A DNA stretch of 64,000 nucleotides from Sanguinoderma infundibulare (taxonomy: Eukaryota; Basidiomycota; Agaricomycetes; Polyporales; Polyporaceae), in assembly GCA_032821775.1 (NCBI GenBank), contig JAVLRN010000004.1, positions 1,364,001 through 1,428,000 of the forward strand, given 5' to 3'. Each line of letters opens with the position of its first letter. The stretch's first letter is position 1. The notes beneath the pieces are model-generated. The model saw only the letters and a list, made by a program, of their open reading frames with translations. It had not been told where the DNA came from and did not search any database. This document shows positions 1 through 64,000 of this stretch, piece by piece. The translations under genes and the position numbers were made by a program.

Positions 1-901
1 AGATATGTTTTCTCTTCCTCAACCTCCTGAAGACATGCCACCTCAGGCCCCATGCCAGACGGTCCACGTCACGGATTCTGCTAACGATCTTCGTCATATC
101 CTCCGAGTTTACATTCCCCGCGGTGAATCCGAGTGAGTGCTCTTATCATAACGCGTGCCTCGGAACATGTATATAACGCCCATCAGCCCCTTCAAGGGTC
201 TGTCTCCCTCTTATGAGCAGATATCCGCCTTCATCCGTCTTGAGCGCAAGTACCAGATCTCCAAGCTCGTCGAGCAGGCGATTACGTACCTCAAGGGCTA
301 CTATACCACTGAACTCTCTATCTGGGATGCCACCAACTATGGTCTCCCTCCTGGATTTGCCTTCTCACATGCAATCGGCGTCATCGGGCTCGCCCGCCTC
401 ACCGATGAACTCTCGCTTCTTCCGGTCGCTTTCCTCCATTGCGCTTTTCTCGACGAAACTGTCCTGGACGGCCGCGAGTACGAGGATGGCTCGCGTGAAC
501 ACCTCTCCGCCGCTGACTTCAGGTGCTGCATGAAGGGGAGAAGGCAACTTACTGTCACGGCCTTCCGGACCGTGCTCCGCGTATACAAGCCGAATAACAC
601 CAAGGACTGTAAAACCGCTACGACTTGTCGGGACGCATTCAGGACGGCGCTCCATTTATTCGACAAGTACGCCAACACCATCCTATCTGCCGACGCGTTT
701 ACGCCATATTACGACGTCCTTGACGACGTCTTTGGGGAAGAGGTGAAGCTCTGCGCCGAGTGCTGGGAGCTGGTAAAGAAGAGGGATCTTGAGGAGCGGC
801 AGGCAACGTGGAAACGACTTCCCGCTGTTTTCGGGCTTGAGATCCAGGGCTGGGGCGGCGTTGCTGATGCAGGAGCGGCCACGAATGCTGGAGACGGATG
901 A
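1..901 (+). CDS. BTB/POZ protein, 5'-truncated by the window edge
   Basis: Cytoplasmic or nuclear BTB/POZ protein; role unknown. The window opens inside the BTB fold, at the segment DMFSLPQPPED followed by VHVTDSANDLRHILRVYIPRG, which recurs in all paralogs here. A 54-nt intron (about 133-186, GTGAGT...CAG, phase 2) leads into the second exon: FIRLERKYQISKLVEQAI (end of BTB), SHAIGVIGLARLTDE, then a C-terminal module with CKTATTC and KLCAEC and the closing LPAVFGLEIQGWG. The reading frame is open to the TGA at 899-901, so the visible part looks intact. The start codon and the first ~80 residues lie outside the window. Closest relatives are the other BTB genes of this window. Confidence 0.85.
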
Positions 902-1452
902 AGAGTGCTGGGTGCGCGATGATCACCTAGGTGAGCAGGTTTGAGCGCTCATGATCTCCGCATACTGAATCGTTCAAGTTGCAGTTGTGCTACGTAATCC
1001 TGTAATCTGTTCGCGTGTATGGTATTTGTTTCGAAGATCGCATCCCGTGCGTCGTGTCGTGTCTGAACTGCATACGATAGACGCGAAGGATGCGAGGTAT
1101 GTCTTTCAAGTACGGTACATGTGAGCTGAGCTGAACGTGCCTATAGGGATGTCGGGTGGCACCGTCCTGGTAAATCATCCTTGGGGCACATGCCCTGCTA
1201 TAGGCCGTCACATGGAGTTACCCATGAATACCAGTCGGCTTCGAATGCGTCACACCGTTCATCGCGCTGCGGCCCGCTGGAAGCATGGCGTGGCAGGCTG
1301 CAGGAGAATCGTTGAAAGAGAACGGGGGGAATGGCGAAGGTCCGTCGCTTGCTATACTTACGCGGAATGCCCGGCTATATAGTCCATGGCCTTCCATCAA
1401 TTGCCTCTTGGTGCGTCGAACGTCTACGCTTTCCGCGCTCCCTCCTTACCTC
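902..1452. other. Intergenic, no gene seen
   Basis: No open frame here resembles a protein family and I see no RNA gene. It separates the BTB gene from the tannase pseudogene and presumably holds the latter's old promoter. Confidence 0.5.
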
Positions 1453-3920
1453 ATGATGTACAGCGCATCTGGTCTGGCTCTCCTAGGCCTTGGCCTGGCA
1501 ACGTCGGCCACTGGTGCTCGGAACAGCTCGGAATCAGCTTGTTCCCGTTTCAATTTGGTTAATGTCGACAACGTCACGCTCACCAACCCACCACATACTA
1601 TGCTACGAACGCACTCGTGAATATAACTAATCTCTACTCGAGCATCAACGCGTCGAATCTCCAGGCCTTCTGCCGTGTCGAGCTGGCCATTACGACCAAT
1701 GTAACGGCAGGCTCCTTTGCCCTCACAGAGATCTGGCTCCCAGGTGCCTTGAACGGGCGTACGCTCACTGTCGGCAATGGCGGCATGGGTGGTGGAGGTA
1801 TGTCATAACTCCAATCGTGTGCTCTCGAAAGTTTGCTGATTGTCTGGTTATGCCTTTCTTGCCGGTCTTTCTTTCGACATCTGCTCCAGTTTCGACAGTC
1901 ACAGTCACCGACCTCGGCGACGTCGCGGTCCAGCAAGGATGTGAGTAGTCGATCCCAGAAATTAAAGCCTCGAAGCAAGAGCTCATCCTGTGCTGCTCGT
2001 TTGAAGTCGCTGGTATCTCCACGAACACCGGTCACAACAGCACGGCGCTAGACGTCACCTGGGCCGGCCCGCACAACGACGTGGGTGGTTTATTCGGTCG
2101 ATTTGGTCCCAGCGACACGGTTCCGAAAGACTGATGAGGTCATTTGCGGTTTGTTTGACAGAATGCGATCGTAGACTGGGGTTGGCGCGCGATGCACCTC
2201 AGTGTCGTTGTCGGGAAGGAGGTCGTCAAACAGTACTATTCGACACCTCCGAAGAGGTCATATTACATGGGATGCTCTACAGGTACGTGGATGATCTCGA
2301 CTGGTATTTCGACGTGGGACATACCTACTGACACGCCCATTTCTCGCATTCATATGGTAGGTGGAAGACAAGGATGTGTGTTCGCGACGGGAATCTCGAA
2401 CCTCGTAGGGCCTCATTCTGGCCATTCGCAGATTCAAGTCAGTCCAAGACTTCCCTGAAGACTTTGACGGTGTGGTGCGCTCTGTCGTTCTCTTCGCTTC
2501 TACCACGGAAGTTTCCTGAATCAGCACTCCATCCTTAGGTGGTTGGATCTCCGGCGAACTGGATGACGCAACCTCCAGCCATGGTCGATCCATATGAGCC
2601 TGGACGTCCAGCCTTCGACGTCCTGGCGCTTCATGGTGGAGGACATTTGGATGGACGTCATTGGCCCCGAAATTATCAGGCAATGTGACGTATTGGACGG
2701 TGTGCGTGCAAGGACTTGTACTCTGCAGACCTTCCCTTGGCTTCTGGTTTCTTACAGCTCGCAGACGGTATCATCAACGAACAGAGGATCTGACTGTAGG
2801 TGTATACTGCACCGTTCTTCATGGCAGGCACTCATCTGGACGGTATTATTCAGTTTCCGCCCTGAGACGTTGACCTGCTATCCCGGTCAGAACACATCGA
2901 CATGTCTGACTCCAGATCAGATCGGCGCTCTGCACCGCACACAACCTACTACGAGACGGACCAGACATACGTCTTCGCCGGATACTATCCAGACGGTGGA
3001 GAGGCTGGCTTCTACGGCGGCTTGGTCTGTCAGATGCCATTCCAGCTCCTAGTGCAATATTACCAGTGCATGGTGGTAAAGTGGGTGAATTTCTCTAGCT
3101 TTGCGTTCAATCGTTCATTGCTTACCAATCGGGTCCGCACAGCGACACGAACTGGGAACTCACCGATTATAACGCTACCTACCTCGCCCTCGGCGACGAG
3201 ATCGATCCTGGCCAATCTAACGTGAGTTCTGTGGCGTTCATTTTGATGTGCTTTTAGCCTGGATGCCAAGTCCGTCGACGGCCAGGCTATTACCCCCAAC
3301 ATCACGGGGCTTGTGGGCCCACAGCACAATGGGAAGCTCATCCATATGTCGGATGGGCAGATCAACTCATCAGCCCCGGCAACTCGCTCTACTACTACGA
3401 GACCGTCAACGAGTACCTTCGCGCGAATACGAACTTGCACATCGACAATTCGTATCGACTCTTTACCGCGCCTGGAATGCAACACTGGTAAGGTCTCTTG
3501 CATACATCGTGTCAACCTTCTTCTCACGTCATTGCCTAGCCAAGTACAGTTTTCTGCACGAGTCTAGCCTCGCTTGAGAACTGACACGACCCGCAGGGAT
3601 GGCCTGGCGCAAACGCCTTTGGCGGTGCAGGGCAGACAGCGAGCAACACACCACCGCTGTCCTACAGCGCCCAGCACAACATATTGGCTGCACTGTGCGC
3701 TGGGTTGAGGAGGGCATCGCACCCGACACCATCACTGCGGTGCACTACAACAACAATGAAGCCGTGAACGGGGTCGGCTTCACACGTCCGTTGTGCAAGG
3801 TGAGAATTTCCATTCTATCCACCCTTCAAAGCGGCGCGCAGATGCGAGACCTAGTATCCATCAAGCCTCGAATACAAAAAGGGAGAACTCAACAGCGCCA
3901 ACAGCTTCGAGTGCGTATAG
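1453..3920 (+). pseudogene. Tannase/feruloyl esterase family, decayed
   Basis: Remnant of a secreted tannase-family esterase, which in wood decayers cleaves gallic or hydroxycinnamic esters. A signal peptide starts at 1453 (MMYSASGLALLGLGL). Recognisable blocks follow in order: NITNLYSSINASNL, TEIWLPGALNGRTLTVGNGG, VDWGWRAMHLSV, YYMGCSTG-GRQG (nucleophile elbow C-S-T-G), QDFPEDFDGV, DVIGPEIIRQCDVLDG, ETDQTYVFAGYYP, ELTDYNATYLALGDEIDPG, GNSLYYYETVNEYL, and a last exon ending NSFECV with TAG at 3918-3920. Several short introns keep good splice sites. Lesions: frameshifts near 1591, 2572, 2937, 3351 and 3695, and an in-frame TGA at 2791-2793 where the family has Cys. Indels in short homopolymers could partly be sequencing error, but six lesions point to a dead gene. 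Confidence 0.85.
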
Positions 3921-4446
3921 GTGAACGGTCGTTAAACGCTCAGCAAGTTTCACAACGCAGGCAGGTTGTGAGGGCTAACCATGGCCAATTCCGCGTTCCG
4001 TCGCATATAGGTGTTCATCCCGTGTTCAGCCTCTCGCCTGCGCTTCGTCCAACACGAACCCGATTTTCTCCCAGGCTTGACAGCAATCATCGCTGAACGC
4101 TTCCTCCTCCACCCCATTCCACCAATCGCCAAGTCGTTAGCCACGACTACTAGTTCGATTCGAGTGCACGCGCCGTTCCCGAGTCATGAGACAGCGCAGT
4201 CGTGTTCGGAACTCGTCGCGTCCTGATCTCCTCCTCTCTACGGAGGTCCCTTTCGAGGGCGGACAGTCAGATAAACACCAGCAAGCCGGCCGAACGCGTC
4301 TATGGCATCGCATATGTACAAGTGTTCCATCCAGCGACCGTGACAGATCGTCTCCCGGCTAAACCAGCGCCACTCGACAGATTTAGTGCGATGCAAATCG
4401 AGTCAATTCATTCTCGGAGACGGACTCGGCAACTATCGCTCATTGA

Positions 4447-4532
4447 ACATACGTATCCTGCCGGCCTCACAAGTTCTGCATCAACGGCCGCCCGGACGCC
4501 CCAGCTTCGCTGCACATACGTATCCTGCCGGC
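4447..4532. repeat. 19-bp direct repeat, two copies
   Basis: ACATACGTATCCTGCCGGC occurs at 4447-4465 and again at 4514-4532, 67 bp apart, in a gene-free stretch (3921-4755). Nothing else in the spacer is recognisable. Confidence 0.6.
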
Positions 4533-4550
4533 TTCTCACAGTGAACCGCG

Positions 4551-4609
4551 CACCGGTACTGTGACGCAGCCCGGCATGAGACCACTGTCTTCGAGTCACA
4601 GTGCCGGTG
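4551..4609. repeat. Imperfect inverted repeat, 15-bp arms
   Basis: Arms at 4551-4565 (CACCGGTACTGTGAC) and 4595-4609 are reverse complements at 14 of 15 positions, with a 29-nt spacer. It could fold as a cruciform or be a scar of a small inverted-repeat element. It lies ~150 bp upstream of the TATA box of the FAD monooxygenase. Confidence 0.5.
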
Positions 4610-4755
4610 CCGCCCCTCCGTCATACGAGCTCTGAGTGGGTCCAACGTCCACGCCTAGAGCAGTTGACCATCCATCTGGGTCAACAATGAGATCGACAGC
4701 CCGCGGCGCGCGCCCTGCCTTTCGGACATTGGCGGATTTGGATGCAGCCGCATAG

Positions 4756-4762
4756 TATATAA
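4756..4762 (+). promoter_or_regulatory. TATA box for the FAD monooxygenase
   Basis: TATATAA lies 134 bp upstream of the ATG at 4890. The leader in between contains a plausible short 5'-UTR intron (4816-4851, GTAAGT...TTTGCAG, 36 nt), which fits transcription starting about 30 bp after this box. Confidence 0.45.
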
Positions 4763-4889
4763 GCACTGGCAGTCGAGGACCCTTCGATCTCAGACAATCC
4801 CCCAGTTCTTGTCTGGTAAGTACTCCGATCGTTCTCTTCCCTCCTTTGCAGAATATATTCATCCCAGTTTGGTTCGGTTCACTAGTACC

Positions 4890-6143
4890 ATGTCGTCCGA
4901 ATCCTCCACTCAACCTCGCATCGCCATCGTCGGTGGCGGTCTCGGCGGGCTCGCGCTCCTCTTGACACTTCATCGCCGCGGTGTCCCAGCGATACTGTAT
5001 GAGCGCGATGCCGCGTTCGATGCTCGCGCTCACCTGGGTGGCAGTCTCGACCTCGGCTGGAAGAGCGGGCAGCGCGCCCTGCGCGAGAACGGCCTCCAGG
5101 AAGAGTTCAACAAGAACTCTCGTCCGGAGGGTGAAGAGATGAAGATCTACGATGGCACCGGCAAGCTCTATCTCCAGCTCGGTGTTGGGGGTGAAGAGAT
5201 TCCTGTCGGGCCCGAAGGCAGCCAAGATCCCGCCGCCGCGCCAGGGCCTGAAGAAATCCGCCCGGAGATCGACCGCACCGTGCTCCGCAAGATCCTCATC
5301 GACGCCATCCCTCCCCGTCTCATTAAGTGGGGCCACGCCCTGTCCTCTGTGAATGCCTTTGGAAACGGCCAGCACGAACTGACGTTCGCGAACGGCTCTA
5401 CCACCACCTGCGACTTCCTCGTCGGCGCCGATGGCGCGAACTCGCGCGTCCGACCCCTCCTCTCCCCAGCAACCCTAACCTACACTGGCGTAAACGGCGC
5501 CGAGGTCTCTCTGGCGCCTGAGACGACGAAGCTCCTAGAACTCGCGGAGACGGTCGCGGCCGTCGGTCACGGCACCATGACGGCCATGCAGGACTCGCGC
5601 TTCCTCGGCGCGCAGGCCAACGGCGATGGCCGCATCCGCACGTACGTCTTCCTCCGCGAGTCCGCGTCCTGGATGCTGCCGTCCGACCCCGCCGCGGCGA
5701 AGGCCGCGCTCGCGAGTCACTTCGCCGGCTGGCCGCAGTGGATGCTCAACCTCATCGAGCACGCGGACGAGAGCGCGATCTACCCGCGCGCGATGTACAT
5801 CCTCCCTGTCGGCCACACCTGGCCGCACGCCCACGGCGTGACGCTCATCGGCGACGCCGCGCACCTCATGAGCCCGTTCGCGGGCGCGGGCGCGAACCTC
5901 GCGCTGCTCGACGGGCTCAAGCTCGGTCTGGCGCTCGCGGATCTGAAGGAGAAGGGCACGCTTGGGTCGGGAGAGGAATTCGAGAAGGCCGTGGCGGCGT
6001 TCGAGGAGGAGATGTGCGCGATGGCGGGCCGGGTGGCGGAGAAGGCGAACACGAACTTGCATACGTTTGTCGGGCCCGGCACGCCGCAGGCTGCGATCGC
6101 GCGGTTCAAGGAGATGGCTAGTCAGGGACCGCGTGAGGGCTGA
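4890..6143 (+). CDS. FAD-dependent monooxygenase, TetX-like
   Basis: Single-exon, 417-residue group A flavoprotein monooxygenase: it should use NAD(P)H and O2 to hydroxylate an aromatic or polyketide-like substrate in the cytosol; the substrate is unknown. Visible motifs: the N-terminal Rossmann dinucleotide-binding GGGLGG (IAIVGGGLGGLALLLTL, residues ~12-28), an acidic strand end (LYERD), a GGSLDLGWKSGQRAL segment typical of TetX relatives, IDRTVLRKIL, the DG motif (CDFLVGADGANSRVR), and the GD motif (LIGDAAHLMSPFAGAGANLALLDG). Length is normal for the family. I chose ATG 4890 rather than an in-frame upstream codon because the upstream stretch contains the likely 5'-UTR intron and the glycine motif then sits near the N terminus as usual. 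GC-rich, strongly biased codon use; looks intact. Confidence 0.92.
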   Translation: MSSESSTQPRIAIVGGGLGGLALLLTLHRRGVPAILYERDAAFDARAHLGGSLDLGWKSGQRALRENGLQEEFNKNSRPEGEEMKIYDGTGKLYLQLGVGGEEIPVGPEGSQDPAAAPGPEEIRPEIDRTVLRKILIDAIPPRLIKWGHALSSVNAFGNGQHELTFANGSTTTCDFLVGADGANSRVRPLLSPATLTYTGVNGAEVSLAPETTKLLELAETVAAVGHGTMTAMQDSRFLGAQANGDGRIRTYVFLRESASWMLPSDPAAAKAALASHFAGWPQWMLNLIEHADESAIYPRAMYILPVGHTWPHAHGVTLIGDAAHLMSPFAGAGANLALLDGLKLGLALADLKEKGTLGSGEEFEKAVAAFEEEMCAMAGRVAEKANTNLHTFVGPGTPQAAIARFKEMASQGPREG

Positions 6144-7171
6144 GTGCTGAGTACTGGCCTTTGGCTTGGCGGCCCTCCCTTGAGGGCTCATGGCTCGCGG
6201 AGGTTATGGGCGGTGTCCTGGTAGGCTAGATAGAGATAGTAGGAATTATGTTCAAGTTGGTTCTTGGTGGTCCGTACGGCTCAAACCCGTCTCCGCTATG
6301 CACTTCACGTATGACGACTACGACCACAGCCGTTGTCTCGCCGGACGCAAGTCGTACTCCGTCCTTTTCGCAGGCCTTGCGCGGACTTGACGGCAACTGA
6401 GCGGATGGCGGATCGAACTCGGGCAGATCGCCCAGCGAACTCTTACTAGTAGCTCGGTGGTGTTGCGATGATGTGCACAGCGGTGATAGAAGGTGCTTGG
6501 AGGCAGCATTGGCTTCTCGGACACAAACGGAATCGCTGAGGTAGCTCTCTGCTACCGCGTCGGATAGTACGTGTGCCTCGGATGATGGCGCGCAAGGCGG
6601 GGTTCGACTCCCCACAAGGGAATTGAGGCGCTATCGATTGGGCTTCTCTTTTGCTCACTATGTCCGATGAGAAGGCTGCGGCGGTAACGGACTGGCGCGG
6701 ACCTGACGGCCGGGCGGATACATATGCTCTACTACTAGATCGGAGGCCGGCGGTGAAGCGTTGGGGCGACTCCTTACCTCGGCTAGGGTGTACGCTGCCA
6801 GGCAAGTGTATTCCAGCCATTTAGTTGTGTCGGGCCCGAGGTACGCTTCGATGACGGTGTGTGCAATAGCACAAACATGTTTTTCGCTGTGAGTGGCGAA
6901 GTTCGAATGTATCGCATGCACAGGAACGCTACGCAACCTCGACGAGCTCTCAGTTACTAGTCCTGAGGCAAACGTAGGTCCAAGATGCGTGGTAGTAATA
7001 CATGGGGGAAAGTTCGTTACGGAAGCAAAAGTCCATCCGAGTTCGTAAGTCAAGTCCCGTCATATCCTATATATTCGTCAAAGTTCGTTCCCAAAGTCCA
7101 TTTCGACGTGTTATTCAAGAGGCTTCTGAAGTGCCCGATTCGCATTCGTGTATTCGATCGTGTGGATTGGC
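6144..7171. other. Intergenic, no gene seen
   Basis: About 1 kb between convergent genes. A short stretch near 6592-6616 resembles a tRNA T-arm but lacks a matching A box or acceptor stem. Nothing else is recognisable. Confidence 0.4.
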
Positions 7172-7933
7172 TCAAAACGCGACGCCGCTGCCGGTGATGG
7201 TGAATTGGGGGCTGAAGTTTCCAGAGTCGCCCAAGACTATGCAGAGAGGATAGAATATACCAATGTCAGGTGAGCGGGAAGAAAGCGTAATTTGGGGGTT
7301 GAAGATGATGATACGCACGGACGATGCTGTAATCGCTCCCATCCGCGACCCACGGGACGGTGATCTCGATGCGGCCGAGGCGGATGTCGAAGCCGTTCTG
7401 GAGGATCACTGTCGAGCAGGATTGCATGATCAGTCTGTGTTAGCGAGCGCGCGTGCCACCGTCCATTCCAAGCACAAGTACTCGTTGACAGGCGGCGCTC
7501 TCGAATCTCGCGGCGTAGAAGCCGACGTAGTAGCTATACCAACGAGACTACGTGCAACTACGGCAGATAGTGCGGGACACACGTACCGGGTGAGGTGAGC
7601 TCGCCCTTCCTGAGGAAGATCAAGCCCTTGCCGTTGGTGATGTTCTGCGGCTGGTCGGACACGTCCCTGCAGACGACGAATGGAAGGTATCAGTCGCCGG
7701 TCAGGCTTACGCATACCTCCGATTGAACGGCGGGCCACTTACCAGGTAACGTTATGCCGCTGCCCAACGGTCCACACAGTACCGTTGTGGGGATAGAGCA
7801 CAGGGGGCACGAAGACGTCGCGCTTCTCCTCAGCAGCCCGCGGTGCGATCGCTGCCCCAAGAACGAGCTGGAGGTAGAACGCAAAGAAGGCCATCGTGAA
7901 GACGATCGAGGACGGGGCGAGCTTAGTGAACAT
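7172..7933 (-). CDS. Secreted Kre9/Knh1-like Ig-fold protein
   Basis: Small secreted or cell-wall protein of the fungal Ser/Thr-rich, Kre9/Knh1 N-terminal type. It starts at ATG 7933 with a signal peptide (MFTKLAPSSIVFTMAFFAF, cleavage likely after VLGAA). The Ig-like domain shows VLYPHNGTVWTVGQRHNVTW, then after an intron DVSDQPQNITNGKGLIFLRKG, then a middle exon with CSTVILQNGFDIRLG, IEITVPWVADGSDYSIV, and a last exon LGDSGNFSPQFTI ending at TGA 7172-7174. Such proteins bind or organise cell-wall glucans. I see no long Ser/Thr tail or GPI signal, so it is probably soluble or wall-bound. The exon joining near 7500-7600 is uncertain. Confidence 0.75.
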
Positions 7934-8985
7934 AGCTGCTGCAGTTGCCGTCAGAGGTCGTCGCGTTTGTGGGAGGGTACTCGTGTAGTCGACTGCCTCA
8001 GATCGGAGGGTCGGGGTATCCTGAGGAGGACCTGCAGGTGTATTTATACGAATGACATCCAGGCCGTAATCGTGCGCATCGGATTGGGATCCAAGGTCCG
8101 CGCATCTGCGTGTGTCTGAAGCCTGACAGAGCCTTGTCGGGCCGCTTTGGCCCAATCACGGGCTGAGTGTCCCTTGTGCGAAGCGTACGGCGAAACGGAA
8201 GGTCGGCGCCAGGCCTGGCCTTCGGTGACGACTGTCTGATGAGAGCTGAACAGCGTCCGGACGAGGAAGGGTGCCATTCTTGTCAGGTATGATGGGGGAT
8301 CGCAGTCAGCTGTTTGAAGCTACCAGTGAACAGACTGATAGAAGACATACCTCGTGGCCGCCGCTCAGGGAACCGCGTGTGGCGTCCTGGTTCATGGCGC
8401 CCATAAGACCAAATTGTCACCCCACGGGGTCGCTTTGGGTGCAAATCGAGTGTTGGACTGCTTGAAGAGGTCATGTAATGGGTGTACAACCTCTAAAGGA
8501 CCACACAGAGTCCAATGAGCTCCCAACGTCGGAAGAAAGTCTGGTATTTAACAAGCCTGAGCTCAGACGCCGCCGGGACATATTGACCAGCGTGGGACGT
8601 GCAAGATACGGCGGGATACATGCCGGTAAGGCCTGACCGAATCTTCATAATGCGTACATGGTACCGAGGTAAGTTGGACTGGACGGTCGGGTGGAGCGAC
8701 AGTGCCCATGGGCCAGGTGTAGTCGAGATTGTTCGGCGTCACTACCTTCAGAAGGTTTATTTTAGTCTTGCTACATGTGAGATCGACTGAAAAACGTACT
8801 ATCCAAACACCAACAACGATGGCAGCCTGTTCGGGAAGGCTTCGCCTCGTAGGATTGCAGGAATCAGAGCAGCAGTTGGGATGGAGGCCCGCAGTACCGT
8901 GACTTGGACCGCCAAATACAGGAGCGCCCCGGCAATGGCCGGTATGACGCATCACCACGTGATGTGCAGTGACAAGCAGCGACAC
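7934..8985. other. Intergenic, no gene seen
   Basis: Divergent spacer between the Kre9-like gene (-) and the BTB gene at 9054 (+). Open frames of 120-140 codons occur on both strands but none has family resemblance or splice-consistent extension. Confidence 0.4.
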
Positions 8986-8988
8986 CCT

Positions 8989-9024
8989 CTTCCTCTTCCT
9001 CTACCCCTCCCTCTGCCTCTGTCT
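8989..9024 (+). promoter_or_regulatory. Pyrimidine-rich tract upstream of a BTB gene
   Basis: A nearly pure CT run (repeated CTCTTCCTC and CCCTCC units) ends ~30 bp before ATG 9054. CT-rich tracts just upstream of the start are common around transcription starts of filamentous fungi, so this probably marks the core promoter. Confidence 0.4.
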
Positions 9025-9053
9025 CCGCGACCTCCATCGGCCTATTTTGAACG

Positions 9054-10185
9054 ATGTCTGCGCCGATCACTAGAAAACGCGCAAGACTCGAGTCGGACGT
9101 CGACCAGGACCTCAGGTTGGCAAGTCCTGGTGCTGAAGATCCTGGATGCGGGAACGGGAGAGGAAGCGGCAGTGGTAGTGGGGCAGAGTTGCAGGGGAAG
9201 ATGGAAGACCGGGAGTTTTGGTATCAGGACGGTAATATCATCCTTGTCGCTGGTGATGTCAAGTTCCGCGTTTTCAAAGGCATCCTCGCCGAACGTTCCG
9301 CCGTCTTCAAAGACATGTTCTCCCTTCCACAACCCCCGGCTGAGCCCTCACATGACGCCCAGTGCCCTGTCGTTCATTTGACGGACTCGCCTCACGATCT
9401 CCGCCATCTCTTGCGGATATATATGCCCCAAGACAAGCCCAAGTCAGCCAATCGTTTTTCTCCTGCGCATACATCGCTCAATCATTCTTCCTTCCAATCC
9501 CAGACCTTTCGGAGAGCACCATCCGAGGTTTGACACCGTTTCCGCCACCATCCGCCTTGGCCACAAATACCAGTTCACAGAACTCGTCGAGCACTCCGTC
9601 GCCTACCTCAAGGAGTACTATCCAGCCGACTTCGAAGAGTGGGTCAAATATGATTATTACAGCCCCCCCAATTTCGACGATTGCCACGCGATCGGCGTCA
9701 TCAACCTCGCCCGCCTCATCGGTGAATTTACCCTGCTCCCCACCGCTTTCCTCGCCTGCTGCACCCTCGACGCGGAGATTGTCCACGGCTTCTTACGCGA
9801 GGACGGTTTGCGCGAGCAGCTCACCCTCGAGGACGTCGGCCGGTGCTTCGAGGCGAAGACAGCCCTCTTCGCCCGCTGCATCAGCAGTGCTGGCCGTGTG
9901 TTCGACCCCCAAACATCGTGCAAATGCCAGGACTCATTCACATGCAAGAACGCGCTGCGCAACATGCTCGAGCGGCTGCGCGGGCGCGGGAAATGGCTGT
10001 CCATCGCGGACCCGCTCAGGAATTACGCGATGATGTACTCGAACGTTGCTCAGGTGCTATGTGGGCCTTGCTATCGGATGGTCGAGGAGCGCGACGAGAA
10101 AGAGCAACGTGTGGCATGGGACCACCTCCCGGAGATTTTCAATATCGAGGTGGAAGGATGGGGACGCGAATCCGAGGAGTCATGA
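9054..10185 (+). CDS. BTB/POZ protein with C-terminal Cys module
   Basis: Complete two-exon BTB/POZ gene, a probable protein-protein adaptor. Exon 1 starts MSAPITRKRARLESD, a basic patch shared with its paralogs. The BTB fold follows: EFWYQDGNIILVAGDVKFRVF, ILAERSAVFKDMFSLPQPP, DSPHDLRHLLRIYMP. An intron from about 9440 to 9506 (GTCAGC...CCCAG) joins to FDTVSATIRLGHKYQ. The second half carries HAIGVINLARLIGE, CKCQDSFTC, VLCGPC and the closing LPEIFNIEVEGWG, with stop at 10183-10185. Orientation matches the first gene of the window and opposes the copy at 14-15 kb. No lesion seen. Confidence 0.88.
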
Positions 10186-10327
10186 AGGGGGTAAGATTTA
10201 AGCTGTAGCTTCCCACGCCGGCAACGCAGACTGTAAAACATATCCAATGCATATTTTAGACTGTCGTATTTCTGAGCGCAGTTGGAACAGCACGTACCAG
10301 AGAGCACTGCTCATAGCCCGGAAAGCA

Positions 10328-12794
10328 TCAACGACGATACAGCTCGACATCGTGGTATGCGGGAGATATCCGCCGGGGAGATATCGGACTCAAGCTGCGG
10401 TCCGATGAAGAGTCCAAGGAAGCCGGTGGAAGATGATAATCGCCGTTGAGTCCAGCGAGCATTGACGGGCGAGATGCGGGTCGTACGGCTGCCTGCGGAG
10501 CGGAACGAGACGAAGGCCGTGCGCCATTCTGAAGGTCTGCGCGCGACCGTGACGCGGAGACACTTCGTTCTCTGGCCGTTCCCTCGTAGTAGATGTCATC
10601 GGAGATTGAGTGCATCATACCGCGCGTGTTCTCAAAGGAGGTCGATGGAGGAAGGGGTGCAACAATTAGTGGCATGGAAGGCGGAAATGATACGGCAGCC
10701 GGAGGAGCGACGGGATGGGGCGGAGGCTGTGCGCCGTTTTGAACGTCTACGCGCGACGGGTATTGGATACTTCCTTCTCCGAGCATCTCCTCGTAGAGGC
10801 GACCGCAGAGTCCCAGGAACCGCATTTTCTCGAGGGAAGGCGACCAAGGCGCGGCGTGTGCAAAGAGCGCTGGTGAGCGAGGCGCGGACAGCACGGCGGC
10901 CTGAGCAGCGGGATGAGGCGGAGGACGTCCGCCATGCTGAAGGTCTGCGCGAGACGGGAAATGGACGTTCGCCTCTCTGAGCATCTCCTCGTAGACGCGG
11001 CCAAAGAGTTCCATGTGCAAGACGAGCGTGTCCTCAGGCCTCCTTTTGCAACGCGTGAAAGAGAGCCGGACCGTGCGGTCAGCGTCACCAAAGTCCTTTG
11101 ACCAGGCGACCCACGATTGGATGCGGTCCTCGGGACGGCTGCGAATGGGCGTGATTTCTGAACGATGCGCATTTGGGGTGGGGCGCTGGGGATCAGATAT
11201 GATGACATTGGCCCAATGAAAGCCGTTTTCGCACATCCCGAGGAAGACGGAGATACGTTCGCTGGTCCACGATTGTTGGAGGCATAGCTGCGTGGAATAG
11301 ACCATGTTCTCGCCCTTTCCGGAGCTACGCTGGAACATGTTGAACCGGAGAGCCGAGAATCTGGAGACGAGCCAATGGGGGAAACGGAACGGCTGCGAGG
11401 GCTCCGAGTTGATCCTCAGCTGACCGATCCTCGAGTATCCAGTCAGCTCGGGAGGGCGGAGAACGATGTAGATGGTGCGCCACGCGGCGTGGACGCGCTT
11501 CCCGTTGAATTCGAGGTGGTTCAGCTCGCGGCCGAGGATGACCATGCGAGCTACGTATCCATGTTGCTCGCCGTGTTTGTGATACACGCAACCAGTGTGG
11601 TAGCGTGGTCTCTTCGGGTCCGTTCCAGAGGAGTCTGGTCGTAGGAAAAGCCCGAGGTGGTCGTCATCAACCTCGCACAAGAGTACTGCAATCATGAGCG
11701 AAGCGTCCACCTGGATCACCGGAAGTCGGCATTCGACCCCATAGCTTGTGACGGTGATGCGTGGGAGCTCGATGTCGTCAAACGGAGGGGCAACGGTGGA
11801 ATGCTGGATTATGACTATGTTAGCCTTGGGCGATAGACGAAAGAAACGTAGAACTAACTCTTGGCGGTGGGTACAGCTCTCTTGCGGAACTTTCAGGGGT
11901 GTAGAGTGTGGGGGCCAGAAATTCTCTCGGCGAAGACGCTAGAAGATACTTCCATCCGCCGTAGACGTCCTGATTTGGGGAAAGGGTGATGCCATGCGCG
12001 CCCCAGTTGCCATGGGGGAGCCCTTTCCCGAAAGTAAAAAGACTCGTGTCTGTCCTGTGCCGCATGAGCTCGTGCTGGAGACGTGTGAAGGCGGCTTCGC
12101 CCTCGCCATAGTTGGTGGGCATGCTGACGCTAAAGAGACCCATCAAACAGTACGCCTCGTCCTCCACCCGGGTCGTCTTCCGCGAGGCAGCCCAGTACAT
12201 GCGCACCGAAATTGAATAGTCGGAAGGCAGCTTCTCCCTGGTGAAGACCTCCGGGGGAATGCGCGTGACATCGAAGAGGACGCCAGCCAACTCCGCCCTG
12301 TTCCCCAATTCGACCCAAGACACGGAGAGGAACACGACGAACGCAGGAGCGATGAGCTCCTGTAGCGTCCACCCGCGAGTGTGCCAGCGACTGTTACGGA
12401 ATGCCGAATTGAGTGCCTCGGGAATGCAGTCGCTGGGGACGTCGGCGAGGTAGGCGTAGCAGATCTCTGCTTGCGAGTACCATTGGTACATGCAGTTGAT
12501 GGACTCCGACAGCTCGCTGCTGCTCGTCTTGTCAATGCAGGACGAGTCTATCCACACCCACCGGTATCCGTGCTTCTCCGCGAGCTTGCAGCACTCGCGG
12601 ATCTTCGAGGAGAGCTCTGGATCCTCTCGAGGATTGGCTCCATACCGCCGACAGCGCTCGCTGATAGCCAGGACCTGTTGGAATGTCTGCTCCTCCCCCT
12701 CCCAGGTGTGCGAGAGGATGGCGTATCCTCCGTCCACGGCTTCGGCACTGGAGAAGTAGTGTAGTTCAGCGCGATCAGTGCTGAGCAACCACAT
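10328..12794 (-). CDS. HET-domain protein with C-terminal repeats
   Basis: HET (heterokaryon-incompatibility) protein, a fungal family linked to non-self recognition and cell death. Exon 1 (12794-11859) begins MWLLSTDRAELHYFS and carries the HET core: YAILSHTWEGEEQTFQQV, YRWVWIDSSCIDKTSS, SINCMYQWYSQAEICYAYL, WHTRGWTLQELIAP, then the typical EDEAYCLMGLFSVSMPTNYGEG. A 55-nt intron (11858-11804, GTTAGT..CTAAC..CCAG) leads to exon 2: ITVTSYGVECRLPVIQ, VLLCEVDDDHLGLFL, RPRYHTGCVY, the usual downstream domain. The C-terminal ~200 residues hold three imperfect ~69-residue repeats (see separate entry). Stop about 10328. Complete, ~775 residues. Confidence 0.88.
10470..10990 (-). repeat. Threefold ~207-bp coding repeat in the HET gene
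   Basis: Three in-frame imperfect copies, each with a YEEM-like segment (partly lost in the last), an S-R-A/V-D-L/V-Q-N/H-G motif and a P-rich HPxAxxAAV tail. Equivalent points sit near 10490, 10695 and 10905, so the spacing is ~207 bp (69 codons). They differ by many substitutions, so the array is not recent. Confidence 0.65.
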
Positions 12795-13985
12795 GGCGTT
12801 GTCGGCTACAGCAGATCATCGTCATTTGTGAGGCACCGTGAAGCTGTGAATTGATCTGAACGTACTGAGAAAGGTTTCCCAATGGGATAAATATTGCGGA
12901 GAGACTCAGGATAGTAGCGAGGAAGCTTTGGCGTTGAAGGTGCGAAAGGGCTGTTTTATGGACGAGAGGTAGCGCGGACGCCGACCACCGCGTGTTATTA
13001 TTCGGGTCCAGTTAGCCGAGCCAGCGCAGCATCATCTGACACACACGCACATGGACGACGCTCTTCGCACAGCCGACGATTATAAGGAATGCTTCCTGTG
13101 GCTGTCCAATAGAGTCGACCGAGCGTTCGACAATCGTTCCATATCTGTTTGAACCTCTGCTGACTTTAAGTTCTCGATCAGCCTGGGAAATCACATCGGA
13201 ATCGAGGTGCAGGCCGCGCAGACATAGTCGGTGAAACTCACCTCGTTGTCGACGCGTGCCAGCCCACTTGCGAAAGAAGAGTCAACAGGATGTGGGAAAT
13301 GATGGCGCAACTTCCTGGGCGGTCGAGGCTGAGGAGGCTGTGAGGTCGATGCTGAAATGCGATGGGGCGTAAGCAGTGCAGCAGCAATGGGGCACTCTAG
13401 AGTCCACTGCCCCTGAACCACAAGCACTGTCGGAACCTGATACGAACGTCGGTGCATGTCGAGCCACTCCAGACGATATAGCTGGTTTGGTTATTGCGAG
13501 CCCGCTGGTGGGTGCTTCGCTGTCAGGAAGGCCAACAGGATCGCGCTTCGCCATGTGGACGCAGAACGCTCGGGTAGGAGCTATCTCACAGGCTGCAAGT
13601 CTTGAAAACTGGATTGGGGACACGAGAAGCTGAGCATTCCGTGGTGCGTGCGGAGAAATAGGTGGGACAGCACCGATCGAAAGCATGATGGCGCGAGGGG
13701 TTTGCGTCAACCAATGGCTCACTCGATTGGAAAGGAGCATGGTTCACCGGACCGAAGAGAAAGGATACTCATTTGAAGACATGCAAACCTTCAGACTCGA
13801 AGGATGCGATCAAGATGTCGTCTGAACCGGAATAACAGGAATAACAGGAAATAACGGTGTCCAGGGTCCACTTTACTACAACCGGAGATCAGCCATGACG
13901 CGAATCAGGCGTAAAATATGTAGCACGCACCACGACGCCGCCAACAAGTGTGGTAAGAGACCAGGGATTGCATTACGGATCGACA
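12795..13985. other. Intergenic, no gene seen
   Basis: Contains the HET promoter and the 3' flank of the BTB gene at 13986. A 152-codon open frame on the minus strand (13282-13740) has no domain resemblance and no supporting splice structure. Confidence 0.4.
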
Positions 13986-15097
13986 CTAAACGTCGGCAGC
14001 GTTGTTTGTACCCCAACCCGGGACCTCGATTCCAAAGATTGCAGGCAGCCTGTTCCACACGTCCTGCCGCTCCTTCTTGTCGCGCTCCGTGACCACCTTT
14101 TGGCACTCTGCGCAAAGTTTGACGTCGCTCTCATGTGCGAACATGGCTGTAAACGGCGCACATGGGTCCGTGCTGACGACTTGGCTGGCGTACTTGTCGA
14201 AGAGCGCGAGGGTCCTCCGGAAGGCAACACGACAGTCCTTGGCGTTCTTGCATTTCACAGACACGTTCGCCGGCCGGAAAACACGAGTAGCGACCGTGAG
14301 CCCGCAAGTCGCAAGTTCGTACCTGGCGCTGAGGCATCGCCCAATGTCATCGAGGGGAAGCTGCTCCTTTGAACCGTCTTCCCGAGCGACGCCATTGACG
14401 ATCGAGGCACCAGCTTCGGCGCAGTCGAGAAATGCAATGGGGAGGAGGGAGTGCTCTCCCAGAAGACGGGCGAGGTTGATGACGCCGACAGAGTGCTCGA
14501 GGGTGAAGTGCGGAAGCAGGGTAGAAGACGACCATACGTCCAAGTCGTCGGTGAAGTGCTTCTTGAGGTACTTGATGGAGTCCTCTACAAGCGGGGATAT
14601 CTGGTACTTGTGCCCGAGCCGAATGCAAGCGGAAATGGCATCGTACGTGGGTTCGTGGGCATCATACGTACTGGAGTCAGGTCAGCGGAGGGATAACAGA
14701 CACTGAAGGTGCAATAGGCGTACTTTGGCTCCCTCCGGCCCATGCAGACCCGGAGAACGTGCCGGAGATCTTGGGGAGAATCGGTGAGATGAACGATGGG
14801 GCAGGCTGCACTGGTAACAGAAGCACTGTCTGGAGGTTGGGGGAGGGAGAACATGTCTCTGAAGACCGGCGAGAGGTCTGCGAGTATGCCTTTGTAGACA
14901 CGGAACTCGACGTTGCGCGCGAAGAGAATGATGGTGCCATCTTCGTACCAGAACTTCTCATCCCGCTCCTTCGGACCACCACCACCTTCCTCTCCACCGA
15001 CATCGGGAGCATCGGGGCTTGACGTCGAGTTGGATCCCGCCCGCGCTCGCTTCCTGCTGCGAGTATTACCGGAGATACTTGCGGACTCGGAGGCCAT
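13986..15097 (-). CDS. BTB/POZ protein with C-terminal Cys module
   Basis: Complete two-exon BTB/POZ gene. Exon 1 starts at ATG 15097 (MASESASISGNTRSRKRAR), with the basic patch, then KFWYEDGTIILFARNVEFRVY, ILADLSPVFRDMFSLPQPP, DSPQDLRHVLRVCMG. A ~56-nt intron follows (about 14722-14667, GTACGC...CTCCAG). Exon 2: ISACIRLGHKYQISPLVEDS, HSVGVINLARLLGEHSLLP, CKNAKDC, KLCAEC, LPAIFGIEVPGWG, stop 13986. Reads intact. With the broken copy at 15392 it forms a head-to-head pair only ~300 bp apart, so they may have shared a promoter. Confidence 0.88.
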
Positions 15098-15391
15098 GCT
15101 GAACGAAGCCGTAGACCTTTGAAAACGTCGCCGTTGGCAGTTTCAGGAAAAGAGACGTCAAATATACCAGAGCGAGAGTCTACTATAGTGCGTGCGTGCT
15201 GAGGCCGAGGAGGGAGACAAAGGAGGGACTTGCCGCGGTCGCACTGTGGCCATGGCGTGACATATATCAGGTGAGGAAAGGTCACCCGAGTCTTTGCCGC
15301 CGTGCACTCGCCGCCGTCACTGGCTGCGACTGCACTGACTGGTTACTCTGCCAATCGCTAATCTCCTCGTACCTCTGAGTTGCACCCCGCG

Positions 15392-16123
15392 ATGTCTGCC
15401 GAAGCCACGAACAAACGAGCAAAGATCGAGTCCGACTATGAACCGGACAACGAGTCAGGGGAGAAATAGTCGGACGGTTGCGCGGCCGACAGTCAGAGAG
15501 AACGAGATGAGGAATTCTGGAGTGGTGCGAGGACGGAAACATTATCCTTGTTGCTGGAAATGTCGAGTTTCGTGTCTTCAAAGGCATCCTCGCCGAGCTC
15601 TCCCCCGTCTTCAAAGACATGCTGTCCCTCCCACAACCCCCAAACACTCCCTCAGACCCCACACCACGCCCCGTCGTGCATCTGACCGACTCCCCCCACG
15701 ATCTCCGTCACATCCTGCGTGTGTATATGCCCAAGGCGGACCCTAGGTGAGTGGTAAACCCACTACCATTGCGCCAATAGTGATTAGAGCGGAAGACAGC
15801 CCTTTCGATCCTACATTCGACACCATTTCCGCGTCAATCCGCCTAGGCAACAAATATCAACTCTCGGAGCTTGTCGAGCACTCTGTCGCGTACCTCAAGA
15901 AGTACCACCCTGTGAGCCTTGATGACTGGCCAGACACGAATAGTTACGGCCTACCCATGTTCAATTACATTACATGCTCATGCAATCCCTTTTTTCGCAG
16001 GTCGGAGACCATGTTCTCAAGGCCGCACAGTCGCTATCGTTCCGGGGCCGTCATGAGACGCATATTTCCTAGATGTGTACGCATCCAAAGTCACCCAATG
16101 GACAATAGCTGGATAAGACGATG
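15392..16123 (+). pseudogene. BTB/POZ paralog, broken and truncated
   Basis: Starts like its paralogs (MSAEATNKRAKIESDY) but meets TAG at 15467-15469 after 25 codons. A further frameshift lies at ~15520-15527, where EFWYEDGN should be. Beyond it the BTB core is clear: NVEFRVFKGILAELSPVFKDM, DSPHDLRHILRVYMPKADPR, then an intron with GTGAGT at ~15748, then FDTISASIRLGNKYQ and LVEHSVAYLKKYHP. Homology stops near 15965; the HAIGVVNLARL block and the cysteine module are missing. The gene is dead, and the region to 16369 contains no replacement 3' part. Confidence 0.85.
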
Positions 16124-16369
16124 ATGGGACCGGTGCTCCGGCAATGTCATCCGTCCTATGACACGGGTATGTCCTAGTCTTCAGATTCCTCGCTCAGGAC
16201 GCTTCCCACAGATCAGGCCTTCGGGGACCTTACGCTGTAGCTGATCAGCATCTGTCCATGGCGTCGAATACGACGCTGTCAGTGCCACAGCGGCCCTTCG
16301 GCCGGCGAGCTTCTCTCTCGCAGCCCCCTTATATATTCTGCCCCCGTACGGCATCCAAGACACAACGCC

Positions 16370-18519
16370 ATGGTCTCTTTTGCCATTCCCCCGCAGTGCC
16401 TCCGCCTGTCGGGGTGGGTTTCCGTCTATCTGTTGCTCGTGCCGTCATTAGCGCGTGAGACAGCACCGACAGTCGAGGTCAACGGAACGACCATCGTCGG
16501 GGGGTCGCAGACGTTCGCCGACATCATCGCTGTCGACTCCTTCGGAGGTCAGTACACACAAGCACGCTAGGACGTTATGGCGCGGGAACAGGTTGCTTAC
16601 CTCGCCTCGTGCTCGTGTGTGGCAGGGATACCATTTACGGAACCGCCTCTCGGGGATTTGCGCTTCGCGTGGAGGTCGACAGTCTCGGCGTGCCTACGTT
16701 CAATGCGACGAAGTTCGGTGCGCCCTGCATGCAGTTTGATGTACGTACCCGGTGTGTACATGCGAGTAGGAGACAGATGCTGATTGATGATGTCCCGAGC
16801 TTAGGTTGAAGGCGTTTCGGAAGATTGCCTGACCCTGAACGTCTTCCGGCCGTCCGCGTCTTTGCTTCCCCGCGATACGCCTGTCCCTTGTGATGCTGTG
16901 GATATACGGCGGAGGATTCCTGGAGGGCGTCTCAACCGTCTTCAACGCTACCGAGATCATCGTGCAGAGCATCTTGAGGGTAAGTCATACAGCACGCGGG
17001 TGATGCTCTGGCTTATCGCTCGGCTCTAGAGGACTCCTGTAGTATACGTGAGTATCAATTATTGCGTGGGACCGTTCGGGTTCCCCCAAGGAACAGAAGC
17101 GGACAAGCTTGGTGCGGTAAACCTCGGTCTCGGAGACTAGCTTGCGGCGATCTCGTGGGTGCAGAAGCATATCAGAGCGTTCGGAGGCATTCCCACCAAG
17201 GTGTGTGGAGGGTTGTTCTTGCTTTTGTGCAATATATCTGAGGATTTTGCAGATCACTCTATTCGGACAAAGCGCGGGCTCTATATCCATCGCCGACTTG
17301 TACCTCAACGTCGGCCTTGAGAACTATGGTGTTCGGGGAGCGGTCAGCAGCCACAACCGTTGTGTGTGATGACTGCTAAGCTTACGCTCTCTGGCAGATC
17401 ATGGAGTCAGGCTCTGCCGGAACTCTGCCGTCGTTCAACGCCTCGCGACGCGACGTCGTGTGGGGATGCGATTGTGGGCAACACGACCGAATGCGCGCAC
17501 GCGGCGCCCGGAGCGACGTTCTCATGCATGCGCAGTACGACGACGGCGGACCTCTTGGCATCCTGGCAGGCAGTCGCCGCCGCTTTCCCCGAGCCCTTCC
17601 TTTTCGTCCCAGTCATTGACGGACCCCGAAGGCCTGCTTCCGGACCTCCCCTCCAAGCTTCTCGCAGCCGGCCACTTCTCCAAGATCCCGTTCATCGCCG
17701 GAACGGTGCTCGACGAAGGCACGGACTTCGTGCCGGAGCAGATCTCGACCGATCAGGAGCTGCTTGAGTTAATCGTCGTTGCGGACAATCCGTTCGCAAC
17801 TGAACTCACGCCCAAGTTCCAGAATGACGTCGCCACGCTGCTCACTCTGTATCCGAGCAACGCCGCACTGGGCTCGCCGTTCGGGACGGGGAACGAGACC
17901 TTCGGGCTGAGCAGCGAGTACAAGCGTGCGGCGGCGCTGGTCGGTGACGCGTCATTCCAGGCGACTCGGCGGGAGTGGATCCAGGCGGCGACAGCGGCGG
18001 GCATGAAGACGTTCGGGTACATCTTCACGGATCAGAATGTGGCCCTAGCAGATCTGGCGATGGGAGGTATGTGATTTCGTGCTCATGTTTGTAGCGGTCG
18101 CTCACGATTGCGATGCCTTTTGACAGTCCATCACACCTCCGAGGTTCCTTACGTGTACGGCGATCCGTCGATTGCGGAGGCTTACGTAGAGAGCGGGATG
18201 ATGTCCCTGGCCATGGTGGATTACTGGGTGTCGTTCGCTGCGAGCGGGACGCCTAACGATGGGAAAGGTCTTCCAAGTACGTCCCTTGGCGTCCCTCAGG
18301 CTCTCGCTAATACCGACTGAATCGATTTCTCCTAGAAACCACCTGGCCTCAATATGAATCCGACAACCAGGTATGTTCTCGTTTCGAGAGATCGATACGG
18401 GTAATCTCTGACATGCTGAAAATGTGCAGGTCCTGATTCAGTTCGACACTGCGAAGCTTACCTCCGACTTGTCGAAGGCTACCTTCGCTATCATTGCGGA
18501 CAATTACCGCGCACAGTAG
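16370..18519 (+). pseudogene. Type-B carboxylesterase/lipase, decayed
   Basis: Remnant of a secreted alpha/beta-hydrolase of the carboxylesterase/lipase (type B) family. Signal peptide from ATG 16370 (MVSFAIPPQCLRLSGW). Blocks seen: IPFTEPPLGDLRF, EDCLTLNVFRPS, MLWIYGGGFLEG (oxyanion hole), VYVSINYCVGPFGFP, KHIRAFGGIP, ITLFGQSAGSISIADLYL (nucleophile Ser in GQSAG), LLPDLPSKLLAAGHFSKIPFI, DEGTDF, HHTSEVPYVYG (His region), and VDYWVSFAASGTPND; TAG at 18517-18519. Lesions: frameshifts near 16672, 16888, 17463 and 17625, and TAG at 17138-17140 where the family has Gln (CAG to TAG). Introns keep usable splice sites, so decay is moderate in age. Confidence 0.85.
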
Positions 18520-19860
18520 ATATCGTTCATCAACTCTATCGCTGCTGATATTGCGGAATAAGTGAGTCGAGAACGGTTGAATGGCGAGGAGTACATTGAC
18601 CGCGGCGTAGATGTCGGCCTAATTCGTTCTATACACAACGTGTTCTCGAGTCTGCTATGGTATAATATGCACGTTCATTCGACGCAGACGATTACGTTCC
18701 CGTTTGATGGCAGTACACACGTTCGCCAAGCATCGCCAACTTGGTTAGCGAAACCTACCCACACGAGGCTATTACATAGTCGACACCGGTCTCCCACCTT
18801 GTACGTCCCTCGTGCTTACGAATCGCGAGGATCGGAACTAACTCGTGTGTACACTGACAGTTCAGGACGTTTCTTCGTGGAAATGAAGATGAAGGCCATC
18901 TTTGCCAATGCACTCGTTCACCGCGACCTAGAGCTTCAGGAAGCGCAAGACGGCCAGAGAAGTGTCTCAATTATCGTGACAGCCGACTTTCCCTTGTCGT
19001 TCCGTTTTTTGATCCTCCACTAACATCACGATTAGTTGCCCATATTATATTCCATGCTCATCGAGTGGCTGCACACAACGAACTGTTTCAGTCCATACAA
19101 ATGCTTCTGCGAGTGTAGTATCACAACGTTGCGGAGGGAAGACTATGCGGGTATCAGCTGACTCCATAACTGGCACTCGAACGAATTTGGCCTACGTATA
19201 CTAGGCCGGACACTTTGGCCATCTCCGGGACGAAAAGTATGAGGCGTATCCAGGCGGAGGATGCGTAGTTGCATAGCAAAAGGCAAGGCGAATAATCTCA
19301 TGCAGAAGGCGCCGGACGAAGTCAACGCGCAGTTCAAGAAGTCGGCCCCGCCATGCCGCCGAGGCCGCGTTATCTGCAGTGGCGCCTTTTCGTCTGCACG
19401 ACTTGATCAGTTCCCCCACTACCTATCGCTACCCCGAACTAGCATCCAACACTATTCTGAACATATCATCTCCCTTTACGTCGTTTGGCTCATCCGAGGT
19501 ACAACCAGCCGGCTTGTCATCCCATCACCGTTCAATTCGTGAGACGCGTCGTTGGTCCTTGACGCACTGAACAAACTGCAAGTCTTTTGATCATTGGCAA
19601 GGATCTCCACAATCCCTTTTGTGAACCTTGGACACTACACTTGGTTCGTGTCGTTTTATATTCCCGTAGTTCCGGTTCCATTGGGCACGAATTTGCTAAC
19701 ATTTTAACTTAGTTGTCTAGCGTCGAGACAGTTCTTACGAGCATTCGTTGCGACCTCCTGCGAACGTACCAGCCTCAAATGCTGGGCATACATTCTGCAA
19801 AACCATCAACAAAGGCGTAAGCTATAAGCCGCTTGCTAATGCTGTAAACTACTTTTATTA
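18520..19860. other. Intergenic, no gene seen
   Basis: About 1.3 kb of comparatively AT-richer sequence. Open frames of 60-150 codons show no family resemblance. The 3' end probably holds the promoter and perhaps a short first exon of the HET gene that follows. Confidence 0.4.
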
Positions 19861-19861
19861 G

Positions 19862-21919
19862 AATCCACTGTACAGACTCTACCTCAGCATCGATGTGGCA
19901 CGCTCCCTAGTGTGCGATAACTGTTGGGAGAGCGGTCTCTTCGCACCCTACACATTCCGGGATCGCTTGGGAAATCTGATCTGGGAGTTCGATAAGCCCA
20001 GGCTGAGGTCTTTCAGGTACACTTCAACATGCGGTGCCATTTATGCATCGCGCCAAAGCGGGTGTAATTGGTGTTCATTGCTCACGAACGCCTTGGAGTC
20101 TCGCCCTTTCACCCCCGGTCAGGATGTCCTCACCATCCACGTATTATTCCAATTGGCACGTTACGATCTCGCCGGCAAAGTCTTGATCAGCGCCCCGCTC
20201 ATCCATGTGGAGATTGACAATCGTGAGCTCTGCTCGTACCCACTCTACACGCTCGTAGGTTTGTCCCCATAGCGATATCTTTGCTCTATCATTCCTTGAC
20301 AACATCACACAGACGACGCATGCGCGGATGAAATCGTGGCTCGGGAGAGGGTACGACGGATGAGATCAACGGAGACGTGCCGTCTTGCTCTTGACCACCT
20401 ATCGTACTGCATCGACAACCACGACGCATGCCCCAAGCCGCGCCAGGGTCGCGTCCTCCCCACTCGCGTCATCGATTGCACCGACCCAGAACAGCCGCGA
20501 CTCTACTTCACTGGTGGTTCCGTCCGCTGGTCCTACGTCGCGCTGAGCTACGTTTGGGGCGAGGACCAGCCCAACAAAACCAAGCAGCACAACGTGGACA
20601 CGTACGCTCGAGGAATCAATATCGATTTACTCCCGCAGACCCTCAGGGACGCAATCTGGGTCACGCACGCGTGTGGAGAGAAGTACCTCTGGATCGACGC
20701 CCTATGTATCATCCAGGACTCCAAAGAAGATAAGCGTCGAGAGCTCGCGAATATCCCTTCTATATTCGAAAACGCGTCTTTCACCATCATCGCCGCGCGG
20801 TCGTCCAAGGCGAGCGAAGGGTTCCTGCACGACTGCCCGCCACCCTCCGTGCCGATCCATCGTCTTCCGTTCCCGTGCAAAGATAACCCGAACCAATTCG
20901 GCACGATATACGTCGAGCAGGACAATCTTGACGCGTACGACGACGACTGCAACCTGAACGACCCGGTGCACAAACGGGCGTGGTGCCTCGAAGAACGCTT
21001 GCTGTCCACCCGCATGCTCGTGTACACCTCAAACACCCTTCGCTTCCACTGCCAGACCATGGATATGAACGTCGGCGATGCCGTCCGCCAGTCACACTAT
21101 TTCGCGCATCACCGCCTCACTATCGATTGGATGCCCCCACCTGACGAACTTGACCCACCATTCGAAAATGACTCAGAGAAACTCGGCTTAATGCTGGTGC
21201 TGTGGGAAAATATAGTGGGCAACTACACCGCGCGCACAGTCACGCAAAGCGAGGACAAGCTCATCGCCCTTGCGGGTGTCGCGATGCGCTTCGGCGAACG
21301 GTGGAAGAGGGGGCCGTATTTGGCGGGTCTCTGGCTCGACGACCTTCAGCACGATCTCATGTGGCGGACGGAGGACGGCGCGCAGCTTCCGCGACCGGAA
21401 GTGTACAGGGCGCCCTCGTGGTCGTGGGCATCGGTGGATAGTCTTGTGGTGCCTAGAAGATGGTATGACCGGGAGTTCGAGATACTTTACGAGCTCAAGG
21501 CCCACGGGCTGGCGCTAGCTTCCGACAAACTTCCCTTCGGCGCTGTGGTGGCAGGCTCCTTGACACTCGGGGCTCGTTTACTCAAAGCGGCATGGCGCGA
21601 CGACGGTCTGTATGCTTATCCGGCTCAGCTCTATCCTTCCGGGCCTCTTGCGGAGGATGTCATGAACAGCCAAGCCGATTGCAAAAACGCCGGCCCGGGA
21701 TTCGCCATCTCTCGTGCATGGCGAGATGCGATGGAACCCTGCAGTCCGGACGTTTGGCTCCTCCCGGTCTCTTGGGCGGCGTATCTCATAGGTTTAGTTG
21801 TGGTATCTACGGGTAGCCCAGAGGAGTATCGACGGGTCGGTCGCTTCGATGACTATTCTCAGTCGATATCGAAGAACGACGTTGAAAAGCTTAGTCTCCA
21901 AAGTATTACACTTGTATAG
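19862..21919 (+). CDS. HET-domain protein
   Basis: Second HET protein, unrelated in detail to the one at 10-12 kb. The N-terminal exon has a CxxC-rich lead-in (SLVCDNCWESGLF, SGCNWCSLL). A 54-nt intron (20259-20312, GTTTGT...CACAG, phase 1) joins to the HET domain: VRWSYVALSYVWGEDQPNKT, LPQTLRDAIWVTHACGEKY, LWIDALCIIQDSKEDK, NIPSIFENASFTIIAA, AWCLEERLLSTRMLVYTSNT, LAGVAMRFG, and YRAPSWSWASVD. These are the classic HET signatures. Stop at 21917-21919. The start codon is unresolved: an acceptor (TTATTAG) at about 19861 implies an upstream short exon I could not place. Confidence 0.85.
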
Positions 21920-22778
21920 CCCACTACCTCGAACAGTAACCTCCGAGCGTTCTCACATCGCATACTCAGATTGATATGGATATGGCTGAGCTTGCAAAGT
22001 GAAGCTGGGAACAATGTCGTCCTGGTGTACAACATCATTGCCGTGACATTTCCGTGCCCTAGGACGTTGTAGATAAGATGATTAGCACGAGACAATGAGG
22101 AATTTAGGACGGCGACCGACCTCCGGCCAGGGCTTATGAATCTCCAGGACATCCTTTGCTGCGTCTCGAAAGCGGTGTTTCAACAGGAGCCACTGTTCTT
22201 GAGCCCGAGTGCGAGTGCATTCCATGTTTACTGAATGAAGAGTGGTTTGCATGACAATGACGATAGTGGGGGGTTGGGGAGAGGTCGATGCCCGCCAGTT
22301 CTGATGCCATGGTTTATCAGGGATTGTGAGAACGTGTTCGTGTTTAAGAACTCCCATCACTCACATGCATCGCAGGTTGCGAGAGTTGCAAAGCTATTGT
22401 TTGATAGGAACGGCATCTCGATCCAACAATACCGCGTCGTGACTTGCGCGAAGAACACTATGTAGGTCAGCAGGCAACCATCAGAACGAGTTGGTGGACA
22501 CCGCGGAAAGACGGCATCTCAGCACGAACGACCTAGAGTCGAGAGAGACCAAACGTGCCCGACAATAGCCAGCTTTAGCTCAGTTGTGAGAGAGAAACTG
22601 CCAGTGCCAGGTGGTGCTGATTGAAGAATCCACGCGGGCCAGGATTCGTGATGGCACAGCGGAGGCCATATATGCAAGATAGAAGCAGTGCTGCGAGTCC
22701 TTCCGCGACATGCATCAGTGGCAGTTGTGGACCGTCGGTGGTGGAACAAAAACGGCCTTCGGACACGCTGGAATCGTC
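21920..22778. other. Intergenic, no gene seen
   Basis: Left flank of the composite transposon. Nothing recognisable on either strand. Confidence 0.4.
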
Positions 22779-22786
22779 ACCAATCG
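22779..22786. repeat. Target-site duplication, left copy (ACCAATCG)
   Basis: ACCAATCG immediately precedes the left TIR and is repeated exactly at 45268-45275 immediately after the right TIR. An 8-bp duplication matches what is known for Zisupton/KDZ-type DNA transposons. Confidence 0.9.
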
Positions 22787-23092
22787 CACCTGATCATCAC
22801 GGTCTTCCCACGTAATTAGGTTGGTATGACCAACGTCACATGACAGCCAAATAAGCCCGAAAGACGTTAAACCCCAGCACTACCAGTAATACTGCCAATA
22901 CACCCCTCCGGTATACTGTTTAAGGTAAGGATCAGCGGCCCCGCTATCAAGTTGTTATCTGGGTTACTGATAATGAGGCCATCATTGATCACAGATAACG
23001 CCAGGCGTTGAATATGAGGTTCCCGCGCATCCCGCCGGCGCCATCGCTCCCTCCCACGTCCACCGCTGCCGGACCAGTCGTGCTCGCTGTCT
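22787..23092 (+). repeat. Outer element, left TIR
   Basis: ~306 bp beginning CACCTGATCATCACGGTC; reverse complement of 44962-45267 at about 97%. Mismatches seen are all G/A or C/T. Confidence 0.92.
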
Positions 23093-23870
23093 CCGATGGT
23101 GAGCACGACTATCTCCACCGTTTCTTCACCGTTTTGTCCCGTTCTTTCGCTAACCGTACTTAACCACATCCCTAGATTACGTTTATCCATACGTTGAGCC
23201 GGTACAGCCCCCTCCACCCTCCCTGGTAACACCTCCAGAGTTCTCGACCGCAGTCAGCGCCAACTGCAGGCGTTGAGTATCGCGCCCCCTCGGCAAACTC
23301 GCTTCTCGCATCCGAGCCCACACCCGTGGGTTTCCGCCTTCCTGCCGGCGCCATCGCTCCCTCCCACATCCACCGCTGCCGGACCAGTCATGCTCGCTGT
23401 CTCCGATGGCAAGCACGACTATCTCCACCGTTTCCCAGCCGTTTGATCCCGTTCTTTCGCAAATCATAGTTACATATGTATCCACATTACATTTATCCAC
23501 ATGTTAAGCCACTACAGCCCACTCAGCCCTCCCTGGCGGCACCTTGAGAGTTCGCGACTGCAGTCAGCGCCAACCGCGGGCATTGAGTATCGCGCGCCTC
23601 ATCACATCTAGATAATCATCAAGAATGACAAGAGTGGTCAGTCCCGTTGACCTGGGGAGTGAAAAAAAAGCCCGACATGTCCATGAAATGTCCGCGGTGG
23701 GAATCAAACCCAGAGCTTCACGAGCACAGGCAGCGCTCAAAAAGACGCGTAGACCACTACGCCACGGCACCTTGTAGCACTAACGCTATCAAAAGCATAT
23801 TGAGCATTGCGGGTCCTCGGCAAACTCCCTCTTTGCGTCCCGGCCCGTGGATTCTGGATCTCGATCCCAC
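23030..23870. repeat. Tandem ~310-bp repeat array inside the outer element
   Basis: Two near-complete imperfect units (23030-~23340 and ~23342-23600; for example CCATCGCTCCCTCCCAC at 23041 and 23351) and part of a third (~23798-23870, with CCTCGGCAAACTC at its start). The first unit overlaps the inner end of the left TIR. The array is split by a ~195-bp stretch holding the tRNA-like sequence. The right end of the element shows no matching array, so the amplification happened on one side only. Confidence 0.75.
23690..23771 (-). tRNA. tRNA-like sequence (Arg-type head), probably degenerate or SINE-derived
   Basis: On the minus strand a good A box (TGGCGTAGTGG) forms a D arm with a perfect 4-bp stem (GCGT/ACGC), and a B box (GGTTTGATTCC) lies ~50 nt on with a T stem pairing at 4 of 5 positions. 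The D-arm region resembles fungal tRNA-Arg. I cannot close a 7-bp acceptor stem or a clean anticodon arm, and the spacing suggests either an intron or a degenerate copy. A tRNA-derived SINE head inserted into the repeat array is equally possible. Confidence 0.45.
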
Positions 23871-25633
23871 ATCCCGATGAACGTGAGGCGATGCTCTGTG
23901 CGCATCTGTGCACGCTCTTCTCCTCTTGTTTCCTCTGCCCATGAATCTCTCATCCCTTCGTCTTTGCTAGGTCCCTGCTCCCCACCATTCAAGATGTTTC
24001 ATGGGCCGCAGTGTTAGGCACGCTGTTCACATGCCAAGCTCCGCACCATATCCCGTCGGAACCGCTGACAGCCCCATCAAGTTCACCTCCAAAACCCTCC
24101 ACAAGGCGGCGATTCACAAGGAGCAGGATGAGAGACATCAGAGGTTTGACCATGAAGTGATAGGTAAGCTTTCTGAGGTTTTCGATTACTCTGTGTTTCT
24201 AACCATGTATCGAACGTAGGCCTTGATCAACAGAGCATTGACGCATTGAATGCTATGAAGCACCAAGGGCCACCGAGCTCCGAACCTGACCCCCTCTCTG
24301 GCCTGCAACCCATGGACGTCGATCCCCTATATGATGGAGGCGATGAGTCTGGCTATGAGACTGTTGAGGAGGATGAAGGAGACGAGGCAACCGAGATCAA
24401 CGTGCGGGACTTGCTCGGCATACGGTACATCGTGATACAGTAGCAGCTCTGCTGTTCTCCTCATTCCTCCCCTCTTCTCCGCTTCCTTGCACCTTCCAGC
24501 CATCGATACCACAAGTATCACGACAAGCGAACCTGGCGTGACTGAGTCCTTCATCAGGATGCTCACTGGAAGGCTGTGATGCCTCGTCTAGTGAAGGCGT
24601 TCGTGCGATGGCATTACCCATCGCCTCCAGATCTCCCCCAGCGTTCAATGCCTCCACAACCTACCCCCCTGTCAACTGACGCATCCACGTCAATTAACGG
24701 CGAGGATCAAGAACCTGTTCACTCTCCTTCCCCACCGCCCCCACCTTCTCTGCCGCCTCCCTCTCCTGTCGATCTTCCTCTGCCACCCCCGCCTCCTCCT
24801 CCTCCTCCTCCCCCCATCAAAGAGGGGCCATTCGAGATCAACATCTTGGATCTCAAGACTCTTGAACGCCACACTACAATCAAGTATTACGACATGTTGT
24901 CCCCCGCGGAGGCTCTTGTCCTCAATGGTTACCTGCCATCTGCCCCTGTACACCCCACCACTGCCATATCTTTCTATACGCTCGAGCTGTTTCGGACAAT
25001 CCGGCTGTTCAATGCATCGTTTAGTGTTGAAGCCTTTGCCAAAGTGATATGCTATCAGTATTGCATGCGCTTTCAGTACGATTTGCTTCATGTCCTCCTG
25101 CTAATTCTCTTTGGTAGGTATCGTATGATCGGGGAGTGCGCAATGTGTTGTCTAACGCCTTCGACATCTATCTCAATATTATTCGTGCGGTCAAGAAGGA
25201 CGTCGTCGGTGCTCTCGGGAGGGACACACCTGATTGGCGCATGCTGTATGGATGCCCCGTGTGTGGTTATGAGGTAAGTTGTCATTACGCATCTTTCGCA
25301 TCGTTGGCACGGAGCTTGACTAACTTTTGCTTAGTTGCATGGCGAGCCGCCACAGCTGTTCCGGCGAGTATATTGCATGGATGGGAACAGTTCATTGAAG
25401 CATATGCGGCCACGCGGCAGCCGCCATGTGGGCGATGATCGCGTCCTCGACGACAGCGACTACTTCCTCCCCCAGTCCTACGTCGAAGAGTTTGCCAACG
25501 AGGTCCGCATTAAACATACTGCTCAGGGTGATAATGTGGATGGCGATGGCGAGGAGTCCGCAGACTCCACTGGCGGCGTGGAGGGGGTCTCTGTGGTGTC
25601 TAGCTCGGCTCATCCGTTGCCCTCAGATCAGGA

Positions 25634-25641
25634 TGTCACCC
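25634..25641. repeat. Target-site duplication of the inner element, left copy (TGTCACCC)
   Basis: TGTCACCC here and at 38356-38363. Removing the insert with one copy rejoins the transposase frame as codons GTC ACC CTC GCT (Val-Thr-Leu-Ala). Detailed TIR matching begins 6 bp further in, so the exact element edge is slightly uncertain. Confidence 0.7.
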
Positions 25642-25647
25642 AGCTGC

Positions 25648-25952
25648 TGTTGTAGTTCTGATGTATCATAGTCCGGCTAACTCCCAGGAGCGTTTTACAA
25701 CAGGAGACAGCTAATTTGGTGATGTATCAGAACACCTCCGAGGCATCACCGGTGCCTCCGCTCGGATATCTGGCCCCCCGGCGGCTTCTCGGCAGCCTTC
25801 CTAAAGCGGTAGATGCTGATCTCGGGCTGATTGCAGCGCGCCTCCCCTTATCATACCGCACTACCGCCTGATATGGTTTCCAAATTAGGACTGCACAGCG
25901 GGATGCGCGCTTTTTGAATGTGGGCAGGGTGCGCATGATGGTCGCGCGCCAG
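25648..25952 (+). repeat. Inner element, left TIR
   Basis: Begins TGTTGTAGTTCTGATGTATC. About 75 bp inward the terminal motif returns in inverted form (TGATGTATCAGAAC, near 25720), giving a possible terminal hairpin that is present in both TIRs. Confidence 0.9.
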
Positions 25953-26040
25953 ATGCACAAGCGCAGGCCATGCGCGGGCAGGGTGTGCGTGATGGTCGTG
26001 CCTGGGATGCACGCGTGCGGGCCATGCGTGGGGCAGTGCG
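25925..26040. repeat. Subterminal ~52-bp direct repeats of the inner element
   Basis: Two imperfect head-to-tail units: AGGGTGCGCATGATGGTCGC... from ~25927 and AGGGTGTGCGTGATGGTCGT... from ~25979. Each contains GATGGTCG and GGCCATGCG. The first unit is partly inside the TIR and its start is also present at the right end (38044-38075). Repeated subterminal motifs are typical transposase-binding sites. Confidence 0.55.
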
Positions 26041-26482
26041 CGGGGAAGTGTGTACCACAGGGTGCCCACAAGGCCCATGATTGCATGCATGGGGAGCAGT
26101 TGGTGGAGAGTGTGTGCTGGGGTGCGCGCACAAAATGTATACTCAAAATGTGCACTGGACTGCTCAAATGCAATAGGCAGGGAGTGCGCGGAGCATGCAT
26201 GCGCCTCGCGCCTTCCACTATAGGCACACAGAGGGGTGTATATCATTAACTACATGCACTATTGTAATGAAGCAGGGCGATACAGGGGGGGGGAGTGATA
26301 CATGCAGGTGAGCAACTGGGAGAGATGAGAGCTTCAAGCAGGAACGCAGGGGGTCATATAAGGAGCGGCATGAAAACAGGATATACATTCGTGAGGGAGG
26401 TGAGCCCTGAATACCATCTGCAAGGCGGGCGTTACTTGCGGCGACCTCGCTTCGCGGGTTGAGGGGTTTCTTCTGCGTCCTC
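26041..26482. other. Inner-element left subterminal region, no gene
   Basis: GC-rich, with GGGTGCGC-type and GCATGCATG motifs and a G run near 26286. I see no coding potential; it is probably part of the transposition end. Confidence 0.4.
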
Positions 26483-29400
26483 TCAAACACGCTTTCTGTA
26501 AATATAAGTTCCTTTCAGGGCATTGAACATGTACAGAGGGTCAGAATACTCACCGGCCCACCCAAGCTGCCATCTGACTGCACACCCACGCCGTGTCCTT
26601 CGCAGCATTGGCCCATTTCTCATGCATTGGGGCATTGTAGTCATTGCGCGTGGAATCCGCCACTTTAAGGCCCCACCACACAAGGGAGAGCAGCACAATA
26701 CGAAGCCCGTTCTTACCTGGCCTCTTGAGCGCATCCCAGTCTCCCTGTCCCCCGATGACAGGGAGATCGCCATTACATTCACGCCATTCAGGCTGAATGG
26801 ACGCCCACCAGCTTACCCACTCCTCAGCATACTCCGCGACGTCCTCGATCTTTGGGATTTTCGTGACGTCCGCACGGAGGATGCGTAGCCAGTCCGCTAT
26901 CTGCTCTGGACGATTCTGTGTACCATAGCCTTTCGACTGTATGGTATGTTAGTGTAAAGAATTGGAGGACACGATTGTGGCGTACTCACAGAGCTTTCCC
27001 AGTTGTAGGACCGCTCAACGACCGTCCACCACTCCGCTGCCGATGCGAAGTCCGGCCCCAGCTGCAGCCGCTTCCCATCCATCCAATTGAACGTTTCATG
27101 TACCCACTGCGGCCACCCCTCCTCATTTAGAATAATCGCGGACGTACCCGACGTGTTCGTTGATGTGAAGTCCAATTGAATAGGGGCCGTGGGCTGTTGT
27201 GCAGGCTGCGACGCGACCGGCAGAGTTTGAGAAGTAGGGACATCTGTTGACGGGATGGTTGCGGGAGACGGCAAAGGGGGAGACCCTTCGGAGTGCGTGG
27301 ATGGCCCAAGGACAGGTGCGTCTTGAGGCGGAGCGGAGCTCCCGCGCTGAGTCGATTCGAGTGGCACTTCCACGGCAACTGAGTCGGCAGGCAGTGCAAT
27401 GTCAGCGGTGGGCGACTGGGGCGTAGAATCAAGCGGCAGAGGCTGAGAGGAAGACAAGGCAGGGGAGGCAGAAGATGCTGTGGGTGGCATGGTGGTTGTG
27501 TCTTTCAGCCTTGCAGAGCGGTGCAGAGGAGCAGAGGACGATGAAGCGCACGTGGCATTCCCATGCTTGGTGCCTGTGGTGGCTGGGCCCGTGGGTTGGG
27601 TGTTGACGTTGAGGCTGCGGAGGAGCGCCTGGGAGACAATCCGCCCAGTAAATGCCCTCCGCTCGTACTCGGTCGAAATACTGTAGACATAGAGCTGCTG
27701 TCGGCGCATGGTGGGACTCAGTCTCTGGAGGAACTCGTGAACCGCGTCGTGCAAGGTAAGCTCCTCCAACGCAGGTATGACCACGCCCGCTGGCACCCCT
27801 TCTCCGGCAAGAAGGTCCTCATCTTCGTCCTCGTCCTGCACGTCCTCGTCCTGCACATCCTCGTCCCGCACGTCCTCGTCCTCCATGTCCTCACCCTGCA
27901 CGCCCTCGTCCTCCATGTCCTTGTCCTCCACGTCCTCGTCCTCATCCTGCCCGCCTCCATCCTCAAAGACTTCGGCAAGCTCTTCCTCTTCCACACCCGA
28001 CTCTTCCCCACTATCTGACTTGTCTGCAGGGAGCCTATGATGCCCGCCCTTTCGAGGCTGCTTACGCGCGGCTGGCTCCTTCCCTTTGCGCGCAGCCGGC
28101 TCCTTCCCTTTGCGCGTGGCTGGCTCCTTCCCTTTGCGCGCGGCCGGCTCCTTCCCTTTGCACGCAGCGCTCATGGTGTGTTGGGCCGGCAGTGTCGGAG
28201 TGGAGATGATTGGGGAGGGGTTTTTCGAAGGGGTGTCGAGGGCAGTTAAAGTGGGAGTCAACGTAGTGCTGGTCGGCAGGGTGAGGAGGTCTGAGCGTAC
28301 ACAAGCTACAGGGTTCAACCGCGATGGGGTACTGGGGAGTGAGCCGCCACGAGCTCCCAGGTTAGCAGTTGGTGCTCGCCCCAGCTTCTCCTCTCGGGCA
28401 GCGAATTCTGTGTAAGTGTCAGCGACGTTGGACGTCAACATGGATACAAAAGTACTGACCAGAGGTCTGTGACAGGAACCTTGTAAATGACCCCATAATG
28501 TTCATCTTGAAAAGCTCGCCTTCCACCAGGTGCCAAGGTAGTGGAACGTTCCCGCCTGTCTTGCCCGTGGAGACTCTTTATAGCATTGAGGTCAGGCGCG
28601 TCATTGGAGTAAGGCATTCTCTTACATTTTCAGCTGGAACTCGCGCAGCCCCTCTTCATTGGGGATCCCAGCGATCAGCGTCAAGTAGAAGCCTGTCTTC
28701 TTCCTCAAGAAGTCCAGCATCGGCTGCATCACGCGCGCCATGCTTTCACGGGCCCTGTCTACCGCGTAAGTCCCAACCTAGCATTTAGTGATGCCAAACT
28801 TACTCCTCTTGCGCAGTCAGAGATACCTCGGTCTCAGTTCCCTCCTGCGCGTTCGCTGCCGTGGACATCTCTTTCAACTGCACCTGAAGTCCCTCCACGA
28901 CGTCTTGCGGAGCGTTTGAAATGAGTTCGTTGACGATGGTGCAATGGAAGGCGATTTTGTGAGTATCTGGGAGCCCCGCACCAGGCCACCGCCTCTCAAA
29001 CTCTTCGTCTACAGCAGATTTGTACGTGCTCATGTACAGCTGCCCAAGGGACATTGTGCGGGGGACAGGCGGGGGAGCAACTTGGTCAAACAGGTCGTGT
29101 AGGATCCCTGTCCAAGGGTCCTTGTGAGCGCGCTTCAAGGTGCTGCGGCGATAGCGGAGGTGCGCGCGTATGCGCTGGAGAGCGTTCAGGTAAATAATGT
29201 GTCTCTTGAGGTCAAAGAGAGGTGCACTCACATCTTCCGTTGTCTTTATTATTTTTCCTTTTCTCTCCAGCCCTTCGCCGTCGAGCTCAGGCTCTTCAAG
29301 CTCCACATCGGGGTCGGGATCCTTGTCGAATGGAAGGTGCCATGGAAACTCCGCCCAATACTCAGCGAAGACGTGGTCCCAAAAGTCATTCTGAGTGGCG

Positions 29401-29603
29401 CGCGGTTTGCCCTGAATCTCAGTGAAGGCCTCGAGGTACGTGCCCAGAAAGGTGTGTCGCTGCGGGGTAAAGATGGTAGGGTGCCCAGCTTTACCGCCCT
29501 TCGGCTGCCTCTTGCCCTTGTGTCGAGCTGAAGCCACCTTGGACATTTTTGCAGAGGTCGGGTATGTTGCATCAAGAATTTCTAGGTCGAGGTTCAAAGC
29601 CAT
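26483..29603 (-). CDS. Large element-encoded protein, unknown function
   Basis: Spliced gene starting at ATG 29603 (MALNLDLEILDATYPTSAK). Order of segments: a conserved-looking N region (FTPQRHTFLGTYLEAFTEIQ, DFWDHVFAEYWAEFPWHLP); a 57-nt in-frame intron (~29234-29178); LSTYKS-type helix region; GFYLTLIAGIPNEEGLREFQL; MNIMGSFTRFLSQTS; FAAREEKLGRAP; four to five ARKGKEPA repeats; an acidic EDEDV repeat; Ser/Pro-rich linkers; a C-terminal block WPQWVHETFNWM, AEWWTVVERSYNW, DWLRILRADVTKIPKIEDV, EWVSWWASIQPEWR, KNGLRIVLLSLVWWGLKV; and a short last exon ending KRV at TGA 26485-26483. Proteins of this build are common beside mushroom transposons; no enzymatic motif is seen. Roughly 900 residues; exon joints approximate. 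Confidence 0.6.
27825..27950 (-). repeat. 15-bp coding microsatellite (acidic repeat)
   Basis: Eight or so imperfect 15-bp units (CTCGTCCTGCACGTC type on the plus strand) encode the E/D-rich stretch of the large element protein. Confidence 0.75.
28065..28170 (-). repeat. 30-bp coding tandem repeat (KGKEPA)
   Basis: Four units of ~30 bp around GCTCCTTCCCTTTGCGCG encode repeated basic ARKGKEPA motifs directly before the acidic repeat of the same protein, giving it a charge-segregated low-complexity middle. Confidence 0.8.
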
Positions 29604-29795
29604 GGTCGTGTGTACCCGTCACACGTTGGGCTCGGGGAGTTGTTTGATTTTGGGCGGCCCCGTGCACGTGCGCAGCTGTAACCATGAGCCGAGCACGAGA
29701 CCCACTCCAACAGGCGCGCTGTTCGGTATGTATCCGACGCCTTGCTATCGCTCCCATGCTCAGGCTCCCCACCCCTCCCACCTGCCCTACTATCA

Positions 29796-30947
29796 ATGGT
29801 CGCCGCACACCTTTGCCGTGACTGGGACTCTACAGCCGCGTCCCTCGGCCTCACCCCCAAGCTCGACAGCCAAAACAGAGTGGTCCCCGCTGACCTGCCT
29901 GAAGACCCCAGGACTCCCCCCAACAAGCGGAAGCTCTACTTTGTCTGGGTCGGCCGCGCTGTTGGGCTTTTCCACAACTGGTGCGTGTCAGCTTCAGTGT
30001 CACACGTCTGAGATCTCACCTGTTTGGCACAGGGGCCTTGCCAGCGCCATGGTCTGTGGGTACAGTGGCGCGGCGTTCAAGGCCTTCATCGGGTTGGAGA
30101 ATGCGCAGGCTGCCTGGGAGCACGGTCCAACAGGGCGCAATGCCGGGTGGGGGACGCCGCCAGCCCCGCGCCACGCTATGCGCACCCCGGGCCTTGCCCC
30201 CCGCAACTCTCGGGATGACCAATCTGTTGGTGGCGACAAGGAGGCGGACGAGGAGCTTGCGCTTCCTGACAAGCTCGAGCATGCCACTCAGGCACCGCCC
30301 GTCCAAGTCATGGTATCCTTGGAGGACTGGCGCGACGTCCACCTCTGCAAGGACGGCGGCTACCAAGATTACGCTCACGCCCCACGCTCGCCATTGTCGG
30401 CATCCTCCACCTCCATCATCGACACCGACTCCTGGGTATCATCTGGCACTCTCACGCCCCGCACCATCGTCTCGGCCATGGAAGACCTGTCCTTCGGGGA
30501 AAGGTACAGTATTGTCGATTGCGAGTACCTACGCCTCACTGAGCTCCTCGCTAGTGGGGGCAGTTCGTCGGGCAGGGCGGCGATGGGCTCTGTGCCCAGG
30601 AACGCGAGCGCAGGGCGTTCCTCGGCTATGCATGGGGTTCTTGACAGGGCCAGCACCACAAGGAGGCAGCGCCATGATCCTGTATTTGTCGTCGTGCGGG
30701 GCGACCATCCTGGCGTGTACCTGGAGATGTAAGTCCTTTATTCTCCACTCTATAGTTGGCTAAGCTCATGTTTCTTGTCAGCGAGATTGCGCTCCAGGCC
30801 GCTGGCTCCAACCCGGCGATGAAAATTGTCTGTTTCACCTCGCTCAAGGTGGTGTGCCTGTACTTTGTCCAGCAGTACATGAATGGGAGAGTTGGCGTGC
30901 CCGTCCTCGTGGTGGATGAGGATGAGCCTGAGCTGGAGGAAATCTGA
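29796..30947 (+). CDS. Two-domain viroplasmin / RNase H1-N-like protein
   Basis: Divergent from the large gene, ~190 bp apart. Two copies of the small beta-alpha fold known from the RNase H1 N-terminus and caulimovirus viroplasmin are visible. The first is KRKLYFVWVGRAVGLFHNW, an intron (~29982-30032), then MVCGYSGAAFKAFIGLENAQAAW. The second is PVFVVVRGDHPGVYLEI, an intron (~30729-30780), then MKIVCFTSLKVVCLYFVQQYM. A ~190-residue Ser-rich linker separates them. Domains of this type bind RNA/DNA hybrids or double-stranded RNA in known cases. Stop 30945-30947, after an acidic tail (DEDEPELEEI). Start ATG 29796 is chosen as the first in-frame ATG; an upstream exon is possible. Confidence 0.65.
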
Positions 30948-31056
30948 TAGCGCATACTGTTGTATCAGTCTCTATGTGCCTGTGTATGTAAAGATGCGCA
31001 TTGTCTAATACCATGCACCCAGTTCATGAACACGCCTTTGATCCGAGTCCCTGAAT

Positions 31057-31803
31057 TTAGATAGTAGTGAATGCATCAAGGCGCGCCTCCACTGCAGCCA
31101 TTGCGTACAAGATATTATATGTAATGGACATCGTTTCCTGCCAGACATGTGAAATAACCTTCAGTGAAAGGCGTTCGAATATCTCCCCCGCCAATAGTGC
31201 TTCAAACCTGGTGAGAATGGCATCACCGTGTGATACCCATTCACCTTGCCGCTGAATAAAACATGCTATATCTTCGGGAGAAGCCTGACGCAGCGCCGCA
31301 AAGTCGCGCTGAATATCTTCCCGCAGCTGATCCAAGGAGCGAAAACCTCACGCCTGAAGGGCACTGTTGAGCAGGCGCAATTCTGCGATGAACTCGGGGT
31401 CAACAGCAGGCCCATGAGGCAGATTGAATGGGCCCTCCTGCCTGTTTGAAGTGAACTATTAGCAACGCGCCGCTGTGAAGAATAAACCAGCTTACTGAGG
31501 TCGCCCACCGAAAAGAAAGGATGTATCAACAAAAGTAGGGGATGGATTCGGGCCGCACGACTTGTCTTCAGTAGGCTTTGTCAAAGCGTTGCTTGACGAA
31601 GCAACGCTGGGTACTGTTTGAGAATGTTGCTCCCTGCACGAATATTCTGTAACCAGCTGGGGGGCCAAAATTGAGGGAGTGACTCACTGAGCCTTTATCT
31701 TCTGGCGATATCTTTGGTTGCGGGCTTGACGGAGCAATCGCCTTCACTCTTGCTTATCACTGGAAATGTCAAGTGGGTGGCCATGTGTACGACCGCTAGA
31801 CAT
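31057..31803 (-). pseudogene. Small basic-region (bZIP-like?) protein, two premature stops
   Basis: Three exons from ATG 31803 (MSSGRTHGHPLDIS). The first ends in a strongly basic helix, RRLLRQARNQRYRQKIKAQ, which resembles a bZIP basic region (an N with R/K at the expected offsets), but no leucine zipper follows. Exon 2 gives FVDTSFLFGGRP. Exon 3 gives GPFNLPHGPAVDPEF, IAELRLLNSALQA and LDQLREDIQRDFAALRQ. In-frame TGA codons lie at 31746-31744 (just before the basic helix) and 31350-31348; each could be a former CGA (Arg). Splice sites are good (GTGAGT...CAG; GTAAGC...ACAG). The function in the element may be DNA binding, but that is inference. Confidence 0.5.
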
Positions 31804-32044
31804 AGCTGGGGGAAGGAAAGAGGAATTGGGTGGAGAAGACGCGCTGAGACGCAATGAAAGCGCCGTCTCCAGGGGTCTGGTGAGACGCATCTTATTGTGC
31901 CCCATGAACTGTGCGTCTCACCTGCATCTCACCAAGTGTCTCACCAAGCGTCTTACATCCCACGGCCACACCACGCAGTATCCAGCTCACTGGTAGGCTT
32001 CAAACAGCAGCGCAAGTTGATACCAGCTCTACATGTACATGATT

Positions 32045-34008
32045 TCACTGCCCGCAGAATAGATCTGCCCATTTGCTAAAAACCTTCACCCCCCCCTCCC
32101 ACCGCTGCCTCCCAGTCTGTGAGAAATGCCCGCCCGCGCTTGTGAAGGCCTTGAAGCTCTGGTGGCCACATTCAACCCAGCGGAAGAGGCCGCCAGCGGA
32201 GTATTGGACCAGCGAATAGTGGAACTCATTCTCCGGGTCGCCCAGGCAGGTGTTTGAATGCTTGAGAAGGGCAGATGGAATGAGGATGGTGGAGCCAGCC
32301 AGAAACTCAATGACGAGCTTCAAATCCCATAGTACAAGGTGTCCGCCATGAGCAGAGTCGAATTTGCCGACCGCGGTGATTGCGCACCACCCATTAGGGA
32401 GGTTCAGGTGATCTGTGTGTCCGAAAGTTACGGTGTGGGGCCCAACATTGAAGTGGGCGGCGGCGAAGGGGTTGCCGTGAAAGTTGCGGCGCAGCGAGGG
32501 GTTGTTCTTGCACACGTCAGCCAAGGTCTTTTCATACGTGTCGTACATGCGTGGGCTTAGGACGCGCATGACCGCTGTGGGATCATAGTGGTTGATGATC
32601 AAGGACGTGCTGAGAAGGGAATGAATGCACGCACAGCTACCAAAATTGGCGACACGATGGACCGCGCGCTTGCTGAGGGCGATGTTGAGGACCGCCTGGT
32701 TGTGAGCTGTTTGCGCCATGTTCCTTACTTGCTGGTGCATGGTGAGATTTGGAGGGCAGGCTGTGTGCGAGGCCTACCTGCTGCCCGCCGCCGTATGAGA
32801 TCCCACATCCTGCGGCATTGTAGTGTCCGCGACGGTGCAGCTGTCCAGGCTTCTTGAAGTGGTAGTGCTCGCTGAGGAATCGGAAGATGGGAAGTAGCTG
32901 CTCGTTCACTTCGCCCCAGTTGCTGTCCATGGGGTGGCCGGCGAGTGCAGCAATGACCTCACCCGTGCGGGTTAGGATGGGGCGGCATGTGCTATGGCGA
33001 CTTGTGTTGCAGTGCGCGCGAGAGGGTGAAATCATACACACGCACCTCCCATCCCAAGGCACATAGGTATGCCCTAGCGCCTCCCAATCCTCCCGGGACA
33101 TCGGCCGCATGTCTGCCTCAGTCAGCTCCAAGTGACTACCCACGAACGCAGTGGACGCTACTCGAATGTCTTCCATGGCAAGCGACATATCGGTGCGAAT
33201 GGGCTCACCCCCGGACGTGTGGATGTTGGAGTTGTCCAGGGCGAGAGCCTCAGCAATGGCATGCTCGCCATCCGCGCCATCTTCTGCAACCTGGAGAGGG
33301 AGCGCGCCCTTCCAACGCTTGACTGCGGCGGTCTTGAGGGGCTTCAGCGTCCCATGTCCCTGGGCCTCAGCCTCTGCCAAACGTTTAGCGCAGCAGTGCA
33401 TGTGCAAGGACTTTTTGGCCTTGCTTTTGGCGGTCATGGTGGCAGGAGCCGTTGCCGATGGTGGCGGAGATGTGGCAGAGGTGGGCTGGGGGGAGGGAGG
33501 GAGTTCTGAGCCGCAGGGGGGCGCATCGCAATCTGGGAGCGCGTCTAACGCTGACAAGGCGTCAGCTTCGTGGAGGTCCGCGATCGCGCGTGCAACTAGC
33601 GGGGATGGGGGAGGGGTGCCGACTAAGGGATCGTCGGCGTCATGTACCTCGCTTACGCCGCATGCCAGTGCAGCTTCGTAGTGCTCCGCGAGGTCGAAGC
33701 TCGCGGGGGCATAGATCGGCAGGCCCACCTCCGAGACCCAAGGGGAGAATATCTTGCCTCCCCGAGTCTGTCCAAAAAGCGCGTAAGAGCCTTGGCTTAT
33801 GATCCAGCAGTCACACTACGCACCACGCGAAATCCCTGGGGCGCGTTAAATGTGGCCTCTGCGGTAAAGCGCAGTCAGATGACGTTGCAGCGAGCGAGCA
33901 GTCCCCAGGCCACGCATTGCAAGCATCCCACGTCCCAAGGGTGAGTCTGGGGGATGCTCGTGCGGCGCAGGCCTGTGGAAGGTGAAGTGACGTACCCTTA
34001 TTCCGCAT
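32045..34008 (-). CDS. TET/JBP-like 2-oxoglutarate/Fe(II) dioxygenase
   Basis: Member of the mushroom TET/JBP family; characterised relatives oxidise 5-methylcytosine or thymine in DNA. The C-terminal catalytic double-stranded beta-helix is clear: GISYGGGQ, HFNVGPHTVTFGHTDHLNLP with the Fe-binding HxD (H-T-D), GGHLVLWDLKLVIEFLAGST, ILIPSALLKHSN with the distal His, and QYSAGGLFRWVECG with the Arg expected to hold 2-oxoglutarate. Upstream: GKIFSPWVSEVGLPIYAPAS, an acidic linker, a basic patch near MTAKSKAKKSLHMHC, and TGEVIAALAGHPMDSNW. Introns are near 33046-33000 and 32778-32735. The 5' part (exon from ~34008 and GFRVVRSVTAGS) seems one base out of frame with the rest near 33798, so this copy may be inactive. 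It shares a ~280-bp divergent promoter with the transposase. Confidence 0.85.
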
Positions 34009-34288
34009 TTGAGATGCTGTTGAGAGCCGGGGGCGGCGGTGGAGGTGCGAAGGGAGGTGGCTGTAGAAGCGCCGGGTTGGGAATTCAACAACACGGTAGT
34101 CACGGGCACGGGGTCTGTGACTGGTCAGCGCCAACTGACTCGGACTCTGGCCTGACTGACAAGTCCTCACGTGCGACCTCACTAGTCACTGGTGCTGCTA
34201 ACTTCTTCTCTGCTCGCTCCTTCTCGGAGTCCCTGCTGCTATCCTTCCAGCCAACATTCTTGCCCTTGGCATTCTTTCCCCTGCAACA
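34009..34288. promoter_or_regulatory. Shared divergent promoter region, TET/JBP and KDZ genes
   Basis: ~280 bp between the two start codons. A pyrimidine-rich stretch (TTCTTCTCTGCTCGCTCC to TTCCAGCC) lies before the transposase ATG. No clear TATA box. The head-to-head arrangement would allow co-expression. Confidence 0.45.
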
Positions 34289-37200
34289 ATGTCCCAACGC
34301 GCTCCCAAACGTGCGCGAACCACTCTCGCCACACCGGACCCCTCCCTCACCGCCGGCTTCGAAGTATCCCTTGCGGAAGCCTTCGAAGCGGCCGCCCCTT
34401 CTCTCCTCACAGTCGATAGAGTGTCTATGGACCGCCGCCGCTTCTACCAACACGCGGTCGCCCTTCCATACTCAGGCTCCCAGTCTCCTGCACCACAGCT
34501 CCCCCCTTTTCCTGAACCTGCAATGCACGACGATCCAAACCTTTTCTTGCTACCACCCATGCACGACCATTCAGCGCACGGCGAGGAATCTGAGGGAGTG
34601 GAGGGCACGCAGAGAGCACCACGGTACATGACATCGGTGCGTCAAACAGCCTGTGTATTTTATCTCCGCACCTCACTCGCTTTAGTCCCTAGGACGAGCC
34701 TATGAAGCAGTTCATCCCAAAGAGGCAATTCTATCTGGACGAGCTGCTGCGACGCGACGGCCGAGGAGACTTTGTGGCCAGTACATGCCCCTGCTGCCTC
34801 GATCCAGCCAACGCTGCCCATGCCGCCATCCGATGTATGGCGTGTTCTCCAGGTCCGCTTCTTTGTGAGGCTTGTGCGGTGCGGCTCCATTCGAGGATGC
34901 CCCTCCATCGGGTCAAGGTGAGCCCCTCGTGATGTGTGCTTGGCTTTGGGTTAAAAGGCTCCATAGCGTTGGACCGGCATGATTTTTGAGGATGTCGCAT
35001 TGAAGGATCTCGGCCTGAAGATCCAACTTGGCCATCAAGTTGACGGTTCGCCTTGCTCGAACCCTATCCCCATGCACCGCGACTTCACCGTGCTTCATGT
35101 CAATGGCATCCATGGCGTCGCCCTATCCCTTTGTGGCTGCGACAAAGCCGGGCGCGTGGGCAACGTCGTTCAGCAACTTCTGCGTGCCGACCTTTGGCCA
35201 GCGACGGACACAGAGCCCAACACTTGCTTCTCCTTTCAACTGCTGGAGAACTATCACGTCATGAGTGTCCAGGGCAAGGTTTCCATGTACGACTACTACC
35301 GTGCACTTGAACGCATGACAGACATCATGGGGACTGTGAAGATCCAGGACCGGTACCGCGCGTTCATGCACATCGTCGCGCAGTGGCGGCACGTCAAGCT
35401 ACTCAAACGTGCTGGCCACAGCCACGATCCAACCGGCGTCGAGGGTACCAAGCCCGGTGAGCTCGCCCTTCGTTGCCCTGCATGTCCACGGCCTGGCGTC
35501 AATCTTCCGCCCAACTGGGACAAAGTTGCTGAGGATTTGAAGTATGCGCTCCCGCATGAACGTCTTGCGCGCCCTGCTAATAATGGTATTAGGTTCCTAT
35601 ACACCATATCTGTTGCGGTTGACGCATGTTTCCGCCTCAAGCGGCGCGACGTCTCTAGTGAGGAGAAAGATCCTATTCTCGGTAGCGGCTGGGGTTATTT
35701 CGTCGAAGACAAGGGCTACAAGGAAGTCCTTGCAATGTATGGTGATCAGGAAGATGTGCGCCCAACATTTCCTATTCCGGCCAACTTGCAAACACTTACT
35801 TGTTGTCAGATCTCTACCTGCACCGGGCTCTCAGCCATTGACCATGCAAACACGAAGTTTTCGAAAGGCTATGCCGCAACTGGAGTTGGAGCTGTTGTCT
35901 GCGCGCGGCATGAGTTTTGGCTGCCTGGTGGCTTGGCAGACTTGCAGAAGGGAGAGCGGTGCGCCTTTTGTACACAGTGCTTGTGTTTGTCAGTTGATTT
36001 ACGCCACAGTCGCTAGATATGTTAATATGGATTACATATTTGCGTCAGCGATGCTGGAGTACCTCGTCCTCAACAAGCTAGTCAGCTATGACATCACCTG
36101 TCAGTGGTGGAAGGGCTTGAAGGACCGCCTCGCTGCCTTTCCAAGCCGCCTCCACATCCCCCTTCCTGATGGAACAATTGGCTACGTCATCCCAAAGCTA
36201 CACTATGCGAGCCACAAGAGTGAAGGTCATTCGCCTTTCTCGCTGAACTATCGCCTTGGGTCCGCATGCTTAGATGGCGAAGGGATTGAGCGGCGTTGGT
36301 GGTGGATTCAGCCAGTAGTCAGCAGTACAAGGGTCATGGGGCCAGGCTCGTGTCAAGGTATGCTGGAGGACCAGCTGAGCTACTCAAACTGGTGCAAGAC
36401 AATCAAAATGCATAGGTGCTACATTGAATTGATGCACGATCAACAAGCTGATAGAAAATTTCAGCACGGACTCTCCGCGAACGTTTGCGCATGGCGCACC
36501 GAACTTATGTCGAGCAGAAGCATCTTTTCGAGGAGCTCACAGCGTCGCTCCTGTCGGAAAACGTGGCCAAGTGGGAGGCGGATGTGAAGGCATGGGAGAA
36601 GGATCCCTTCAACAGTGATGATCCCTATGTAGTGGCGTTCCAAGGTAAGCAATGCATGTTACTACTGTACAATGTCCCTCAAATGCTTATATCTATAAGG
36701 TATGACTGAGGCTGAGACCCTCCGTGAACTCTCCCGGGAGGAGCAACAGGCCAGCGCAATGCCTGGATTTGTCGCAGTGCATGAAGTAAGCGCTCTCGGA
36801 TTCGTGACGATGGGGCTGGAGCTGGAGGAGGTGCAGTAAGTTTAAGTAATTAAATTAGGTTCGATGCCGCCGCTGATATTTTGACATGTAGAATGCGCCT
36901 ACAGGCAGATGCCAAGGACTCCCCCCCAGGCAAGGTGGCGGAGCTTTTTGAGTGGCGTACATCGCTTCGTCGCAAAGTCCAGAAGTTCCGCGACGTGCAG
37001 AAAGTCCACATGCCAGGCGCCGCACCCATCATCGAGGCTTACGTGAACTGCCACACGGACATTGAACAGATCGAAAATGTCCGCCTAGCCATGCCATCCG
37101 AGATCAACCCCTCCCATCGGAACACCGTGTGCTCCCCGCGGATCCAGAAAATGGAGGCTAGATTGCGTGAGGCACAGTGCAGGGATGCCCTCCAGGATAT

Positions 37201-37981
37201 CCGCAACAAGCTCCACACTATCAGCCACCTGTACCGGTACAAGAAGCTGCATGTTCGCCATCAAGGCCCAAACACCTGGGCGCGCAGCGACATCGCGAGC
37301 GAGGACAAGCGCAAACTTCGCGCGGTTCACAAGTACCGCCACGCCCGACTCGCAAAGTTGGCACTGTCGGGGCCCGGGCCTTGGGAGGTAGAGCTTCGTG
37401 TCTTGAATGACAGTGATGTTCGTGGCCTAGAGGAAGACGACCCAAGCTCCGCCGCAGTGCAGCAGAGGCAGAGGCAAGCCAGCAGTAGCAAGACCGTCCC
37501 TGCTGAGGGGAGGTGAACACTTTCCTGGATATGGAGTGCCTCTGACGCGGGGGGTACAAATGTCATGGTTGACTCCCTGCGCGTTGAATGGCTGAAGGCT
37601 CGCGCTCGGGTCATGCGCTGGCATGAGGAGGTCAGGCTTCTCCCGGAGGAGATGCGCCGGGTACTAGCGAGCCACCAGCACAGCGAGGATGCATGGCTGG
37701 CGCGAGCTTCAATGCCGGCGAACAGTGTTGACTCCGCCCTGCATGAGGGCCTGGCTGCTTACGCTTACAAGCAGGTAGGCATGTACAGGATGATGAGGAG
37801 AACATTCTGGGCAACGTGTTTGCCTGACGCGCTGGCAGCTAATGGTGGTACAGGCGGGGAGTGGATAGATGATGGAGGGCTCGCGGTTTCAGTTACTGAG
37901 GAGGACGAGGTGCTCATGTTTGACCCAACAGCCATGTACGAGCTGGACGGTGAAGATTTAGAGGGCGCTATGTATACTTAG
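34289..37981 (+). pseudogene. CxC2-type KDZ transposase of the inner element, one premature stop
   Basis: About 1,050 residues over several exons. N-terminal basic lead-in (MSQRAPKRARTT); FIPKRQFYLDELLRRD; the CxC2 cysteine cluster TCPCCLDP...RCMACSPGPLLCEAC; LKDLGLKIQLGHQ; VNGIHGVALSLCGCD; SVQGKVSMYDYYRALERM; GHSHDPTGVEGTKPGELAL; the RNase H-fold core with VAVDACFRLKRRD (first Asp), KFSKGYAATGVGAVVCARH, LPGGLADLQKGERY, LVSYDITCQWW (second Asp), PKLHYASH, and DGEGIERRWWWIQPVVSSTR (Glu region). The C-terminal part runs through ADAKDSPPGKVAELFEW to LRVEWLKARARVMRW and an acidic end at 37979-37981. TGA at 37514-37516 interrupts EGR-TLSWIW, where Arg (CGA) is likely. One junction near 36410-36475 is unclear. 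Confidence 0.88.
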
Positions 37982-38043
37982 ATAGTAGTCACATTATTAT
38001 GGTCTTCTTGCCTATCCATCGCGCTGGCTTCCACATGGGCACC

Positions 38044-38348
38044 CTGGCACGCGACCATCACGCGCACCCTGCCCACATTCAAAAAGCGCGCATCCCGCTG
38101 TGCAGTCCTAATTTGGAAACCATATCAGGCGGTAGTGCGGTATGATAAGGGGAGGCGCGCTGCAATCAGCCCGAGATCAGCATCTACCGCTTTAGGAAGG
38201 CTGCCGAGAAGCCGCCGGAGGGCCAGATATCCGAGCGGAGGCACCGGTGATGCCTCGGAGGTGTTCTGATACATCACCAAATTAGCCGTCTCCTGTTGTA
38301 AAATGCTCCTGGGAGTTAGCCGGACTATGATACATCAGAACTACAACA
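38044..38348 (-). repeat. Inner element, right TIR
   Basis: Reverse complement of 25648-25952 at ~98%; the roughly five mismatches are all transitions. Followed by 7 bp (TATGGTG) and then the TGTCACCC duplication. Confidence 0.9.
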
Positions 38349-38355
38349 TATGGTG

Positions 38356-38363
38356 TGTCACCC
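38356..38363. repeat. Target-site duplication of the inner element, right copy (TGTCACCC)
   Basis: Exact copy of 25634-25641; from here the outer transposase frame resumes (VTLADAYATAHT). Confidence 0.7.
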
Positions 38364-40793
38364 TCGCTGATGCTTATGCCACAGCTCATACAGCACTTTC
38401 ACTGCAGCTCGTGGACCCCACGCCTGAGTCTGCCGATGCCCCTGCCACGCCCGCCGCTTCGTCCTTGGTGATGGGAACTGCTGCGCCTGCTGATGAACTT
38501 GTCGAGGGTGATCCGACGGACGGATGCCCGGGCGGTAGAAAGTCGTGTATGCGTAACTGGAAGGCAGCCCAGGCAGACGAGAAGAAGCGGTCATGGGATA
38601 TTTTCGATGAGAACGGTCTTTTTGTGAGTGCCTGTCCGCATGGACTGGTCTTGTGGGTGATTGACATGATCCGCAGTGGTGAACTGTGAGTGGTCTGGAC
38701 GTTCCTTTTCGTATCATTGCTGACTGTCATTTTCAGGGTGAAGTACCCACTGGCCACTGTTCATAAAATCCTCCAGGTCTTCAAGGAGCGCACCATGGGC
38801 GGGTATGACGTCGGATGCTCATTTGAGGGCACTGCTCGGCGTAGTCCTAAGGTGGGCCCGGCATTCAAGAAGCTCCAGGCGTGGCTTTGTGTCGGCGCGT
38901 TCCATGGGTACTCCCACAAGTACTCCTGCCAAGTACTTTTCCATCCTAACATGATTGATGGTATAGGTCTGGAAGACCTCAAAACGATGGAGCGGATCTT
39001 CAGCGGCTCCAATAAGCTTGCCTCCATCCTGCGCTATGCAACCGCCTATCACCGCCGTTTACTTATCGACGTCTATTTCCAGCACTGGGATGACGAACGG
39101 TATCAGAACCTCGGTAAGCTTCTTTACGACAATTACCACCAAGCCCAGCACATCGTTTCGGAGGACGGCCTTCGTCTGTCAGAGGCCATGCGCACAATGG
39201 ATCTCACCCCACAAGACCTGAAGAATTTTGCGGAGGCTGAGCGTACGTATCTTGTGTCCTTGGGTGAGGAGGATGACTGGGATCTCCACGCCATTGCCTA
39301 TGTGGAGGCAATGCAGGAGTTGAAGGCGATCAGGCAAGTTTGTGATTGCCGGCTCTGTCAGATGTTACTGATGATCTGTTTCCAGGGACCAGCTCTCGGC
39401 GGCAACGCAGTCGTTCCTAGTGACTGCGTGCAAGAACTACACCTTCTTGCCGCCCAAGCACAGTCCGACAGAGTACGCTGCTGACTTGTCCCGGATGCGT
39501 AAGGTCGAGACTGTCCGGAGACACCTAGATTGACGGGCTCAAACACTCGAGATTCGCATCGCTGAACTCAAGATTCACCTCCAGCTCTCCAAGCCGTGGA
39601 CACCGAAGAGTCCGGAGTACATCAATACTGAGCAGTACATGGCCACGCGCAAGTACCAAGACACATTGCGTAACTTGCAACGCCTTGTAGTACAGCGGCT
39701 TTTTGAGCTGCACAAGATGAATCTGGCCGGCACAGGTGAGTACGACTTCTGCCGTGTGTGTTATCTTCGTGATCTAATGTTAGGTGCAGGTTACCGCCTA
39801 TGCCAACAGATCGCGAAGAAACTCCAGACACGATCACGTGCAATCCGCAACGCACTCAATACATACAACGCCGCCGCAAAAACCGCCAATCGTCCACAAC
39901 TGGAGTGGGATAAAGTCTCCCACTACCAGTTCTTGGAGGAATTCGAGCTACTGAACGATACCTGCGCAGACATCGCGAAGCAGCTGTGGGCAAGGATACC
40001 GGTCCGGGAGACCATGTGCCTTGGTCATCGCATTGCCCGCGCTGCCGAGGAGATCAACAAGGTTCATTTACAGGCCCAAGGCATCCATACGTCTATATAA
40101 GATGAAGATCGCCTCTTTGTTGTCATCCTGGACGACCTCTGTTGCATGAAGGACCCCCTCTATGGCGCTGTGCTCGAGTATGCTACTCGCCGCCGCCAAG
40201 CAAACACTCATATCGTGGCCCACCTCCAGCAGCTCTACCAACTCCTGCAGTATGGTGGCGATGTCCGGCCAGGTGTACGTGTTGGTGCCCCCTTTCCCAT
40301 CCTATTATCTCCTTCCGAGCTTGAGGGACATATTGATGTGTCTTATCTTTCGTCGAATTCGCAGCCAGACTCCCAGGGTGATGCCATTGATACATTACAT
40401 GATTTGGATGATGAGGACGATGAGGACGTGCAGGCGGAGTTGACGGCGATTATGGACTTCATTGCGACACTAGCGTTGTAGTTATGATGTTGTATTCGAA
40501 TGGCTGAACAGTGTTTGGACTCAAAAAAAAAAATCAGACTGCCCAACCGAGCTTCATGTCCCCGCCAAGTCGCGGTAACATCCAGTCAATCGTGATTATT
40601 AGTACAGTATTCACGCCAATTCACTCGAAGAAGTGGAGGAATGGGAACAGTCGAAGCCGTGCTTGAACATGTGAGCCACCGGGAGCTGAACGAATGCTCG
40701 GCGGCACAAAAGCGCTCATCGTTCATCCATGCTTCCCATCCTCTCCTTCCCTCACCTCGTCTCTCCCTCCATCCTCACAGCATGCACTCTGAC

Positions 40794-42164
40794 ATGGCCA
40801 GCGAGCCCCAAGAACCCAAAGAACATGGCGCGATCTGGGTGATATTGGACAAGGAGGGCCCTCGGGCGCATACAGAGTGGTACGTTCTGATCGATCAACG
40901 TCTACCCCCCGATCGAGCCTGATCGATCACCTCTCTCTCTTTTGCTCTTCCTTGTCTTCTTGCTGGCAGACCTAGCAATGTGCCTAGGGGCTGCTGGCCT
41001 AATCTTCTCCCCATTGTCATCATCTGCTGAAACAAGGAGGACACAGAGATGGCGTGTCGTCTTCAAAAAGAGGTCATCGAGCAGATCGTCAACATCAACG
41101 ACCGCCAGGAGCTGCTTACCTATTTCTTTGCCTCGTCTGCGAGGACGATGTATACTGGAGCGGATCAGATTTACTCCCTGCACATTGCACATGAGAACGG
41201 TATTTATGTCGGTTGCGACTGGTGCGTTTCGGAGTCTCTTCATTTATATCTTCTTACTGTCTTACAGGGAGACCTTTGTCAACCCCAAGTGCTACCTGAA
41301 GGGCACCAAATTTGAGGTGAAACAGGTCTCGACGTTCCTTGAGGCCATCACGCACTTCACGGACAGGGATCACTTGGCCCCTCAGTACCCCACTGAACCA
41401 CCTGCTTTCCCCGACCCTTTCCCTTCTCGCTCTTCGTCTCCCGCTAAGACCGGTAATCCTCGTTCAGTGTCCCCGCAAAAAGGCCCATCTTCATCTCGTA
41501 AGAAAGATGTCAAGTTCACTACGAATGCCCCTTCCAAGGAGTCCTTCCTCCAGTCTATGTCTGCGTCGTCGGCTTCTCGTGCGCAGGCTTCCCCCACCAA
41601 GCCCTCTACCAAGCCCACCACCACTACGCTCGAGCGAGCTGCTTCCTTGCCTGGGGCGGAGTTGGGGCGCACTCGGTACCTTCTGTATAGCCAGCCCCAG
41701 CCCATCTTCAGGCCCGCGCTCCCCACATCCTCCACCAACACCATCAACGTCGCTGGTAATCTGTCAGCAACTATCAATGGTGAGCTCGTCCTCTCTTCCA
41801 TGATGACGTAGTGCTTATCTGTTATCTAGCCATTCATTTGCACAGTGAGAGCGGCGACGATGCAGGCAAGATCATCGCATTCTCTCCTGATACCCTCCAC
41901 CAAATCATCCGCCCGCCTTCCCGGGCTCTCTTTGATGCCATGAACCCCGTTCCCATCATTGACCTCGGCCATGCCATGGACATCTGGTTCACGGCCAACG
42001 ACTACGACCACCTCCAGCAACTCTATGTCATCCAGGCCTACGTCTATTCCAAGGGCATGTATGAGTTCATCACCACTGTGACCAACCCCCCCCTCTCGTT
42101 GACTACGAGGAAGGCCACACAGCTGTGGGGATGCATCCCGAGCTGGCTCGCCCCTGACCCATGA
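40794..42164 (+). CDS. Viroplasmin-like element protein (outer element)
   Basis: Spliced gene of the outer element. A probable 5' exon (MASEPQEPKEHGAIW, from 40794) ends near 40880. The main exon holds LQKEVIEQIVNINDRQELL, then YSLHIAHENGIYVGCDW, an intron (~41222-41270), and ETFVNPKCYLKGTKFEVKQV. These read as one viroplasmin/RNase H1-N-like beta-alpha fold, more divergent than in the inner element. A ~110-residue Ser/Pro/Lys-rich linker and an intron at ~41780-41830 follow, then HSESGDDAGKIIAFSPDTL, DLGHAMDIWFTANDYDHLQQL, YEFITTVTNPP, stop 42162-42164. The join of 5' exon to main exon is uncertain. Position next to the transposase, same strand, matches an accessory role in transposition or element RNA handling (inference). 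Confidence 0.55.
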
Positions 42165-42709
42165 CGCCTGGTCTGTCAGTTGCCGTCGGTCGCCATGCCT
42201 CACCTCGCGTAGCTCACAGGGTCGGCTCGCGAGCGACGTGGCCATTGCTGTCAGTAGTGGTGTACGTTCTCATGCCAATTTGTTGTACGAATATTCTGTA
42301 TATTAGCTGCAAATCTGATGTGTTACGTATGCGCATTTCTGCAGTACTTAAGCTCTGCAGTGGTAGTGTGTAAGCCTCAGGCCTCAGCCATACCCTCACC
42401 CGCCCCCACAGACCTGTCCGATCCCTCTTCTAGTTGCTCCAGTGGCTGAGGGTGGTGCCCCCATTGTCTCATTCATCGTCGTCGTGTCACTCTGATGCTT
42501 TTTGCTCTGTCGTCGTTGCTCTCGTCCCTTTGCACTTGACTTTAGACACACATCTCATGGCGGCACCCTCGTTCCGGCGTACAAGGTTATTGTTGGCTCC
42601 GCAGCGGCTCACTTTTACTGTGCATCTCATAGATCCTCCTGGTGTCCCTGGGTCCCAATTCTAATCTCGTCACCATTGCTGTGTTGTGCTGTGCTGATTG
42701 GTTGCTGTC

Positions 42710-44533
42710 ATGGCTCGTTTGCGTCTGCGGAGGGGCTCGGGCCCGCCTGACTGTTATGCCGCACGAACTCGTAAGCCGATGAAGACACGGCAAATATATC
42801 ATTGCCGTGTATCTTGGAAGCTAACCGAAATGGAGAGGTATAGTATTAACTGGCTTAGAGCTCAGCATCGCGATGATGAGAAGGTGGCACTTGAACAAGC
42901 GAGGCACGTGATGTGGGATCAGGCTGAGGCCATGCACAAGCATCTTGAGTGCCACACAACTCTCCACTACTACTGTCTCATCATGCACCAGACTCATCTC
43001 AAGGCTGGCTCCCGGAAGCATAGCCGATGGAATGCTTTCTTCAGCCTGGAGGTTGAGAAGCGCAATGCTGGTGCGTTTATTTCCTTCTTCTTTTCCTTAA
43101 CATTGGCTTATGATTTGGCAGCCCTGCCAGAGGGCGTTGAGTGGTTGGGAGTCTCAGACGGAGCCCTGACCAGGGAGATCACCGTGGTGTGGCACTTGAT
43201 GTCCAAGGAGGAGCAGATGGAGACAACAGAGGAGTGGCTGCGCAAGTTGGCGGAGCGGGCAGACAACAACAAGCACGGTTCGCATACATTCCCCATCAAT
43301 GCGTTTCATGATGCTCGGGCCACACTGGCCACCATTGACACCTTGGTACATCGCCCTTTTGTCCTCCCCCTTGTGTGCCACCCAAACCATCTGTCACCGC
43401 AGCTTGGGGATCTCTATGTCCGCACTGGCATGGAGACTTTCATGGTCAACATTCGCCCCTCCACCGCCGACTTCCTGCTTCCGCGCGTCTTCAGGTCCAG
43501 CGACCGCATCGTGGACTTCATCGTTATGGCGACTGGCAACACTGGCGAAGACCTTGCAGAGAAGATGGAGGGGTACTGCATTTCTGGTGTGCAAGGTACG
43601 CTGCGGTTTACGTTGACATCACTTTTCGCATTGACAACGTGTTGACATAGGTATCGCGTTCAACTACATTCAAAATATCTTGAACCTGAAGAAAGAGGCC
43701 ACGCGGTTGATCTTGTCATGTCTCCATCAGTTCTTCGTTCCTTCCCCCACATCCAATAACTCATGCCACAGCATTCAGGTGCTGCGTCGAAACGCAGTGA
43801 TCCTGGCCGCATGTCCTACAAGAACTTCGATGTGCACATCACCGCGTGCCTTGGCATCGTCCTCGACGCCTGGCCATTGCCAAAGTTTTGCGCCCCTGGA
43901 GAAATCTGCTCTGCACCTGAGCTCGAGACCCTCATTCACGTGTTCAAGAGCGGCCGCGCCCAGTTCCGCTCCTTGTCAGATGACGAGTGGGAAGCCTGGA
44001 AGCACAAGCGTGCTACTGGCAGCATCGAGGCATCCACTGCATCTTCTGCGGAGTCCGGCACCCTCAATGTCTCTCACCCTGCAGAAGCATCTGGCCATTC
44101 TTCAGTGGAGGTGGCCCCTGCAACGTTGCCGGCACCTGTGGACTCGCCATCTGGGACCTCGACCTCGATAGATACGCAGTCCCACAAGCACGACTGCCGT
44201 GGTGGAACCTTCATCGCCATCGACGTCGTCACCAGCCCCGATGGTCACTCGATGGCCATCACCAAGAAGACCCGGAAGCCTCGGACAGCTAAACCTCGCC
44301 CCATGTCGTCGTCGGCTCCTACCCCTTCGTCAGCTCCTGCCACGCCTTCGTCAGCTCCCACCACATCGTCATCAGCTCCCACCGCGTTGTCGTCAGTTTC
44401 CACCGCATTGTCGTCAACTCCCACGTCTTCAGCAGGTGCTGCCTTGTTGTCTGCTCGGTTTCCGGCAACCAGCCCTTCGTCATCTGCATCTCGTTCCAGG
44501 GCTGGAACCAAGCGCAAGCGCACCAGCACGTAG
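42710..44533 (+). CDS. Element-specific protein, unknown function (outer element)
   Basis: Starts at ATG 42710 (MARLRLRRGSGPPDC, basic). Five exons with good sites: KLTEMERYSINWLRAQHRDDEK, HKHLECHTTLHYYCL, RWNAFFSLEVEKRNA; intron ~43070-43121; EGVEWLGVSDGALTREITVVW, AERADNNKHGSHTF; intron ~43346-43404; LGDLYVRTGMETFMV, DFIVMATGNTGEDLAEKM; intron ~43596-43651; AFNYIQNILNLKKEATRLIL; intron ~43723-43779; MSYKNFDVHITACLGIVLDAW, PELETLIHVFKSGRAQFRSL. A C-terminal Ser/Ala/Pro-Thr repeat region (SSAPT units) ends in a basic GTKRKRTST. I know no domain name. Similar proteins accompany KDZ elements in mushrooms (recollection, not shown here). Frame intact. Confidence 0.65.
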
Positions 44534-44961
44534 ATCCCATCGGACCCATTCCCCCATTGTTTTTTCCATCCCCCCATTGTTTTTTCCTTGCACATTTTTT
44601 CTCATCCCACCTCTCATCAACATCTTCGCCCATAAGCATGTAGTTTGCGCTTGTTTACGTGTGGTTCAAAACTGTGTTTGTCGGCTATTACGTTGTTACT
44701 CGCACTGCGGACTCTAGATTAATCACATCATGTTGGTCCCTTGGCAATATTTTGATGAAAATGTGTCTGGGCTTGCGCTATCTAATAGGACGAGGGCACA
44801 GCCCATTCAGTGGAGTGCGCTTGCGTCAGGTGCCAAGATGCGTGGCCACATGTGAGAGCAAACTTGTGAGCACACAACATACCGCATCTAGCATGCGTGC
44901 AGCATTGTGGTCGTGCACACCCTGGCACCAGCCAAGCTGGGAGCACAGGTAAGAGAGAGGC
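44534..44961. other. Outer-element right subterminal region
   Basis: AT-richer 3' flank between the last element gene and the right TIR, with a doubled CCCCCATTGTTTTTTCC motif at ~44550-44590. No coding signal. Confidence 0.45.
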
Positions 44962-45267
44962 GGACGGCGAGCACGACTGGTCCGGCAGCGGTGGACATGG
45001 GAGGGAGTGATGGCACCGGCGAGATGCGCAGGAACCTCATATTCAATGCCCGGCGTTATCTGTGATCAATGATGGCCTCATTATCAGTAACCCAGATAAC
45101 AACTTGATAGCGGGGCCGCTGATCCTTACCTTAAACAGTATACCGGAGGGGTGTATTGGCAGTATTACTGGTAGTGCTGGGGTTTAACGTCTTTCGGGCT
45201 TATTTGGCTGTCATGTGACGTTGGTCATACCAACCTAATTATGTGGGAAGACCGTGATGATCAGGTG
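44962..45267 (-). repeat. Outer element, right TIR
   Basis: Reverse complement of 22787-23092; abuts the ACCAATCG duplication. Confidence 0.92.
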
Positions 45268-45275
45268 ACCAATCG
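45268..45275. repeat. Target-site duplication, right copy (ACCAATCG)
   Basis: Exact copy of 22779-22786, directly adjoining the right TIR. Confidence 0.9.
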
Positions 45276-45373
45276 TGGTTGCACCCCTGAGTGTGACTCC
45301 ACGTGGCATGTCACGTCACTTCTCTATCTAAAGCTCAAGAACTCGAGTGCCAGGTTTCGTTCGCGCGGCCGCT

Positions 45374-46624
45374 ATGACAACCCTTCCGCTCAGCCAATCC
45401 TCCATGATGAGCTCTGTAGACGACGCCACAGATGAATTATACACCGTCATTGTGCGAGGCGAGCACTTCCAACTCAGCCGCAACCAGATCGACTTCGACT
45501 CTCCCAACTTTTTCTCCACCTGCTTCTCGTCCGGCTTCGCCGAGTCCACCAAGCGCACCCTTAATCTCGACCGCAACCCCACTCTATTCGCTCTCATCGT
45601 CGAATACCTCAGTGGATATCCCATCCTGCCTATCTCCTCGGAATCTGCGCCGCCGCTCATGAGCCTCGCAATGGCTCGCCGTTGTCTCCTGGCCGATGCG
45701 CAATTTTACGGCCTCCAGAGGCTGTGTACCCTTCTGGCCAGGCCTTCGCTGAACGCCGACGTGCGGTGGATAGGCTACGCCAATGACGTCGTCGACCTCC
45801 GGGACGTGATCAGCGGCTCCTTGCCCAGCGGTGTCATCCGACAACCCGACGGCAGCGTGGTCTCCGCGCAAAACGGACTTCCCATTGTGGCGTTCACGCA
45901 CAACGTAGTTGCTACGTATGAGTGTGACTTTTTGTTGTGTGTTGTACGACGCTGATGCTTCTATTTTGTGAATCCTAGGTTCACATACATCCGCCTGATA
46001 CACCCGTTTAACTCAGAGAAAGAAATCGAAAGTTCGGCGCGTGCACTATCACTCAAGATCGCGTTCCCGTCCGGGTCCTCGTCAGATATTTGTCTGTCCC
46101 TCCCCGCGCAAGTTGTGGATGCTCCGAGTCGTATGGTTGACAAGGAGGAATCCCATCAGCGGATCGCCCAACGTGACACATACTGGGGCCGGGCTGGAGA
46201 CACAAACATTCAAGAATTCGGCACTCTTGTCACCGACGGGGGGAGGAACGATTTAGGCGTCATCTACAGTGATCCGTTTTTCGCGGATTTTTCACGTTAT
46301 AGCGCGCCACACTATGACTTGGGCACGCGCATCTGGAGGACAGATTATGCGGCAAGCCAGGTCTGGCGGACCCTCGAGCACAGGTCGTTCACGTTCTGGG
46401 CGAACGAACTCCTCTGTCGCGTCATTTCCCGCTCGCAATCCAACTCCCCAGCTGAGGCCGACGCTTGGGCAGAGATCGTGAAGGCCGATTTGCGAATGCG
46501 CCAGCACCTCCTCGAGAGTCTACATGTGGAACCGGGTGAACTCGAAGGTGCGTCTCTTGCTACTCGCTATCAACGCATAGAGCGATACCGACGCCGATGT
46601 ATTTCAGCCGATGTGCACGTATGA
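45374..46624 (+). CDS. BTB (K+ channel tetramerisation type) domain protein
   Basis: Two-exon gene of ~400 residues, a different BTB subfamily from the others here. The N-terminal BTB/T1-like fold shows ELYTVIVRGEHFQLSRNQI, DFDSPNFFSTCFSSGF, LNLDRNPTLFALIVEYLSG, and LADAQFYGLQRL. Intron ~45917-45978 (GTATGA...CCTAG). Exon 2 has TYIRLIHPFNSEKE, VDKEESHQRIAQRD, SQVWRTLEHRSFTFWANELL, stop 46622-46624. Related fungal proteins are predicted adaptors of unknown target. ATG 45374 is chosen; a second start (MMSSVDD) lies ten codons in. The outer transposon ends only ~107 bp upstream, so the original promoter is probably displaced by 22 kb. Confidence 0.8.
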
Positions 46625-46993
46625 TCGCTGCGATGTACGAATGGATGTGGCGACGTCCTCCATTGCCGCCGCAACCGCCAACTCCAGGAGTGCCATACGG
46701 TGGAGCTCCAAGAGTTGCCAGAGGACTTGCGCGAGCTCCTCCGAGTATTTACGCCCACTGTAATTCAATGACGAAGCGAGTTCCGATCTAGATTGCCGTG
46801 CTGCAAGACTGCCATGTTCACATCACAGCCAAAGACGGTCGCCCACATTAGGTAATTATTAGATAACAGTTGCCTTGAAGTAGAGCAGTGCGGCCTCCTG
46901 GTGTGCGTCTTTACCTGCTTTGCTTCATTCAGTGGACTAGTACTGCGTCTTTTGCGATCTTATCCAAATCAAATCTCATGCTTTTCTCTCTAG

Positions 46994-48136
46994 ATGTCTG
47001 AATTAAATACGACCGGAAACAAGCTAGAATCGAGTCAGCCGAAGAGACCGACGACAAGGACACGACCATGGAAATTGAGACGGATGCCAAAGGCGGAGGG
47101 AAGAGTCTCAACACCGCGATGAAGAAGGACGAGGAGTTCTGGTATGCGGACGGGAACGTTATTCTTCTCGCTGGCAACAGAGTTCCGTGTCTTCAAGGGC
47201 ATTCTTGCTGCCCATTCTCCCGTCTTTGCAGACATGTTCTCTCTTCCTCAGCCCTCTTCCGAGAGTTCAACGGACTCTCCATGTCCAGTCATGCATGTGT
47301 CGGACTTGCTGTATGACCTTCGTCATCTCCTGCGAATCTATATGCCGAAGATGGATCCAAGGTCAGTATGCCCCTGAGTGCCACTGTCCTGCTCGCATAC
47401 AATGATGCATGTCATCACCAGTCCTTTTGACCATACAGATCCGTCCTTTGGCATGGTTTCTGCATCCATCCGCCTGGGCCACAAGTACCAAATCTTCGAA
47501 CTCGTTGAGCACTCTCTGGCGTACCTTCGACGGTACTATCCCAATCCCAAGAACTTCGACGACTGGGTCAATTCTAGTCGTCAATACCCACCGTCTAACG
47601 ATCCCACTCACGCCGTCGGCATTGTCAACCTTGCCCGACTCACGGGGGATCACTCCCTCCTCCCCGCCGCCCTCGTCGGATGCTACAAGGCCGGGAGCAG
47701 GGTCCTGGACAACTTCGAGCGTGAGGACGGTATGCGTGAGCACCTATCCCAGCAGGACATCGTTATCTGCTTCCGGGCGGCGAGCCGACTCCCTCTCACG
47801 GCTATCGCCAATCTCGGGCACGTTTGTGAGTTGCGCTCAACGCCCTTGAACCGGGCGATCTGCTAGTATGGTGGCCCCTGCGGACCGGATTTGCCATCAA
47901 TACCTCGCGGGGTTCTCAAGACCACGGACAAGCTGGGGCGGCCGGATCCCCTGGCGTCGTCGCTGCGACTCTCGGACTAGCTCGAGAAACGAATATGTCC
48001 GGGGTGCTACAAGGCGCCGGTCGATCGCGACGTGGAGCAGCGGCGTGTCTCCTTGTGTGGTCTGCCTGCGCTGCTGGGGATCACGGTGGAAGGATGGGAT
48101 GACGACAGTGCGCCGGAACAGGGACAGGCTCAATGA
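46994..48136 (+). pseudogene. BTB/POZ paralog, broken
   Basis: Same family as the genes at 9 and 14 kb. The 5' end (MSELN...) is out of frame with the RIESAEETDD patch (frameshift ~47010). A second frameshift at ~47178 splits DGNVILLAGN from TEFRVFKGILAAHSPVFADM. Then LYDLRHLLRIYMPKMDPR, an intron, VSASIRLGHKYQIFELVEHS, HAVGIVNLARLTGDHSLLP, a further break near 47820-47880, DPLASSLRLSD, TAG at 47978-47980 (Gln to stop, C to T), ICPGC, LPALLGITVEGWD, TGA 48134-48136. Confidence 0.85.
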
Positions 48137-48439
48137 AAAGACCTGCAAATGAACTTTGCGTTAGACTGTATCCATCGTCTGTTCGATAGTACTGTATCGT
48201 TCAGTCCCTGCGTGGTATCATACTGTACTCGTGTCTGGTGGAATCGTTAGTATAAATTGAAAAATTCGAAACACAGCGTCCTTTGCTTGCCTTACGTAAG
48301 ACAAGGTTTTCATTTTTGACCGTCTCCCTCCATTGGGTCCAACTTGAGTCAACGCCTCTGGATCCGCTTGTTGTCCGTTGTCCTTTGCTGCTATCACTGT
48401 CAATCTCTTCAACTGTGCCTTCGTCTTCTCAGGTCTAGG

Positions 48440-49542
48440 ATGTCGACTGGTGTCACCAGGAAGCGAGCCAGACTCGAATCGGACGAAGATATCGCGGAGG
48501 CCGGAGGCAGTGGGGCTGGAGGGCCGGCGGTCGATTCACAAAGGAAGCGGGACGAAGAGCTTTGATATGAGGACGGGAATATCATTCTCGTCGCAGGCGA
48601 AATGGAGTTCCGGGTTTTCAAGGGTATCCTCTCCGACCATTCTCCCGTCTTCAAAGATATGTTCTCCTTCCCCCAACCCCCTCCCATATCCCCATCGGAG
48701 CCAGGGTGTCCCGTCGTGCAAGTTACGGACTCTCCTCAAGACCTTCGCCATGTCCTACGGCTCTGTATGCCGAAGATGGGATCAAGGTGAGCATTACCTA
48801 CCAACCTGTCTGACCGTGTACCGGGCTTCTTGCCGTGTCAAGCCGTGCGATCATGGACGGTATTCAACATCTGCTCCACAGTCCCTTTGAAGCTGAGTAT
48901 CCGCCTTTTCACGTCATATCGGCATCCATCCGTCTGGGTCACAAGTACCAGATGTCCAAGCTCGTCGACCACTCCGTCGCCTATCTCAAGAAGTACTACC
49001 CCGGCTTTGACGCTTCCAAGGACTGGATCAATTCGGACCGCTCCCTACCTCCATCCTTCGAGGCCGTCCACGCCATTGGCGTCGTCAACCTTGCGCGACT
49101 ACTAGAAGACGACGCCCTTCTTCCCGCCGCCCTCTTTGCCTGTTGCAAGCTCGGTCCAGCAGTCGTGCATGGTTTCGCGCGCGAGGACGGCTCATGGGAG
49201 CGCCTTTCCCGGGAAGATCTCGGGCGGTGCGTTCAGGCCAAGGACCGGCTGATCGTGAGATATATGCGGGTTGCGGGGGCCATCTTTCAGCCAGCAATGT
49301 TGTGCACCGCGTCGCGCTGCGTGGAGGAACTGCAGGCGATGTTGCAGCGCATGACCACGGACCCAGAAAGGGTGGCGTGCGCCGATCCCCTGGCATCGTT
49401 CCTGCCCGTCGAGGGCGCCCCGAACCGCATTTGCGAAATGTGCTACGAGAGGTTGAAGCGAGGAGACGAGGTACTGCGACGCCGTACCTGGCGGGCTCTA
49501 CCTGTGTTGCTTGACATCACGGTGCAAGGTTGGAGAGGTTAA
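48440..49542 (+). pseudogene. BTB/POZ paralog, intact except one nonsense codon
   Basis: ATG 48440 (MSTGVTRKRARLESDED). In the invariant EFWYEDGN motif the Trp codon is TGA (48563-48565), a single G-to-A change. Everything downstream is open: EMEFRVFKGILSDHSPVFKDM, DSPQDLRHVLRLCMPK, intron 48787-48881 (GTGAGC...CCACAG), PPFHVISASIRLGHKYQMSKLVDHS, HAIGVVNLARLLEDDALLP, CTASRC, RICEMC, LPVLLDITVQGWRG, stop 49540-49542. A very recent null allele, or a sequencing error at one base. Confidence 0.85.
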
Positions 49543-50167
49543 TGCCGGCATTGCGGCATTATAATGAGGCGTATTCAGTAGTGCGGTTCGCGGTGAGTAG
49601 TAGTGGTTCTCAGTAACCGTCCGATTCTAAAGCAATGCATCGTCGGCTCACTTTAGCTTGCCATGTAATATCAATGCCAATTGTATGCATTCTTTGGAGG
49701 AGTACTGAGCGTGTATCCCTCCAAAATTTTGGACGAGTCTAGGCATGGTGGGTCGCGGGACGTCCTGAGATGCTGGGAGAGTCATACTTCGGGACGGACT
49801 TAGGTGAGGTGCAAGTACGTCTTATTTGGACCGAAGCTTCAAGCACGACGATTTTCAGAATTTCCGATCGGGTTATGGCTTGATCAGCTCTCGCGAGACT
49901 GGGCAGCCATCCACTCGAACTCCGTCATACCTTACGGCGAAACTAAATTGTCAGCATAGCTCGACCACCAACTTCTGCAGGAGTTATGGAATTGCCGATC
50001 GGACTATGTCCTGTTCAACCTGGCGATGAACGTAATAGACGTGCCGACCGTACACGTACTTCTCGCCACGGCGGTGATATGCCTATGAGTAGAAAGCAGC
50101 CAAGGAGAGATATAAACATGCTCCAGCCTGTGGACGTCCCGTATCTCATTCATCATTGCTCCCTACG
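49543..50167. other. Intergenic, no gene seen
   Basis: AT-richer spacer between the BTB pseudogene and the dehydrogenase; no recognisable feature. Confidence 0.4.
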
Positions 50168-51275
50168 ATGCCTTCCTACGCCGTCATCGGTGCTTCTCGC
50201 GGAATAGGTCTGGAGTTCATCCGGCAGCTGGTGTGTTCTTTCCTCGTATCGTTTTAGGTCTCGTACTGAATCTACTTCTGCAGGCGGCCAGACCAGATGC
50301 CACCGTGATTGCGGTCGTCCGGAACGCTGCAGGGTCGCCCCATCTTAACGCGGCAATTGCGGGTCTCAAGAACGTTCATGTGGTTGCGGCCGACGTCACT
50401 GATTACCCTTCTCTAGAGGTTTGTTCGTTACGTTTTCTGCCTGCTGTGGATGCGACTCATACGCCACTCGATTTACAGCGTGCTGCAAAGCAGGTGTCGC
50501 ACCTTACTGACGGTAAACTGGACGTCCTAGTCCACAACGCCGCAAATATGACTCCGGCTATCGTCATGAAAGGTTTTGATGACTTGTAAGCTTGCCAACA
50601 GCCTGCACATCTGACCTTTCTGACTTCGCCTCTGTAGCACCAACATGGAGGAGCTCGATGCTGACTTCATATCTGCGGTTCGTCTATCGTCTGAAGAGGC
50701 CCTTGACAGCTGGAGGAGATCGTCTGATGCTTTGCCACGTAGTTCAAGGTCAACGCTCTTGGCCCTGTACATGCCATCACGGCCTTCCTCCCCCTCCTTC
50801 GCGCCGCGTCCACCAAGAAGATCGCGGTGGTCAGCACCGGCGGTGCAGACCCCAAGTTCATCCGCGCTATCGAGCTCGCGGCCATGTCCGCCTACGGTAT
50901 GACGAAGGCCGCCGGGCTCATCGCGACCACCAAATTCGCGGTGAAGCTCAAGGACGAAGGCTTCATCGTCGTCTCCCTGAGTCCGGGGTTGGTCGACACT
51001 TCTGGGACAATCGGTGAATCTGGTAAGCAGCGTTGGGTGCATCGATTGGCCACCGCAGAGTCTAACGTAGAGGTGTGGTAGGGAACGCTGACGTGAGCGC
51101 GATGTTCGAAGCATCCGCTGCGATGTGTAAGGACAAGTACGGCGTTACTCTCGAGGTGTCATCCCCGGAGGCATCCGTGGCAGGGCAGTTGAAGACGATC
51201 GACGGGCTGAAGCCGGCGGACAATGGCCTGTTCTTGACCGAGCACGGAGTCGAGTGGGCCGTTCCCTACAACTGA
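50168..51275 (+). CDS. Short-chain dehydrogenase/reductase
   Basis: NAD(P)-dependent SDR of the C-factor/sniffer type, cytosolic, substrate unknown. Six exons. Exon 1: MPSYAVIGASRGIGLEFIRQL with the glycine-rich GASRGIG cofactor loop. Exon 2: DATVIAVVRNAAGS, VVAADVTD (adenine-site Asp). Exon 3: LDVLVHNAAN (NNAG-type motif). Exons 4-5: FTNMEELD, FKVNALGPVHAITAFLPLL, IAVVSTGGAD (catalytic Ser/Thr region), SAYGMTKAAG (YxxxK), SLSPGLVDT. Exon 6: NADVSAMFEASAAM, to TGA 51273-51275. All introns have GT...AG ends. Normal size (~260 residues), intact. Confidence 0.88.
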
Positions 51276-51960
51276 TTGGGGGATATGTTGATGAGCCGGC
51301 GGAATGCGCTTACCCGTCGTTGCTGGATTCGTTCCTGGTTCGTTCCACTTCCTTCGCACACTCCAAAAGCGTCCATTTGACAGTCTCTTCTACCTTGCTT
51401 TCAACAGTACCCACTCCGCCGTGCATTGTAAACTTAAGCATGTGATTAGACAGTGCTGTTTGCAATAGCTGCCGGTGCGCTCCATAGATCATTCTGTGAC
51501 AGCGATGTTTGTATCTTCTCATCATCGCACATACCAATCTCGCACAACCATGGTATGCTCATTCATCGCAGCAACAACGGCTACATCGAAGTGGACCCAC
51601 GGATTCCTCACGCTGCATTTCCCATCGCCAGTCTCTCATAGGATCGTACGTGGACCTCTCTGCCGGCGGACGCCTATCTCCAACCCTCACCCCACCCAGC
51701 GCCGGGCAGCACGGAAGAAAGTGCCTGTGCGCTCTGCCTCCATCCGGGTACTGCTTCGCGAAGAGCGAGAAAATAAGCAGCTCAGGCCACGCGTGCGCCG
51801 CGGACGCACAATTCTGCTTGAGCGCTGGGCACGAGAGAGTGAAATAAGAGCAGCGGGCGAAGGAGCGCCACGAGAAAGGCTGAATGGTGGGTGCGGGCAG
51901 TCGTCCTCGTAGAGCGTGATTGACACCGTTTTGTTTTGAGATTGCGGTTGTCGAGGTCCG
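51276..51960. other. Intergenic, no gene seen
   Basis: Open frames occur on both strands but none has domain resemblance. Confidence 0.35.
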
Positions 51961-51989
51961 TGTTTGCAATGGGACTTCTGGATGATGCC

Positions 51990-52560
51990 ATGCGGGCGAA
52001 GGCCTGGATGAGTTTGACGTACGGAGGCTGCGAGTCGCCCAAGGACTCCGGAAAGTCGTAGTCGACGTCGACCATCGAGCGGACGGACGCCCGCTTGAGC
52101 GAGGGGATGTGCAGCGCCTTGAAAAGGTTGGCGAGCGCGGTGAGGTCCCGTCCGACGGAGATCATGCGTAGATGATGAGGGCCAGTCGGATTGTCTGGTA
52201 TGACGGAGTCGACGAAGAGGCGCTCGAGTCCAGGAAGGGCACGGAAGGCGCGGAAGGATGCAGGGGGGATGGTGGCGATCAGGTTTAAGTACTGTGGTGA
52301 AGTGCTCGACTGAGAGAAAATTGCAAAGGACCTCGGGTGGGATCGGACTCATCATCTATTGGATGGATAGGTGCTCGAGCTGATACATATCTGCTGCGCC
52401 AAGATTATCAAAACGCGGTGTGACAGGGCGGCACGTGCAGTTGCCAGGACGCGTTCTGCGGGCGACTGAGACAATGCGGTGGGTCTCTCGATGTTGATAT
52501 GTTGAGGTAAGGACTCGAGCTGATGGCGACAGAAGCGGCTGCTATATATTGCTAGCCTGT
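51990..52560 (-). pseudogene. F-box/LRR-like protein remnant
   Basis: Minus-strand fragments read like the leucine-rich middle of a mushroom F-box protein: LESLPQHINIERP, FRAFRALPGLERLFVDS, VIPDNPTGPHHLRMISVG, ALANLFKALHIPSLKRASV, SQPPYVKLIQAFARMA. The pieces lie in different frames around 52290-52380 and I find neither an F-box nor a C-terminal end, so this is a partial, probably decayed copy. Low certainty on the family. Confidence 0.4.
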
Positions 52561-52636
52561 TCCCATTGTTCCCATCTCGCTGCCACCACCATTCCACGTC
52601 ATTCGTCTCCTCTCGTCTATAAAAGATCCACTGATA

Positions 52637-53944
52637 ATGGCAGCCCGCGCGACGAGGAAACGGCCAAGTATCGACACATACGTGGTAGCTCGTCCTCCGA
52701 ACCAGGTGCCAATTGACCGCGAGGCAGCATCCAGGAGCGGCACTGGAGGGGACAGAACGAGGGAGAGGGATAGCGAATTCTGGTTCGAAGATGGGAACAT
52801 TATCCTTGTCAGTCAAGACATCGAGTTTCTCGTCTACAAGGGCATCCTCGCGGAGGCCTCTCCCGTCTTCAAGGACATGTTTCCTCTACCTTATCCTGGA
52901 GACCCCACCTCACCCACTTCCGACTCCCCCTTCCCGGAGATTCTTCTGGACGACTCGCCCCAAGACCTCCGTCACATACTCCGCGTTCTCATGCCAAAGA
53001 CCAGACTGCACAGGTTCGTCAAGTATCAACGAGGTCCCCCACTCTGGCTCCATCGCCCACTGACTGAGACCCACTCGCGCACACCACCTCCGCATCCGGA
53101 CCGTCCCACTAGCCCATTCATGCCCCCACACCCGTCCTTCGACATGATCTCCGCGACGATCCGCCTCGGACTCAAATACGAGCTCTCTGCGCTCGTCGCG
53201 CATTCCCTCACGTACCTCAAGCAGCGCTTCCCCTCCTCGTTCGACGCCTGGGTGAAGGCTCCCGCCCCATCGCCATCATCATCCACGGGAAAGTTCAAGT
53301 TCGAAGCTCACCATGCGATCGGGGTCGTGAATCTCGCGCGGCTCACGGAGGAGCACACACTCCTCCCGACCGCGCTGCTGATGTGCTGCCTCCTCGGAGG
53401 GCGGGTCGTGGAAGGCTTCGTGCGCGAGGAGGGGACTCGTGAGGCATTGTCGATGGAGGACGTCGCGCTGTGTTTCGAGGCCAAGGGCGCGCTCATCTCG
53501 GTGTGCGTCGCGTCCGCCGTGCGCGTCTTCCAGCCGGTCGTCTCCCCGCAGTGCAAGTATCGCGAAACGCCGCAGGCCGGCACTGGTGGGCGTACGCAGG
53601 ACGAGAACGTCGCCGGCCGCCATCCGAATACGAACGCGAGTCTCGGGAAGGCGGGCAAGTGCCGACGGGAGCTCGAGCGGATGTTGCACGGGCTCGACGC
53701 GATTGCGCACCGGTTCGCGATCCCGGACCCGCTGTCGTCGCATCTCAGGTGGTACGGGAAGGACGTGCGGAAGGCGCTGTGTCGGCCGTGTTATGCGATG
53801 GTGAAGAATCGGGACAGGCTAGAGAGGAGGGCGGTCTGGCAGAGGCTACCGGAGCTGTTGGGGATCGAGGTGCAGGGTTGGGGTGATAGCGCTGCGGGTG
53901 GAGGGGGGATGGAGGAGCGGCTGCGGTACGGGGCTGGGCATTGA
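52637..53944 (+). CDS. BTB/POZ protein with C-terminal Cys module
   Basis: Intact paralog. ATG 52637 (MAARATRKRPSIDTY). BTB fold: EFWFEDGNIILVSQDIEFLVY, ILAEASPVFKDMFPLPYPG, DSPQDLRHILRVLMPK. A 99-nt in-frame stretch (53014-53112, GTTCGT...ACTAG) is probably an intron; removing it gives the spacing of the other paralogs. Then FDMISATIRLGLKYE, LVAHSLTYLKQRFP, HAIGVVNLARLTEEHTLLP, QCKYRE, GKCRRE, ALCRPC, LPELLGIEVQGWG, stop 53942-53944. A ~30-residue insertion sits between the first two cysteine sites compared with relatives. Strong GC bias and long overlapping open frames on the other strand are shadows. Confidence 0.88.
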   Translation: MAARATRKRPSIDTYVVARPPNQVPIDREAASRSGTGGDRTRERDSEFWFEDGNIILVSQDIEFLVYKGILAEASPVFKDMFPLPYPGDPTSPTSDSPFPEILLDDSPQDLRHILRVLMPKTRLHRFVKYQRGPPLWLHRPLTETHSRTPPPHPDRPTSPFMPPHPSFDMISATIRLGLKYELSALVAHSLTYLKQRFPSSFDAWVKAPAPSPSSSTGKFKFEAHHAIGVVNLARLTEEHTLLPTALLMCCLLGGRVVEGFVREEGTREALSMEDVALCFEAKGALISVCVASAVRVFQPVVSPQCKYRETPQAGTGGRTQDENVAGRHPNTNASLGKAGKCRRELERMLHGLDAIAHRFAIPDPLSSHLRWYGKDVRKALCRPCYAMVKNRDRLERRAVWQRLPELLGIEVQGWGDSAAGGGGMEERLRYGAGH

Positions 53945-54108
53945 TATCTGTGGAACGTGAGTCGTCGGACAAGAGCTAGTTACGGTTTATCTTGAAGGAG
54001 TATGAGGAGGGTGAAGAGCATTTCCTATGCCATACTTCAAGGCGTCTTTACGATTAAGGGCCCCCGACGTCTTCGGTCACGAGTGAAGCTGAGCGTATGC
54101 CCTACTGT

Positions 54109-55982
54109 CTAAGAAAAGATTGCTCTGACGAGCGCATCCACAAGATTGTACAGGTAAAACAGCCATGAAGAACATGAGCAAATGGCAAGAAAGGAGAAGA
54201 GAGTGAGTAAGCACGTCAAAACATTGCATCGGAGGATTGAAAAATCCGTCTCGGAGCGCCGTTGTCCTTCGCATCGTGAGTCGCATCCATACCCCACTGG
54301 ATCGATACGGGTCGACTCGTTCTTCATCGTAGTTGCGGGAGCAAACGTCGACGAGGGTGAAGTCAGGGCAGCGGGTTCTTTAGGTACCAGAGTGGCCGCG
54401 GTGCGGTCGTAGGCGGGAACGATGATCTCAGGAATGCCGGACACATCTTGACCGCGGAAGTAACCTGAAGAACGACGCCGGGAGCCCAACGTTTACGGGT
54501 CAAAGATTGTGAGCGGTTGGTCTACAATTGACATGTGGGGAAACCACTCACGAGGGCTATGGTAATACCACATCACAGTTCCTTGGGTGAACTGCTCCAT
54601 GGCTGTGTTGTACCGCACAAGTTCAGCGTCGACCTCGGGACCGAAACTTGGTAGTCGCAACCTGTAGTGTTCATAGTCCGCCACACGATGCGTGAGCATG
54701 GTGGTGAGGGCGTCTATCGCAGTCTGGAGCTCGCAATCGCGCTCAATCATTATGCAGAAAATGAGGTTCTGAAAATCGCCATCCGCTTGCTCTTTCTGTA
54801 TTCAGAGTTAGCGAGCCGGCGCCAGACTGCGGGATCGTATGAGGTAATTACATTGAAAGAACAGAGGTCCTGTCAATGCGGCGGGATTGAGCGTTAGCGA
54901 TTGCAGAGGGCCGCGGGGGCGGTCGTGACATACGTTCGGCCATGTCATGATATCAATTACGGCCTTTGACATCTCTTGGAGGATGGGATGCGCCCAAATG
55001 TACTCGGGGATACGAATATCCAACGAGTATTCGACCACCGCTATAGGGGGAGGGTTAATGTTCACAAGTCAGGTAAGTAGTAGCGGATGTCGGCTTACCT
55101 TCGACAATCGGACCCCCGAATGTTCATCGTCGCAGGATAATGAATTCTTCGACCGAGGGTATCTCGTCTGCAGCCCGGTTACGCGCCTGCTCTACTTGGG
55201 AATTCATGAAACTCTCGACGGCATGGAAGAACCTGACAATACGCGAAGTTGGCGTCAACTGCCAGTAAATCGACCGTAAAAGGAATATAATGCACCTGTT
55301 ACATGCCCCTGGGCTCGCGGTTGACCTGAACCGTCCCCAGATGCTGGTACACGTATTAGTACAAGACGCGCGGTTCAGCCTCGTTGTGGACTTACTCGTG
55401 GAGCATTGCGGCATAAGGGAAATTGGGCGGTGAAGCCCCCGGGTTCCGCAGAACTTCCATGCAGATGTCTACACCAATCTGGTGAGCCTCCGGTTTGGAC
55501 TGCAAGACCCCTTCGTCCGACAGATCGTCGAACTGACATGAATGACAGAACATGGACAGGTGACAGTTCGCGGTGAGAACACGGACGGGATGTGTGCGGA
55601 GGCGAATGGCGGCTTACCGAGAACGCCCACAAGACAGACGCGATGCACGTCTGGAGGTGCGAAACGTCGGCATCGGGGAAGCTCAGGCCTGCGAACGAGT
55701 CGAAGCGATGTGATAGAAATTTCTTTTTCTTCATGCCATGGTACACGTTATGGCTAAATCCCAGCCGGCATCAGCGAACGTGACCTCGTCACTCGGGGCC
55801 GTAAAGTATACATAGAGGTAGAGAGTGGGGCTTCGAGCTCACCTGTCGAACCACGCATACGTCGCCTTCGCAGCTTCCTTCTCGCGAGGGTTAAGCTTGA
55901 AGTCAAAGACTCGCCCTGTTATTGCGGCAAGGTCGTTGAGCCGGAAGTGAGTGGGAAATTGACGAAGCTGTTCGACGTTCAT
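54109..55982 (-). pseudogene. Sesquiterpene synthase (class I terpene cyclase), one premature stop
   Basis: Cop-type basidiomycete sesquiterpene synthase; such enzymes cyclise farnesyl diphosphate in the cytosol. ATG 55982 (MNVEQLRQFPTHFRLNDL). Exons ~55982-55843, 55753-55618, 55532-55396, 55343-55296, 55232-55099 and on. Motifs: YHGMKKKKFLSHRFDSF, the Asp-rich metal site in VLWAFSFDDLSDEG, GVDICMEVLRNP, ESFMNSQVEQARNRAADEIP, the second metal site NDLCSFNKE (NSE motif, complete), YRLRLPSFGPEVDAELVRY, TQGTVMWYYHSPR, and YFRGQDVSGIPEIIVPAY. An in-frame TGA at 55126-55124 falls in the conserved RR-D/R-T segment, so the copy is probably inactive unless spliced otherwise. The C-terminal ~90 codons after the NSE half look unconstrained. 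Confidence 0.8.
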
Positions 55983-57750
55983 GGACTTCGGGGAATGAAG
56001 CGGAAGGAGAACACAGTGGAACGGTTGCTTGGTGCTACAGCTATTTGTACAGTTAGATGAAGCAAGGCCGTATGCTATAGAGGGACCGGTGGATCGAACG
56101 GTGCCACTGAAAATGCCACTACCTGGGTACTCTTACCACATGTTCCCTCCAAGCTACCCAATCATGATAATGGTTCCGCGAAGCCGGCTAAGAATCGCTG
56201 TCACTGAAGATGTTGAGCTAATTTTAAGGCCCGATATGCCTAACATCTTGCCATATGGGCTTGAGGGAGCCTTCCTGTCTATATTGAGCGCGCTCCGCTG
56301 GGAGTCAGGAGGTACTATGTTCGATCCTTCGGCCAACACCAACCGAGTTAGGAAAGAAGACGACGCACACGGTCGACGTTCCTGGTACACTCGGTACGAA
56401 AATTCGTGAGCAACACAAAATTGGAAACGTATGGGGTCAACGCTCACCAGCTACGGTCGCACGGTGGCCATACAATCGCTGTGGTGCGAAGCGAGCGGGA
56501 TGCTCAGTACACCTATTCCGGCGAGCCGCCTTCCACCGGTCATCTACCTTGCGCCCCCAGAACCCGACGCCGACGACGATCCTCTCCACCGTGTCTCGAT
56601 CTGTAATAGGTCTTGCCTTCGCGCGTCCGGAGCGCGGACCTCCGCTAACATCTTCGCTGATGTCGCCGAGTTGGTAGGACCATGAAAAGCGGGCGCGAGG
56701 TCATACCTGCTGCGAAGAGGCTAAAGTTACACTCCCATACGTTCAAGTCAGCTCTAATATAGAACACAGCTTGCGCCAAGGACAAAGATACGTACAAGCA
56801 TTCCCACAATCGCGCCACTCTACTCGCGAGATTGAGCTTTGAAGTAGCGAGTCCAGACTGCCGCATGGCCTTCAAGTCGGAGGGACGCTCTTCCAGACCC
56901 TCAACCTCGCACTGACCAGAGAAGGAACCGAATGTTCTCAGAATATGACAGGCTAAGTTCGGAGAGCAGACGATTAGATGTAAGGACACGAGGAGATCAA
57001 AAACGACCCACGTGAAGATCGTATTCAATACAAGGACTGCCAATTGACTGTCTACAGACACGGTACTCCCATCCACCTTTTTCACAAGCCAGGGAGGCAA
57101 CTTCCTCGATCGACAGCTTTCAAGCTCACCATGTAGTTCTGGGACTTCATTGCAAGCCTGTCTCCGGATCCAGACTCGACGGCACCCCGCAAGTTTTGAG
57201 GTTGTAATCTGTAGAACTGCGCATCTGCAAGAGGGGAAACCAAGCGACATCGCAGAGTCCGTGAGAAGGGATATGCATAGTTAAGGGTCTGAAAGGAGCT
57301 ATAAATGGATGTGTATTCTGAACGGAACTCCATTACCTCTTCCATAGGATAGGCAAATCGCCCAACGGGAGACTCAACACTTAACTGGTGCACCCGGGGC
57401 CGCAACGCGTCAAGTTGACCTTGCGGCCGGGGATTGGACGTCCAGGGACTTGTCAGAGTCCGATGCTAAAGTAGCAGGATAGTGAAGGAAAGCATCGCAA
57501 AGTTCAGGCTGCCAGACAGATGCGACGCTCCGAGAGCACAGACTGAGAGAGCACCGTTGGACTCCGAGGCCTGGCAGAGTGTTGGACTCGGACTCGACGC
57601 CGGGTCGTGGACATTGTGACTTCTGTGACGGTTGTTACTGTCATGGCACACTCCGTCACAGTCGCCATCGATTTCGGCGGCCTTTGCTTGCTCTCCACCG
57701 TGACCACCACTCCTTAGCCTGCTCTACTCCTCCTCGGCTCAGCATCAGCA
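55983..57750. other. Gene-poor stretch, possible membrane-protein remnant
   Basis: On the minus strand 57250-56645 has one strongly hydrophobic segment (LAVLVLNTIFTWVVFDLLVSL) and fragments further left, suggesting a decayed membrane protein, but I cannot join exons or name a family. The rest is featureless. Confidence 0.3.
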
Positions 57751-58711
57751 ATGTCCTCGGAACCCGTCACAAGAAAGCGTGCAAGAATCGAATCGGAGGA
57801 TTCTACTCTGGAGACCTCGGATGCGGACGAGATGACTACACCGGCGTGCTTAGCCTTGTTCAGGCGGAGGCTCCTAGGAAGCGGGACGACGAGTTCAGGT
57901 TCGACGACGGTAATGTAATTCTCATTGCTGGAGACATCGAGTTCCTCGCGGACCATTCCCCGGTCTTCAAGGATATGTTCTCCCTCCCGCAACCAGCCGA
58001 GACTTCGTCGTCGGAGACTCCCTGTCCTGCAATCCCTGCTACCGATTATCCTCAGGATGTGCGCCATATCTTGCATATTTACATTCCGCGGAGCGACCCG
58101 AGGTACATCGGTTTGTCATTCTGGTCCTATCATAACCCTTGGCATCCTGACACCCACGCAGTCCGTATTCCCAAGCGCCTTCATTCCACGGACTTTCGGC
58201 CTCCATTCGTTTAGGCCATAGGTGCCAGATGTCCAAACTAGTAGACCATTCAATGCAGTACTTAAAGCGTTACTAGTCAACCAACATGTACTCTTGGGCC
58301 GAATGCACGCGAGCTCGATTCGAATCTCCCTCCATCATCTGGCGCGGCGCAGCCATCGATGTCGTCAATATCGCACGTCTCACCGAGGAGCCGACGCTCC
58401 TGCCAACAGCAATGCTTCAGTGCCGCACGCTCGGGCGAAAAGTCCTCGATGGCTTCAAGCGCCAGGACGGTTCCCTTGTACACCTCACGCACGACGACCT
58501 TGGCCGGTGTCTCGAAGCACAGACAACGATCAGCGCCGCAGCGCTTTCCGTCGCGATCCGTGTTTACACCCCGGTCGTTTCCGAAGGGTGTCAGGGCCCC
58601 GCGGCATGCGAAGCTGCGTGGAGATTCGAGATTCCGAATATTGCAACACTGACACGATATCGTACACAGCCAAGTCATCAAGGAAATCGAGTACAGACCA
58701 GTGAGACATGA
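57751..58711 (+). pseudogene. BTB/POZ paralog, broken
   Basis: ATG 57751 (MSSEPVTRKRARIESED). The frame slips near 57840-57870; EFRFDDGNVILIAGDIEF then runs directly into LADHSPVFKDMFSLPQP, so about six residues (RVFKGI) are deleted. Then PQDVRHILHIYIPRSDPR, an intron (~58101-58158), ASIRLGHRCQMSKLVDHS in another frame, a TAG after LKRY at ~58274, and IDVVNIARLTEEPTLLP, with the tail lost after ~58640. The CxxC module is missing. Confidence 0.85.
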
Positions 58712-59235
58712 ATAACAGCATGGAATAGAAGGATTCAGAGCCGGAGACGAGAAGCGACCGCACTAATCGTACAGAGAACAGTCATCGAGGTAGCTGGCGA
58801 GGAGGATGGAGGATAGGCATAAGTTTGGGGGGACCAAGACACAAGCGACAGAGATAGGAAACGATCCACAAAATACGCAAGAAAAACTGATGCTAAAGAG
58901 CCCATGCAGGTACGCCCTCGCGAGAAGCAGACCTCCAGACTGAGCCCAAAGGCCCGGACCCTGGAGCCGCTGCCGAATGCGAAGAGGCACCGGCCCGTTC
59001 CTCGTCCATCAGCCATATGACAGCCCTCAAAGCGGAATCGGTCGCCAAAACGAGCGGTCAGCGCGCGGGGCTGAGTGCTCGTGCGGGGCGAACGATTCGA
59101 GAGACACCATACTGCTGGTGAGCGCGATCCGGCGGATGCCTGTGGAGAGCGGTGATTAGAACCAACGTCTGGACGGTGACGGCGCGGAGAAGCTGGGAGG
59201 AACAGGACGCACCGCGAATCACACCCTCGCGCGTC
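58712..59235. other. Intergenic, no gene seen
   Basis: 3' flank of the zinc-finger gene; nothing recognisable. Confidence 0.4.
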
Positions 59236-60527
59236 CTAGGCGTCGCGCTCGTCTTTCTTGACGATCTTTTTGACGATCTTGCTGTCGCTGGGCTTCGGGT
59301 TCTTGGCGATCTTGCTCTTGCCGGGCCTCGGGTTCTTAACATTCCGCGGCGAGCCGAGGCGGGTGTGCTTGGATTGGTGGTGCCGCTGGAGATCGAAGTT
59401 GCGGCTAAAAGCGCGGTCGCATCCAGCCTCTGGGCAGCGGAAGCCGCGCAGGCCGAGGTGCACGCTGTTGTAGTGCACCTTCACATAATGCGTGCGCGCG
59501 AACACTGTACAGCACAAGGATCGTTAGCCAGAGCAAAGGAAGAGGAGAGCGAGGAGTACGCGCATTTGGGGCATACGGGGCAGGGGAAGCGCTTTGTGGT
59601 GTCCTGCCGCCTCCGTGTCCTCTTCGGTGGAGTAGCGTCCTTGCTCACCGAGTCATCGTCGTCAGAGTCATCGTCGTCACAGTCATCATCGCCGTCATCG
59701 TTGTCAGAGTCATCGTCGTCGACCTCGTCGTCCTCGTCGATCACGTGAGGGCGCCTAGCATACGTCGGACAGGTTGGCTTCTCCTCAACGACAAGGGTGT
59801 CCTGGGGCTGCTTAAGAGAGACAGTTGAAAGAGGAGACGACGTCGGGGCCATGGGGATGAGCGTGGACTCGTCCACGATCGCCTTCACGTCTGTCGTCGC
59901 GAGGACTGGGACAATAGTGTCCGCAGCATCGACCATGTGCTGCGACGGCAGTCCCTCTGGCCAATAGGACTGACCGTTGTCGTTGTAGTCATCGTTGACG
60001 TCAAACATGTACGAAGCTGAGCCAGGAGTCGGGAGGTTGGGGATGGACGCGACGTCCATGTAGAGAGTTGGGGAAGGGGAAGAAGCGACATGGTGGTCGA
60101 CCAGCACGTCTTCGGCCGGGGGGAGCTCAAGCCTTGAGAAATAATCATTGGTGGAAGAATTGGTAAGGGTACTGGCGGAGATGGTGGAAAGAGGGGAGTG
60201 GATTGTGCCTTCGCAGGACGACAGGCTATCAGTGAAGGGGTTAGGAGCAGGCCCAGGTGCGAATGGAAAGGCAGTGTTGAACACCGGTCGCCAGTCGATA
60301 GTCGTGTCGGGCTGACAGACCAGCTGTCTTTGGCTGATGAGGTCGAGGTCGCGACTGAGCAAGTCGATGTCTCGATCAAAAACTTCGACCGACCTGGACG
60401 CGTCCTCTGGGCTCTGTGGAGCCTGGCCGGACGCGTAAGGGCTCCCAAGCACGCCCACCCAGTCGAAGAAGGGGATGGACGCTTCGGGGCGTTGCTTGTA
60501 GTACGCCTCGCGGTCACGATAGTTCAT
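59236..60527 (-). CDS. C2H2 zinc-finger protein, probable transcription factor
   Basis: ATG 60527 (MNYRDREAYYKQRPEAS). A long Ser/Pro/Asp-rich N-terminal half (possible activation region), then a run of ~30 Asp/Glu/Ser (EVDDDDSDNDDGDD...), a basic stretch PPKRTRRRQDTTKRF (likely nuclear signal), and two zinc fingers. Finger one begins FPCPVCPKCA and is split by an intron (about 59575-59512, GTACTC..CTAAC..ACAG), then FARTHYVKVHYNSVH. Finger two is FRCPEAGCDRAFSRNFDLQRHHQSKH (C-x4-C-x12-H-x4-H). The tail is Lys/Pro repeats (KNPKPSDSKIVKK). Stop at 59236-59238. I chose the internal ATG because the upstream extension lacks family character. Intact. Confidence 0.82.
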
Positions 60528-61565
60528 GATGGTAGACCAAGAATACGTGTCGGTATGGGAGAACGTTGACTGAGACTGTGGTCCTGCTCGCGGCGATATG
60601 AGACAGAGAGAGTTGGGGGGATGAGGCGTCGAGGGTGAGTACTTACTATCTGCTCCAAGCACCGCCTGATGCTGCAGCAAGTAACTTCTCTGCTTCTTCC
60701 GTCCTATGGATTCGGCGCTACGGCCCCTTCGAGGCTAGTCCTGGGAGAATTGTGAATATTTCGAGTGTAGAACGCTTCAAACACAAGCCGGGCTGCAGAT
60801 CACCAGCAGAATGTATACATAGGCAAGTCTGCGCAATATAAGCCCGGCGGTCGTCGGCTCTGTATCGCTGGCAGAATGAAGTTGAACAGTCCAGTCAAGA
60901 GAAACGGCAAGGAGCGCAGACTCGGATGACCCGCGAGGACCTGCGCACTCGACGTCGCAGGAGAGCGATTGCGCACGCTAAGCGACCAATCGGAATGATT
61001 GCGCGTCAAGCTGTGCTTGCGGTAGCTGGCGCGCGCGACCAGGCGCGACCGCGAAGAGACTGCGGCGACCGCAGGCACCGCGACGACCACGTTCATGACC
61101 TCCAAATCCATGCTTGATGCAAGCTCTGCCCTATTGAGCCCGCCTCGTTGCATTCCACCGGCCTTTCCTGCGCGCGCACAAAACGACTGCGACATGCATC
61201 TCCGCAGCGATCTGCGATACTGGACAGTCGCGATATGGTAAGGCCGAGTCTGCTGCTCCAGTCGACCATCGCGCCCGAGGACATTCCCCGGCTTGTTCCG
61301 CGAGGAAACAGCTTCATTGTGACCCTCTTGACAGCGAATAAGAAACACGGTTGCGCGCGACGCGATGACGATCATACACACCAATGATCGCCAAAAGAGC
61401 ATCGGAGGAGGGACGGGTCGACGCGTGTTCGTGAGTATACTGGATGATGTATTGAAATGGACCTGAGAGTGTCGATGAGAGGAACTGTAGAGAGCGGAAA
61501 GGGTCAGAAACATAGCATGCTTCGATAGCGGCGGATAACTGGATCTCACTGCTCATCGTGCTGCC
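60528..61565. other. Intergenic, no gene seen
   Basis: Promoter side of the zinc-finger gene. A 249-codon open frame on the minus strand (60800-61549) looks like a GC-driven accident: no domain, unusual composition. Confidence 0.4.
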
Positions 61566-62440
61566 TCAGCACCATCCGTCCACCGCAATGTCGATTGTTG
61601 TCGGCAGCTCCTTCCAGAATGTCTTCTGCGCCTCCTTCCCTCGCGCCATCGCCAGAGGGATGTAGTGCGAGCATAGAGAAACCGCCCCGATCTCATACAT
61701 GCGGAGGAGGGGCCGGAACGGGTCCAGGTTCGTTACAATACCCGAATACCCGTATAGGAGCACTAGTGCCGGTTGAAAGCCAGTTCGGCAAGCGTGGGCG
61801 GTCGTGCAAGCACCAGAAACACCTGGCTGACAGGCCTTCACGTACATTGAGAGCGAGAGGGCGGCGATTCCGCACTTCGCCGCCAACGGCGCAAGCGTGG
61901 CTGAAACCCGCAAGGATGTCCTGTTCGTACTCGTCGGACTCCCAGTGCTTCTGCCAGTCTTCTAAATCTGCGCTATAGTAGTCCTTGAGGTACGCGATGG
62001 CGTGTCCCTGGATCTTTTCCATCTGGTACTTGTGCCTGAGGCATATGCATGCGGAAATGCAATAAAACGACCGGTTGTCGGGAGCGAACGGGCTGATGCA
62101 CAATATCAACGACGAAGGAATGGATAGTTTGCTGAGGAACGCACCTGAGATCTCCCTGCAGCATCAATACCCGCAGCAAATACCGAAGGTCCTCCGGAGA
62201 GTCGGAAACATGTACTGCAGGACACGGCGCACCGTCAGCATCCGAAGCATTGGGAGGCTGGGGCACGGAGAGCATGTCCCGAAGACGAGGGAGCGTCGCG
62301 CTAGAACGCCCTTGCAGACACGAAACTCCACATCGCGCGCAACTAGAATGATGGTGCCATCCTCGCACCAGAACTCCTTGTCTCGTTCTCTATCTCCAAG
62401 CACAATTGTGGGATCAGGAGCGTTGTCAGGCATAGAAAAG
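61566..62440 (-). pseudogene. BTB/POZ paralog, broken
   Basis: From ~62431 leftwards: DKEFWCEDGTIILVARDVEFRVCKGVL, a frameshift at ~62280, DMLSVPQPPNASDADG, DSPEDLRYLLRVLM, an intron, FYCISACICLRHKYQMEKIQGHAIAYLKDYY, then an internal deletion: HACAVGGEV runs into a remnant of the cysteine module (VKACQPG, TTAHACRTGF) in another frame. The end reads SLCSHYIPLAMARGKEAQK, LPTTIDIAVDGWC. The first Cys of the usual CxxC is kept but the second is His-shifted. Dead gene. Confidence 0.8.
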
Positions 62441-62649
62441 TCATGCGATGAAGGGGCTTGGTTTGGTGGAGACTTGGAGGGAGGCGGTACGATGCTGGCA
62501 AGGCGGAAAACCACAGGCGCTGATGCCACGTGGGAGGAATCCTGCGTGGCTTGCACGTGCACCACACAGGTGCACCATACAGGGTTCCTCCCATCTATGC
62601 CCAGAAAATGAGCGCACGTACAGGCCTTCAGCATGATGCAGCATTGACC

Positions 62650-63085
62650 ATTCGAGTCAGATCCTCCATGGCTGAGCCGCTTTTCCCCACCGCATCGCCA
62701 AATCCGCGCAGCACAAGCAAAGCGACACGGGCCGCAGTTCGAACAGGCGGAGGACGGGCCTGAACGGGCCCACCTCCGTCACGGTTTCGTACCATTGGCC
62801 CAGGAGCGCATGCGCATCGTGAAAGCCCTTCATGCATGCATCCGTGGTATTATAGTCCTCGGAGACAGCAGCCTGGTACGCGCATGCGAAGATGGACATC
62901 CTGCCCCCAAGAACTCTGCCCGCGGGAGGTCGACGGGCACAAGCTCCTCGTGGGTGCCGTCGGCGGGGTCAAATCTATCTAGGATCCGCTCCTCGACGGC
63001 GCAGCAGTGGAGAATCGATTTGGAGAGGAGCGTGGACTCGCTAGTCAGGCGGGCGAGGTTGACGACACGTGCTTGAGGCCGCTCA
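62650..63085 (-). pseudogene. BTB-family C-terminal fragment
   Basis: Only the second half of the family is present: ARVVNLARLTSESTLLSKSILHCC, ILDRFDPADGTHEEL, then a frame change near 62900 to MSIFACAYQAAVSEDYNTTDAC, LRPVSLCLCCADLAM. No BTB fold upstream to 63300. It lies just behind the preceding copy on the same strand, which suggests a tandem duplicate. Confidence 0.7.
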
Positions 63086-63716
63086 GGATGTGGTGCTTGT
63101 GCTAGAAGTCGGTGAGTTCCCAATGGGCCCGCCGAACTCTGACACGTAGAAGGTGAAGTGTACGTAGCATTGACCTCAGGAGTTGCGTGGCCGGTGGACC
63201 CACCATCTTCGGGCGCAGTGATGCCGTGGAGGACATGGCACGGGCACGCGCGTACGTTGGCTATTATGCCGATCACATTGATCGCTCTAATACGCGCTTC
63301 CAGTGGTAGTGTTGTGGAATGTTGGGGTTGTCTTGAGTTTGCCTCTCCTTCGTTTCATCTGTACTGTGCAGTGAGTTGGGAGTGGATTCCTTGTGTCATC
63401 ATTTCGTCCTTTGGTGGAACATTCGTGACAGACCCTAGTGAGGACGAACCTATACCCAATTATCCGAAGTGGTAGTACAAAAAGAGTCTGACGGTAATCG
63501 AGCCAATGTAGTGGCACGCTAAATAATCGCAAGAAATAACAATGAGAAGTCAAAATGTGTTCGTGACACAAGATATCAAGACGTTGCATCGCCCTGGCCA
63601 GATCAAAAAAACGAAGCCTAATTGACCCCGCCATTCTCCGTTCTCATTTCGTCTCGCCGAGCTTCGGATTAATACGCATAAAACGCCGAGAGCCGCCTGG
63701 CCCCCTTCGACCTGTT

Positions 63717-64000
63717 CTATATTGCAGTTGCGGACCTCGACATGGATGAGGTCTGTGCAGTCGGTTCTTCGGGTACTGCAGTGGCCGCGGTGCGGTTGTA
63801 GACGGGAACGATAATCTCTGGAATTCCGGACACATCTTGACCGCGGAAGTAACCTGAGGAAAGACACCGAGAGCGCAACGTTTACATGTCGAAAATTGTG
63901 AGCGGCTGGTCTACAATACAGGTGGGAAAACCACTCACGAGGGCTGTCGTAATACCACACGACGGTTCCTTGCGTGTACTGCTCCATGGCCTTGTTGTAA
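63717..64000 (-). CDS. Sesquiterpene synthase, 3' end only (runs off the window)
   Basis: Near-duplicate of the 3' end of the gene at 54.1-56.0 kb: MEQYTQGTVVWYYDSPR, an intron (~63940-63855), then GYFRGQDVSGIPEIIVPVYNRTAAT and a short polar tail to TAG 63719-63717. Unlike the other copy it stops soon after the conserved part. The metal-binding motifs lie beyond the window, so activity cannot be judged. Confidence 0.75.

Follow-up and report, generated by a model that had tools for sequence, protein, structure and literature searches.

The window, that is, the whole 64,000-nucleotide stretch analysed here, contains two KDZ transposons of different families, one of which has inserted into the transposase gene of the other and carries a predicted TET/JBP-like dioxygenase gene. 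We are confident that the whole is best explained by two nested KDZ families, of which the inner, TET-bearing one would have had a means of opposing its own silencing. Self-comparison of the window gave two long inverted-repeat pairs, one within the other: the outer arms measure 305 bp with 97.0% identity (BLAST E 5e-146) and the inner arms 305 bp with 98.4% identity (E 1e-152), in agreement with an earlier, sequence-only reading (about 306 bp and 97%; about 305 bp and 98%), which had also given the inner unit its correct size of 12.7 kb and the outer one its exact 8-bp duplication. The length shared by both pairs of arms is a coincidence, because in other copies the repeats extend over 615-926 bp (outer) and about 363-435 bp (inner). 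The outer element is laid out as follows.

22779..22786, left copy of the outer target site duplication (TSD), ACCAATCG
22787..45267, outer KDZ element (CxC1 type), 9,759 bp without the inner element and one copy of the inner TSD
22787..23091, + strand, left outer terminal inverted repeat (TIR), first letters CACCTGATCATCACGG
23018..23595, + strand, two subterminal direct repeats of ~270 bp (23018-23285 and 23329-23595), 83% identity
24546..25274, + strand, CxC1 region of the outer transposase, 22 bits, E 1.9e-4, under the Pfam cut-off of 26.9
25335..25640, + strand, outer transposase exon with KDZ profile 1-48, interrupted by the inner element
38363..38686, + strand, remainder of the cut exon, KDZ profile 50-99
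38690..39481, + strand, outer transposase, KDZ profile 100-217, 135 bits
39534..40478, + strand, C-terminal frame of the outer transposase, in-frame stop at 40098-40100
41784..42161, + strand, outer accessory reading frame with synonymous excess
42698..44530, + strand, outer accessory gene region
44963..45267, - strand, right outer TIR
45268..45275, right copy of the outer TSD, ACCAATCG

In the outer transposase the KDZ match is interrupted by the inner element, with profile positions 1-48 at 25359-25514 and 51-217 at 38540-39091. Two other outer copies in the genome (48.9 Mb in 87 contigs, denoted below by C-numbers), C4a and C13, run uninterrupted through the insertion point and represent a paralogous empty site, and the window exon rejoined across the insertion junction forms a single open frame of 210 codons. 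Therefore, the order is settled, the outer element having come first and the inner one later, and both structure and order can be regarded as near certain. The nesting itself had been recognised in the sequence-only reading; its argument for the order from TIR identity does not hold, as the arms differ at 9/305 (outer) and 5/305 (inner) positions (Fisher P=0.42), which does not resolve the order. It could be argued that the inner element and the inverted repeats flanking it are an assembly artefact, a misjoin or a collapsed repeat, since long inverted repeats of high identity are classic misassembly points and the data here are an assembly and not reads. This is extremely improbable: the same ends recur in four inner and five two-ended outer copies, each with its own distinct TSD, and the exon is intact in two paralogues. 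The split exon together with the uninterrupted C4a and C13 is in itself a strong argument against an assembly join.

The search with the outer left end gave at least 23 matches in the genome, at the window, five more loci and a 49-bp fragment on C2. Besides the window, two-ended copies lie at C4:1246289-1256652 (C4a), C13:619201-629312, C7:789038-801032 and C4:3744743-3750414 (C4b), and a single-ended locus lies at C3:4320323. All five two-ended copies begin with CACCTGATC at both sides (CACCTAATC at one end of the C7 copy) and are flanked by exact 8-bp TSDs at different sites, a count that excludes the single-ended C3 locus and the C2 fragment; the outer element is thus a mobile unit with the same boundaries elsewhere, and so passes the check on boundaries that the sequence-only reading had proposed. 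Without its insert, the window copy aligns to C4a over about 9.3 kb at 87.8% identity. The search for an empty outer site in the same genome, also suggested earlier, gave none: the joined flanks match just their own halves and a paralogue of the BTB gene. The single outer-type end on C3 is located ~13 kb from the contig end in repeat-rich surroundings, and C4b is a derivative of the outer family, a 5.67-kb near-perfect palindrome (99.3%) with an 8-bp TSD, in both arms of which the TIR pieces are interrupted by an insert of ~1.5 kb. A candidate tRNA inside the outer element (23690-23770, - strand) was rejected, as ARAGORN reported none and the Rfam score of 16.4 bits is far below the gathering score, 47; the stretch is 82-83% conserved in C4a, C13 and C7. 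As for the surroundings, a predicted BTB/POZ frame (45374-45955, + strand) follows the right end at a distance of ~100 bp and scores 19.0 bits with BTB_2, under the cut-off of 21.4, and the left flank holds two frames with HET (heterokaryon incompatibility) domains, at 11823-12794 (- strand) and 20336-21916 (+ strand).

The KDZ domain (PF18758) of the outer transposase gives matches of 58.7 and 135.4 bits, above the curated cut-off of 26.6. Comparison with C4a and C13 showed synonymous excess (P 0.00 to 0.02) in three transposase exons, namely the one with CxC1, the one that the inner element interrupts and the KDZ exon after it, as well as in the accessory frame 41784-42161 (for the latter, 21 synonymous changes against C4a where 12.2 are expected, P 0.002). 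Therefore, the transposase was under selection during at least part of the divergence. Clear excess was absent from the frame 39534-40478 (P 0.06 and 0.25 against the two copies) and from the pair of stretches compared in the other accessory region (P 0.27 and 0.09; 0.04 and 0.10), whose frame 42698-43642 has two homologues, both in Cytidiella melzeri (28% identity, E 2e-19 and 1e-18). The stop at 40098-40100 is absent in C4a and C13, the copies compared. None of the 29 Tet_JBP profile matches in the genome and none of the six matches to the TET exon of the inner element falls in the outer element's own part.

The inner element contains the following features.

25634..25640, left copy of the inner TSD, 7 bp, TGTCACC
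25641..38355, inner KDZ element (CxC2 type), 12,715 bp
25641..25647, + strand, asymmetric left terminus, CAGCTGC
25648..25952, + strand, left arm of the inner inverted repeat
26900..29618, - strand, inner accessory gene or genes, long open frames 28803-29618 and 26900-28501
32045..33815, - strand, TET/JBP-like dioxygenase gene, predicted exons 33815-33046, 32991-32778 and 32731-32045
34967..36013, + strand, inner transposase exon with CxC2 (134 bits) and KDZ profile 1-101
36012..36584, + strand, inner transposase exon, KDZ profile 98-217
36854..37978, + strand, C-terminal frame of the inner transposase, in-frame stop at 37514-37516
38044..38348, - strand, right arm of the inner inverted repeat
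38349..38355, - strand, asymmetric right terminus, reading inward CACCATA
38356..38362, right copy of the inner TSD, 7 bp, TGTCACC

Three further copies exist in the genome, one on C9 and two on C8 (C8a and C8b). Each of the four sits at a different site between 7-bp TSDs, which identifies the inner element as a mobile unit as well, and has CAGCTGC at one end and CACCATA at the other, each with TGTTGTAG directly after it (TGTTATAG in a single arm among the four copies). The terminal 7 bp of the two ends differ at 4/7 positions and are not inverted repeats of each other, and since these unlike heptamers precede the shared sequence, the inverted repeat begins only at the eighth base from each end. 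The 8-bp inner duplication read earlier, TGTCACCC, had to be shortened accordingly, as its eighth base belongs to the element, being the initial C, and is mismatched in two of the four copies. The C8b copy has a 16.1-kb insertion in its KDZ exon, with ends TAGGGTG..CACCCTA and an apparent 8-bp TSD, hAT-like by eye; within it, a 989-bp sequence is directly repeated (two copies, 99.3%), which may point to yet another nested element, of LTR type.

The inner transposase has a CxC2 cysteine cluster N-terminal to the KDZ domain (134 bits, cut-off 27), and the domain itself (PF18758) scores 67.1 and 87.8 bits, above the same curated cut-off. Thus the claim that each element has its own KDZ transposase, of CxC1 and CxC2 type, is well founded for CxC2, whereas the CxC1 match is weak and the outer transposase is split by the inner element. 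In a tree of 120 amino acids from 22 sequences, all without named references, the inner KDZ groups with a 422-codon KDZ family of the same genome (0.96), apart from the KDZs that neighbour Tet_JBP matches. Neither accessory frame (28803-29618 and 26900-28501) matches a Pfam profile over the cut-off, and 28803-29618 has no homologue at E 1e-3. The stop at 37514-37516 is absent in the three other copies. The elements had been called complete, a description that the data do not support: the inner element interrupts the outer transposase, and in both transposase genes there is a stop absent in the copies compared; for the latter reason both are today probably dead, or reliant on enzymes from other copies.

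The decay of the inner copies is biased to CpG. Over 12,635 four-way columns the window copy has 98 private changes, including 97 transitions and 76 CpG to TpG/CpA changes; the numbers are 113, 107 and 78 for C9 and 86, 84 and 69 for C8b, and C8a has 571 changes (531 transitions, 319 of CpG type), which include the stem change of the other three. In NCG context the window copy has 44-95 C-to-T changes per 1000 sites, compared with 0-8 elsewhere. Such CpG-biased decay is the pattern expected from deamination of methylated CpG and suggests that these copies were methylated. At least one lesion was found in every inner copy in the frames examined: a transposase stop in the window (37514-37516) and in C9, stops and the 16.1-kb insertion in C8b, and, for C8a, a frameshift together with a stop in the TET gene and 1.45 kb inserted into the CxC2 exon. 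Significant synonymous excess was found in none of the coding stretches tested among the four copies, and in one transposase exon synonymous changes were fewer than expected (6 vs 11.1). The differences between the two arms fit twice the private substitution rate in the window (5 observed, 4.7 expected), C9 (5 and 5.4) and C8a (25 and 27.5), and depart from it in C8b (10 and 4.1). Since three of four copies fit, the inner arms were probably nearly identical at dispersal. The idea of dating by TIR divergence is reasonable, but the clock is too coarse here. An apparent grouping of the inner arms by side, which would have spoken against any clock, was discarded as an artefact of the heptamers, to which the side-fixed columns are confined.

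The sequence-only reading overlooked the TET/JBP gene of the inner element. Judged by its sequence neighbours and its fold, the predicted protein almost certainly belongs to the TET family. The HxD...H metal triad is present in the double-stranded beta-helix (the motif being H105-T-D107), and an asparagine, N110, five residues after the metal histidine, is invariant in all 46 alignment rows. We take N110 to sit where animal TET2 has its 5mC-contacting Asn. The window sequence gives no match to the Tet_JBP Pfam profile, and 19 of the 46 homologue rows do so at E<=0.1 (best 9.5e-7). PDB profile matches, which included viral capsid proteins (best E 0.0023), were taken to be due to chance, with two of the alignments lying in the charged N-terminal region. 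The last exon, 32731-32045, likely contains an additional in-frame intron, and the start codon is provisional.

It could be that the dioxygenase is a host gene captured by chance rather than a functioning part of the element, as synonymous excess is absent from the gene when the four copies are compared, and two of them have premature stops in it. However, all four inner copies have a TET match (the exon has six in the genome), including the one that is about 6% divergent from the rest; the homologues form a large Agaricomycetes family (among the best 120 of 815, the closest are from Ganoderma and Trametes); and TET-KDZ linkage is common in this genome, where at least 16 of the 29 Tet_JBP matches lie within 3 kb of a KDZ match, counted with 54 of the 87 rows of the KDZ list. 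A captured host gene is thus unlikely. Somewhat less unlikely, albeit still improbable, is that the protein modifies 6mA, RNA or thymine, or transfers a glyceryl group as CMD1 does, and so aids transposition rather than escape from silencing. The invariant N110, at the position presumed to contact 5mC in TET2, and the decay pattern, which suggests CpG methylation on the elements, argue against this. It is our preferred reading, a reasonably probable one, that the protein would be a 5mC eraser acting for the element: by oxidising the element's 5-methylcytosine, in cis or in trans, it would counter silencing of the transposase by CpG methylation.

Other loci show that the association extends beyond the window. 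One apparent KDZ family (a frame of 355 or 343 codons) has at least five matches that each lie 18,724-18,853 bp from a Tet_JBP match.

C2:4724729-4744270, KDZ-TET pair
C10:363559-383100, KDZ-TET pair
C3:3952929-3972469, KDZ-TET pair
C18:188124-207665, KDZ-TET pair
C12:81386-100801, KDZ-TET pair

The 3.45-kb loci around four of these KDZ matches (C2, C10, C12 and C18) are about 99.7% identical, and the set suggests a KDZ-TET element of recent date that measures over 19 kb, bigger than both elements of the window. A sixth pair, on C4, has a spacing of 24,880 bp, and a similar Tet_JBP match on C6 is off the pattern. For AG-type TET-KDZ elements, two 10-kb loci were compared in search of the ends; similarity extends past both and no TSD was seen.

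The course of events is then as follows. A CxC1-type element with long TIRs and an 8-bp TSD entered ~100 bp upstream of the predicted BTB-domain gene, and later a CxC2-type element with 7-bp TSDs entered the KDZ coding exon of its transposase and broke it, bringing along a second transposase gene and one for a 2OG-Fe(II) dioxygenase of the TET/JBP family. In each case, we infer, a KDZ transposase would bind the ends and the repeats just inside them, cut, and rejoin, so that a 7- or 8-bp gap would become the TSD. Nested insertion alone would be ordinary; the pair is a case of one TET-carrying KDZ element breaking the transposase of another, and a literature search at the level of titles and abstract beginnings found no printed nested KDZ pair.

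The elements had also been described as giant, yet 9.8 and 12.7 kb are usual sizes for KDZ elements, those of Cryptococcus KDZ1-3 being given as ~11, ~9.2 and ~10 kb (PMC12810828). By description, the outer element, with 9.8 kb, TIRs of 305 bp and TSDs of 8 bp, resembles Cryptococcus neoformans KDZ1, reported to have a KDZ core and CxC1 domain, ~11 kb, 241-bp TIRs and 8-bp TSDs (PMC12810828); KDZ1 is mobile in the laboratory, whereas the outer copy here is broken. By its ends rather than its transposase sequence, it is also like Zisupton, described with 8-bp TSDs and TIRs (PMC12730594). Placement within KDZ rests on TSDs and ends for the inner element too. Kyakuja is defined by 7-bp TSDs and 5'-CA..TG-3' termini, and TET-positive Kyakuja are reported from Agaricomycetes (Kojima 2025, PMC12730594); the inner element shares with these the 7-bp TSD (4/4 copies), the 5'-CA..TG-3' ends and the combination of a KDZ transposase with a TET/JBP gene. 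Contrastingly, it has 305-bp inverted repeats (98.4%) set 7 bp in from asymmetric ends, while Kyakuja-1_LB and -2_LB are reported as lacking TIRs in what that account says of them.

Transposon TETs have been divided into PU, AG and PE types, PE having HxE, and the Kyakuja-borne AG types are stated to retain Asp337 of CcTET (PMC12730594). The inner TET seems to have neither feature. With HxD in place of HxE it is not of PE type, and it appears not to be of AG type, as the Asp at the CcTET 337 position is missing, with some doubt left by a weak alignment: an HMM-HMM alignment (probability 27%, E 6.7e-4) with an AG-like TET from another locus of this genome, which has Asp at H+11, places A117 there. 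Likewise, CcTET of Coprinopsis cinerea (PDB 7vpn, 8jkk) has 15% identity with the inner TET, in which the 5mC-critical Asp is absent by this weak alignment. The protein may conceivably belong to the Zisupton-borne AG subset or to a type unsampled in PMC12730594. We put forward tentatively, and would not be surprised to be wrong, that the inner element represents a so far undescribed KDZ lineage that combines 7-bp TSDs and CA..TG ends as in Kyakuja with asymmetric terminal heptamers, long inverted repeats set back behind them and a fourth transposon-TET type (HxD plus invariant Asn), which would erase methylation for its own element.

The first paper to connect KDZ and TET is said to be that of Iyer et al. 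in 2014. In mushrooms KDZ elements are major carriers of TET/JBP genes, whose product may shield its carrier from methylation. Here one genome holds several KDZ families that differ in TET type, TSD length and ends, together with a strong record of CpG decay, and therefore how TET type, methylation and decay of the copies are linked is directly testable. As TET-bearing KDZ elements are already known, the pair is a further example of an established kind, and the inner element an unusual variant.
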